Part shown: positions 1 through 64,000 of the stretch, piece by piece
Numbering within the stretch: the first letter of the stretch is position 1
How the letters are laid out: the number at the start of each line of letters is the position of its first letter
Notes under the pieces: generated by a model
The model's database searches: none
What the model saw: only the letters and a program-made list of their open reading frames with translations
What the model was told of the DNA's origin: nothing
Source of the DNA: Ectocarpus siliculosus
Taxonomy: Eukaryota > Sar > Phaeophyceae > Ectocarpales > Ectocarpaceae
Length of the DNA: 64,000 bases
Assembly (NCBI GenBank): GCA_000310025.1
Contig: FN648707.1
Coordinates: 615,137 to 679,136 of the forward strand
Direction: 5' to 3'
Position numbers and translations under genes: made by a program

Positions 1-2783
1 CATCCGGGCCTGAACGAGCCCCTTGGCTAATGGTGGATTCGGAGTTGCATACCCAAACCCAGTGCAAGAGCCAAGCCTAAGGAAAGCGTCCGAAAGAGTG
101 GAATTTCGCTGCTCGATCCGTGAAACGGACAAGTCGTGCTGTGCATGCACCAAGGCGAAAGAACGGCGTTGGCGATCAGTAGCAATATTACGATTCAAGC
201 ATTTGTGGCCGCGAGCATAGGGATGCTCAAAGGCAGTCATCGTCAAACGCGGTTCGATTCATGTGCACCTCTTTGGGCGCAAACCAGTAGCTACACCAAC
301 CGAACTTGGTAGCGAACTCGGCGTGCGGCAGATGAGGGTCGCAACCATCTTGCCTGTAGTTGACGACCATGGTAGCTGACATCTGAGCTATGTGTGATTG
401 ATACGCTCCACACACCCATTACCGAGGCAAGAGCTAAGTAGATTTTGCGAATAGTAAGACGGACGTACACAGCTTGCGGCAGTTTAGAACGAAACTGACA
501 GCCGTTGTCAGAAACGAGACTCAACGGGCAACCCCACAAAGGGATATACCGGTTCATAAGGGCCTTCGGCGGTGAATTTTGCAGCCGTAACCGCGTACAT
601 GTATGTGTTTCCACGTGGTGTCAACAGAAGAAGACCGAAGCAGTCGACACTCACCGACATACCAATGTCCGAAGGCAAAGGACGGCACAGAGTAGGCCAT
701 CGAGAAGTCTGACGAGATGATTTTCGGGCTTGGCATCACAAACAATGCCGCACCCACCACTTCGTGCATACCCTCATGCCAACCCACCAATAAAAACGTT
801 CCAGCATGCTAAGCGTGCGAGTGGCACCGCGGCGGCAGGACGGGTCGGCCTGGCAGACTGGCATGATTCACGGACGCATGAGCATGGGAACATAAATCCG
901 GATAGGTTCATCGTTGAGGAGGCCAGCAGCACGTCTGCCGGGACGTGTGGATGTAGGAAACGGGGGCGCGGTCGGCTTGCGAACAAGTAAGACCAAATTC
1001 ATCATCGTCAACGTGTACCCGGTCAGTCACGAATCTCCAACAAAGAAGGCCGAGCGGACGGAATATGATCCATCCAATCCGAAGGGAGGACCGGAAGCCG
1101 ACCCAGAATGATGAAACGAATTGCTGCATCACACACAGATTCGTTGCGGTGCTCGCGAGCCCAATCAGTATGCGAGAAACGCTCGACAGACGCCCGGACG
1201 TCCAGGTCCGCCGACGAATGAAATGGGGCCTCAATAGAAGAGGGGGCCGACTCTTGAGGCGTCGACTCCAACCCTTCAGAAGGTAGAGCAATGGATACCG
1301 AAGGCGAATTCGCGCGAGCGGTCGAAACTAAACTCGGTGGAGACTCCGAAGAGTCGGAGGCAGCAGAATATTGCAGAGTAGGACCAACCGAAGTTGCAGT
1401 ACGCGTCAGAGACACAGAATCCAATCCACGAGTCAGAGCGCGGAAGGAGTTGGGGATAAACCACCAGTACAAGCTGTCCAAACCAAACTTGGCAGATGCC
1501 GCCGACGGTGCTGAGCGCGCTGTCGGAGACCGTCGAAGCGGCCGAGGCGAAGCGGAAATCCGTGTGGGACGCGGGAATGCGGGTTGTCAGAGAAACCACA
1601 ATCAACATACGGGAGCGGCTTGCCGGCCACAACCGCCGCGAGTTCGCCTAGCAATCACTTGAGGAGGATCGAGGGTCCGCCGTGGTGTGGCGACTGTCGT
1701 AACGGTCGACGGAGACTCGGGCTCGAGAGTAAAAACATCATCCGAAGACGGATGCAGAAAGTCAGATGAAACGACAAGACAGAAGGTCGATTGAGGATTG
1801 TCCAACCAAACGAAAGGACGAGCGTCGCGGGAGGCCAGGGAGCTATGTTCCAGGCGCCGGCCGAAGGCGTAAAGCCAGATGGTGGGAGACTCGGACCGTG
1901 ACGACGAAAATCGACGAACTTGGTCGTAGAGGGGGCAAGTTCACCCAAGACCGAACAAGCCGGGAGAAGCCCACCCAAGCAAACACCCGCGGACTGATGG
2001 CCGGTAGGTGCAAGGTCACAAGAATGGATGGAAAACACGGTCTTCTCATCCTCAGCCTGTGCCAAACGGCTGCGACCAGTTCGGTCGCATTCTGCCTCAT
2101 CGATTGGAAAATGAGAGAGGAAATCAGCATTTCCATTCGCGGAACCCTTCCGATACTCCAGAGTGTAAATGTAGGCGGCAAGGAATTCTAGCCAGCGTTG
2201 AACACTAGCATTGTTCTCCCTCACCGTGGCAAATTGCTCAGGAGATCTGTGGTCGGTATAAGTACGAAATATACTTCCCACGGTAACCGTGAAGTCGTTC
2301 GATGCACCACACGATGCTACCCGCCTCAAGAACGAGGGGGGTACAAACAATAGCGTTCGGAGTCTATTGTAGCCTGGCTAATGAAGACGATGGGGCGGAT
2401 GGAGCCATCCGGCTGTTCCTGTCGAGGGTCCCACAAAACCCATCGCGACTACCATCGCAGTAAAGTTGAAAAGGTCGCGAGCCGTCCGAAACGGCATCCC
2501 AATCTGGATAAATCAAAACAGGAGGGTTGGCCAACTCAGACAACTCAGTCAACCGAACGCAAACGGCTTGCTCCATCAAGGAGGTGAAGAGGAAATCCAC
2601 CTGCTTCTTGAGAAGAGTGGTCAGATGCCGAGTGTATTCAGCCGTGTGGGGGAGGAGCTTGCGGTAGTGCCTGAGGCCGCCGAGGAGAGAACCGATTTGC
2701 CTGACATCCTTGGGCAGAAGAACTTTGGTGAGGGCCGCAACCTTTTGCACCATCAGGCCGAACTCCGTCGGGGGAGATGAAAC
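1..2783 (-). mobile_element. Old Ty3/gypsy LTR retroelement, pol part
   Basis: Read on the minus strand from about 2783 downward, the parts come in the order typical of Ty3/gypsy pol. They are the end of a reverse transcriptase with its connection region (about 2750-2370), an RNase H-like region with a TDHRSPEQ motif and the run LEYRKGSANGNADF (about 2330-1950), an integrase zinc-binding region with FYWW..(20 residues)..CLCCQARK (about 830-640), an integrase core with LVSDNGCQF (about 510), and an integrase C-terminal region running to the window edge. The element is clearly broken, carries many breaks, and continues past base 1. No LTR is visible in the window. At about 2783 it abuts a dispersed repeat that occurs again at 35.2 kb, so it is cut there as well. 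It looks old. Confidence 0.85.
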
Positions 2784-2784
2784 G

Positions 2785-3990
2785 TTTTACAGAACTTAAA
2801 GTTCTCTAAAAGCGACCCCCGCTTGACCCCCACACCCAACCCGATCTCTCTGACAATAGCCTGATCCAGCGGCCACAGGAAACAGTGCGAAAGAGATAAT
2901 CCAACAGACTCGCGTATAATGATGTACCGGACAAGCCAGAGAGCCTTGCAAACATCTCTCTATAGCAAAATTGGGGCGCTGCTATTCCGTGTAACATGCT
3001 CGCTTTGACACTGAGTATTAAGTCGTCTTATTTTCGCAATGAAACAGAGGTGAGCCCGTTCGGAGATGAGGCTCTCATATGGTAAACAACTACAGTAGTT
3101 CGCCACAGAGTCGTCCGAATCGATAAAGGCCACTGCAGTCTTGAGTGGAGGCCGGGAGCTTACCCGTGCTTTTGACAGTGTGCCACGAGATAAAGCCAAC
3201 AAGAACACAATGCGGGTCATGCGCCAGCGCCATGGTAGGAGACTTTGTGTGTCTCGAGGAGCATTTGTTTTTGCCATAAGGAACGACCAACGCAACTTTA
3301 TCGGGGAGTGGCTATGAGGAGTGACAAAACCGGCGGAAGCGGTCATATGACCGGGTGAAGGGTGAGCGAGAGGTTGAGCTTCTCTTAAGCGCTCCGGCAA
3401 CACTGGCGTGGTCAGGGCACAATTTCGTCTTGATAGACTGGGATGTACACGGATGGCTAGTTTGCTGTCGAACACCGAACGAAACCCACAAAAGAAAGGA
3501 TCGGATGTGGTTGGTACTGCTTTCGTGCTGTGAAGAGGGCATTACCGTCTTACGGCAACACACAATGCCAGAAAATGCTGGGATTTGCTGATGTACACAC
3601 GAGTTTGAACCGCCAAATGCCGTCAACAAAACATTTTTGCCGATGTCAGCTCAAAGAAAATGGTCGCTCCCAGAGTGTGTTGACGTTGTGAGCTACAGTG
3701 AATATCGGGCGTGCTGTGCTCCCGTTGACACTCGCGTAAACTTGGTTTATCTGCGAGCATCTTTGGATTGTGCTGCACGAACGGTTTGTTCCGCCCCGGA
3801 GACTCCCGTGCATCCGATTGCTCGGCGGTACGATGCTTTTCATTCTGTAACGTTTGGCTTATTGCAGTACCGGAGCTCTTATTGCGAGATAACTCTTCGC
3901 GAAGGAATACCGGCCGTCCTCTCAACGCCGGCGTAGTTGCACATTCGCGTGGTTTGCAGCCGGGGCAGGATGGTGCAATAGAGCATGTGA
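2785..3990. repeat. Dispersed repeat, copy 1
   Basis: This 1.2-kb stretch matches 35205-36430 in the same orientation over its whole length, with obvious divergence. Shared blocks include the stretch around 2830-2990 (matching 35250-35400) and 3120-3300 (matching 35560-35730). Minus-strand translations of both copies share peptides such as GRPVFLREE and NKPFVQHNP, so it once carried a coding region on the minus strand. I do not recognise the family and see no terminal repeats. It may be a fragment of a larger transposon. Confidence 0.7.
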
Positions 3991-5080
3991 GGCAGACGGG
4001 GACATGGGGGGCGGAAGGAGGTGAGCGGTGCCAAGATGGGATTCTCGTGACACAACCAGCGAGAGGATCCAAGACTGTTCGAAGAACGAATTGATATGAC
4101 GAGAATGATCAATGCCGCGTTCCACATGTTCGCGGTCGAGGAACCGCGGCTGATGGACGGAACGTATGGGCTCGGCGAACCCACGCCAACGAGTGCACTT
4201 CCACAGGCTGCAGGAGGGTGTTCCAAATACCCCCCAAGGCTGTCGAAATCCTTCTCAGTCAGGTGGGTTGATCCTTCGGTGAGTCTTGTGGGCAGTGTTC
4301 GAGCTTGTCGTTCCGTACGGCAGCACGTCGTGTCCCGATTGCAGACTTTGACTATCTGCTCTTGGTATGGTTGTTGTTCCGGTGGTCCCGGATAGACAAC
4401 CTCGGTATATAGCTGGCAAGCGATCGCAGCTCCTCGCCTACTCTAAAGGACGACACTGTTGTGTAGCATGATCAATCCAGTCTTGCAGTGCTGTAGGGGT
4501 TTCGGAAGGAGATATGGATCAGCATTGCACGCCCACGCCAATGCGCACGACCTCGGCGTCTCTCCGCCATACCTCCTTCATCTCGCGTGTTTACTTGGCG
4601 CAGAGCTGCGCGTAGTGTCTTTGTCTTGCGAGCTCGCGAGCGCAAAAGTCCAAACAAGTTCAGCCTCCGAGTATTGACTGCCGACCAAGTCTTGGAGGAC
4701 CGAGAGCTCAGCATCAACGAGAAGATCGTAGGTAAAGTGCGAGTCCTCTACCAGCTTCGCCTGGAATTCCGAGCTGGTACTCCGGTGTCAACCTCGGTGC
4801 GAAGGCGGCACTGCCGTCATCCGTAGGAGACCCCAGGCGGTACCTCGTTTGCTGATCTGCTCTGTTCGTACCTTCCGCAGCCCCGGTTTTGATGAGCACC
4901 AGAGAGCGCGGACGAAACCCCAAAATGAGTAACTACGGTACCACACGATTCACACAAGTCTCTGAAGGAAACGGCATGCCTCCATTTTCGAAACCCTTTT
5001 GATTGGTACTGGTCATGCCACTCCGATCGTATCCAAGTAGAACTAACTTGGCCTAGAAGGAAGGATTCTCAGCACCGCGC
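3991..5080. other. Unassigned stretch
   Basis: No gene can be supported here. Minus-strand frames of about 70-115 residues run through 4100-4925. Their composition would suit a decayed gag-like region upstream of the pol fragment at 1-2783, but no diagnostic motif is present, so no assignment is made. Confidence 0.3.
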
Positions 5081-5372
5081 AGAACCCGGGAACCCATGTG
5101 GACACGATTAAGGAATCAGCATGGGTGTTACTTCAGGACGACTTGTGTTGCCCGACGACGTTCTCAGCTGAAATGCTTGATGCCCAGCAATGCTCGTCTC
5201 TCCGCACGTGTATCTCTACTCGTCTCCTTCATGGTTACAACCAACGGCCTTTGGCGCACCGGATCTTCGTTTGTTTCTGTTTGTGTTTTATGTACGACGC
5301 GGAGGACCAGAGAGAGAGAGACATGTGTGGAAAAACGTTGTACTCCAGGTTTGTTTGCCATAATAGCCGGAT

Positions 5373-5445
5373 GCCCCGGTGGTCTAGCGGTATACTCGGA
5401 AACCGCTAGTCGCAGAGGTTGTGAGTTCGAATTCCTATGGAGTGA
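5373..5445 (+). repeat. tRNA-like Pol III box pair, possible SINE head
   Basis: A block like a Pol III A box (GGTGGTCTAGCGGTATAC, about 5379-5396) is followed about 30 bases later by a B-box-like GAGTTCGAATTCC (about 5423-5435). The spacing and sequence resemble the left end of a tRNA-derived SINE. The acceptor and T stems do not pair well, so it is not a working tRNA gene. An A-rich stretch lies further downstream at about 5605-5630. Confidence 0.45.
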
Positions 5446-5631
5446 AAGATTTGCAAAATTTGCGGGTGAAAGCAAAATACAGCTGGAAAGCTCTCGTGAG
5501 TACCAAACTTCGACGTTAGCACCGTTGACGAGGGAAAGGGACGGCTGGACCCTTCTCGCGTTAAAATTACATTCAGCACGCACCGCAGGAGGAAGGTCGG
5601 GCATGAAAATAAATAAAAAGAAGAAAAAAGC

Positions 5632-5810
5632 CCTGGTGTTTACCCCCTCCTGTGTGACCCTAGATGGTTGTAATTGTACGACAATACACTGAACAGTGTA
5701 GCACTCTACATACATACATACGCTGAGTGTACGTAGTACGTGGTGTTAGTACATGGATGTTTCACCACGAAAAATGGGGGGACTGTCGCATAATAAATAG
5801 GACGAAAACA
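5632..5810 (+). repeat. Dispersed repeat shared with 37742-37900
   Basis: The block beginning TTTACCCCCTCCTGTGTGAC and continuing through GATGGTTGTAATTGTACG and a CACGACGAAAAATGGG-like stretch recurs at 37742-37900 in the same order. The copies differ by scattered substitutions and small gaps. No coding content or terminal repeat is seen, and the family is unknown. Confidence 0.55.
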
Positions 5811-6612
5811 CACACACACACACATACAATACTGATTGTTGGTGCGCTGGGTGTAGGGATGCGATTGTGGCGCATAGCGTCGGTGCACTTCGACAGCGAG
5901 TATGGCTTGGCAGTTGAAATCGGTGGCGGGCCAAATTGTTTTCAGTTCTGGTGCGGGGGGAAACTGGCGTTCGTTGCGGCAAATACCGTCGTTGCGGCAA
6001 TATTTTCCCCGATTTTTTCTGATCAACAGTTTTTTTTGGATAAGTTATAGCCGGTGACAAAGGAAAGCGGCCGCGTCAAGTGTTAGAGAGTAGTGCGGAC
6101 AGAAGAAGGTGCTGGGAAGAGAGATCGGGACGGATTTTGATGTGAAGACAACAATGACAACGATGTGCACGAAAACATTCTTCGACTTCACGGCCTCGAT
6201 GACGGAAAAGGGACGTGTCTGATAATACCTTCTGGCGAGAAAAATTAAGGATAGCATCGCTGAAAGTAGGCGGAGAAAAACTCCCGGGTAATAATGTAGA
6301 CTTCCTCCTGTTTGACCCGCCCGGCCGGTGCGTCCGGAAAAAATGCCCTGAAAAATAAGGTGAAAAAAGACCGACAAAAGACCGACGTCCAGCAGAGAGA
6401 CAGGTAGGATTATCACGACAGTATCTCGGTACATTTAAAAGAATAACACCGCATCGGGCTGGTGCGCCCAGAAAGTTGAACCGAAGGAATAACGTCCAGA
6501 ATAAATTGGATGACGAGACACAAACACGCCCTATTATATTACACACACACACACTTACTAAGACTGACGTATTTTCATTGGTCAGCCGGTTAGCGCGGTC
6601 GATGCTAATAAT

Positions 6613-6654
<42 letters not shown>

Positions 6655-6655
6655 T
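5806..6655. repeat. AC-rich microsatellite zone
   Basis: Three AC/CA tracts lie close together: about 5808-5824, about 6540-6554, and a long run of about 18 units at 6616-6652, followed by a short CAG run. The DNA between them shows no supportable gene. Confidence 0.85.
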
Positions 6656-6797
6656 ACAGCAGCAGCAGCAGTATCACCAAGATCCACCCACCACCTCACC
6701 ATCTCTCCACACACGCACTGTTGCAGGGCATCGGGGAGGAGCTAACGGCCGCCAAAAACTCCATCTCACTCTGAACGTTGGCGAGAGAGCGGCAAGA
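6655..6797 (+). promoter_or_regulatory. Leader module of copy A (5' flank and UTR)
   Basis: The sequence before the copy-A start codon contains the blocks CATCGGGGAGGA, AACGGCCGCCA and a GTTG-CGAGAGAG-like stretch. These recur before the start codons of B and D and in three orphan modules at 62.4, 63.1 and 63.6 kb. Conservation of this module at every start suggests it holds the promoter and 5' UTR. No TATA box or mapped transcription start can be claimed. Confidence 0.5.
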
Positions 6798-9700
6798 ATG
6801 TGGTGAGTGCCCGTGTCTCGCGTGGGGCGTCGTCGTCAGGCTTGAAAGATTGCCCCTCTCCCTCGCGAGCGGGACCTGCGTATGGTATGCATACAGAATG
6901 ATGCACACAAGAGGCGACAGAAGAAGCTGGGATATATCGTCTAACGTACATAAGCACCGCTGCCGTGTTCGTGGCCAGTGGCCGCCACCAAGGCCCCAGG
7001 CAAAAGTGTTTCGTGGTTAAGGGCTGGTGGGGTCGGTGTGTCGGGTCGGTGTGTGTTGTTCACAATCGGGGTTGAACATGTGCTGTACTGCTGTACTTCG
7101 TACAAGTTTCAAGAACATCATCCGGTCGGAATTTTTTTCCAGTCACAAGGCTCTTGGACGAACAGCCGAACAGAACAACAGAGTTTGGGCGTGCGGTGAC
7201 GGCGGCGGCGACTCTCCTCGCCTGTCTGTGCTTCCACCACGGGCGAGACACGAACCCGTTCAGATAGATATGTAGATACTATAATACACAGTGGCCGTCA
7301 GCAAGGGGAGGGATGCGCCACTCCGTGTGATAGAAGTTACTGATGACTCGCGGCTGCCGATTTCACACGTGCCGTTTCGCTACAGGCAGGCAGATGTTCG
7401 TAGCGACACAATCCAATGCCGTTGCCATTATTTACCGTTATGCACTTGACCACTTGACCCACAGCCGGAACACAAGCTTGTGCATGACCGCTTGCGTCCT
7501 CCATGACTTCCCTTCTGCCGCTGATGAGTTGGTGTATACTCTTGTTTGGATTTTGACGTTGATCGCAGGAAGCCGGGCCAGGTGGTTGAATCGCACAGGC
7601 GTCGGGCGGTGGTGGTTTGGACGGTGTCGGTGGTCGCCATCTTGTCATGTGAGCGCATCGACACAACTCGAGATGGTCTAAACCACACAAGACTGTTGGA
7701 CGGCAGTCGATCGATCGCCGAGCATAGCGCGTCGAGAGTACCAGCCCTCGCGGGATGATATTAAGAGATATGCTGTAGACTACTGTACCACAGCGCAAGA
7801 AAGAAATACTGGGCTGGAAATACTTCCATGGAGATCTCCGGCCAGTCTATTGTACATTGTACAGTACCCGGAGATCTCTGTCGAAAGGAACCACCAGTAA
7901 ATCCATGAACCTGTTATGTATGGTAAGATGCATCAACTATCCGGATGCGGTGCCCCTGCCTCCTCGCGTCCTCACACATCTGATCTGGCTGGGTAGTGTT
8001 GTCGTCAATGGCACGCCAATGGGTGGCGGCACCAGCCGATGACAGCAGTGGTTGGTTCCCGGGCAGTGAGCACGTGAGCTGAGCACGGAACCATCGTTGT
8101 TGATTGCTGAAATGTTCTTCGTGCAGCCGCAATCAACGTTTCGACGTTGGACAACGATGACATCTATCTATTGCTCAACAATTGTTTTTTTCTTGGGGAT
8201 ATCTGTATTTGTGCAGCCTATGCATACGTTTTCGAACCAACTTGTACACGTAATACGACGCCTTGCCTATCAGAGCCTGGAATATTCACAGTCCAGGCCA
8301 CGTTCGCTACAACCACGTTGCTACCGTACATATAATAAGGGCCGACGTCGACGTCAACCTGATCTGGCTACATTGTACCGGGGTACCTTTCGCAACACGC
8401 GACAAGCGACAACTAAGCAACCAAGCCGCAGGCCACGAGACAAAGCACCTTACTGCTGTACAGTAGTGTGCCTTTCTTTCGATCCCGACGAAAAGCGGTA
8501 GGGGGTTATGTACAGTATGTACAACCTCACTTGAGGAGTATCCCAGCAGCATGTCCTTTTGGTGTTCATCGCCCCACGAGACCTACCTTCGGTTTTGTGA
8601 TGCCGATGCCATAGCATCATCTTTCCTTTTGTACGTAGCTCACTCTGTCAGTACAAACTTGTAGTCTTCGACCTTTTACCGTACATTAGTGTTGATACCT
8701 TTGGTTTGCGTTTTTTTCAGCGTTCGTTCGTTTCACACGCAGCTGTTCACAACACCAACATTTGTTTTTTGGCCCCTCTCCTTTCAAAACTCAACCCGAA
8801 CACACTTGCCATCGTCTTGCAAACTACGAGCGCAGCGACGACCGCCGATATTGCGATCGTCCGCGGATCGCCCTTATATGCCATTTCCTACAGCAATGCG
8901 ACGACGAGTTTTGCAACAAGCGGAAGAATAATGTACAAGCTGATCCGTTGACCAATGCATGAAGATGGAAGACTGATGACAACATTTTCCCGTGAAGCTT
9001 CTGATCTCCTGCCAGTCGGTCTGTGAGCTGAGGAAAACTGCCCGCACGTGCTAAGACAGAAGATAGAAATATAGGGGGGGGAGTACCTGGTCTTAAACAT
9101 ATGGTACGAAGCTATGTGCGCGAATCCCCACAAAGTATTGAAGTAATATATCTGAAAATCTTCGTTCGTTCTTGATCGCTGAAAAAACAATCTGTTCTGG
9201 GTAACTCACCTCTCATTCAATTACAGGCACACAAGATGAGCCAAACACCAAAATAGCTGCTGCAGGATAGCCCCGACATGCTTGTGCTCGCACAACAATC
9301 TGACAGGTGTACTGTACAGTAGTACCGCAGTGGGGGATGCATCTGCCATTTTTTCCTGAGAATGAGTATGCCTGCTTTGCGTCCGTTTTGAACCGAAGGT
9401 GCTGGAGGCAGTCGGAGGAGGCGACGGCGATTTATACGAGGAGTGCGCTCCTCCTCCCCAATAACAGTCTATCCTGCACTCACTCGTTCTTCTGTTGCTT
9501 CCAAGTGTGTTGCTTCAGCAACAAGAATATACCGAGAAGCGCGTGTGTAATAGGTACACAAGACTATTGCCGGGAAGGGGCTTTTGAGACACTCGCGCGC
9601 GGAGGGGTGGTGGGTGTGTCTATGTACACGCCCCGCCTCTCTCGTCGCTTCCACCGATATGGTTCGTAGCAAACAGCAGTAGCTGTCTCACACCCTCCCG

Positions 9701-12700
9701 TCTATCTCGATCTCCCTGGCATATCATTCGCCGTGGGATGCTGCATGACATGCAGGCTTGATGCAAAATACTGAGGGAAAATGCGGTGCCACCTTGATGA
9801 GACTTCCGGCGAAGAGATGGAAGAGTGAATATAGAATGTATTTAAAGAAAAAATGGTACCCTTGCGGGCCGTATTGTCGTATGAAGTCGTGAAACCGTCG
9901 CCGTTCACCAACAGTCGTTGCCGCATTCTCTCTGGCTCGTTGTCTACGCTGCACCTCATACCACCTGCCAATGAAATTCTTGGAGAATCGCCGTTGTGAA
10001 GGAGGCATGCCATGCCTGAAAATGAAAATGTCGTTAACCGCATAGACTAAGCACTGCACCAGAGGAGGCCAGACAATCGCAGCAGCAGTGATGTTGACAC
10101 CACTTTGGGTTTGTGGTGGAACCGTGATCGTCTCGCGCTCACGGCTATTTATTTGGACAAACCTGAGAAGGGGCGATATGGGATGGTGGAGTGGTGAGAT
10201 TGTTGATGTACATCAGCCAGCAGGTGACGGCGTCCATCCACAGTAGCTCGCAGCCACGTGTGAAGAATGAACAGTTTGCCTGGTACTGAAGTGTGAGGGT
10301 CGTGGGTGTAATGGTCGTATGAGTCAAACAGGGATAAACGAATCTAGGAAGGAATGCTCCAACACCACTTTGCAAGCATTCGGCCGTCCGATACTAGCAT
10401 CTGACCAACAAGCGCGAGCAAAGCTTGCACATTATGGTACACGGGGAAAGCTCCCAGCATCTGCGTGATTTCACTCGCCATACTGAAAAATTCAGCGATT
10501 GAGTAAACGAAAAATCAATTTTGACCTACAACGAATGGCCAGAAACATAGAAAAAAACAAAATCAAACATGTGCACGTTATTTGCACTCCTGCTCTTTAG
10601 CATAATCTACTCTAAGGAAATGTCACATGTGACGTCTGTGGCCATTTACCTCTGTCTCCATTTCAATATTCTGTCTCGATCAATACACTTGCCGGTCCAC
10701 TATTCCCTCACTCCTGTTGCCTATCGTCTACGGGAGTGAATGATCGTATCGTCTTCAACTCGATGTCTGGCCGCTCCGCCTATCCCAAACGTCATTCCTT
10801 GCCCGTTATTCTTGAAAGGTAATATATGCACGGTATACATTAGCTGGGTGTCCGACTCTCGCTTTCGGCCTACCGTAGCGTCAGGCGACCAAGGCATTTG
10901 CGGGTTCGTGCTCGTTCTGACCTACAGGGTCGATACTACATAACAACATGTTGTTTGACCTACGAATTGCCAACGGTGGCGGTCGCACGAAGCGCTCAAT
11001 TCACTTCCAATATGTCGATGATGCGGCGTCCGCCCGATCCTGTACATGATCCAATCAAGATTCACTATTCAAAGGTGTACATGTAAAGTCAATAACAAAC
11101 GAAAGAGCCAACATATCAATCTGGTGTATGAAATTTATGCGTGTTGTTCATCGACAGCCCGGCGTGCACTCAATGTTGGCCTTTGTCTTGGAATACCGTA
11201 GTTCAGTTTGGAGCCGTGGCGCAAAGCGCCGAAACCCATGAAGTTTATTCCTCGAAATATGATGTTCTTCCATTCCCAGGAAAATATCGTTAGAGCACCG
11301 ATTTCGCTCGCGAACGCCACCGGGGGAAATCATCCATGCTCCCCAGGGGTTTTACGCAAATACGTACGACTATTGTACCGTACCACTACTGCCACTCCTA
11401 TTTTAGTACAGTTTCTCGATGGAATCGCATCACACCATGCGACCGCTTCGAATTAGTCTGTTTTTGCGTTTGTCTTCGCAGATGCCGGCTGGCTGCTTTA
11501 CAAAGCAGGGGAGAAGGCGAAAACACCCGACACGTCTTTCTTATTGACGGTGAGGCTGGTGTCAAAATCTTGCAACCCTGGATTGACTTCCATGTCGTAA
11601 GACCAATCGCCTTCCTGACGTGTATAGTTACACAGGCGCGCCGCTTTATGCTACCGCTGTTCCAGCAACGTTGTCAGATCTTGTTGCCAGTAAGCTTAGC
11701 TTTCTCGCGAGGGGTCGATGCCGGGAATCAATTGGGTGTTCTTACGACGAAGGGTTGATGCCGCTTGATACCGCTCGCGCTCTCTTGAAAAAAAGAATGT
11801 ACTTCGAAGTAGGTGGTAGTTCAAGATGGCGCGCATAGTATATCCGACGAGACAAAGTACTCTAAACTCGAGTGTTTCGAGAAATCGAAGCATCACACTG
11901 CTGAGTCCCTAAGGCTCGTGCACGGTGGCCGACGCTTGCCCGCTGACGGCAAAGGTCACGTCAAGCGCGACTGGCCCAATAGTCTATTGACGGAACACTT
12001 CCTGCACCCCGTCGAATTTTCAGAACGAGGTATACAAGTACCCCGACCTCTGGATTTGCCCGTACGTGAACTACGGCTGCGACGCCTGGGAACTCGAGGA
12101 GGAGTGCGTGGCGTCTGCGTGGATGACCGAAGTAGGCGAACCGGACGCAGTTTTTTATCCCCGAGTCAAATTGGACCAGCTCCACCAAGTAACGACCGAG
12201 GAGCGAAAAATCAATGCTATTCCTGATTTGACCAATTTCGACAGCGAGGGGAACGAGCAAGAAAACGTGAGCCTCGAATCCTCCCTTGTCTCCTGAATCA
12301 TGTTGTACTTCTTGGTCATTTTCGGGGCGACGTTTTCCCATGAAGACTTGCGTTGCTGCCTTGGAATGTACGGTGGTGTTGTCTTTGCCCTGTTAACATG
12401 AAGTATCGGTTTACCCAAACCGAGGTAGAGGGTGCAGGTGGGTGATAAGCCTCATTTCTTGTCCAAAAACGCACCCTGTGCCGATTACGCAGTAGCTCTC
12501 CCCACCGCAGCAAGTGTGTCGGTCACCTCGACAGCTGTGGCAGCAACATCGTTCAGTGTTAGCCTCCTTGTTGCCGACAGGGCCATCGCGTCTGTCACCC
12601 GTCTTCCGAGACGATGTTCGTACGTCGATGCATTTTCTTCGTCGACGAACACATGCAGATCGGGTCCGTACCGTACGAGAGGCTGCCCGCGCTACCGCGC

Positions 12701-15700
12701 CGAAACATGTTGTGGTAGGGCACAATATAGCCGCCGTTTCGTCCTCAATTGTTGGGTTCACGGTACTGTAGTACAAGGAATACAGGCTCGAACTTTGAGA
12801 CCTGGTGAGTCTTCGACCGTATGCCTCCCTGGGAGCGTAGCATCGCCGTTCGCGAAAAAATAGATTTTCCAATCGATTCGTGCCGAAACTATGTACATTA
12901 CCTAGGGCTGGCCATTCTCCGCTGTACGATACAGCCCACAGAAGCAAGTTTCAAGGAGTCATCGTGCATGCAGCATTGCCCATCCACCACGTACCAAACG
13001 TGGGTCAAAACCGCGAGACGCCTGCGTGTCTGAGCATCTAATTTTCTCGGCCGTACGCGAATCTTCCCCGGCTTTTCCCCGTCCTACCGTGTCGTTGTGT
13101 GATTCGTAGGGGAGAGGCCACTGCGTAGTTTTCGAGACCTCGGCTATATCTGACTTCCTTGGACGAGAGCGGGACCCCCATGAGTACCTGGATTACGTCC
13201 ATTTAGATGTGAGTCACGTGGACCGCCGAAGGACGACACTTAGAGCCACGAAACGCTAGTTCATCGTGTTGTGTACATGCGGTGCTTCGTATATTGTGTC
13301 GAGGTATCAGGTTTTGCCCGCCGTGGGCCCACCGCTATACCTCTCAGTCACAGTACGCCCACGACTCGGTGGACCTCTTTCTTTCCTTTGGGATCCACAC
13401 TTTTTTGAAACGTGAACACCCTCCACGTGATCGAAGCGAGATGGCGGTCCCGACGTGCGTTGCGGTTTCCGACACCAACGTATCGATTTAAACATTTGTC
13501 TTGAAACCTAAAACCAGCGTTTGGGTTCCACATCGAGGGGTTGCACCACCCCGTAACAACTGTCTGCTGGGGCGAAAATAGCACCGGCCGACGGTGGGGG
13601 GACTGACAGTCCCCTCGATAGCCTCAACAGCTCACACGCACTGGGCGTATGGGGCGAGGTGTGTCCCGGGCATGCATTGAAGCAAAACGTCGCCCGGGTA
13701 TTCTACCTGTAGGACTGGTCGCGAACTGCTCTCTCAGGCAACATGAGTTGGAAGTTGTTATCGGAGCCACCGTACCGCTATCACGGCTTTGTCACCCCGA
13801 CAAACGCATGTGTTTCGCTGATGAACAGATGTACTGGTACCCCGGAGGTAAATTTGGAAACTCCACGACGTGCGTCAACGAAGGGGTGGAGTGGGCGGAC
13901 CACAGGTGAACACACGTCGTTTTGTTTGTTGTTGGTGGTGGTGGTGTTTTCCCCCAACATTGGACTTCATATCAATCTGGTACCAATACCCTTGTTCTGT
14001 GGCGGGGGCTCGCCCTTAACAATCCTGATCATGGGGGGTGTATTCGTCTTCCTCTTCGTGTACAGGGAGATGAACCTCAAGCATCTCCATCCCTCACGGT
14101 GCGTTCGGATAGCCTGACAGATCAACATATTCAAAATAAACGCCTCTGTACTTCACGCATTTTTCGCCCCCTATCTTGCGGCAGGGAGTGGGTCTATGGC
14201 TTCATGAGCGACCCCGAGGACCCCACAGCGATTTCAACAGGATTTCCGTTGTCCTACAGCTGCATCACGAATACCTCCAACACCCACATCTTCAACACGC
14301 TCGTGAGCAACAATTCGTCAAAATGTTGTCCGGGGACGAGAAGATCTTGCTGTTTGGTGACGTGGGGGAAGTTTCAGCTTGAACCACGGTTAGCCACGAC
14401 TTTCGTCCCCACCTTTCATTCAACCTACGTAGGAGGCCATCACACCGGGCTAACAAATAACCCCCTTGTTGTATGAACATGCCTTCACCATCACCATTGA
14501 AAGGCAAAATCAACTTCCCACATAAAGCATTTCGAACACGTTGGATTATTTCAAGGTGTGGCTTTAGTGTTGTCCTTCTGATTACCGGGCAACGGCCTAG
14601 TGTTTCCAATATCATCATATTTTGTCTTACCGTTCTGTGCTTGCGTTCGTGCTTCACGTGCTTGTGCTGCATGCATTCGTGTCAGGGCGTTGGACTCACG
14701 AACCAGAACAAGTTCATGTCGGATGACATCTCATCCTACAAAGCGCTATTTACGAATTTTGGGGTTCACAAGAATACGGTAAGTTGTCGCTGTCGCTGTC
14801 GCTGTCTCTGTCTCTGTCGCTGTCGCTGTCGGTGTGTTGCTATCCCGGCACATCTCAGTCGTACGCAATCGTGCTTCAAAAATGCAGGTAAACCCAAACA
14901 TCACAATGCCCTACGCCCATGTGTCTCTGGAGATGAAGCAACAGTTCGACTCCTGGGAGATCATCACAGAGTCCAACCCGTACGAGTTCGCCGAGATGTT
15001 TGGAAATATTGGCGGCTTTTGGGGTGAGTGAGACCTATGGGACCCCTGTCCAATCGAGGGGGCTTGTTTGTTCTGAGGAATGCGTGTTTCCTAACCTCAG
15101 AGATGAAAGACCGTTGTCTTACACACCACCACATTGCTGATCATTTTTCAGGACTGATCTCCACGAGGCTGCCATACTTCATCGTCGAAGTCACGCCGCA
15201 TTTCTCGCTCGTAAACGCTACACGAGAACTGACACTCGTCGACGAACAATCACACATGACCTTGTGTGCTGCCGCAATAGTTTTGTGTCCTACTTAATTC
15301 CACAGCACCCACAGCAACGTACTACTTCAACGTCATCGCTACTGCACCTTGAAAACACATCCATCAACACCGCAATAGCGTCATGCCATTCCCTCTCTTG
15401 CCGCTATGGATGATGGCAGCCTCCTAACATAGTGACATATCTGTTACAGCGTTCTTTTAACGCTTAGACTATGCCATGCAAAAATTTCACAATTGAACCC
15501 GTCAGACTTTGCAGGTCGACACGATACCCCGACTGCAACCTAGCGCGAACGCCTTGGTCCCACCTGACGCAACTCTGCCTTACGAACTGCGGAGCGTATA
15601 TTTTTCAACGGCTCGCAGGCATTGTCATCGGGCTCGAATCCGACCCATTCCACTATTGACTTGAATGTTACCATCCTCATTAGGGTTTTCACCAATTACC

Positions 15701-18700
15701 ACAATCGCAGGCATGGTGATTTTGCCCGGTGTATCGCGCCCGTTGAAAAACATGCTAACTCGGAAGTTACTTATTACTCGCTGTTCGACTCAAACTTAAC
15801 CGAGGTAACGCACATCGTGCACTTCATATTTAACAATGTTTTGCACTCCGTATTCATGCTTAATCTTCGCGCCGACTCCATTCCCTGGGCCGGTCCACGT
15901 CATCATGAGCTTTGACGTGGGTTTACGCACCCACGCCCTTAGTGCGAAAACACCAACCGCAAGGTTAGGTAGCTCGCCCCGACTAGCATGCCTCCTTTGT
16001 TTATCAGGATTCTGCTTGACCATGTCCTGCACCTGTTTATGCATTTCCTGTTGAACAGCCACTACGTCAATGACCTTTCGCTTACCCCCCTCGTCATTTA
16101 GCACATCCATCTGCCGGTCTTCTCCAGAAGCAGACGTTATCGTGGAAAACTCAATTCGCAGTGCGCTACTAAACAGCACATGGTAAGGCGTACTCGCGTA
16201 ACGTTGACGAGAAGCGGTATTCAAAAACCACTGTATGGCCGAGACCAAATCAACCCACGCGCGCAAGTCTCTCCTTTCTTCTTGTAAAACCGTCTTCAAA
16301 CCAAGGACTAATTCCTTCATCATCCGTTCGAAGGTTCCCCCCTGGCATGTTGACTACCACATGCATCACCTCAAAGCATGTTCGAGGTTTTTTTATATTG
16401 AGATTTGTCAAGTGAGATGCGATATCGCTGACCCACACTTGCGCAACACCCAGAGCCTTGCACCAACCCAGGAAAATTAGGTCTGTCAGAGCGGCCGTGC
16501 GTCCCTCCGTTGGTTCTAACCACACGAAGTTGCTAAGATAGCTGCTAAGATAATCCATCACCACAAAAAAGTGTTCGGAATCCAACTCCCTCTTCCAAGC
16601 CTTCGACTTTCAACGCCCCACTCTGGCCAAAATACAGATAGTCTCCCTGAATTTGTTCGCCCGGCCTGGTACCTTGCGTTTTTCCAAGCAGCCTTGGAAC
16701 CGTTTCATCCGCCGTCCAATCTACACAATGCAGGCACGGTTTGACAAATGATTTCACCTGACTCTCCATGCGAAACCAACAGCAGTATAGTTTTGTAATC
16801 GATGCAAAATTGCCGCCTTGCCCCGATGTCCCGCCCCTCGCATATGAGCGCAAACCATGAGCCGTTGTGGTAGTTCTATGGCACATTCACGAACACATAT
16901 AGCTTCGCGCCCCTGTACCTTGACATGAAAGATTCCTTCGCTGTCCTCCACGGCCTTTCTACAAGCCGCCATGAAACTATCTGCTCCATACGCCCTACTT
17001 CTGACTTGTTTGCGTGCACCCTGGCCAACTCGATGTACGACCTCATTCCATGGCTTCGCGTCGTCAGGTTTGCTCGGCGCAAACACAGCCACTGCCCTAA
17101 CCTTCATCGCAGGAACATTCGACCCACCTCGATAGACAGTAGTCCCCGCGGCAATTTCTCTCGCCAAAGATGTGCCTGATGGTGTACTGGACCTCCGCCG
17201 TCACCACCTTTCACTGCTCCAGACGCCGGGCAGCAGTCTCAGGCAACGACCACACGCACGCATCAGGATTGAAAATGTGTGCGAGAGTGCGATGGTCGGC
17301 CAATGAACTCACATCGGCCCTCATTAGGTTGGCCAGTCTCTTGCACGTGCCGATGGCGAAATGATCTTTGGCAACAGTCGCCCAGTTCATCTGAGAACCT
17401 TCGAACGTACCGCTGAGGAAGGCGACCGGCCCGTGGGCGGCGAGACTGCCGTCAATGCACACCCCCAATTTCATCAGGGTTGCTCCTCTGAGCAGGATCG
17501 TGTTGTCCTCGCCAGGCATGACAGAAAAACGGCATGTTTGCTCCAACGCCACTGGACGGTAGTTTCAACCGCATCAGGCATGTCTTTTCGGTTGTAGACA
17601 CCAAATTACCGTCTGCCATCCGGACATGATGCGCACCGTCCGTGGGCTGCGTGACGAGAACTCGAGGAAAATCAAACCTGTAGCTTCCGCGCAACGCGTT
17701 CCGACATAGACGTCGGATCAGACCCGGAGCTCTGCACCGCACGCACCGGGCACGCCGTACGCCCGGCTGCCCCCGGCGCAGACAAACCACCCAAACACCG
17801 CGTGCCAACGCGATCCACGTGGACTCCTTCGGCGTGCATGCTCACGACGCCATCCATGGTCTTGGACCGCCACGCTAGAACCGTCATAACGTCAGGCGAC
17901 GCAGTAGTCCCCTGAGCGGGAGCAGGCGGCGGGGGAAGTAGCGCTGCCACCTCATCACGATTCTGCTACTCCGAAGAGGAGGTCCTACCCTGGACGATTA
18001 AACCCAGCCGCTGACCCGCTCGTTGCTGCTGACGTCGCGCCGGTTACTTTCCGGACCCGCCGCCGCAGCGGCAGGTTTGCCCCCAGACTTGTCTGGCGAG
18101 GCCTTATTGCAATCCCGGGCGAAATGGTCTGGCTTGTCGCAACATCCAGCAACTCCCAGAAGAGACTGACTAGCCACCTTGCCACCACCGGGACGTTGGC
18201 CCGGTTGCTTGCCGGGCGCGCCCTCACGAGCCGCGTGTTCAGACTTCTAGCCCACAGCACGAGCTTCGCCACGGGCTTTTACACCCCGCGCCGACCATAT
18301 CTATTTTCTTCCTGTCAGTAGTGGCCTCCGTTTCCCATCACCGTCAACACACACGCCCAGGATCAGTGTTCCAGTTGCCTTGAAGCTCGAGAGGGCTCTC
18401 GGCGTTCGCCTTACACTCTGGGCGAGAAATCCCACTCACCAGAGCCTTGCTAGCGACGTGCGTCGACTCCTGACTCAAACCGTCGTCTTTGTCGCGGTAC
18501 AGCCGAGCCACGATCGCGCTACCCGCCAGAGTGTATCCCAACGAGCTACGGACAGCATACAGGTGTTCGAGTACCGTGGCGCCAGGATTCACGGTAGCTG
18601 TGCGGGTCCCGCCCACTTTCGCCACAACCGGTGCATCCAAAGCGTCACCCGAAAGTTCGATATTTGCGGTCTTCGCTCCAGCAGCAACTCTGACACTGAC

Positions 18701-20006
18701 GTAGGCCGCCGCTGCCCCACCCGACGTTCGTTATCACGCGCGTGTACTCCACGTTCCGAAGCAGAAGCCTCTTCGATGCAGCAGAGAACAGCGTCTTCCC
18801 ATACTCGGGGCGGCTTCGGGGTGGAGCCGAGAACCACCTCGCTCACACTCACCCGAGTAGGGCTCGTGTCGTCATCCGTAGACGACTTGGCCTCGGGCGT
18901 GACACTGCCGCCGCGTCCACCTTTGCCTCGCCCTTCCATCTCCTGACCACTCCTCGTGACCAGGCAATTTGCGTTGTCGTTGCGACTCACCTCGCCACAA
19001 CTGTAGCAGACTCTCGCACAGACTTTGACGCGAAGTACGTACTTCCAGCCTATGCTGTAAAACTTGAAACCTCCGGCCCACCTCCGAAGGACCGCCAGAT
19101 GAACTATGTATACATAATGTGGAACCCTCGTCCAAACAAGGGTGTGTGTTTGTTCACTGAGGGGCCCTTTGGTTGGTTATCGTACCTCAGGGATATAAGA
19201 TCGTTGGTCAACATACCACCCAGAGCTCTTCATTTACCTGGACGGACCTCAACGAGGCAGCCGTATGACATCGTCGAAGGCTAGCCGTGTTTCTCTCTCC
19301 AATGCATCATTGGAAAACACACGACCCACAGCTATTAATTTGCCAGTACTGACCTCAAGGAGGCATCCGTATGACATCGTCGAAGTCAAGCCGCGGTTCT
19401 CTTCCTACACGTTACACGTGAACCTACACTTTTCGAGACCGCTCATTTACGACTTTGAAAACTGCCGCAACTCTACCCTACATTACCACAAGCAAACAAA
19501 CTGACATCTAAATTGATGTCGCATACTCTTCATCAAGCGTGGTTGCATCCCCGCCTTTGTGCTTGAACTGGGAGAACAGACCTTGTACTCTAGCGACTCG
19601 CGAGAACTCTTGGTAATGAATCACGTGGCGTGTACCGACCGTTGTAGCTCATAGATTTGTTCAACTTTGTCTCGGTTGCCACAAACCCCTTCCGCTCGCT
19701 CCCACGCCCACAGATCTTCTACTCATACTGTGGCCGTTATGCTTTGTCGCGGCCACTCAACAAGATCCCCACCTCAAACCTCGAAGCTTCACGAAGTCGG
19801 TCATCAGGGGGGCCGAACGCGCGGCGGGTGTTACCAAAGTGGTCGCGCGTGTGGCACCGATCAGACACTCCAGCTCAAAGAGCCATGCTTCCGCGGTAGA
19901 TGGCTTCGAAGGCCAAGAAGTAGTACCCGCGTGGGATCGACAACCCGCGCAACGGCAACAGCCCCCCCAGTCAGCCACCAACTGGCAGGAAGCGCGCCGC
20001 GTTTGA
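6798..20006 (+). CDS. Copy A: two-membrane-segment protein, function unknown, 11 exons
   Basis: The predicted product is 480 residues. Exons are 6798-6802 (ATG TG), 7569-7648, 11482-11549, 12024-12266, 13110-13208, 13631-13905, 14066-14098, 14185-14302, 14686-14778, 14888-15023 and 19714-20006 (stop TGA). All have AG/GT borders, all phases fit, and the sum is 1443 bases. Residues 1-14 are basic (HRRR), and about 15-34 form a membrane segment (AVVVWTVSVVAILSY). The next region has YPDLWIC at about 57-63, GCD and EEEC cysteines, and sequons NCS, NST, NTS and NIT. FGNIGGFW precedes a second membrane segment (LLLILWPLCFVAA, about 385-398) and a basic tail of about 80 residues. Intron 10 holds a 4.5-kb LTR fossil and intron 2 about 3.3 kb of extra DNA. 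The family is unrecognised. Exon 7 (14066-14098) has the least certain 5' border. Confidence 0.75.
7649..11481 (+). other. Enlarged intron 2 of copy A
   Basis: This intron is 3.8 kb, against 551 bases in B, 464 in C and 484 in D. Similarity to the other copies is visible at the 5' end (to about 7760) and resumes at about 11130, so roughly 3.3 kb in between is extra. Open frames of up to about 130 codons occur (for example 8097-8501) but none shows a recognisable domain. The segment contains a 12-bp inverted repeat around GGAGATCTCCGG (7830-7879) and a fragment at 9702-10060 that resembles 55790-56090. Confidence 0.6.
9702..10060 (-). repeat. Dispersed fragment related to 55790-56090
   Basis: Read on the minus strand, this block contains GGCATGCCTCC followed by a CGATTCTCCAA stretch and a peptide frame with MPPSQRRFS and later RQYGPQG. 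The plus strand at 55890-56090 has the same landmarks in the same order, encoding MPPSQRRFS and RQYLPQ. Both lie inside introns of the gene family, in different introns, so this is probably a mobile or dispersed sequence. No domain is recognised. Confidence 0.45.
14786..14832 (+). repeat. TGTCGC/TGTCTC hexamer microsatellite
   Basis: About eight units of TGTCGC with some TGTCTC variants lie directly after the exon-9 donor (GTAAGT) inside intron 9 of copy A. A short remnant of the same motif is present in the equivalent intron of copy B near 29110. Confidence 0.85.
15038..15480 (-). repeat. Left LTR (3' LTR) of the intron-10 element
   Basis: Landmarks shared with 19118-19530 include GGGACCCCTGTCC / GGAACCCTCGTCC near the outer start, CTTGTTTGTTC / TGTGTTTGTTC, and TTCATCGTCGAAGTCACGCC / GACATCGTCGAAGTCAAGCC. 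The match is patchy. The inner boundary is approximate. Confidence 0.6.
19118..19530 (-). repeat. Right LTR (5' LTR) of the intron-10 element
   Basis: Starts with TGTGGAACCCTCGTCC and shares several blocks with the left repeat. It contains an internal partial duplication: the GACCTCAA(C/G)GAGGCA and CGTATGACATCGTCGAAG block occurs twice, near 19248 and 19352. The outer boundary is approximate. No clean target duplication could be fixed. Confidence 0.6.
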
Positions 20007-21989
20007 ACGAGGGCGAATGCCTTTCACATCTTCAGGACGAACGCACCCCACGAGCGGGAAAAGTGAAAAAGTCGGGGCATCGAAAGCGGGGGAGCCGTCA
20101 ATGTAAGGCGAATAGTCCTGGGTGGTGGTACCACGAGTAGCGGGGAGGTTCATGTTTAAGGTTAGTGCTTTTCTCGAAATTGTGAGGTGGATTTCGTTTT
20201 ATCCACGATTAACATCGACCCACCCTCGCGCCCGGGGAGCGTATTACGAAGAGCAGGCATCAGCTCCAGTGTCTCGCCGCGTGGTGAGTAAGGCTTCTTC
20301 GGATTTGAGTCTGGACTTGTTGGAGGGGGGTACCACACGGTGCGGTGTATTTTGTATACATATGGCACTCATTCAGCGGCACGGGGCGGCGAAGAGGTGT
20401 TGGCGGCTGTGTTCCTGTGGAGTTCATAAAACTGTAGTTTCTCGACAGGACAGCGAGCTTGAGAAATAGTCGACCGGTACAAAGTTGGTTGTTGCATTGG
20501 TTGTCATGCAACCTGCTCTTGTCATGTTTTGTGTGAAGATATTCATAGTGCTTCCTTGTATGGTGCCCCAGTACAATTCTGTTTGTTTTTTCGTAGTGGT
20601 AGTTCTCGATCTCGTCCTTTACCGAATTGATGTCTTTCGATGCCTAGCAAGAATTGTTGGATACCATTTTTGCCTGAATGCGTACGGGATGACGGAGTTA
20701 CCGGTTGGTTGTTTTCTCTGCCGCCAGCCAGCCTCTACGTTCCACTAGCCTACAAAAAGGGGAAGACTTTGACGCGACGGTGGTGTGGGAAACGAGAGAA
20801 CGTTTCCGAAGAGAACAACTGAGGTGACTGTCTTGCAGGGATTCAGGACAAGTGGCCGACGGCAGGCACCGTCCGATTGGCAGTTGAAAGTGCTCCTTGC
20901 TTGCGTACAGTAAACACGGGCGCCCTCGGCGATCGAAGGGGCATGCGTGAGTGACGAAAGCAGGTGTTTCCGTGCTTCCTGTGTACTCTCGACAAGGACG
21001 ACGTGCGTATCCGAACAAATGACAACATATCATACGCGAAAGATGCTTCTTTGAACTTTGAAGCCAACACATCCACCGGAAATCAACGACAGCACTAAGT
21101 CCACCGACCCCGATCGCCATCCTGTAGGAGCCGCAATATCTCCTGCCAGCTTGAAAACTCATCCCACACCCACCGACGCCGCCGTCCCCGCGACGTTCAC
21201 CCCTCGTGTCAACCCGTTGGTTGTGCGGGTCGTGGCGGTCTTGAGAGACCTGAGAAGGCTCTCCCCCTCGCGCCCGAGATGTGATCTACTGCTGCTGCTG
21301 CTGCTGCCGTGGACGTACAGCGAAAGCGGGTGCGCGGAGAGCGTGGAGAGCGGTGGGAATTGCACGAAAGAGGAGCGTACAGGGAGAGTCAATCCGGATG
21401 GGGAATCAAGATGTTGCCAATCCTGGTTCAGGGTTGACGGGAAGCGGGGTGGGGTTCGTGAGAGAGGATGATTCGATGGTGGCGTCAGCGTTTAGCACCT
21501 ACCAGGTTGAGGCTGTCCTTTGTTGGAAAATTCACCGCGAGAAGGTCCTGGCCACAGGATAAACCATCAAAACGTTCTCCACATGTATTGGGTTGGTTTT
21601 GTGTCGGGTGAGGCAAGGTACAAATTTTCAGCTTTGGGGGCGCAATATCAACGCATTAGGCATGCTGGTAGATACATTTAGCTTGATGGTCTGGTACCGC
21701 GAGCCAACATCGTCCAGGCCCCGCGGCCGCCACAAATCTCCACCGGCATGTTCATTACCAGTTGTCAGGGGGGGCAGGTGGCGGCCCCAAGATTATAGCT
21801 GAGAAGGGCGACCCTGCATGTGGTTGTGGTATTCGGTACGCAGCTGAACGGGCTACAAATGCTTGCATTGAGCGGAGCACGCCCCGTGCTGCGCTGTTGT
21901 GTGTACCGAACGGCCGGGAGGTAATGTTGCTAAGGACTGCTTCCGAAAGGGGCCGGCTACAATAAAGATACTTTTTATAGTTTTGCTAA

Positions 21990-22105
21990 AGCGCCCCATG
22001 GGCACTTTGTTGCCCATGGTAGACAGTTGGGCATGCCCGTGGGTAGCCCGTGTGCGGCCCATGGGCGGCCCATGGGCAACCCATGGGAAGCCCATGGGCG
22101 GCCAA
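21990..22105. repeat. CCCATGGG palindrome array 1
   Basis: At least five exact copies of the self-complementary octamer CCCATGGG, plus near copies, lie within about 115 bases. They are separated by short GC spacers, for example GCGG, GCAA and GAAGC-type linkers. The block lies in DNA that is absent from the equivalent 3' flank of copy C. Confidence 0.85.
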
Positions 22106-22274
22106 CGAGAGCCCTTCAACCGGAACCAGCGTACTCCTAAGCAATAGATAATCTGCTTCGGAACGGGCATTGTAGCGGCTAATAACCCTTACGCCATCCT
22201 TAACCCTAACCCCAAGCCCACACGATACGTGCGAGGTTGGCGCTGGTGGCTAAGTTCTAGGTTGATATGGTGGG

Positions 22275-22372
22275 CACTTCATGGTCACTTCATGGACTGC
22301 CCACGGGTCACCCATGGGCAGTCCATGGGCAGTCCATGGGCAGTCCATGGGCGGCCCATGAAGTGACCATGT
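22275..22372. repeat. CCCATGGG palindrome array 2 with inverted ends
   Basis: One CCCATGGG and three TCCATGGG units spaced at 11 bases (GGGCAGTCCAT) lie between inverted arms. The left arm reads TGGTCACTTCATGG and the right arm CCATGAAGTGACCA, so the block can fold into one long hairpin. It sits about 170 bases after array 1. Confidence 0.85.
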
Positions 22373-22830
22373 GCAGTTAGCAGTACTGTCAGTAGTGTGG
22401 GAGATTGGGTGACCACGCGATGGGCTCTTGTTGTTTAGATGTTTCTAACAGTAGCCTCTCGAGGCGAAAGTATCCGTGGAGACTCATCGTCACCTACCAA
22501 GGCACGCTCGACGCCGCTAGAAGGTCTATATGGTACACTCGCGCCCGACACGCGAGAATAGTCGGAGCAGTCTACAGCTCTTCGGCGCAATATCAACGCA
22601 TGGGTCGGTACAAACTCAAAGGAAGCGAACCAGGTACTAGTCTACTGCTGTACCAAGCATACTAGAGGTAAAACCGCGGGGGTGCCAAGATTCCGACATC
22701 CGCCTACATACAACACGGGGGGTTCGCGCTGCTGCTAAATCGGTACGGAAAATGAGGTATTTTCCCCTTCCGAGTGACGGGCGAACTACAGTAGTAGGGG
22801 AAGATAAGGGTTGAGAGATGTTGGGCTAGC

Positions 22831-24100
22831 GGTGCTGCACCCTTTGGTTGAAATTACATGTACAGTAGTACGACGCACATCACGCACGCAGCGATAGAGA
22901 ACAACCTCGACTGCGTCAGTTATACTGGTTTGTACAGATATTCAGATAGTCTAGCCGTCTACTGTACTAGTCTAGTTTTGACCTACTGTAGTACATAGGC
23001 TGGGGTTACTTGTACAGTTCCTCGTGTGGGCTACAAATGGCCGCTACATGTACATGTCTGTATGTGTACGTAGCACACAGAATATACTCTAGTCTATGTT
23101 TAATGGATGTTGAGCATGGAGTTTAACTGCCAAGGGCGCTGTCTAGGCTATATCTGTAAAAACACGACTTTTTGTTGGTGATGATGTGTCGTGGGTTATT
23201 TTGCGGTAAAATAACAGCGTATGCATACCAGAGGGAGACTGCCCACAGTCGCCAGTCAGTCAGTCTGATGTTCCTGTACAGCAGTAGTCAGTCGGTCTGA
23301 TGGCTGATGCTGATGAAATCCTTGCTGGTTCTTGGTTCGTTCTTGGTTGGTGTGACGCGTGCGTGTAGCGTCGGGATTGATTGTGGCTCATGGCGCCGGT
23401 TGCCTTCTAGGCAGTTGACTCGTTGAATCGGTGTTCGGCTATTTCGGCCACACCTTACCGTTCGGCCACCATGTTGTTGTTGGTATTGTTGTTGATCTCT
23501 CTACTCAATACCTTTTCTACTGTAGTCTAACACTTGACGGGGTCGATTCCCGTGGTCATAGGCTAACTGTGACTGTGAGTACACCACATCCCGTTCGACT
23601 GTGGGTATATCTCGAATGGGTAGTCTTTGTGTGTGTGTTATTATTTATTCCTTAATAAATTGGTTCTGGGTGCGGGGGAACCGTCGCTTGAACCGTTCGT
23701 TGTTCGTTGCTCTTTATCCCCGATTGTCCGTGCAACAACGCCTGCACTTCCACTTCACGGTCGAAGGAAGAGGAACGGCTGGATCCTTCTCGCGATGAAA
23801 ACTACATACCTGGTACGTTTACCTTAGAACAAAGCAACCAAGATGGCGGAGAAAAAAACTCCAAGGTGGCGTCCTGAAACTGTACCGAAGGGTGTAAAGC
23901 CCGACGCGCGTAGTGCTGTGCTGCAGAACGGATGAAAAAAAATAATATTGGAAAAGAGAAAGCAAAAAATAATAATAGAGGATCTGGCGCGTCCACACTT
24001 CACAATGGTTTTTTGTTCCGTAAATCTAAAGGAGCCCGACGTCCAGAAGAAACGGATAAACAATTTCCAGAGAGGAAGGTTCTTCACATGTCGGAACGCA
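22831..24100. other. Spacer between units A and B
   Basis: No gene, RNA gene or clear mobile element can be supported here. Short palindromic words such as TGTACAGTA and TACATGTACATGT are frequent between 22860 and 23060. A short block near 23760-23810 (CGGCTGGATCCTTCTCGCG) resembles 5540-5565. Confidence 0.5.
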
Positions 24101-24246
24101 TGCCGATGCACACGCACACAGGTGCAGTAAACACCCGGCTGCCATCTCATCTGTTGCGCCACACACCCGCTACAAGCGAGTATCGGGGAGGAAGCAACAG
24201 CCGCCTTCATTTCCTTCTCTCATTGAATGTTAACAAGAGTGAGAGA
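24100..24246 (+). promoter_or_regulatory. Leader module of copy B
   Basis: Shares with the other leader modules the blocks ATCGGGGAGGAAGCAAC, GCCGCC and a GAATGTTAACAAGAGTGAGAGA-type stretch just before the start codon at 24247. Probably promoter and 5' UTR, by conservation only. Confidence 0.5.
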
Positions 24247-27200
24247 ATGTGGTGAGTGTCCGTGTCGCTGGCTGGCGCGCTGTTCATTGCTCTGCTGTTG
24301 GTTGCAGGTCGCTTCTCTTGCGAGCGGACGTATGCATTGATACTGTAGTATCCAGGTGACATGCATACATGAGGCGGCAGGAGTGACTCCACGCAGGCAC
24401 GCTACCCACAATAGCACGGTTCACCTAGGCATCGCTGCCGCCTTCGTGGCCACTTTCGCCACCACGGCCCACGCCCGGAGTGCCTGCTCGGGTCGGGTCG
24501 GTGTGTGTGTGCGCACCATCGGGCAGTCTTTGCACCATCGGGCAGTCTTTCAGTGATGACAGTACGCCGTGTGGGCATTCTCTAAAATATCATTCGCGAA
24601 TTACGTACATGGCTACGTGCACATCATTCCTCCTTTGTGGAGACCGGCCCATGTGGACGAACAGAAAAGCAAGGTTGCTGCGGCTTCCCGCCCGCCTGTG
24701 CTTTTTAACACGAGCCTCAAACCTGTTCTTAGACGCAGTGTAGATACTGTAGATAAGGTACAGCAGCAGTCCCCGGAAAGGTCAGGACGCAGTCTGTCCC
24801 ACTCCCTTCTGTAGTTACATCAGTTGCTGATTTTTCACCTTGTCGAGTCTACTGGCCGATGTTCGCAGCGAAGTCACTGGCGACCGTTTGCCGTTTACAC
24901 TTCGCCCGCAACGGGAACAATACAAGCTGGGCCGGCGAATCATCGCTTGTGTCCTGCACGACTTCCCTTCTGCCGCTGATGTTGGTGTACCGTTTGGGTT
25001 TTGACACTGATCGCAGGAAACCGAGCCAGGTGCAGGCATCGCACAGACGTCGGGCGGTCATGGTTTGGATTGTGTCGGTGGTCGGCATCATTGCATGTGA
25101 GCGATCGACAGGACCGTACCTAGATGGACGTAAATAATTCAGGGTGATAGGCAGTCTATGGAGCGCCGCGCATAGCGAGTCGACAGTAGTATATTCCGTT
25201 CACGACGGCGCCAAAATGATATTTTGTGGTGACAAATGTTCCCGACACCCCCCCTCGCTGGAGGCTTTAGAGAGTAGAATACAGAAAAAGCGCCATACTC
25301 CGGCACAATCGAACTTGAGCGGTTCCCAAGGCCTTCCGTAGCACAGCCAACGGTAATGAAATGCAAGACACGACCACCATGAGGTTCGAAGTGCCTGTGC
25401 ACTTTGCTGCGAATATTGATGCAGTATTTCTCGATACCTGACATTCTTCCGTCTCCACGACACGGTCATTGGAGCAAGGACTTCGCGCGCGAACCCCACC
25501 CCGGGGTGATCATGCCTATTGGCAACGCTCTATGTTCTCCATACCACCTACTGCTGCTGCAACTACTTCTGCAGTACAGTTTCTTGATGGAATCGCATCA
25601 CGCACGTCACCCCTTGCAATGGGTTCGTTTCGGTCTTGCTTTCGCAGATTCCGGCTGGCTGTTCTACAAAGCAGCAGAGAAGGCGAAGGCACCCGACACG
25701 TCTTTCGCATTGACGGTGAGCCGGGTGTCCTTATCTTTCAACCTGGACTGGCTTCAATATCTGAGAGCAATCGCCAACCTAGTGCCATAGCCATGCAGAA
25801 ACGCCGCTCTTGTAGTGCTACCGCTTTTCCACCAACGTTGTTAGATCTTGTTGCCGGCAAGGATAGGTTGGCGAGAGATGGATGCCGAGAATCAGCTACT
25901 GCAAGGGTTCCTTCTTACAACAAAGTGACAGAAACTGGTGGTGGGTGATATGTGCCGCTCGCGGTGTCCTTGGTGGGTGGGAAATAAGGGTATTGGTGGT
26001 CGTTCGAGAGGGCGCGCATGGTAACTCCGACGAGACAACTTTATGGGCTAGATATACCGCTGCATGGTGAGATCAAAACGTCACACCGCCAAATTCCCAG
26101 CGCTTGTGCACGGCAGGCGATTGCTCGCCCGTTGACACGCTAAGGTTACGCCAAGCAAGCGCGACTGACCCAATATGTTTTGTTGTCGTTTGAACCTGTT
26201 CAATTTTCAGAACGTCGTATACAAGTACCCCGACCTCTGGATTTGCCCGTACGTGAACTACGGCTGCGACGAGTGGGAGCTCGAGGAGGAGTGCGTGGAT
26301 TCTGCGTGGATGACCGAAGGGGGCAAACCGGACGCGGTGTTCTACCCCAGAGTCAAATTGGACCAGCTCCATCAAGTAACAACCGAGGAGCGACAAATCA
26401 ATGCTATCCCTGATTTGACCAATTTCGACAGCGAGGGGAACGAGCAAGAAAACGTGAGCCTCGAATCCTCCCTTGGTTCCTGAATTTTGTTGTACTTCTT
26501 GGTCATTTTCGGGGCGACGTTTCCCATGAAGACTTGCGTCGCTGCCTTGGAATGTACGGTGGTGTTGCCCGTGCGCCATTCACATGAAACCACCATGAAC
26601 TAAAGGTGCAGGTGGGTAACATGCCTCATTACATGTCGAAAGATACACTGCACAGATTCCATAACCGATATCTTCACGGCAAGAAGAGTGTCAGGGTCGA
26701 ACATTTCGTCGACCGCTCTTGGAGCAACATCGTTCAGTGTTAGCACACTCGGAGCAATGGAGCTACCAGTCGGACCAGACGGTGTTGGTACGTCGTTGCA
26801 TTTTCTTCGACGACAAACCCGGGTAGACTGAGTCCGTACAGTAGGAGAGGCTACCCGCGATACCGTACCGAAGCATGTTTTGGTGGGACACATGACGGAC
26901 ATGACGGACACCGTTGCGTGCTCCTTTGCTTGGTTCACGGTACTGTAGTCCCTCACAAACTCGAGGATAGCCCGAAATCGGTACATAAAACCCAAGAAAC
27001 AAGCTCGAAACTTTACAACCTCGTGTGTGCTCAATCGTGATACGTCCGCCTTGCCGCCTCCCCGTGCGAGCTCACCATCGCCATTCAATCCAACCTGTCG
27101 TAGTGGCCTACAGTGCTAGCCGCTCTCTGCCGCACGTTCAAGCCCGCAAGAATGAGCTTCATGGAGCCATCATGCATGCAGTACTGTCTCCAATGCCAGC

Positions 27201-29893
27201 CGTTCTCCGCCGTACTTTAAGGCCCACAGGAGTGAGCTTCAAGGAGACCCAATGGTTGCCTATCCACCATGTAGCGAACGCCCGTGAGCCATCACCGCGA
27301 GAGGTCCTCGCATCCGAATATCTAACCTTCCGGCTGTGTGCGACTCTTCTACGGTCCTTCTGGATCCGATCCTGTCTTTGTGTGATTCGTAGGGGAGAGG
27401 TCACTGCGTGATCTTCGAGACATCGGCTGCTACTGACTTTGTTGGACAAGAGCGAGATTCCCACGAGTACCTGGATTACATCCATTTAGACGTGAGCACC
27501 AAAGGACGGTACTGTGCGTTCCACGACGCCTTAGCGTTCATGTTTACACATCATGGCGAGGTATTCAGGTTTTGTCCCCGCGCACCTAGAGCAATACGTC
27601 TGTCAGTACCAGCAGCCCCACGACTCTGGACCTCTTATTTGTTATCCTTCGGAACCCAAACTATGTTGAACGCCCACCACGTGACCCAAATGACTTGCCG
27701 TGCCTAGAGTGCGTGGCGGTTCCCGACATAACGTTTTGTATTCAAAATTTGTCTCCTTGCCAAGCCTATATCCTAAGTTTGGGTTTCACATTGAGGGGTT
27801 GCACCACCCCGTATGTTTCAGGGACACGCAACCATCTGCTGGGGCGAATATAACACCGGCCGAGAGCGCGTCAAATTCTCGTGGGCCAAGATTGACAATC
27901 GCCGATAGTCTCAACAGCTGGCTGTTTTACGGGCGATGCATGGAAGCAACAACGTCGCCCTGGTGCAAGTAGGAAAGGTCGAGAACGGCTCTCTTAGGCC
28001 AAATGGGTTGGGAATTGTTATCGGAGCCAACGTTCGTACCGCTATCCCGACTGTATCACCCCGACAACCGCATGCCTTCCGCTAAACAGATGTACTGGTA
28101 CCCGGGCGGCAAATTTGGTAACTCTACGACCTGCGTCGCGGAAGGGGTAGAGTGGGCGGACCACAGGTGAAGACACGTGGTTCGCAGCTGTTGTTGCTGT
28201 TGTCGTTGCTGCAGTTGTTGTGATTTTCCCCTAATTGCGCTGTTCACACAAATATTGTACCTGTACCCTTGTTCTGTGGACGGTTTGCCTGTTATTTCGA
28301 CTGGTACTGAGGATGGACCCCTTCCTTTACCTGCAGGTGAACCTCAAGGAGGTGTGTCCCTCACGGTGCGTTTGAAGGGCCTGACAGAAACTAGTTTCAA
28401 GTAACAGAAGCTACTTTCAAGCGTAACCGCCGCTGTCCACTACTTCACGCATTTCTCGCCCCCCGTCTTCCGGCAGGGAGTGGGTTTATGGCTTCCTGAG
28501 CGACCCCGAGGACCCCACAGCGATCTCAACAGGATTTCCGTTGTCCTACAGCTGTATCACGAATACCTCGAACACCCACATCTTCAACACGCTCGTGAGC
28601 AACAATTCGTCTAACTGTTGTCCGGGGACGAGAAAGTCTTGATGTTTGGTGACGTTGGGGGAGTTTCAGCGTGTATATGGTTAGCCGCGACTTACGTCTC
28701 CACAATACATTCAATCTACTTAGGAAGCGATCGCACCGGACCAACCAACTGTTTTCAAATTTATACATTCGTTCACCATCACCATTGAAAGACAAAATCA
28801 ACTTTCCACATGAAGAATCTCCCAACACGTTGAAATATTTCGAGGTGTAGCTTTAGTGTTGTTTCTCTGACTAACGAGCTAGTGTGTGTAGGAGAAGCTG
28901 TTTTCCCACCAAGTCACCATGTTTTGTCTCACCGTTCTGTATTTGTGCACGTGCTTCGCTTGCTTGTGCTGCACGCGTGTCAGGGCATTGGGCTTACCAA
29001 CCAGAACAAGTTCATGTCGGATGACATCTCATCGTACAAGGCGCTGTTTACGAATTTTGGAGTTCACAAGAATACGGTGCGTCTGAACGGCATTTGCTGA
29101 TTGATTGTGTTGTCGCTGTCGCTGTCGGGTGTGGTTGGTGTTGTTGGTGGGAAGATGGTGTTTCTATCACCCCGCCCTTCTCATTCGTTCGCAATCATGC
29201 TCCAACAATGCAGGTGAACCCAAACATCACAATGCCATACGCCCACGTGTCTCTGGAGATGAAGCAGCAGGCTGACTCTTGGGAGATCATCACAGAGTCC
29301 AACCCGTACGAATTCGCCGAGATGTTTGGAAATATTGGCGGGTTTTGGGGTGAGTGCGACAAAACGAACCGGTACATGTGAAACAGCCGCCGAATTGTAG
29401 CGCATGCTTCGCCCTGTAGTGGCGGCATCCCCGCCCGTGTGCCTACGAGAACAGACCGTTTGCCCTAGCGATTCGCGAAGATTCTTTTGTGACGAATCAC
29501 GTGGCGTGCAACGACCGCTTATGCTTTAGGAACGATTGAACCTGTTGCCGACGTTGTCTCGACCGCCACAGACCCCTTCCGCTCGTTTCCACCCCGACAG
29601 ATCTTCTTCTCATACTGTGGCCGCTATGCTTCGTTGCGGCCACTCAAGAAGATCCCCACCTCAAGCCTCGTACCTTCAAGAAGTCGGTCATGAGGGGGGC
29701 CGAACGCGCGGCCGGCGTTACCAAAGTGATCGCGCGTGTCGTGCCAATGAGACACTCCGGCAGAACGAGACAAGCGGCGGCGGTAGATGGCTTCGAAGGA
29801 TCAGAAGAAGCGCCGCCGTGGGAGCGACAACCCGCGCAACGACAAGAGGCCCCCCAATCAGCCACCAACTGGCAGGACGCGCGCCAGTGTTGA
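24247..29893 (+). pseudogene. Copy B of the two-membrane-segment family, broken in exon 6
   Basis: Exons by comparison with A: 24247-24251 (ATG TG), 25017-25096, 25648-25715, 26211-26453, 27393-27491, about 27918-28166, 28337-28365, 28477-28594, 28984-29076, 29214-29349 and 29601-29893 (stop). Ten of the eleven read cleanly and are closest to A, for example FDSEGNEQEN at the end of exon 4. Exon 6 is damaged: a two-base loss relative to C near 28070-28085 brings in a TAA and puts the QMYWYPGGKFGNSTTC part out of frame. Exon 7 is 29 bases, against 33 in A and 27 in D, so its 5' border or phase differs. I read B as a pseudogene, or possibly a gene with a different exon 6/7 junction. Its leader and TM1 exon are intact, so it may still be transcribed. 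Confidence 0.65.
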
Positions 29894-32020
29894 CCTCCTT
29901 CTCCCCCGAGGAGGGCGAATGTCTTGCACATCTTGAGAGCAAAAGCAACCCACGAGCGGAAGCGGGGTACACGTCAGGGCATCGAAAGTGGGGGAGCCAT
30001 GCATGTGGAGGTTCATAGCCATGTCCGGAGAGGACAAAACGCGTTGTCCCTGGCGGGTTGTTCCGTGAGTAGCGGAGAAAGAGCCATGTTAAGCTTACGG
30101 CGTTTTCGGAATTGTTTTAAGTTGGGATACGTTTCAATATCCCTATGCGCACAAAGGCAACGGCGTCGACTGCAGATTTATGGCGTCTTCTTCACGTATC
30201 AACGATGCCTTGACAGCTGCTTCTTGGCCGATTCGTCCTGGTGTACTCCGTAGTTTGTTTCCACCAGAAACAGTTCGGGGGTCTTTTGCGCTGATGCTCC
30301 TTGCTGTATGATGTTTGCTTATTTGCGTCGATGCGAGAGATCCTCGCAACCGCTTCAACGTTTCCCCGTCCGTGTTCAGTAGTTCTGCTTCCTTGATGTC
30401 CGTGGGATGTTGGCCCGACCCTCCTTCCTGCCTCCCTCACAAGAAACGACCTTGTTGCTATGAAAACAAGCCACGAACAACATCATCCCAACACTAGCCT
30501 ACAGGAGGCACCAGCTTGGCGTGTGGCAGTGCCGAGATCAGCTAGTGTTTCTGGTGGCTTTTAATCTCGACTTGTTGGACGGTGGGGTATCACAAGATGA
30601 TGTACATATGGAATCAATGTAGCAGAGACGATCAACTTAGCAGAGCTGAGGCGCTGAAGAGATGTTGGCTGCAGCCAGGGTAGAGTGTACGGTATGGGGA
30701 CTGCAAGGACAGGTTGGGAAGGTGGGCAGTGCGTAGAGGACCATAAGTTCGGAGTTTAGAATTTGGTGCATTTTTTTAGCATATGAGGGGTATCCTCTGC
30801 ACTCGGTGATGGTGATCAGCTTTTGTGGGGCCGTAAATAGAAACTCGAATGGAGTTGAATAGAGAAAACACAATGTTTATGAATATATTTTTGCGTATTC
30901 TCATGCACTCTTGGTGGTGAAGTAGGGCCTACGACCGAAACGAAAAGGCCCTTGACAAATATACAAACAGATCGCGTGGTTTTAATTTCAATGGGCGGCG
31001 TATGCATGCAACAAGAGGATCGACAGGTGTTGTGTATGGATTCGGTGGCTGGACGACTTGTGAATTGGTTCTCGTCTTGTGATTGTGTTACTGAGTATTG
31101 AGTTCCTGGAGGGGTAATCGAGCCCCAGAAATGAGCCCAATATGTTTTGTTGGTGCCTGCATTCGTGTGTGTAGTCCTTGATCTTGTCCTTACCGGAGGT
31201 GAAGTTTTCGGATGTCCATCAACAATACTGCAGTTAAAAACAGCATTTACTTGTGTCTAAAAACGTACGGGATGAGGTAGGTCGTTTTCTCGGCGATCAG
31301 CATGCCTGTACGTTACATTGCCTACTCTTTGGGGAGACCTCTGACGAAATAGAGGTGGGAATGGGTTGGAAGTTCCCTAAAAAGAATAATTGAATTGACT
31401 GTCTGGCAGGAGGGGCCGACTGCAGGCACCGCCCGATCGGCTGTCGAAAGTGCGCGTTTCTTGCGCAGCAGGCGCAAAAGCGCCTTGACGATTGAGGGTG
31501 ATGCATGCAAAACGTGTGACGCGGACGGCCGACGCGCGTACCCGAACAATTGCTAAGTACCATGCCGGAATGATATTTCTTTCAAGCCCACATCCATGGA
31601 AAATCGACGACGTTCATTGCTACAGATCTCGATCGCCATAGGAGCCACAATTTCAGCATTGTACTTGCCGGTGGTATAGTACCGGGAGTCAACCTAACCC
31701 CAGCCCAGCGGTGGTCACAAACCTTCACAGGCACATGCATTGTCAATTGCCAGGGGGGACAGGTGGCGGCCCCACGATTTTAGATGACTGATGAGGGGAT
31801 GATGAGAAGGGCGACTACGATTTATTATTATTCTGGAGTTCGGCACACAGCTGTGGGGCCTTATACTTGCATTCAGGGGAGTACTCCCCATACTGCGATG
31901 TTTGCGTGTGCAGATTTCGGTTTTGATTGCCTTCCAAAATTCGGCCGCACATCTAACACAAAGCACATGCACGGAAACCAGTACTGTATACGAAGATGCA
32001 GTCAACTCGTTCGTGTTCCC
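29894..32020. other. 3' flank of unit B
   Basis: Shared with the flanks of C and D, less so A. No gene is supported on the plus strand. On the minus strand, frames at about 30143-30440 (peptide RIGQEAAVKASLIREE) and 30637-30873 (peptides STPFEFLF and GYP) have recognisable counterparts in C and D. They may mark exons of a convergent gene or only reflect recent duplication of the DNA. Confidence 0.4.
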
Positions 32021-32640
32021 CCCCCCCCCCCCCCCCCCTTTTTTTGGTTTTAAATTTTGGGCAGGTATGGAAAAAAACGGAGAAAAGGGGTGGTTTTTGC
32101 GAAAAAATTTCTTCTTGAGTAGGAAGGGGAAAATTTAAAAAGGGGGTGGTGGTTGGGTTGTTTCCACATGAACTTTTCGAGTTNNNNNNNNNNNNNNNNN
32201 NNNNNNNNNNNNNNNNNNNNNNNNNNNNNNNNNNNNNNNNNNNNNNNNNNNNNNNNNNNNNNNNNNNNNNNNNNNNNNNNNNNCTTACCCCCCCCCCAGG
32301 GGGGGTCCCAAACCTTCCCGGGCCCTTCCTTTTTCATTTCCCGGGGGGGCCGGGGGGGGCCCCCCCGTTTTTAAATGCTTGTGGGGGGGATGTTGAAAGG
32401 GGGGATTCGGTTTTTTTTTTTTTTGGGGTTTGGGCCCCCAGCTGGGGGCCTTTATATTTCCTTTCGGGGGGGTCCCCCCCATATTGGGATTTTGGGGGGG
32501 GCGGTTTTGGTTTTTGTTTCCCTCCCAAAATTGGCCCCCCCTTTTACCCAAAAGCCCTGCCCGGGAACCCGTTTCTTTTTAGGAAGGGCCGTCCAATTTT
32601 TTGGGTTTCCCCCCCCCCCCCCCCCCCCATCTTCTTGCTT
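32021..32640. other. Assembly artefact: 100-N gap between two poor reads of the same DNA
   Basis: Ns occupy 32184-32283. The flanks are homopolymer-inflated: 32020-32183 is a distorted copy of 32630-32775, and 32284-32630 is a distorted copy of 31693-32030. For example the block GGGGCCTTATACTTGCATTC near 31857 reappears as GGGGGCCTTTATATTTCCTT near 32444. Both sides meet at a poly-C tract (about 32019-32038 and 32609-32628). The gap is therefore false, and 31693-32183 and 32284-32775 represent one locus of about 490 bases. Frames with long P, G or F runs in this stretch are meaningless. Confidence 0.85.
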
Positions 32641-32953
32641 TAGAGTCTAGGCAGGTATTGCAGACACACGGACGATCGGTGTGCTTCTCGCGAAAAAATC
32701 TCTCCTCGAGTAGGAAGGTGAAAATTCAAAAAGCGCTTGTTGTTTGGTTGTTTCCCACATGATCTTCTCGAGTCGAAAAATCCGTGGGGGCTTCTGGTCA
32801 CCGATCGAGGCGCGCTCGACGCCACTAGGAACGTATGCGAGAATACTCGGGGCTGGTGACGGTTCTTGGGCGCAAAATCAAGCATTGGTCTAGGAAACCA
32901 GGCGAAATAGAGAGAAGTGGGAGGGGGGTGCGAAGATTCCCGCACCCGCCCAC

Positions 32954-33912
32954 GGGCGCACAAAAAACATTTTCCGGACACCTAACCCCAAAAAATGTTT
33001 TGGGCCCCTCCAGGGGGGAGGGGGGGGGTACGAAGGTCTCATCCCCCCCCCAAACGCCACACAGTTTCCTATATAAACGAGAACATACTAAATCCTATTC
33101 ATAAAGGGGGCACATTTCATGCAAGGGGTAGTGCAATCCACGTAGCCCCTGCTCCAGCGTACCGCAGCCCGGTACCGTCCGTCGCAGAGGAGAGAAAGAG
33201 AGAGAGCGAGAGTTGAGGAGAGTGGTCACGATGAGCACACTCTCCGTTGGAGGAGGATGGAGGGCGAAGGCGCTCGACGCGAAAGCGCTGGAAGAAACGA
33301 CGGTTTAGTCTTGTTGAGGGAGGTGGAGGGGCTTCGGGGAGTGAATAGTGAGTGCAATGCAAGGCATATTGCAATTGAATTGTGGATGGGTGTTGCACGT
33401 GGCGAAGGTGAGGCCACCGCCGTAGGCTCATCGACAGCCCCTCTTCGGTATGTTGCCGGCTCGAGTAAGCTTGGAATGATGACGTTTCGACGCATGTGGG
33501 TATGTGTCATTTGTTTCTGGTGTGTCATTTGGTTGTGTCATTTCGCCATGTTCGCCCAAGGTCAAACGTGGTGGACTTTTCGTAGAACCTTTGAGAAGTT
33601 CTGATTTGCTTGTAGAGGTGAGGGGTTGTCCCCAAGCACTACTGCTGTACGTCAAGACTTGAAAACCAAATTAGAAGTGTCCCCAGCCCGTCACAGATTC
33701 TTGCATGAAGTAGCAATCTACACCTTCCTGGTAACAAGGTCCTGCGTGCACGTCGTGCCGTAAACACCACCACACGCATGCACACGCAATGGAGAGGGAG
33801 AAAGCCAAGAAGAAAGCCTGTACAAACATTTTCCAAAACAAAAACAAAAATTCCACACCCCTCCCGGGAGGGGGGGTTAGGTGTCGGAAAAAATGTTTCT
33901 GTGCGCCCTTGG
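32954..33912. mobile_element. Non-autonomous inverted-repeat DNA element (Mutator-like by target size)
   Basis: The left end reads GGGCGCACAAAAAACATTTT, then CCGGACACCTAACCCC. The right end, reverse-complemented, reads GGGCGCACAGAAACATTTT, then TTCCGACACCTAACCCC, so terminal inverted repeats of at least 40 bases are present. The word CCCGCCCAC flanks it at 32945-32953 and 33913-33921, a 9-base target duplication as Mutator-type elements make. The uninterrupted site is seen in unit C near 50257 (CACCCGCCTACAATACCGGGG). The inside, about 0.9 kb, shows no transposase. The exact right end is uncertain by about four bases. Confidence 0.72.
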
Positions 33913-33921
33913 CCCGCCCAC

Positions 33922-35204
33922 AAAATCGGGGACGTAGGCTGCCGAACAGACACCGCAAACGGGGCAAATTTGCCCTTCAGAGGCCCACGTATGAATGGTG
34001 GGAAGCTAGAGCGAGGGAAGAAGGAGGCGGAAGATTTTCGCAGTGGCTTTGGAATCACACCGACGCACACAAGCAAATCAAAGCCCCAACGACAAGGAAT
34101 ACCTCACCCAAGGCTTTCCTGGTAGAGTGACAACGCAGACCAGGACGGATTGGTGCTAGTAGGACACCGTTGATACGTGGTCAGTACGTGATGAACCCGA
34201 AAGCAGCACTGTTGTATTTCTGGTACGGGGCCAATGACAAGGCTGTCAACACATGTGTTCGAGCATGACCGTCAAGCAAAGCATGTGCTCACCACTCATG
34301 ACACCACAGCCTAGGAAAATAATGATTTGCCCTATCCAGCACGAGTTCAACGCCTTTTCATTCATTGCTCCCCCGCATTAGACCTCCTCGCATTTGTCCC
34401 CATGCATTTCGTAGGTCGCGTCGCCTTCAGGGCCTGGAAAGTTGTCGTCCTTTCTGGCGGTTGGCGGTCAACTGAATTCCAATGGCGGCCGGTTGCCGCG
34501 GTGTCGGCAAAGACCTAAAGGACCCCAAACATCGCAAGCAGGAAGCTGAGAACGGGTGTGAGGGGAGTATGCCACGAGAAGCGGTCGATAGAGTCCGAAC
34601 ATCAACCTACCAACGTTGATAACGGACTGCCATGACATCCACCTACAAGAAGAATCTTTGCAAACACCTACACCACTAGGAAGAAAACATACACAACGTT
34701 GACAGGCAGGCTACCTACACTATTGACGCCACGTTTGTTTCAACATTCCTCCACAAGACCGAAACAATGACCCTATCAGAGGAAATGTTATCGCTGGAGG
34801 TTCAGCTGTCCCCTGGTAGCGAACGATCGGCATGTTTTGAAAAACCTCTTGGGGCAAAACTATCCTCTAGAGGGTTTAGAGCGATAAGAATCATCAAGAG
34901 GGGTTTAAACCTCGTGCGTCGATTGTTTACAAAGGACCGATTGGCATCGGAACCTCTAAAATATTGTCACAGGGGCCAAGGGTAGGAAGCAGCTGGTTGG
35001 CGGGTTCTCTTATTATACTTTCTTGCCCAGCGTTCGCAGGTGAAGCCTGGGTCGCACGTCACAATTTGGCGAGAATGGGGCAGCCATTGTTCTTTGTCGC
35101 ACCATGTGTTCATCCCCCAAAATGTCTTCTTTGTTCTCCAAATTGCAGACAGCAGGACCGGCTGCGCAGGGAGGAGTAGATGGTTGCGACTAGACCCCGT
35201 ACTA
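33922..35204. other. Unassigned stretch
   Basis: The first 60 bases continue the 3' flank of unit B after the inverted-repeat element. The rest shows no supportable gene. The part from about 34970 may belong to the dispersed repeat that follows, since a minus-strand frame (34967-35467) runs from it into the repeat, but copy 1 lacks it. Confidence 0.35.
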
Positions 35205-36430
35205 TTTCTGCAGAACGTACGAGTTCTCCAGAAGCTGCCCCCGTGCTCCACCCCCACACCCAACACGATCTCTCTGACTATAGCCTGATCAAACAGCCAC
35301 CGGAAGCAGCGCGAGAGAGATAAACCACACAGACTCGCTAATAATTCTGTACAGGACATGCCAGAGAGCCTTGCAAACATCTCTCTATAGCGAAAAAAGG
35401 GCTCCGATACTCTATTAAACGGCTCGGTTTGATACTGAGCATGAAGCCGTCTTACTCTCGCTCTCAAACAAACTTGAGCCAGTTCGGAGAGATGAGGCCC
35501 TCAAATGGTGAGCACCTACCGTACAAATAGTTCGCTACAGGGTCGTCCGAATCGATAAAATAGGCCACTGCAGTCTTGAGTGGAGGCCGGGAGTTCACCC
35601 GTGCCTTCGACAGTGTGCCACGAGAAACAGCCAAAGAGAACACGATGCGGGTCATGCGCCAGCGCCAGGGTTGGACATTTTGTGTGCTTCGGGGAGAAGG
35701 ATTGTTTTGCCGTAAGGAACGACCAACGCAAGTTTATCGGGCAGTGGGTGCACGTTAAGAGGAGTGACACAACCGGTGGCAGCGGTCACATGACCGAGTG
35801 AAGGGTGAGCGAGGGGTTGAGCTCGGCTTGAGCGCTGTGCACCACTGGTGTGGTCAGGTCACAAGTTCGTCTTGATAGGCTATGATTTACACGGATGGCT
35901 AGTTTGTGTCGAACACCGAACGAAACCCTCAGCGGAAGGATGTGGTTAGTACTGCTTTCGTGCTGCGAAGAGGACATCACCATCTTTCGGCAACAAGCAA
36001 AATAGCTTATCCCAAAAAAAGTTGTGAGTTGCTGATGTACACATGCGTTTGAACCGCCAAATGCTGTCAACAGAACTTTCCTTCTGATTTCCGCTCAAAG
36101 AATATGGTCGCTCCCAAAGTATGTTGTCATTGTGGGCTACAGACAGTGGACATCGGGCATGCTGTGCGCCCGTTGACACTCGCGTAAACTATCGGGGAGC
36201 ATAGATGTTTGGATTGTGCTGCACGAACGGTTTGTTCGGCCCCATAGACTCCCGTGCATCCGATTGCTCTGCGATACGATGCTCTGCATGCTGTAACACT
36301 TGGCTTGTTTCAGCCGCGTAACGTGAGCTATTATTGCGATATTGCTCTTCGCGCAAGAATACCGGACGTTCTCTCAACGCCGGCATAGTTGCACATACGC
36401 GTGGTTTGCCGTCGGGGCAAGATGGCGCAA
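35205..36430. repeat. Dispersed repeat, copy 2
   Basis: Same orientation and extent as 2785-3990. Minus-strand peptides held in common include REMFARLSG, RPVFLREE and NKPFVQHNP. The copy ends where a CCCATGGG hairpin begins at about 36460. No recognised domain. Confidence 0.7.
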
Positions 36431-36461
36431 CGGGGTGATGTACATTATCCTTATTCGTGCC

Positions 36462-36545
36462 CATGGGTACCCACGCCCCATGGGTACTCATGGGCATTGT
36501 ACCCATGGGCACCCATGGGTACCCATGGGGCGTGGGTACCTATGG
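36462..36545. repeat. CCCATGGG palindrome array 3, hairpin
   Basis: At least five exact CCCATGGG octamers lie in about 85 bases. The 22-base arm whose outer part is GGTACCCACGCCCCATGGG is matched by its exact reverse complement ending GGGGCGTGGGTACC, giving a long foldback around a short loop that itself holds more octamers. It lies exactly at the edge of the dispersed repeat, as if inserted there or marking its end. Confidence 0.85.
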
Positions 36546-36713
36546 GTAACGACGGTGGGAATTGCAAAACTCCCTCTGTTAGATGTATGCATACGTACTC
36601 CTGGTTGTGGACACTTTGGGTTCGGCACCCGGCTTTTTCGGCATTTTCTTCCTCTCGGCAGTCACTCTCTTTCTCGGGGGCACACAGCGGGTAACGCGAT
36701 GCAACACTGCGCA

Positions 36714-36949
36714 TGGCTGGTACTCGTAAGCCATTCACCTGCGGCGCCTGTCCTTACCGTTCAACTCCGCGTAAACTGGATGCATACCTGCGCTATTGCT
36801 TACCGCCCATGACAAAGAAAGGCGATGATCCACCACCTAGCAACATATTTGAAGGCATAACTGACGGAGGATCCCAGAGCACGTATTTCAAGCGGAAGGT
36901 CATCAGCTACCAAGGGCAGGTAGCCGGAAAACGCTACTCGCTACTCTAG
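36714..36949 (+). CDS. Small zinc-finger-like open frame
   Basis: A 78-residue frame starts at ATG (MAGTRKPFTCGACPYR) and ends at TAG near 36947. Residues 9-31 hold C-x2-C, a PYRS turn and a spaced L-x-Y-x-x-C end, resembling a C2H2-type finger whose second pair is altered. The rest (DDPPPSNIFEG, FKRKVIS) is polar and basic. Neighbours give no operon-like context, and it may be one exon of a larger gene or part of a transposon. The call rests on the motif alone. Confidence 0.3.
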
Positions 36950-37425
36950 GCAGATGGCATTATGGTCGGGGTCGCGTCCCCCCCAGCGAAGGGGTATCGG
37001 GGGCGCGTGAGGGTTAGCGCCCGTGAGTTGCCGCCCCGGTCGCAGTTTACAGCCTTGGTGTACGTACCAACAGCGAATAACTCGACTCTCCGCTTTTGTT
37101 CATGGCCACAACTTGTACATCATGCTGATTCCATTGCTGCTGCCGACCCAAGCGTCACCGCAGAGGCCTAATCGACAGCACCGTTGGCCTTTTAGACTTT
37201 GCGGCGGGCACGGTGATACGCTGCGCAGCAGCTCAACTAGGCTGAGCGTGTGCACCCAACTTTGGTAATAACGTAGATCATGTGTGTGATTGTTTGGGGT
37301 TGTGTCGCAGTGTACGGCGAATGGAATAAGTGTGGTGTGTTCTTTGGATAAAACGAGCAAAAAATAAGGTAACGCTCGTGGTAGAAAATATTTATGCGTG
37401 AGGGGCCTTGTCAACGGAGGGTTCT

Positions 37426-37611
37426 ATGCGCCACATTTTCCCAAAGATTGCTTTTGTTGTCCTGGGCACTCTTGTCGTCGTCCTCGGGCAAGAAGAGGCG
37501 GGAGTCCGCTGGCACAACCTCTCACGGAGGTTGGCAGCCACGAACAGTGTACATGGAATGACGTGTCGCAACACCTCGTGCGTGAAGCTGTGGGTCAAGT
37601 TTTCCTCGTGA
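37426..37611 (+). CDS. Small predicted secreted peptide
   Basis: A 61-residue frame from ATG carries a convincing signal-peptide shape: MRHIFPK basic start, then the hydrophobic run IAFVVLGTLVVVLGQ, then a polar region with two cysteines (MTCRNTSC) and an N-glycosylation sequon (NLS). No homologue is recognised. It could be a first exon, since potential donors lie near its end. The minus strand is also open here, which lowers confidence. Confidence 0.3.
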   Translation: MRHIFPKIAFVVLGTLVVVLGQEEAGVRWHNLSRRLAATNSVHGMTCRNTSCVKLWVKFSS

Positions 37612-37741
37612 CCGGCTACAACGCTGAACCACGTGCTTTGGTACTTACAAGGGACATCGAACGCTAAATTACTTGTAATACGTGCTGTTCGTTGCCGTAC
37701 GCAAGAGCTGCCGACAAGGATTGGATATATCTTGTCCACAC

Positions 37742-37900
37742 ACCGGTGTTAACCCCCTCCTGTGTAGCCTTGGATGGTTGTAGTTGTACGGAAAAACGAT
37801 ACTGAAAGTGTACATTTTATTACTCTGCGTACAATGAAAAGTGTCGTATACGTCTCACGACGAAAATGGGAGTACTGTCGCCATACCAAGTTGGACGCCA
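37742..37900 (+). repeat. Dispersed repeat shared with 5632-5810
   Basis: Contains TTAACCCCCTCCTGTGTAGC, GATGGTTGTAGTTGTACG and CACGACGAAAATGGGAGTACT in the same order as at 5632-5810. Non-coding as far as can be seen. Confidence 0.55.
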
Positions 37901-38395
37901 CCAATAGAAACCTGGGAAGGCCGTGCAAAAATGGCCATGTACGTACGCGGATGTCGTCACCTTGAAGCCTCTCACCGAAAACACACCCGCGGACGCTCTT
38001 GCCGATACACGGTATACGAGAACATGGCAACAGGTAACGACCACTGTAAATTAAGCAGGCAGCCGCAAGGATGTTACTTCCATTGTGGCAGAGAACAACC
38101 TTGGAGGACCCGCTGATGGTAGTAAGTCGTTCCATACTTCGATTGAAAACGCCAAACAACTGCGAGAAACAAACGTGGCACAACACGAACGACTGAAGTC
38201 CCACAAAGAAAACCAGGGAATACCCCGCGTCGGAACATGCACGGGGCGCCATTCGTAAACCTCTTCACCCCACCGTGCCAGAGCGAGCTCGAGTGCCCTG
38301 GTCTACAAAACCACGATCATTCATCGCGAAGTATGGAGCTGGCCACCACCAGGCATTTCCCCGCATAGAACTGCGCGCTTCAAGTGTTTATCCTT

Positions 38396-39481
38396 TCAAC
38401 GAGTCAAAGGTGCCTCTATAAACTGAACCCTCTTCAGCGACCTTGGCCACATGCAACCACACGTTAAACCGTCACCTGTAGACATCCCGTCAAACCTCAG
38501 TTCGACTATAGCTCTCGGCCAAACGACAACTCCTTCAGGGTAGGAGCCCAACATGACTCGAGAGTGATTGAATGATCCCCCGAAGGCAAGCGACTCCAAT
38601 CCAGGCGGCCACTGCAAGGTGTAAACCTTCGTGTTGAACTTACCCCCAAGCACCAACGTCTTTAGGCTCGTAGGCCAAGTGGTGTCGCTTACACGCCACC
38701 CGCAGCCCGACCCAAACTCGAAAGCTTCTAGCGTGGACGGCCACTTAGCGCGTTCTACGGAAACCATGTCGTCGAAATCATCCGGGAACACAACTCTATG
38801 CAAGTTCCTGGGCCAATGAACGGCATCAACCTTCTGGTTAAATTTTAAGGCGAACGACACCTCCTACAGCCCCTCAGGCAACTGAATGCCTTGTATTGGG
38901 CTGTTGAAAATCCCCCCCAACCGTAGGACCTTGAGCGTGGCAGGGAGTACCACAAGAGGCCTCTGCCCCCCGTTCCACACACCCCCCAAGGTGAGATACT
39001 GCAGCGAACCAGGCCAGATAACGTCTAGCAGGTTCTGCTGGAACGCATCACCGGCCGTCAGAGCGATCAATGCATCCGGCCAATGATAGCCGGTCAACGG
39101 CTGGTCAAAGCACGTACCAAACGCCAAACGTTGCAAGCTACTGGGCCACCGGACTGCGGCGATTGGCTGGTTGAAGCATCCTCCTAGATGAATGTCCTCG
39201 ATGGAATCTACGAAAGTCACACCTTCGATGGACCTGTTGAATGTGCTTTCTAGCGAAAGTTGCTTCAAATTAGGAGGCATACTGATACTTTCGAGTGGCT
39301 GGTTGAAGCGGCTCTCGCAGCCGGATCCTGTTGTATTCTTATCCCTTACCCAGATCATTCGATGTAAGTATTGGATTTGGTTGGGTGAGGCCTCCTGCAC
39401 CTGCAGGAGGGCCTCGCCACAAGTAACCCTTTGGGCTGGGTGTACCCAGGCCCAAAGTATTTGAATGATCAGCAAGTTCAT
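38396..39481 (-). pseudogene. FNIP-repeat protein with one internal stop
   Basis: One minus-strand frame of 362 codons runs from ATG at 39481 to the stop at 38396, interrupted by a single TAG at 38864-38866. It starts with a hydrophobic stretch (MNLLIIQILWAWV), then carries about 13 repeats of about 22 residues of the form FNQPIxxVxWPxxLxxLxFGxx. Good examples are FNQPIAAVRWPSSLQRLAFG and FNTKVYTLQWPPGLESLAFG. FNIP repeats form leucine-rich-repeat-like solenoids, probably for protein binding, and are abundant in Dictyostelium, some stramenopiles and giant viruses. The repeats read on smoothly after the TAG, so the damage is recent, or the stop is a sequencing error or is read through. No intron is needed. 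The sense-strand neighbours are unrelated. Confidence 0.8.
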
Positions 39482-39684
39482 GAATATTAAGCATTGTGTA
39501 GGGCGGGTGGGATGGTCTCAAATATACCCCTTCTTCTCTGCTCCGGCGTATTTCGGGAGAGAAAAGGGGGACTAAACTAGGTGGGGTCATTTTTCAACAT
39601 CCTTTCTGGAATATCTGACTCTTCCCGATTTCGTTCCGAAACCTAGATGCGTCTCAAATCCGAGATTACTATTGCTTTTTGACA

Positions 39685-39924
39685 GATCCTCTCCAGGCCT
39701 GCGGCGTTGTTGTGAGGAAGGTCATCTGGCTCAAACCCTTTGCTTTCTTCTACGCTATGTGTTCCTCCTCCGTCATCGCCTTCATTCTCCTTTCATTCCT
39801 TTCCCCTTCCTTCATCTCCATCAACCCCATAATACCTACCTTCAACACCGTCATTATCGCTTTCACCAGAACCACTACTGAAACCCCAACCTATTGGCCG
39901 TGGTGGAAACTGGTCGATCAGTAG
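39685..39924 (+). CDS. Possible terminal exon with a membrane segment
   Basis: A strong acceptor (ATTGCTTTTTGACAG) at 39684 opens a frame that ends at a TAG near 39922. The peptide has a basic lead (VVVRKVIWLKPF), a hydrophobic stretch (SSSVIAFILLSFLSPSF) and a short Thr-rich end. No upstream exon could be matched and no family is recognised, so this is a suggestion only. Confidence 0.25.
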   Translation, partial: DPLQACGVVVRKVIWLKPFAFFYAMCSSSVIAFILLSFLSPSFISINPIIPTFNTVIIAFTRTTTETPTYWPWWKLVDQ

Positions 39925-41559
39925 TCCATGGACGCTTGAAATATCACCAGTTCGTACCGACAAAAACAAACCAGCTCGAAGGTAACCGCCTCCGGATTCT
40001 GTTAGTATGGTAAGCCTTTCAGTCGAACCAAGACTGTTTCGTCGTCGAAACTCCCCCTGCTAAAAGCTTCGTAGGCCAAAGTGGTGACGGTAGCTACGAT
40101 TTATTGATTGGTGCCTTCGCCAAGCCCACCATACGTTGAAAATGCCGCAGTAAGGAGGGTAGATCTGGACGGGTTGAAAGTTTCCATGGTGTGTGTGTGT
40201 GCGCGCGAGGAATTCCGCCAGAGGTCTCGACACAGTGCGCGTGAGCTGAGAATGGGAGAAAGAGAGGGGGGGGGAGGGGGGGCAGAGAGAGTGAGAGAGA
40301 GAGAAAGCGCGATACAGACAGACAGAGGAAAGCAAGAGGCGTCACTTGACGTCGTACGCACTCCGTGTAGACAGCTGAGAGAGCGGCTGTGGAGCGAGAG
40401 CGTGATCGCGGGCAACCGGAGAATCGGGAGAAATACAGAAAAGACATCCCGGAAACAGAAAGCCGGAAAGAACCCACGCTGTATTCAGGGGAAATGGATG
40501 GGAGAAATGAAGGCGTATGAGAGCCCGAAACATCCGAATGCTGGCCTGTGAGCGGCCTGCTGGAAATGCACTTCTCTGTGAAATTCTTCCCGCTCGCGAT
40601 AAAGATAAATGATACGCTGCAATTTATTGTATCTCATTTTCGCCTGTTTTTGTGCTTCGGGACATCTTTCGCAGGCGGAAGCGAGTCTTTTCTCACGCTT
40701 CATTGTCAGAGGCACGCAGGGGCGTCGTCGGTACATTTCTACGTACGCCCGAGGACCGTTTGCTTGACGTCCAACGTTGAAAAACTGTCTCTATTCCCCG
40801 GGGAGGTGTTCCGCGCGAAGAAAGCCTTCGCAACAAATACTAAAGGGACTGCTTTGACACGTAAAATCGGCCGGCGGTGGACTCCCCCGCGTAGATATGT
40901 GTGTGTGTAGATGTGCCAGTTAGTAGGGCCGTGTATGCGCGCGTCTGCTGTTATCAAAGTGTGTATCATAGGCCTTCTTGGGCAGGGGACAGCAGGGAAG
41001 TCGAACACTGAACAGGAGGGCACGCGTCACCACTCTCTGTCTCTCTCCATCCCCTCCCCCCCCACTTTTCATCCGTAAACCTATCCATCGTCAAGATCCT
41101 CAGACATTCGTCTCAACCTCGTACACTTTCCATCTTTCCATGCCCTTATTTGGCGATATATCAACCAGAACTAAACTCAGCCCGGCTCACAGAGCTACAC
41201 ATTCTCACGTCCATTCCATCACGGCCCAACATGAATGCTGCAACTAGGGTGGGTCTACTCGATCAAAAGTTCGCGGAAAATTTCACGGTTCCGGTTCTTC
41301 CTTGCAGATATTGGGATCGGTGAAGAGAGCAAGGGCCAAAACAACCTGCGTGCTCCTCTCAACGATCCTGTTAGTACAGAAACATCATAACATGTGTGTA
41401 AGTAAGCAAAGAATAGTTTCACCGGCCCTTCGGGACGAACAGAAAGAGAGTCTGCTGCGGTGACGTTGGCTTCTCTGTGTATCTGCGCGGCCACCTCGAG
41501 CCACCAACCTGCAGCTTGATAGATACCAAAGGTATCCCCCGGGAAGATGCGAGCGCAAT
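39925..41559. other. Unassigned stretch
   Basis: No supported gene. A purine-rich run (GAGAGA and GGGGG tracts) lies at about 40250-40330, and short GT repeats at 40192-40202 and 40899-40907. Similarity to the other family units only begins at about 41560, so the leader module expected before copy C is missing here. Confidence 0.5.
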
Positions 41560-41670
41560 CCGTGCCACTCCGTGCGTGTACAGTTACACTAGTTACCGAT
41601 TTTTCACGGTGTCGAGTCTTCCGGGCTATGTGCGCAGCTCGCAGCGAAGTCGTCACCATTTACCCTACAG

Positions 41671-42250
41671 TACGGGCCCGCAGCTAAGAAAAAATATGGT
41701 TCGAAAAATAGGCTCAAGATTTCCCGAAAAATGCCAAAAAAGGGCAAAGAGACACAGCTAGCACAATCGCGGCCAAAACATAAGAAACGTCCAAAAAGTA
41801 AACATTATGGTGCGTAAAACTTGGCTTGGGTTGATTCGGGGGAGCGTAACTCAACGTTCGCGTCACAACTACGACTACCGCATCACGCTGCACTCTGATT
41901 AAGGCACACGCAGCGTGAAATTGCCATTGGAGTCGTATAGCACGTTCGAAGCCGCGGCCGTTGGGGCGTGGGTGCTGCTACAGGTGGACGAAGAGGAGGG
42001 AGTCGGGAAGTCCCGGGAGTGCGACAGCCCCCAACGTTCGCCACACCGAGCTTTCTGGATATAATGCTGCATGATTGTGTTGTTGTTGTTGTATTCCTAG
42101 ACAGAAAAAAAAATAGACAAATGAAATATGAGAATCAGGAAGGATGCGACAGTCCAAAGGAAAAAATGGACGACTTCGGCTGGTCCTTTGACTCAAAATA
42201 TGGGATTGAGGCTCGACCCGATTTTGATGTTTCTTATCTGCGGGTCCGTA
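41671..42250. mobile_element. MITE-like element upstream of copy C
   Basis: The ends TACGGGCCCGCAGCTAAGAA and, reverse-complemented from the right, TACGGACCCGCAGATAAGAA match at 18 of 20 bases. They are embedded in GTAC on both sides, so the target duplication is TA or GTAC. Units A, B and D carry continuous sequence across this point, which shows the empty site. About 580 bases long, with no transposase frame, so non-autonomous. The superfamily is not fixed. Confidence 0.6.
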
Positions 42251-42385
42251 CTCTATTCAGATGGCGCCCGCAGCGGGAACGACACAGGCTGGGCCGGCGC
42301 ATCACCGCTTGTGTCCTGCAAGACTTCCCTTCTGCCGCTGATGAGTTGGTGTATACTCTTGTTTGGATTTTGACGTTGATCGCAG

Positions 42386-45300
42386 GAAGCCGGGCCAGGT
42401 GGTTGAATCGCACAGGCGTCGGGCGGTGGTGGTTTGGACAGTGTCGGTGGCCGCCATCTTGTCATGTGAGCGCATCGACACAACTCGAGATGGTCAACAC
42501 CGCATACCATAGATGCTCATGCATTTTTTCACGGTTGCAGACAGTCATCGAGCACGGAGCAATAACGCGCCAAAGTTAGAAACTCTCGCTTGAGGATTTC
42601 AGAGAATAGACCACAGCAGCACTATCGACACGATTGAGATGTCCGGCACTATCAACCTTGAACGATTCCCGAGGCCTTCATTAGTGATACCCAAGACACC
42701 GACCGCCATGGCGTTCTAATCGCCTCTTGCACTTTTGCTTCGAATCATTCGCGAACTCCGGGTAACCAAGTGATTGCGCCTTGTGGTAACGTTTTATGTT
42801 TCCACATCACCTGGTCTGCACTAGCCTACATAGTCTACTTTGAATACTAATTTCTGTAGCTTCCATCAGGATTGCATCACATCACACCACACCCTTCCAA
42901 TGGGTTCTTCTGCGTCTGTGACTTCCCAGATTGCGGTTGGCTGTTCTACAAAGCAGCGGAGAAGGCGAAGGCACCCGACACGTCTTTCGTACTGACGGTG
43001 AGGCGGGTGTCCCTATCTTTCAACCTGGGCTACTGGGTTCCATGTCGGAAGCAATCGCCAACCTGGTGCCGTGCCTATGCAGAAACGCATTTTGTTTTCT
43101 ATCGTTGCTTCACCAACGTTGTCAGATCTTTTTTCCTGGAATGCTATACTTGCTGGCGAAACATTGATGCTGGGAATCAATTTAGGTTGGTTCCAAAGAC
43201 GAAGGGACAAACGCTGGGTGTGGGTGATTGGTACCGCTCACGCGTTCTTTGGTGGGAGGGGAAAATGGATGTAGATGCTGGGTAACTCCGAAGAGACTTA
43301 TGATTCTATCCTATGAACTAAATTTGTCGTTGCATCGTGAAATCAAACTTCACGCCGCGAACTCCTCAGGCTTGTGCACGATGTCCGACGCTCGCCCGCT
43401 GACGCGCAGTAGCCACGCAAAGTAAAAAGCGACTGACCCAATGGTTTGTTGTTGGTTTATTTTCTGTATACCCCGTCGTATTTTTCAGAATGAGGTATAC
43501 AAGAACCCCGACCTCTGGATTTGCCTGTATAATAACTACGGCTGCGACGAGTGGGAACTCGAGGAGGAGTGCGTGGATTCTGCGTGGATGACCGAAGGGG
43601 GCGTACCGAACGCGGTGTTCTACCCCAGAGTCCAACTGGGCCAGGAACAAGAAACAACGACCGAGCAACTACAAATCGAAGCTATCCCTGAAAACACCGA
43701 TTCTGACAGCGAGGGGAACTACGTGGAGGATGTGAGCCTCAAAATCTCCCTTACTTCCTGAAGCATGTTGTATTCTTGGTGCTGGTCTGGGCACGTTTTC
43801 ACTTGAAGACTTGTGGTGTTACCTTGGAATTTTCGGTGGTGTTGTCCGTGCGCCGTGCACGTGAAATGTCCATGAATCACGGGTAGAGGCGGGTGATATA
43901 CCTCATGTCCTGTCGAAAGATGCACTCTGTGCGCCGATTCTATAGTCGATATCTTCACCGCACGAAGCGTGTCAGTGACATTCGTCAACAGCTTTCGGAA
44001 CAACATCGTTCAGCGTTAGCACCCTCCTCGTTGCCGGCAGAGCAATCGAGTTTGAAACCAGTTTCGGCCTCCGTAGCTGCAGTTGCTTCGTCGACAAACA
44101 TATGAAGATCGGATGGTGCACGAGAGGCTACCTGCACTGCCGTACCGACACATCCTTTGGGAGGATTTAGGCCACCGTTTCGTCCTCAGTTGCTACGTTC
44201 ACGGCAGTCGTTTAAACACCCGAGGACTGCCTGAAAATGGCATTGCAGTCATGAGAATTCAAGCTCGCAACGCTGAAACCTGGTTTATTCTCGACCGTGA
44301 TATGTTCACCTTGTTGCAGACCCTTTCGGGCGTTTCGTGTGTGCCTAATCCGTAGGAGCGTAGCATCCCCATCCATGAAGAACAAAAGCGCATTCAATCT
44401 AACCGTGCCGAACTGCCTAGTGCTAGTCGCTCTCTACCGTACACTGTAGCCAACAGGGGTGAGCTTCAAGGAGCCATGATGCATGTATCATTGCCTTTCC
44501 ACCATCTAGCGAGACGTCAGCGCAGCTGAATTCCTAACACTCGGATGTATGCGACTGTTGTACCGTTCTTGCGGATCCGGTGGCGTCATTGTTGTGGTTC
44601 GTAGGGGAGAGGCCATTGCGTGATTTTCAAGACGTCGGCTGCGGACGCCTTCGTTGGAACTGAACGGGACCCCCACGAGTTCCTGGACTATATCCTTTTG
44701 GATGTGAGCTACTTGAACCGTCGGACGCCGACACTTGTGGTCCACGAAACTCTGAGTAGTGCACTACTATCGTTTCTCCCAAATTATGTTGAGTTGTTCG
44801 GCTTCGCCCGCCACGCGTCAACAGCAAGACCTCTTTCAGTCACGGTACACCCACGTCTCTGCAGACCCCGAGCGCACACTGTTTTGGTATTTTGTATATA
44901 GTGTGTACGCATATGCCGGCCAGATGATCGAAGTGATTTGCCGTAGCCAGAGTGCGTAGCCGTTCCCGACACCAACGATTTGAAGAATGTATCTCCAAGC
45001 CTAGAACCTAACCTTGGGTTCCACACACAGAGGAGTTACACCACCCCATACATTGCAGTGACACACAACTGTCTACTGGGGTGAGTAAAGCACCGACCGA
45101 GGGGCGTGAAATTGCCGTGGGGGAAATGTAACAATCTCCCGATACTCTCAACTGCTCACACGCATGAGCGCATGGGGCTGACGGCTACACTGGCTGATGC
45201 ATGGAAGCAACATATCGCTCTGGCACATGTAGATGTGGTCGCCAACGGCTCTCTCAGGCCACATGGGTTGGCAAACATTCTCGGACCCACCATTCGTACC

Positions 45301-47594
45301 GCTATGTTGGTTGTGTCACCCCGACAACCGTGTATGCCTTTCGCTGAACAGATGTACTGGTACCCGGGCGGCAAATTTGGAAACTCTACGACGTGCGTCC
45401 CTGACGGGGTAGAGTGGGCGGACCACAGGTGAAGATACGTTGTTGTTGTGACTAGGGTATGGCGGCCGCCTGCCCCTGGGACGGCCACCGGGGATCACAA
45501 TGCCGTCTTGGCGTATTGGTACATCGCTTCGAAAGTAAGCCTTTTGGTGGTATCGTCATCTGAGCGTGGGAAGCCGTGCGTGTCGCCGAGCGGTCCTAAT
45601 CCAACTTGTAGCGACGGATGCTGGTAATGTTTGGATAGCGTGTGAGATCGTACGTCTGTGGTATGAGGTCAACCAGGGATGATACACAAACCAGGGGAGA
45701 CGGAAGAAAGTTGCACTGTCAAGTTGTTTGCGTCGTTACGGGCGTGTCCCACCGCCAGCTCGCCAATAAGCGCGACGGAGGCATGCGCGTTTTGCTGCAC
45801 GGGCAATGGTCTCACCATGTGCGCATTTCCATCCGCCAAAAAATCGTTTTATTTAGGGCGAAACAACACACAAACATGAAAGTCAATTTTGGGCCAAATA
45901 TATGCTAGTGGGATACTGAAATCAATATTCGCGCGTCGTAAGGACTTCCTGATATTGAAGGAGCATTGAATTGTTCCCCGACATTAGATTTTCTACACAC
46001 GGTAGTGTATATCTGATACAAATTCCATTTTCTGTGGCGGGTTCGCCCTGTACGTGAACTGATCACCGCAATGGATGCCTTGGTTTACCTGCAGATAAAC
46101 CATAAGGAGGTGTGTCCCTCACGGTGCGGTCGATGGGTTAAAATGATCAACATGTTCAGTCGTAGCCGCCTCTGTACACCGCTTCACCACGCGTTTTCCG
46201 ACCTCGTCTTACGGCAGGGAGTGGGTTTATGGCTTCCTGAGCGACCCCGAGGACCCCTCAGCGATTTCAACAGGGGTACACCTGTCCTACAGCTGTATCA
46301 CGAATACGTCCAACACCCACACCTTCAACACCGTGGTGACCAAATATTCATCGCACTATCTGTGTCCAGGGAGGATAAAGTCTTGGTGGTTGGCAATGTG
46401 CGGGAAATGTTCAGCGTGTACGTGCGTACAGGTAGCCGCGACGTACGTATCCACTTTAATGTTTACCCTGCTTCGGGCACTATTACGCCGGACCAACGAA
46501 ATACCTCTCTAAGTCAAACACATTGGATGCTTTTGAGGTGTGGCGTTGTATTATCCCACTGACTAGCCTGCAACGGCAGCGGCCTAATATGTTCAAGAAA
46601 AACAAGTAATCAATTTGTATCTCACCATGTTGTGTACGTTGACGCGCTTCGCGTGCTTGTGCGACCGGCGTGTCAGGGCATTGGGCTCACCAAGCAGAAC
46701 AAGTTTATGGACGACGACAAATCGTCGTACAAGGCGCTATTTACGAACTTTGGGGTTCACAAGAATGTGGTACGTCTGACCTGCAGCTGCAGCGCTTTCG
46801 TATCTTGTTTCCGTCACTGTCGTGTTGTGGTCGTTGTTGTTCTTGCTGTTGTTTTTGTTTAGTTGCCTTGCAAAACCTCCGGCACTTTTCAGTCGTCCGC
46901 AATCGTGTTTCCACAACGCAGGTGAACCCAAACATCACAATGCCATATGCGCATCTGTCTCTGGAGATGAAGCAGCAGTTCGACTCTTGGGAGATCATCA
47001 CAGAGTCCAACCCGTACGAGTTCGCCGAGATGTTTGGAAATATTGGCGGATTTTGGGGTGAGTGAGACAATACGAACCGGTACATGTGGTACAGCCGCAG
47101 AATTGTCAAAAAAAATTCGCCCTGTAGTGGTGGCATCCCCGCCCGTGTGCCTGGAGAACAGACCTTCTGCTCTAGCGACTCGCGAAGGTTCTTTCGACGA
47201 GAATCGCGTAGCGGGTAACGGCAGCTCATTCTTCATGAACGATTGAACCTGTTTCTGACTTCATCTCGACCGCACACCCTTTCCGCTGGCTCCCACCCCC
47301 ACAGATCTTCTTCTCATACTGTGGCCCTTGTGCTTCGTCGCGGCCACTCAACAAGATCCCCACCTCAAGCCTCGCACCTTCAAGAAGTCAGTCGTGAGGG
47401 GGGCCGAACGCGCGGCGGGTGTTACCAAAGTGATAGCGCGTGCGGCGCCGATAAGACACTCCAGTTCAATGAGCGTAACGTCCGCAGTAGATGGATTCGA
47501 AGAGCAAGAAGTAGTGCCCGCATGGGAGGGACGACCTGTGCAAAAACAGCCCCCCCAGTCAGCCACCACCTGGAAGGACGCGCGCCGTTCCTGA
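42386..47594 (+). pseudogene. Copy C of the two-membrane-segment family, lacking its leader exon
   Basis: Exons equivalent to A exons 2-11: 42386-42465, 42930-42997, 43489-43731, 44605-44703, about 45169-45428, 46095-46123, 46218-46335, 46677-46769, 46922-47057 and 47305-47594 (stop). The peptide is closest to D, for example YKNPDLWICLYNNYGCDEW and FGNIGGFWG. No ATG TG leader exon or leader module is found upstream, where a MITE and unrelated DNA lie instead. The exon-6 acceptor used by A and B is altered here (AACTG for AACAG), so a nearby AG is assumed. Exon 7 is 29 bases and, entered in the phase left by exon 6, meets a TAA at once. Together these suggest a dead copy, though most exons remain open. 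The intron at 45429-46094 carries an insertion shared with D. Confidence 0.65.
45445..46030 (+). other. Insertion in copy C intron, shared with copy D
   Basis: The intron between exons 6 and 7 is 666 bases in C and 982 in D, but only 160 in A and 170 in B. The extra DNA of C and D is alike, with blocks such as GATACACAAACCAGGG, and both encode related peptides (ANKRDGGMRVLLHGQWSHH in C; ANKLDENMRFMLYGQCSQH in D). It may be an old transposon fragment. It marks C and D as sister copies. Confidence 0.6.
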
Positions 47595-50430
47595 CCTCGT
47601 CTCCATAGGGAGGCGAATTTTTCACGTTGGGGCCGAACACACCCCACGACACGTGAAGGGACACGCGTCAGGACATCGAAAGCAGGGGAGCCATGAACGT
47701 GGAGGCGAATAGCCCTTGCCGGATAGGGCAAAACGCGTTGTCCCTGGGTGGTGGTACCAGGAGTAGCAGAGAAGGGAAGCATATAAGGCTTGGCGGTTGT
47801 GCTCGAAATTGTAAGTTGGCGACGTTTTCAACAACTCCGTGCCAGAGTGGCATTAGCGCTGATCGCACATCAGTGACGTGTTCTTCACGTATCAACGATG
47901 CCTTAACAGCTGCTTCTTGGCCGATTCGTCCTGGTGTCCTCCGTACTTTGTGTTTCCACCATAAACGACTTGGGCGTCTTTTGCGCTAGTGTTCCTTCGT
48001 GTGATTTTCTGTTTGTTTGCGTTGGTACGACAGATCCCACAGCCACCTCTAGAGCGTTTTTGCTTTTCTTGTTGCATAGCTCTGTTTCGTTGATGCACGT
48101 GGGATGTTGACGGTACCTCCCTTCCAGCCTACTTGGCTGACACGAAACGACTTTGTTCTTCTGATGGAAAACAGACGACGAACAACATCTACCCTCTATT
48201 GCCACCAGGGGATGGCCTTGCGAACAGAATACCGTTTCCGCTGGCTTTAAAAGTCGACTTGTTGGAGCAGGGGAGACGTACCAATCGGTGGTGCATATAT
48301 TATGGGTACGTATGGATTCAACGTATCAAAGCGGGGGCGCCGAATGATGCTGGCTGCAGACCTGCAGACGTGGTAAAGGGTACGGTATCGGATCCGCAAG
48401 GACAGGTTTTGGAAGGCGGGATGTGCGCAGTGGACCTCAAGTTTGAAGTTTGGAATTAGGTCCAACGTTTTGATTACATGAGGGTATCCTTCGTACTCGG
48501 CCATGGTGACGAGTGTTCGCGAAGTGATAAACAGAAACTTGATAGGAGTTGAGCAGAGTTTACTGAGTAATTTAATCTTGTGTATGCTCAAGCGATAGAT
48601 GTTGTATGGTGATGGAATTCGGGACCTACGATCGAAACGAGAAGGAGACCGATTAAAGAATACTCTGTCTGGTGTTGGCTTCAATGGTCGAACAAGAGGA
48701 TCGACGCGTTACACGTCATTGGGTATGGATTCAGAGGCTGGATGACTTGGGACTTAGTCTCGGTGTCACCCTTGTGCTCCTACCGGAACTTGTTCTTCTG
48801 AGTTCTTCGAGAGGAAAGCGAGCCTGAGAAACGAGCGAACGTTCGTTGGTTCTCGTATTTTGCTATCATGGAGACTACTGTTTGTCATATTTGTTTGATG
48901 GCCCTCATATCGCTCCTATGTAGTATGCTTATGGTTGAGTGTGCTTGGATTCCTTTGTGAAGTAGTACATTGTCCTCGATCTCGTTGAGGTGATGTTTTG
49001 CGACACACAGCAAGGGTACTTGTGAGGCGCCATTGGTGTCTCAAAGCGTGCGGGATGACGAAGTGGGGGGTTGGTCGTTTTCTCGGCGATCAGCCAGCCT
49101 GCCCTTCCACCTAAACTACTCTTCGGGCGAAAATCTGGCGTGACGGCGGTGTAGGGAATGGGTAGACCGAAAGAGGAATTGAATTGGCTATCTTGTAGGG
49201 AGCCAAGGCAAATCTATTTTGTGGCCGGCTGGGGGTGGAACGTACTCCGTTGCGTGCGTGCGGTGGACGCAAGAGCGCCCTTGGCGATCGAAGGGCATAG
49301 GCGCACGATGGAAACATGGACCTGCAATCCATGTTTACTCTCGACACGGACGACGCTAGTATCTGAACAAGTCACTCAATATTATTCGCGACTGGCGATC
49401 CAGCATCCATTGGAAATCAACGACAACTCTTACTACAGCCGATCTCGGTCGACATATGAGCCACCATTCATGGCATTGGGCATGTCGGTGGTATGGTACC
49501 GGGAGCCAACATCTCTCGGGCCCACCGCCCGCCACAACCTTTCAAAGGCACGTCTATTTTCAATTGGCAGGGGGGGGCAGGGTGGCGGTCCCAAGAGTAT
49601 AACCGAATGGCCAGTGGGTGATGAGAAAGGCGACCGCGACGCGACTTAAATGTTGTTTTGGAATTCGGTACACAGCTGGGCGAGCTTTGTCTGTCTGCAT
49701 CGGGCAAGCACGCCCCGTGCTACGTTGTTTGTGTGTACATCGAAAGGCCGGCATCCTGTGTTGCTGTCTACAGCTTCTGAAGAAGTCGGCTTCAAGTCAA
49801 ATTACCCAATCTCGCTTCTTGCCAACAACACTACCACCGTTTACAAACGAATGCAGTCGACTCGTCCGTGTTCCCACCCACCCCAGTTCTCTTGTTGAGA
49901 ATATCGCAGACATCGAAGACACACCGCCGATAGGTAGGGTGTTTGTCCATTGATGTCTCCTCGAGTTGGCAGGTGAGAATACGACAAGCTCTTGCTGTAT
50001 GGATGTTTCTATCACTAGCCTCTCGAGTTGAAAAATCTTTGGGGGCTCGTGCCTACCAAGGCATGCTCTACGCCCCTAGGAGCCGTATATGGTATATGCG
50101 CACCCGTCACGCGAGAAGTCGGAGAAGTCTGCAGTTCTTCGGCGCAAAATCAAAGTATTGTGGTTTAGGACATTTCTGTACTCAGGCGAACCAAGAACCA
50201 GCTACCATACCAAGCATTATGGAGAGAAGCGCGCGGGGGCTCGAATATCCCCCCACCCGCCTACAATACCGGGGAGTTATCCTGCCCAATCAGCACGGAA
50301 AATGAGGTTTCTTCGCCTTCCGAGTGACGGTATGGGAAGTTCCAGGTTAGGAAGATTTTGGGCTACGGGTGTTGCACCCATTGGTTGGAAGTACAGCACT
50401 GATCACACATTGTGTATGTAGACTTGGGTC
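47595..50430. other. 3' flank of unit C
   Basis: Similar to the 3' flanks of B and D over most of its length. No plus-strand gene is supported. Minus-strand frames near 47890-47950 (RIGQEAAVKASLIREE) and 48247-48684 (STPIKFLF, EYEGYP) match frames in B and D. The block at 49490-49620 is the common TGGTACCGGGAGCCAACATC region. The end at about 50430 is where similarity to unit A also ceases. Confidence 0.55.
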
Positions 50431-51650
50431 GTATACCAGATGGCGTTGCGTGGCACAGAATGATGTGGGAGGACTGCTCCTGTTTTACCTCGCGGCGTTC
50501 GTCGAGTAGACTACTCTATTCGTTAGTCTGTAGCACATGCGCAGGTATCTACTCTCGCCAGCCGTCGTCGTAAAACAAACGATAGACTATCTGGCCAGTC
50601 TACATGTATTTATCTACGAACAACGATGTCCACCCGTGTCAGGAAACATAGTAGACACGGGGCCCAATGTGAATAAAATTATCGCGGAGAGACGACGTCC
50701 TGAAATTTCGGCCAGAAGTCGCAAGTATCGCGCTGGCAATGTCCATGCGATCAGCAGCCGGAAGCACACACGTCGTGCTCATAGCGCCAATTAACGGCCA
50801 TCCGTCGTCGCGCGCGCGATATGCTTTAAACGGTGGAAGCTGTCAACACCCGTCGTAGAGCAAAGCATCCTACTTGCGCGGAGAGGATCAACGGTTGTCG
50901 CAGGAGGCAACACCCCCACAAAAGCGACCCGCATCAACGACCTACATTGGTGTCGTCGTGCAACCATCATGGCCGCCAACAGGACGCGATCGACAACATC
51001 TGTCACCCAACGGAACCAGTGATGGGCAGAGTCAGAGACAAGATAACATACACATTTCAAAAATTTGATACTGTTTTCCTTCCTACAGTACACATCGACC
51101 AACTTGCATTGACTAACGAATGTATTCCATACCCTATCTCCGTTCTCGCGATGTTCCTTTGCGGATAGGTCACATCCATCTATCACATTCTGACCTCCCG
51201 CCCCAATGGGGGGCGGAGGCCCAAGAAGTCTCCCTACAGTAGGGCGTACTACGCGAGGGACGCAAAGATGCTAGGGAGGGAGAAAGAGAAACCGAATGCT
51301 ACGGGCTGCGGGGCCTAACGGATATTGAAGCGATTGAAACTGAGGAGGCGGAGCGCGTGACGAGATATGCAACCGGTTAAATGCCCCCTGGGCCCCTTCT
51401 ACTTGCCTACTCTTTGGTTCATTGTGTCTTCATCTTTTCTTGCCTCTTGGTCGTGTTTGGTTTTGGTTCGCTTTCCTCTCTGGCCTTTCTGGCGTCGTGT
51501 AAGTCTTTCGTCGTTCTTCCTCTCGCCCTCTGGACTACCCTCGATCCGCAATATGTGGCCACATGCCCTGCTACGTTCGTTTTATTTTTTGTCATGGGGT
51601 GTTTGTCGTAAAGTCGCTGGTAAGGAGTAGTCTGGAGGAAGGAACAGCAT
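50431..51650. other. Spacer between the inverted units C and D
   Basis: This DNA is not shared by the flanking inverted arms. A minus-strand frame of 131 codons (50791-51186) is open but has no ATG at its start and no recognised domain. The part from 51180 to 51610 has GC-rich direct and inverted words (CCCGCCCCAATGGGGGGCGG) and a pyrimidine-rich stretch. No gene is claimed. Confidence 0.45.
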
Positions 51651-53602
51651 CATTCGGCTAAAGTCTTGGGACCGCCACCCTGCCCCCCCTGACATTTGAA
51701 AATAGATGTGCCTTTGAAAGGTTGTGTGCCCGAGAGATGTTAGCTCCCCGTGCCATACCTCCGACATGCCCAATGCCATGGATGGTGGCTCATATGTCGA
51801 CCGAGATCGGCTTTAGCGTTGTCGTTGATCTCCAATGGATGCTAAATTGCCAGTCGCGAACAATATTGAGTGACTTGTTCAGATACTAGCGTCGTCCGTG
51901 TCGACAGAAAACATGAATTACAGGTCCATGTTTTCGTCGTGCGCCTACGCCCCTCGATTGCCAAGGGCGCTCTTGCGTCCACTGCAAGTAGGCAACGGAG
52001 CACGTTCACCGCCACTCGGCCACTAGGGTGTGTCTTGGCTCCCTACAGGATAGCCAAGTCTTCTTCGGTTTACCCATTCCCTACACCGCCGTCGCGCCAG
52101 AGTTTTGCCCGAACAGTAGTTTAGGCCTAAGCGCAGGCTAGCTAATCGCCGAGAAAACGACCAGCCCCCAACTCCGTCATCCCGCACGCTTTCAGACACC
52201 AATGGCGCCTCACAATACTCTTGTTGGGTATCGCGAAACATCACCTCAGATCAGGACGAGATCAAGGACTACTACTACACAAAGGAATCCAAGCAAACTC
52301 AACCACAAGCGTACTGGTAAACCATACAGAATCGATGTGAGGGCCATCAATCGAACATCATGACAGCGGTCTCCATGACGGCGAATGTGCGAACCAACGA
52401 ACGTTCGCTTGTTTCTTAGGCTCGCTTTCCTCCCGAGGAACTCAAAATATACATCCCGCAGGTATATACACAAGAATAACACCAAGACCAAGACCAAGTC
52501 CCAAGTCGTCCAGCCTCTGAACCCATACCCAATGCCGTATCCTTTTGTTCGACCATTGAAACCAACACCACGCGATCCTTGTAGAATCGATGTCCTTTTC
52601 GTTTCGATCGTAGGTCCCGAATTCCATCACCACACAAATATGTATTGCTTGAGAATACACAAGATTAAATTACTCAGTATACTCTGCTCAACTCCTATCG
52701 AATTTATGTTTGCAACCCGCGAACACTCGTCACCATGGCCGAGTGCGAAGGATACTCTGATACATACTTACAACGTTGGACCTAATTCCAAATTCCAAAC
52801 TTGAGGTCCACTGCGACATCCCACCTTCCAAACCCTGCACTTGCGGGCCCGATACCGTACCCTCTACCCAGCATCATTCACCTCCCCCGTTTCGATAGAT
52901 TGAATCTACATACACATAATATACACACCACCGTGTGGCATGCCCCCCCTGCTCCAACAAGTCGACTTTCAAAGCCAGCGGAAACGCCATTCTCTTCGCA
53001 AGGCGATCCCCAGGTGGCAAAAGTGTGTAGGTGTTGTTTGTGGTTTGTATTGCATCAGACGAACAAAGTCATTTCGTGTCAGCCAGGCAGGAAGGAAGGA
53101 AGGTATGGTCATCCCACGTGCATCAACAACACGGAGCTACGCAACAAGAAATGAAAATACGCTCTAGGTGGCTGTGGGATCTATCGTACCAACGCAAACT
53201 AACAGAAAATCACACGAGAAGGAATATCAACGCAAAAGACGCCCAAACCGTTTATGGTGGAAACACAAAGTACGGAGTACACCAGAACGAATCGGCCAAG
53301 AAGCAGCTGTTAAGGCATCGTTGATACGTGAAGAACGCGCCATGAGTCTGAAATCAGCGCTATTTCCATTCTGACACAGGGCTATTGAAACACAACCCAA
53401 CTTACAACTTCGAGCACAACCGTCAAGCTTGCCTCCCTTTGCCGCTACTCTTGAAACCACCGGCCAGGGACAACGAATTTTGCCCTATCCGGCAAGGGCT
53501 GTTCGCCTCCACGTTCATGGCTTCCCCGCTTTCGATGTCCTGACGCGTATCCCTTCACGTTTCGTGAGGTGCTTTCGGCCCCAAGGTTTGAAAACTTTGC
53601 CC
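51651..53602. other. 3' flank of unit D (inverted)
   Basis: Inverted counterpart of 47595-49620. Similarity to unit C stops at about 51650, within the block GGGACCGCCACCCTGCCCCCC, about 800 bases earlier than the end of unit C. Plus-strand frames here (for example 53168-53374, peptide RIGQEAAVKASLIREE) are antisense to copy D and match those in B and C. Confidence 0.55.
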
Positions 53603-54357
53603 TCACATGGGGACGAGGTCAAGAGTGGCCCGCTTCCTACCAGTTGGTGGTGACAGGGCGGCCTGTTGTCGTTGTGTCGGTTTCCGCTCCCACGCGGGCA
53701 CTTCTTCTTGGTCTTCGAAGCCATCTGCTACAGACGCAGCGTTCACCGTCCTGGAGCGTCTGATGGGCGCCGCACGCGCGATCACTTTGGTAACACCCGC
53801 CGCGCGTTCGGCTCCCCTCACGACTGACTTCTTGAAGGTCCGAGGTTTGAGGTGGGGATCTTGTTGAGTGGTCGCGACGAAGCATAGCGGCCACAGTATG
53901 AGAAGAAGATCTGTCGGGGTGGGAGCCAGCGGAAAGGGTGGGCGGCGGTCGAGACAACCCTGGCAACAGGTTCAATCGTTCATGAAACATGAGCTGCCGT
54001 TACCCGCTACGCGATGCGTCACAAAAGAATCTTCGCGAGTCGCTAGAGCGGAAGGTCTGTTCTCCTAGGCACACGGGCGGGGATGCCACCACTACAGGGC
54101 GAAGAATGTTCGACAATTCCGCGACTGTACTACATGTACCGGTTCGTTTTGTCTCACTCACCCCAAAACCCGCCAATATTTCCAAACATCTCGGCGAACT
54201 CGTACGGGTTGGACTCTGTGATGATCTCCCAAGAGTCAGCCTGCTGCTTCATCTCCAGAGACAGATACGCATATGGCATTGTGATGTTTGGGTTCACCTG
54301 CATTGTGGAAACACGATTGCGGACGACTGAGAAGTGCCGGAGGTTTTGCGAGGCAAC

Positions 54358-54394
<37 letters not shown>

Positions 54395-57300
54395 CGACAG
54401 TGACGGAGACAACATTCGAAAGTGCTGCAGCTGCAGGTCAGACGTACCACATTCTTGTGATGCCCAAAATTCGTAAACAGCGCCTTGTACGACGATTGGT
54501 CATCCTCCATTAACTTGTTCTGGTTGGTGAGACCAACGCCCTGACACACCGACAACACAAGGAGCGAAGCACGTACACAAACACAGAATGGTGAGCCGAA
54601 ATGTGCCGACTTGTTGGGAAAATGGCTTCTCTAGCACACACTTGACCATTGCCGGCTAGTCAGAAGGACAAAACTAACGTCACAGCTCAAAATGATCGAA
54701 TGTGTTGTTTCATTCTTCATGAGCAACTACTTTACATTTTCAATTGAGATGGCAAAGGCGCGTATGGAGAAACAAAAATTGTGGGTTCTTTGTTGGTTCC
54801 GTGCGATTGTCCCCTACGTAGGGTGAGTGTAATGTAGCGACGTAAGTCGGGACTGCCCACGTTCAAGCTGGAAATTTCTCCAACATCGCCAAACATCAAC
54901 ATCTACTCCCCTCCGGACACCGGTCTGAGGAATTCTTGCTCACGAGCGTATTGAAGATGTGGGAGTTGGAGATATTCGTGATGCAGCTGTAGGACAACGG
55001 AAATCCTGTTGAAATCGCTGTGGGATCCTCGGGGTCGCTCAGGAAGCCATAAACCCACTCCCTGCCGCAGAACGGGGGACGGAAAATTCGTGGTGAAGAA
55101 GTGTACAGAGGCGGTTACGACTGAACATGTTGATCTGCTAGACCCTGCTACCGCACCGTGAGGGAGACAACTCCTTGAGGTATCTGCAGGTGAACGAAGA
55201 CATCCATCCGGTGATCAGTTCATGTAAAGGGCAAACCCGCCACACAAAATGGTAATTGTACCAGATATAGCCTGCCGTAGATCGGAAATTCCAATGTCGG
55301 GGACAGATTTCTCTGCTCTGTTAATAAGCAGATGTCCAACAACGAGCATCTATTGATTATGGGTATGCCATTACCATTGTTTTGACCAAATTTGGCTATT
55401 TATTGTGTTTTTTCGCCCTATATCATCCAATACGACCTTTTGCCGGATGAAAATACATACATGCTGAGAGCATTGCCCGTAAAGCATAAAGCGCATGTTT
55501 TCGTCGAGTTTATTGGCGAGAGGGCGGTGGGGCACGTCCGGAAGACGAAGAAAAATTGACAGCAACCTTCTTCCGCATTCCCTGGTTTTTTGTGTATCAC
55601 ATCTATTTTGCCTCATACTGCACACGTGCGATTTCACATGCTACTCACACACTCCGCTACAAGTAGGGTTGGGGATGGGGTGCCACCTTCTGTTGCGGGT
55701 TGCGTGCCTTGGCCTGCTGCCAATTGAACATCAACAATCAACCAACAACCACTATTATGGCGCCGCATAGACTAAGGGCTTCTCGCGAAACGATCGTATG
55801 AACATTGTTCCACCGCAAACCGCAACTCCCCCGCTACTCTATCATGAAATGAAAACAGTTGCACCGCGTAGCTTGTGGTGTACCTTTCGGCATGCCTCCC
55901 TCCCAAAGACGATTCTCCAACAGTTCAAATCGACAGACGCAAAGAACGAGTTACACCGTACAGTAGATGACGCGCAGGAGGAATGCCACTACGATCGCTC
56001 GGCGAAGCGCGACGGCTTTCGACGGTCATGCGACAATACCTCCCACAGGTTTTCTTTCAAAGCGATCTACCTATATGCCAAGACGGTAGTGTGACCCCCG
56101 GTGGCCGTCAAACCCCAGGGGCGGGCGGCCGCCATACCCTAGTCCCAGCAGCAACGTATCTTCACCTGTGGTCCGCCCACTCTACTCCGTCAGCGACGCA
56201 AGTCGTAGAGTTTCCAAATATGCCCCCGGGGTACCAGTACATCTGTTCAGCGAAAGGCATAAACGGTTGTCGGGGTGACACTACCGGGACAGCGGTACGA
56301 ACGTTGGCTCCGAGAACGTTTGCCAACCCATGTGGCCTGAGAGATCCGTTGGCGGCGATCATATCTATCTACGTGTGCCCGAGCGATATATTGCTTCCTG
56401 CATCAGCAAGTGAATAACCTTCAGCCCTTTGCGCTCATGCGTGTGAGCTGTTGAGACTATCGGGAGAATGTCACATTTCCCCCACGGCAATTTCACGCCC
56501 CTCGGTCGGTGCGTTTTTCACCCCAGCAGAACGTCGTGTGTCACTGTAATGTTTGGGGTGGTGTAACTCCTCTATGTGTGTCGAACCCAACGTTTGGTTC
56601 TAGACTTGGAGATGCGTTCTTCAAATCGTCCGGAACCGCCACGCACTCGGGGTACGGCACATCGCTTCGATCTTGTGGCGGGCATAGTCTATGCGACACG
56701 TTTCAAGAATATCAACAACAATATGCGTTCGAAAAGATCAGAGGGAGAGGCTCACAGAGACGTGCACGTTGGCGTACTGCTACTGAAAGAGGTCTTGCTG
56801 TGGGCGAGCGGCGGGCGCTACTGAACACCTCAACGAAATATAGGAAACATGACATGTACACCAGTCAGTGTTTCGTGGACCACAAGTGTCGTCGTACGGC
56901 GGTCCAAGTAGCTCACATCCAAATGGATGTAGTCCAGGTACTCGTGGGGGTCCCGTTCTTGTCCAACGAAGGCAGTCGCAGCCGACGTCCTGAAAATCAC
57001 GCACTGGCCTCTCCCCTGTTGTACAAACCGCAACAACGACGCCATCGGATCCGCAAGAACAGTACATTTAAGAGTCGCATGCAGCCAAGAGAGTTAGACA
57101 GATGCACAGACCGCTCGCAAGATGGTAGAAAGGCAATGTTACATGCATCATCGCTCCTGGAAGCTTGCCTCTTTGCGCTACCGTATGGCGTACGGCGGAG
57201 AGCGGCTAGCACTAGGCAGTTCGGCAAGGTTAGATTGAATGCGCTTTTGTTGTTCTTCGCGGATGGCGATGCTACGCTCACACGGGCCAGGCACACAGGA

Positions 57301-59966
57301 GCACCCGAAAGGGTTTGCAACAAAGCGGACGTATCACGGTCGAGAATAACCAGGTTTCAACGTTGCGAGCTTGAATTATGAGGACAGACTGCAGTCCTCG
57401 GGTTTTTGTGCGACTGCCGTGAACCTAGCAATTGAGATCGAACCGGTGGCCAGTATCCCCCAAAAAATTATTTCGGCACGGTAGTGCGGGTAGCGTCTCG
57501 TACACCGTCCGATCTACATGTGCGTTGTCGACGAAGAAACTGCAGCTACGGAGACCGACTGGTTTCGAACTCGATTGCTCCGTCGGCAACAAGTAGGGCG
57601 CTAACACTGAACCATGTTGTTCCGAAAGCTGTTGACGAGGCATCTTCTACGCTGACAATCTTCCTGCCGTGAAGATATTGGGTATGGAATCGAGGCACAG
57701 GGTGCATCGTTCGACATAGCATGAAGCATGTCACCCACCTGTACGCCCCACCTGGGTGTGACTTCATGGCTATTTCATGTGCACGGGGCACGGACAACAC
57801 CACCGAAAATTCCAAGGTAACACCGCAAGTCTTCCATGTGAAAACACGCCCCGAATAGCAACAAAAAATATAACTGGTTCAGGAAGGAAAGGATATTTCG
57901 AGGCTCACGTCCTCCACGTAGTTTCCCTCGCTGTCATAATCGGTGTTTTCGGGGATAGCTTCGATTTGTAGTTCCTCGGTCGTTGTTTCTTGTAGCTGGT
58001 CCAATTTGACTCTCGGGTAGAAAACCGCGTCCGGTTCGCCCCCTTCGGTCATCCACGCAGAATCCACGCACTCCTCCTCGAGTTCCCACTCGTCGCAGCC
58101 GTAGTTATTATACAGGCAAATCCAGAGGTCGGGGTTCTTGTATACCTCATTCTGAAAAATACGACGGGGTATACAGAAAATAAACCAACAACAAACCATT
58201 GGGTCAGTTGCTGTGTGTGATTTGTGCGCGTCAGCGAGCGAGCGTCGGACACCATGCACAAGCCTGGGGAGTTGGCGGCATGAGGTTTGATCTGACGATA
58301 CAACGGTAAATTTAGTCCATAGGTTAGATCAATTTTTCTCCTCGGAGCCACTATGCGCGCCCTCAACGATCCAGCACCTACATCAATTTTTCCCTCCTAC
58401 CAAAGAATGCGTGAGCTGTCCCTTCGTCTGCGGAACCAATCCTAACTTGATTCCCAGTATCCATGTTTCGCAGGTACAGTAGCATTACAGGCAACAAGAT
58501 CTGACAACGTTGTGGAAGTAACGGTAGTAAATAAGCGTCGTCTCTGTATAGGCACGGCACAAGATATAGGCGATTGCTTCCGACATGAAAGCCAGCCCAC
58601 GTTGCAAGATAGGGACGCCCGCCTCACCGTCAATACGAACGACGTGTCGGGTGACTTCGCCTTTTCCGCTGCTTTGTAGAAAAGCCAGCCGGAATCTGCT
58701 AAGACACGGACAAAAACGAACCCATTCGAATGGTGGCGTGCAGCGGTTCCATCAAGAAGCTGTCCTATAGAAATAGTATATAGCGGTACAGTTGTATGGT
58801 GTCGGGAACAATAGGTTTACAATACCCAATAATCACTTCTTTACCCGGGATGGGATTCGTGTGCGAAATCCCTGCTCTGTTGACTTTGTCCTGGGGAAGG
58901 AACAATATAACGTATCGAAGAATGGACCTTCAAGGGTTATAAAACTTTGCGCCACCGCCCAAATTGGGCGATTCCAAGGCACAAGTAAATATAGAGTGAA
59001 AGCATGCATAATGTAGACTGATGATAATGCTCAATAATCCTCCCACGAAAGGGTTTTTACTCTCCACGTACAATGCTCGGCGACCGATCGACTGTCTACC
59101 TGCCTGGTTTTGTTCCATCCATTGTTGCACGGTTTGCGGTTTCATGGTCTAGACTATCGAGTTGTGTCGATGGGCTCACATGCGATGATAGCGACCACCG
59201 ACACCGTCCAAACCACCACCGCCCGACGCCTGTGCGACTCAAGCACCTCGCTTGGCTTCCTGCATTCAGTGTAAAAATCCAAACAGAAGTACACACCAAC
59301 TCATCAGTGGTGAAAGGGAAGTCATGCAGGATACACAAGCGGTGATGCGCCAGCTTGTCTCATTCCCGCCGGTAAAATGTGAAACGGCAAATATGGTTAC
59401 GGCCTCGACTTTGTCGCTGCGAACATCGGTCTGCAGCGAAACTACACGGTGAATTCGGCAGCCGCGATGTGCAACAGTAACTTCTAGAAATATATCACAC
59501 GGAGTGGCACGCCCCTCCCGCTACTTTAGTATCTGTCTTCTGACCTGGTTAATGGCTCGTGGGGGAAGCACAAGCCAGGCGGGGAGAGTCGCCGTCATAT
59601 TTTTTCTGTTCGGATGTGACTGGGTAATAACTCCGACCGGAAAATGTTCTTGAAACTACATGTACAGTCAACAGTACATGTACGACCCCGACGGTGAACA
59701 CATCACATACACACACCGACCCGACACACCGACCCCATCAAAGCCCTAACCATGAAGCACTTCTGCCTGGGGCCTTGGTGGCGACAACTGGCCACAAACG
59801 CATAGCGATGCCTACGTAGGTGAGACGACGTTCACCTTCTACTGTCGCCTCGTCGTGTTGCAAGCATGCTGTATGTATACCATACGCAGGCCCGCTGCTC
59901 ACGAGGGTACAGGAGCAACCTTGCAAGTCTGGCGACGCCCGCGCGAGACACGGGCACTCACCACAT
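53603..59966 (-). CDS. Copy D: two-membrane-segment protein, function unknown, 11 exons
   Basis: Exons on the minus strand: 59966-59962 (ATG TG), 59259-59180, 58695-58628, 58151-57909, 57015-56917, 56368-56166, 55183-55157, 55061-54944, 54540-54448, 54297-54162 and 53910-53603 (stop TGA). All borders are AG/GT, all phases agree, and the total is 1380 bases, for 459 residues. Layout as in A: basic start with HRRR, TM1 (AVVVWTVSVVAIIAY), YKNPDLWIC and GCD/EEEC cysteines, MYWYPGG and GNSTTC, the sequon-bearing CITNISNSHIFN, NPNITMPY, FGNIGGFW, and TM2 (LLLILWPLCFVA). Exon 6 starts later than in A, at a TAG acceptor, which shortens the protein. The tail is slightly longer and ends TLDLVPM. Closest relative in the window is C, in inverted orientation. 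Reading frame conserved and likely functional; role unknown. Confidence 0.75.
54356..54396 (-). repeat. AAC/GTT trinucleotide microsatellite
   Basis: About 12 CAA units in intron 9 of copy D (between the exons at 54540-54448 and 54297-54162). The same intron of C carries only short GTT-rich runs, and in A the position holds TGTCGC hexamers, so this intron repeatedly grows simple repeats. Confidence 0.9.
55190..56165 (-). other. Enlarged intron of copy D with inserted DNA
   Basis: Contains the roughly 600-base block shared with copy C (55240-55660) and, in addition, a fragment at 55790-56120 related to 9702-10060. The two insertions lie side by side in one intron. Neither shows a recognised domain or clear terminal repeats. 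Confidence 0.5.
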
Positions 59967-60115
59967 TCTCGCCCGGCTCTGGTCAACGTTCAGGGAGAGA
60001 TGAAATTTTTAGCGGCCGTTGCTTCCTCCTCCCGATGCCCCGCAACAGTGTGTGTGCGGAAAGATGGTGAGGCTGGGCGAATATCGGGTGAGCACTGCTG
60101 CTGCTGTAGTCTACA
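59967..60115 (-). promoter_or_regulatory. Leader module of copy D
   Basis: Read on the minus strand, it carries the same blocks as the modules at A and B (GCATCGGGAGGAGGAAGCAAC, GGCCGCTAAAAATTTCATC, then GTTGACCAGAGCC) ending at the start codon at 59966-59964. Taken as promoter and 5' UTR by conservation. Confidence 0.5.
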
Positions 60116-60119
60116 GTAG

Positions 60120-61060
60120 TCCTGCGGAGATTTTTTTCGTCATCCAATAGTCTAGACTGTATATTGTAAGGTATTTGACCCCTTCCTTCAGAATCAATCA
60201 CCTTTGTCCTGTGTGGAACTCTCTTGTCCGACCACAGTAGTAATAGCAGGTTGCTGCTGCTTTCCGTTGTCATCTTTCTCTTGATTAACGCTGTCCAAGC
60301 CAACTCACAATATCCCACGCACACACGATCGGGGATCGTCTGTATGCACACACACTGAACAGAAGGGCACGTGTCTCGGCATAAAGCCCTGATCTAGCAT
60401 GACGTCACGTCCTAGCATCCGGCGGCGCCAAATAACCATGATCAACCACGATCACATGTCTACCTCCAAATACCATAACACTAGCCCACCGTGAGTGGAC
60501 GTAGATGCAGATAGATACAGAAGCAAACCTCGGAGTGACTCGAGTCAACCAAGAGGATTGCGGGATGGATCGAAGATACGACAACTCAAAACCCTTACCC
60601 GCACCTCTCTGTTAAACAAACCAAAGAAGAAGCGGAACCAAGAAAAGAAGAAAACAAAGAAGCCGGGGACCTCAATTTCGGCGGATAAAATCGGAAAAAG
60701 GCACATGGGTGCGAAAAATAACCAAAACATCCGAACCGAAAAGACCATAACACGAAGTAACGAAATCGTGAAGGGAAAATCCCACACGATCTCGCACGAA
60801 TGAACAGATCGAATACGCCATCAAGTAAGCCAAAACCTTACGGGAAGGGGGGCTACGATGCGAGCGAGTTCTGAAACGCAATATAGTCTATTCTGGACCC
60901 GGTCTTCTACACCTTCGGTACAACGTTCTGGGCGCACCAACAACGCGATGCGAGCGAATGTTCTTTCTCCGCCTTCCTTCAGCGATGCTTGTGCCTGAAT
61001 TTTCTCGCCAGAATTTCGGGGATATTTATTGACGTGTCGATGTAGAAGCAGCCAAGTTTG
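60120..61060. other. Unassigned stretch
   Basis: No gene is supported. A Lys-rich open frame at about 60500-60803 is low-complexity (KKKRNQEKKKTKK) and lacks a convincing start. AT-rich purine tracts dominate 60600-60780. Confidence 0.4.
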
Positions 61061-61378
61061 TCAGGGATATGCGTACATACCCAACTTGATGGTAGGACCG
61101 TCTATCCCCTCTAAGTTCGCTGTCGGTACCATACATAGACTTCATTCTGTGTACGGCCAACAGAAGCGCAGTCTGTGTACGGTGTCATCTAGAAAGTTCA
61201 AGGTGCTGATCCGCAGCAGCAGCAATGGGTGGACCTACAAGTCAGAGGTCGGAAGCGTTGTGCTCGAGGTTCCAGAGATACCAGAGGATGGTTTGGTCCA
61301 GAAAACAAGGAACATTTCAAGGAGGAAAATATTGCATTATCTTCTGAAGATCTTCCAGAAACAAATATTGTATGTAAG
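61061..61378 (+). CDS. Possible exon of an unknown gene
   Basis: An acceptor-like GTTTGTCAG precedes an open stretch that ends at a good donor (TTGTAT|GTAAGT, about 61376). The peptide includes GPSIPSKFAVGTIHRL, KFKVLIRSSSNGWTYKSEVG and VVLEVPEIPEDGLVQ, which looks like ordinary soluble protein. After about 61305 a different frame (SSEDLPETN) looks more protein-like, so the 3' half may be shifted or spliced. No partner exon was found. Confidence 0.3.
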
Positions 61379-61419
61379 TTCCAGAACAACATTAGTCATG
61401 TTTTATCAGTAGTAGCGTA

Positions 61420-62270
61420 TCTTAGCTTTATTCTTGACGTGTGTGATTGGTTGGCGTTGCTGAGTTTGTGTGGTTCCATGATTTCGAGGATGAGCGCGCG
61501 CACGCCCCTTCCCCTCACCCATCACAGCCTGTCACAACGACATCAAATATTTCATCGTTCTGAGGGTCATCGAGTTGCGTAACAGCACCCGGCAGTGCTC
61601 CACCTCTCGCATTTAGCAGGCAGTCTTGCTTCTCAGCGAGCACCTGCGATAAGCTTTGCCACAATCGCGTCCCTACAACCACCACGCGCCACACACACCA
61701 ACAATCAAGATTTTCTATCGTAGACACACCGAATCCCATACAGCAATACAAGTACCCTAACCCTATCCCTAATGTAGACTGCATGCACTCTAGGGCTCTA
61801 CGGGTGTTCCATGGATTCCATTGGGGGGATTAGCCTGCCTTTGGTACACTACACTAGCCGGGGTCACACCGAGGCACATTTTATTTCTCCGCCTTCCTTG
61901 GCTAAACGTGAACATTGAACAGGTGATCTCGCGTTCCCCGTTTGAGATTTGGTCTCTACCAGCAGTCAGTCGTATTCTACATGTAGACCGCACGACACTG
62001 CTGTGCAACATCGGTAATTGTGGCGACACGGCTACGTTCTGTCTACCTATCTATTGCTGTATCATGGATATGAACTGGTTGGTTTTCGCGAAAGCACAGA
62101 TATGTAGGTGGGGAAGTCGCGGTGAGCGCGGAGAAGTCGCGGTGTGCGATGTGGACAGACGGAGATACATTTTCTTCCTGTTCGTAAGATGGGCCGTACA
62201 CGCTCTGATCGGCATGCGTTCAGTGGAGACTACACATACCGTATGATGAGCGATGCCTAGGTGAGAGGTC
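61420..62270. other. Unassigned stretch
   Basis: Nothing firm. A short CCCTAACCCTATCCCTAA at about 61755-61772 looks telomere-like but is isolated. Open frames at 61821-62246 show no domain. Confidence 0.4.
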
Positions 62271-62570
62271 CACGAGCTCTCGTGTCTATGAACAGCATTT
62301 AACAGCATGACTGCGGGGAGTTACTCCTTCTGTCGCCTCCTGTTGTGCATACCACATGCCCATTCGCGAAGAGAGAGCAACCTGCAACAACGGCGCGTAC
62401 ATGTACTGTAGTTACCAGACTCACCACATTATTATCGCCCTTCTCTCGTTAACGTCCGAAGAGGTATGGGAATTCGGGGCGGCGGTTGCTTCCTCCCCGA
62501 TGTCCAGCTGGCAACGGTGTGTGGAGAGGTGATGCAGCAGACGGGAGGCGGGTGGGTGTGGTGTGTTGGG
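62200..62570 (-). pseudogene. Orphan leader module, minus strand
   Basis: Reads, on the minus strand, CCTCTCCACACACCGTTGCC, CATCGGGGAGGAAGCAAC, then ACGTTAACGAGAGAAGGG and ATGTG with a GTGAGT donor (ATG at 62429-62427). Downstream intron landmarks (ATGTGGTATGCACAACA; CTCACCTAGGCATCGCT) are also present. No matching exon 2 follows where expected (near 61.6-61.7 kb), so this is a detached first-exon module. It stands head to head with the module at 63.1 kb. Confidence 0.55.
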
Positions 62571-63049
62571 GGTGTTGCGTGGGGTGTTGCGTATCATTGG
62601 TATGCACGGAATTCCGAAAAATTGATCAAAACTAGAACAATTTTCGGGCTTCTGGACCGGACACGGTTCGCCTGCACTGAAATGATGTGGTTCGGCCGCA
62701 CCCCAATCCAAACAAATTAATAGCGCACGGCCTTTCCCCGTGTAGGTGATTCTCTCCCAATACTCCCGCCCCCTCCGTTTCTCCTGAAGTCCCTTGCTGT
62801 GCGACCTCCGTGCTCCCTCTGCGGTGTTTTCGTGTGCGCGTGTGAGGCAACGGGTCGAATCAGTTTCATAGAAGGTTCCCAGGAACGGTCCGAGAGAACG
62901 GAAGATAAAGCGAAATAAACGCTCGGAAAAACGCCGTTGTTTACATATATATATGTAGACTACTGCATGCAGTAGTCCGACCTGGCTGCAAGTCCAGCCT
63001 CGAAATTTGTTCATATTTTTCCGTTCAACCACAAGACGCATTTTTGTGT

Positions 63050-63480
63050 CATGCACACGCGACCACACCCGCGCCTGCTGCACATCACCTCTCCACACAC
63101 CGGTGCCAGCGGGACATCGGGAAAGAAGGAGCCGCTGCCCAAGTTCCCATCTCTCTTTGAACGTTGACAAGAGAAGGGTGACAATGTGGTGAGTGTCCGT
63201 GTCTCGCTTAGGTATCGGCAAAGCTCGCATATGCCTGGCCCTGCTGTTGTGTTGGTTGTTCTCCCTCGCGAGTGGGGTCGCGCGAGTGGTCATGTGGTAT
63301 GCACAACAAGAGGCGACAGAATACGTATCTCCCCGCAGGCATGCGCTGTTCATAGAAGCGAGGGCTCATGGGCTCATGGACCTCTCACCTAGGCATCGCT
63401 GATACGGTAGTCTCAACTGAAAACCTGCCGATCAGAGCGTGTACCGGCCCATCTCGACGAACAGGAAACCGTATCTTTGT
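63050..63480 (+). pseudogene. Orphan leader module, plus strand
   Basis: Carries CCTCTCCACACACCGGTGCC, GGACATCGGGAAAGAAGGAG, GTTGACAAGAGAAGGG and ATGTG|GTGAGTG with the ATG at 63184-63186. The first-intron landmarks (GTATGCACAACAAGAGGCGAC; CTCACCTAGGCATCGCT) follow. No exon 2 follows before the next leader module at 63.6 kb, so this one is also detached. Confidence 0.55.
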
Positions 63481-63629
63481 CTCTCCACACCTTGAGATCA
63501 CAACATGGTATGCATACAATTTTCACGTTTGGCCGGAAGGCGGAGAAATAAATTGTGGCCTCTTGAGCCTCGGTGTGACCCCGCCTACATGTAGCGCCAC
63601 AAGAAATCAATTGTATTTCAATATCTCTG

Positions 63630-64000
63630 CACACACACCGTTGCGGGGCATCGGGGAGGAAGCAACGGCCGCCAAATTTCTATCCCTCTCTGAGCGTTGA
63701 CGAGAGAGGGGCGAAAAATGTGGTGAGTGCCCGTGTCTCGCGTGGGCGTCGTCAGGCTTGCAAGGTTGTTCCTCTCCTTCGCGAGCGGGCCTGCCTGAGT
63801 TGGTATGCATACATCATACACGTATGACTTCACTACCGTACACGAGGCGACAGAAGAAGCCGAACGCGCGTCGTCTTACCTACATTGGCATCGCTGCCGC
63901 AATTGTGTGGCCAAGTTGTCGCCACCAAGGTATAATACTATCCCCTTGTGTGCTCTCTTTTTGACAAGACGTCTGGTTAGCACAGGAATGAATATCTCTC
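63630..64000 (+). promoter_or_regulatory. Leader module, probably the start of a further family copy
   Basis: Carries CATCGGGGAGGAAGCAAC, GGCCGCCAAATTTC, GTTGACGAGAGAGGGG and ATGTG|GTGAGTGCCCG, with the ATG at 63718-63720. It is the closest match to the working leaders of A and D, including the following intron blocks (GTATGCATACA, GGCATCGCTGCCG). With a first intron of about 710-770 bases, exon 2 would fall at about 64430-64490, just beyond the window. Confidence 0.5.

Follow-up and report, generated by a model that had tools for sequence, protein, structure and literature searches.

A cluster of intact, spliced genes in Ectocarpus siliculosus whose products are probably remote relatives of the DEG/ENaC cation channels

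The DEG/ENaC sodium channels (Pfam family ASC, PF00858), with ASIC1 and the ENaC beta and gamma subunits as examples, are trimeric cation channels whose subunits have two transmembrane (TM) segments, cytosolic termini and a large, glycosylated, Cys-rich ectodomain with a fold of palm, thumb and beta-ball. Basic residues and an HG motif lie before TM1, a P/C motif follows it (FPAVTLCNL) and TM2 contains a G-x-S filter, which is Gly-Ala-Ser in ASIC1. The ASIC1 ectodomain contains 14 cysteines. Short animal members of the family are the centipede PDPNaC1 and BRTNaC1 (PDB 9jf7 and 8ymw), whose chains in these entries number 421 and 431 residues. In the available part of its description, PDPNaC1 was shown to conduct, with no canonical HG motif and no knuckle domain; it keeps Gly-Ala-Ser, which is unlikely to be its filter, and mutation of this sequence left selectivity unchanged (PMC12714832). 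Outside animals, DEG/ENaC homologues were reported in the heterokont Cafeteria roenbergensis, a stramenopile, and were described in the accessible text as grouping with animal clade B channels (PMC10507113). In the literature that we looked at (mostly outside subscription journals, and mainly titles and the beginnings of abstracts) we recognised no description of such channels in brown algae.

In this work we looked at a window of 64,000 nt, the whole stretch of DNA that was analysed, from the brown alga Ectocarpus siliculosus (contig FN648707.1). A first-pass annotation had placed a four-copy gene family between positions 6798 and 59966, and four diverged copies were found there: A, B and C on the forward strand and D on the reverse strand. 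Position 6798 is the start of the ATG of copy A and 59966 that of copy D. By four-way comparison of the copies, the gene has ten exons of 5, 80, 68, 243, 99, 77, 118, 93, 136 and 290-308 nt, located as follows:

6798..6802, forward: copy A exon 1, ATGTG, conserved with the donor GTGAGT in A, B and D
7569..7648, forward: copy A exon 2, basic N-terminus and start of TM1
11482..11549, forward: copy A exon 3, remainder of TM1 and post-TM1 segment
12024..12266, forward: copy A exon 4, first part of the ectodomain, with YPDLWIC
13110..13208, forward: copy A exon 5, from the four-copy comparison
13829..13905, forward: copy A exon 6, MYWYPGG and sequon N176
14185..14302, forward: copy A exon 7, sequon N220
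14686..14778, forward: copy A exon 8, from the four-copy comparison
14888..15023, forward: copy A exon 9, sequon N265 and ASC-like pre-TM2 segment YEFAEMFGNIGGFW
19714..20006, forward: copy A exon 10, TM2, basic tail and stop
24247..24251, forward: copy B exon 1
25017..29893, forward: copy B exons 2-10 (25017-25096, 25648-25715, 26211-26453, 27393-27491, 28090-28166, 28477-28594, 28984-29076, 29214-29349, 29601-29893)
42386..47594, forward: copy C exons 2-10 (42386-42465, 42930-42997, 43489-43731, 44605-44703, 45352-45428, 46218-46335, 46677-46769, 46922-47057, 47305-47594); exon 1 not found
59962..59966, reverse: copy D exon 1
53603..59259, reverse: copy D exons 2-10 (59259-59180, 58695-58628, 58151-57909, 57015-56917, 56242-56166, 55061-54944, 54540-54448, 54297-54162, 53910-53603)

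Exons 2-9 are equal in length in all four copies, without a gap in any of the six pairwise comparisons of each, and the introns contain 4-111 gaps each, pooled over the pairs (intron 1 was compared without copy C; introns 2 and 9 of A, both longer than 3 kb, were left out). The intron before exon 10 of A spans 4690 nt. Copies B and C are open throughout like the others, apart from the missing exon 1 of C. The multi-copy family claimed earlier stands, as do its AG/GT borders and agreeing phases, which hold for all borders found; its eleventh exon does not. Including the stop, A and B each have 1212 nt of coding sequence and D has 1227 nt, instead of the claimed 1443 nt (A) and 1380 nt (D), and the products of 480 and 459 residues were over-called, since the protein has about 403 residues (403 in A and B, 408 in D). 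An additional stop-free AG/GT exon of 231 nt in A or 153 nt in D, as the earlier totals would imply, is impossible in the introns tested (introns 2 and 9 of A were skipped). Two segments were considered as extra exons and rejected: the stretch at A 11636-11689, within intron 3, has similar sequence in the other copies, but B and C have no GT donor there and in D it is displaced by a single base; in the segment near A 12650-12720, A/B and C/D are offset by a 4-base gap, and B also has a stop in frame. The weakest exon is exon 1, with only five coding bases (Met and two bases of Trp); in copy C it had no match between 30000 and 42386, even when up to 6 mismatches in 21 bases were allowed. The tail of copy D is shifted in frame.

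Comparison of the coding sequences gave a dN/dS of 0.15-0.28 in all six copy pairs (first 330 codons), which indicates that the proteins are under selection. Each pair also has an excess of substitutions at third codon positions (first 306 codons; P from 9e-9 to 3e-3).

The predicted protein begins with a short basic N-terminus. TM1 spans about residues 16-34 and TM2 about residues 302-320; between them lie an ectodomain of some 260 residues and the pre-TM2 segment YEFAEMFGNIGG, and a basic tail follows TM2. Every copy has two hydrophobic peaks, an acidic ectodomain (net charge -26 to -33) that carries three conserved sequons and six conserved cysteines, and basic flanks and tail. The two-TM layout with a Cys- and sequon-bearing middle and a basic tail, already proposed in the first-pass annotation, stands. 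The proposed motifs MYWYPGG and FGNIGGFW are present too; YPDLWIC is found in A and B, its counterpart in C and D being NPDLWIC. Residues 282-319, which comprise the pre-TM2 segment and TM2, are invariant in the four copies, and no other invariant stretch of the protein is as long; they include Asp307, near the outer end of TM2.

It had been suggested that the family matches no named one. This is contradicted by the profile searches, in which both protein ends match the corresponding ends of the DEG/ENaC profile, in order and below threshold. Among 24,736 Pfam models, ASC alone was listed for all four full-length copies at E values up to 10, and neither P2X nor any other two-TM channel family was listed for any of them; the HMMER filters drop most matches with E above about 0.1, despite the listing up to 10. 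The best E value of the four copies was that of B (0.00028, 20.5 bits); the majority consensus of 361 residues scored 20.4 bits and copy A 17.8 bits, and C and D also match ASC. Every one of these scores is below the curated gathering cut-off of 23.6. When the N-terminal 80-89 residues were scanned alone, ASC was the best model in all four copies (13.9-15.6 bits, sub-threshold), with residues 7/10 to 66/68 on profile positions 13/17 to 78 of 455, a region that covers TM1 and the post-TM1 segment with its FPxVTxC-like end. ASC leads only modestly there, since behind it three of the four pieces also match other families, at E 0.085-0.16. At the other end, a 42-residue pre-TM2 piece of B alone matched profile positions 406-441, the segment with the conserved GG (11.0 bits, E 0.2), and four other C-terminal pieces (90, 323, 266 and 60 residues) gave no ASC match. 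The central 175 residues matched no Pfam model. As a control, ASC was matched by none of 13 segment-wise shuffles of B (three, and ten more cut to 345 residues) and not by the reversed copy.

A profile of the four copies was also aligned by hhalign with one of ASIC1, ENaC beta and ENaC gamma. The best local alignment joins residues 283-316 to ASIC1 416-449 (score 26.8, P 0.014), which is the same pre-TM2 segment that Pfam picks, found here weakly: the probability for the full profiles is only 3.1%, and two of 300 segment-shuffled profiles reach the real score (best shuffle 29.3). N-terminal slices gave P 0.29 and a C-terminal slice P 2.6e-4, the latter slice having been chosen after the full alignment was seen. 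PDB sequence searches with the four-copy profile and with the first 80 and the 90 C-terminal residues of B returned no DEG/ENaC chain, and PDPNaC1 and BRTNaC1 were not matched at E up to 10. The four-copy profile found only a weak match to Rif2. Rubredoxin matches (best E 0.031) were short ones around PDxWxCP.

Compared with the known channels, the algal protein shares the two TMs and the basic residues before TM1, and probably the orientation and glycosylation, judging from hydropathy, charge and sequons. It has YPDLWICPY where they have the P/C motif, and the pre-TM2 pattern YE-A---G-IGG. Unlike them it has a smaller ectodomain with six conserved cysteines, besides its sub-threshold score. 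No His-Gly is found before TM1 in any copy, although the beginning of the protein hinges on the 5-base exon 1, which had no match in C, and the G-x-S filter is absent, with Gly-Ala-Ser of ASIC1 aligned to I311 L312 W313, invariant in the four copies. With the reported Cafeteria roenbergensis homologues it shares an origin in the stramenopiles, outside animals.

Based on these sequence comparisons, we suggest with a probability of about two in three that the products of these clustered, intact and spliced genes are remotely related to the DEG/ENaC cation channels; the protein looks like a distant DEG/ENaC-like channel and is not a certified member. In such a channel both termini would be cytosolic, and the pore may be lined by TM2 of three assembled subunits, all from one copy or a mixture of A-D. 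The channel would open and let cations enter when a stimulus acts on its ectodomain; as a guess, the stimulus could be a shift in the ions, osmolarity or pH of the surrounding medium or an extracellular ligand. Because Ile-Leu-Trp occupies the G-x-S position, selectivity would be set elsewhere, for example by Asp307, or would be broad.

This last feature also suits another explanation, in which the family derives from DEG/ENaC channels, with the topology kept and the filter lost, but no longer conducts; its proteins would then be pseudo-channels, auxiliary subunits or surface receptors. The bulky, invariant Trp and the short N-terminus without His-Gly fit such a loss, yet the strongest conservation of the protein falls on residues 282-319, as would suit a working pore, and the available account of PDPNaC1 shows that a channel can conduct without the canonical HG motif and keep its selectivity when Gly-Ala-Ser is mutated (PMC12714832). 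We consider a non-conducting protein unlikely.

Somewhat less likely still is an unrelated two-TM surface glycoprotein, whose resemblance to DEG/ENaC would come from chance or convergence of short segments beside the TMs. The sub-threshold scores, the unmatched central ectodomain and PDB, the hhalign probability of 3.1% and the two high-scoring shuffles are what such a protein would give. However, out of 24,736 profiles a single one is matched by two separate segments, each at the end where it belongs, the shuffled and reversed controls are negative and a second method finds the same C-terminal segment. That the cluster consists of one functional gene and several decaying pseudogenes is very improbable: the missing exon 1 of C, the shifted tail of D and isolated exon-1-like words point in this direction, but all four copies keep open frames and splice sites, and the low dN/dS holds in every pair.

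If the family is indeed a distant branch of the DEG/ENaC channels, its presence as a selected cluster in a multicellular brown alga would bear on their origin, whether ancient and often lost or passed sideways, and it would offer a natural test of whether conduction needs the G-x-S belt. A more tentative idea, against which we would put the odds, is that the cluster represents an expansion, in a seaweed lineage, of DEG/ENaC relatives that have no filter; their invariant Ile-Leu-Trp and an Asp ring would stand in for the belt, and the animal fold would carry a different pore chemistry that serves to sense the medium outside.

Relatives were sought in viral contigs (166 pattern matches) and genome contigs (40 pattern matches), none of which was confirmed. 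NCBIfam, tRNA and Rfam searches gave nothing useful, and the Pfam scan of window ORFs covered 10 of those listed. Exon-1-like words lie at 62429, 63184 and 63718, but the window has no other exons to go with them. The last of them may mark a further copy:

63718..63722, forward: candidate exon 1 of a further copy; the 21-base word of A that covers exon 1 and the donor recurs at 63717 without mismatch

No further exon of this possible fifth copy was found inside the window, off which it would run, and the sequence upstream of the word is similar as well.

Compared with itself, the window shows four blocks of related sequence, copies A, B and C on the + strand and copy D on the - strand, in agreement with the four-copy family proposed in the first-pass annotation. 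By motif search and translation, MYWYPGG and FGNIGGFW are located inside these blocks as described there, while the third motif, YPDLWIC, holds for A and B only and reads NPDLWIC in C and D. The four copies were aligned region by region, and the borders that are common to the copies were chosen. The shared borders give ten exons (5, 80, 68, 243, 99, 77, 118, 93, 136 and ~293 nt) and not the eleven counted previously; the products, which had been put at 480 and 459 residues, are 403 residues in A, 403 in B and 408 in D, with 400 in C when counted from exon 2. The internal borders have AG acceptors and GT donors, and the phase at each border is equal across the copies, which for exon 1 means A, B and D. 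This first exon is the least secure element of the gene model. It has five coding bases, but the word surrounding it recurs in A, B, D and, with one mismatch at most, at two other places; a search for exon 1 of copy C did not find it. Exon-1-like words (ATGTG+GTGAGT) are also seen near the right edge:

62429, - strand: exon-1-like word, upstream also similar; the match covers just the first ~12 bases of the word
63184, + strand: exon-1-like word, upstream sequence also similar
63718, + strand: exon-1-like word, upstream sequence also similar

No other exons were found near these three words in the window. The word at 63718 may be the start of another full copy past the right window edge, and those at 62429 and 63184 may be truncated copies.

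Exons 2-9 show zero gaps in all six copy pairs; with the pairs pooled, each intron (A introns 2 and 9 excluded) has between 4 and 111 gaps, most of a length that three does not divide. Third codon positions are enriched for substitutions in 6/6 pairs, dN/dS is 0.15-0.28 (computed on the first 330 codons) and all four copies read through the spliced frame without an internal stop, against 5-15 stops in each of the other two frames. On these grounds, the four copies are a protein family under purifying selection.

No named family had been recognized earlier. Yet, a Pfam scan (24,736 models, E up to 10) lists PF00858 ASC, the DEG/ENaC sodium-channel family, as the sole family for each of the four copies. 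Since the best score is 20.5 bits, under the curated cut-off of 23.6, the match is suggestive at the sequence level and falls short of a formal family assignment. Scanned alone, the N-terminal pieces of all four copies (80-89 residues) match ASC profile positions 13/17-78 (13.9-15.6 bits), and three of these four pieces also list weaker other families at E 0.085-0.16. A 42-residue piece before and into the second membrane segment (TM2) matches positions 406-441 of 455 (11.0 bits, E 0.2). The ASC match was absent from four other C-terminal pieces, the central 175 residues had no match, and neither 13 shuffles with composition kept per topological segment nor one reversed copy matched ASC.

As a second method, hhalign was used to align the four-copy profile to one built from ASIC1, ENaC beta and ENaC gamma. 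Its top local alignment sets SWEIITESNPYEFAEMFGNIGGFWDLLLILWPLC of the family opposite a 34-letter segment of ASIC1 (score 26.8, P 0.014, probability 3.1%); this score is reached by 2/300 segment-shuffled profiles, the best at 29.3. C-terminal slices alone give P 2.6e-4 and a probability of 42%, the slice having been picked after the match was seen, and N-terminal slices alone give P 0.29. Direct PDB searches with the family found no DEG/ENaC chain. Every line is weak singly; what persuades us of a DEG/ENaC relationship, as judged from sequence, is that separate lines agree, in the right order, on the two ends of a single profile. We do not assign the family to DEG/ENaC: its scores stay under the ASC profile cut-off, and the filter motif (G-x-S in TM2) and the HG gating motif were looked for and are absent.

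All four copies have hydrophobic peaks at ~16-34 and 302-320, three sequons (176, 220, 265), six cysteines (63, 70, 79, 137, 180, 217) and basic flanks, and the net charge of their ectodomain lies between -26 and -33. These features follow the plan of DEG/ENaC proteins. By this anatomy the family should work like a DEG/ENaC channel, and its product is predicted to form a gated, cation-conducting trimer whose pore would be unusual. Residues 282-319 are invariant across the copies. In the hhalign register, the Gly-Ala-Ser of ASIC1 aligns with Ile311-Leu312-Trp313 and the ASIC1 glycine four residues ahead aligns with Asp307; no His-Gly is found ahead of TM1 in the family. The main rival explanation is that the family is a non-conducting descendant. 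The missing HG and G-x-S are compatible with a channel, because the centipede PDPNaC1, which like the family is without the canonical HG motif, conducts, and mutating its Gly-Ala-Ser leaves selectivity unaltered (PMC12714832). Non-animal DEG/ENaC homologues are reported from the heterokont Cafeteria roenbergensis and from Tunicaraptor (PMC10507113, PMC9822975). Among the matches listed from the literature on algal and stramenopile channels, we recognized no description of brown-algal DEG/ENaC channels.

Exon 2 with its flanks is 97% identical over 197 bp between A (7482-7678) and C (42299-42495), versus 74-92% in other A/C blocks, and identity drops abruptly on both sides; this tract is likely a recent gene conversion. 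C and D lie within an inverted duplication (46621-49609 / 51651-54595, 84% identity over 3 kb) that extends ~2 kb past the genes. The last intron of A (15024-19713) measures 4690 nt versus ~250 nt in B, C and D and contains remains of reverse-transcriptase type (RT_RNaseH, 17214-17564, - strand, E 1.9e-4, under its cut-off); it was probably enlarged by retroelement insertion. A intron 2 is also enlarged (3833 nt versus 464-551).

Outside the gene copies, a 1.2-kb repeat (2790-3978 / 35211-36430, 81.5% identity) has RT_RNaseH-like remains, under cut-off, nearby at 1658-2377. Two ~490-bp stretches, 31695-32182 and 32286-32773, are 73% similar on either side of a 100-N gap, possibly an assembly join. 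FNIP repeats above the Pfam cut-off are found in two of ten ORFs scanned (38399-39517, - strand); PMC4421812 describes 121 FNIP proteins in the Saccharina genome and similar ones in Ectocarpus, and names Dictyostelium and a few DNA viruses as the other carriers. Taken with a GC content of ~49-57% per 2 kb, these repeats make a brown alga the likely origin of the window. Units of 10-11 bp form short tandem arrays at 22028-22360 and 36499-36529.
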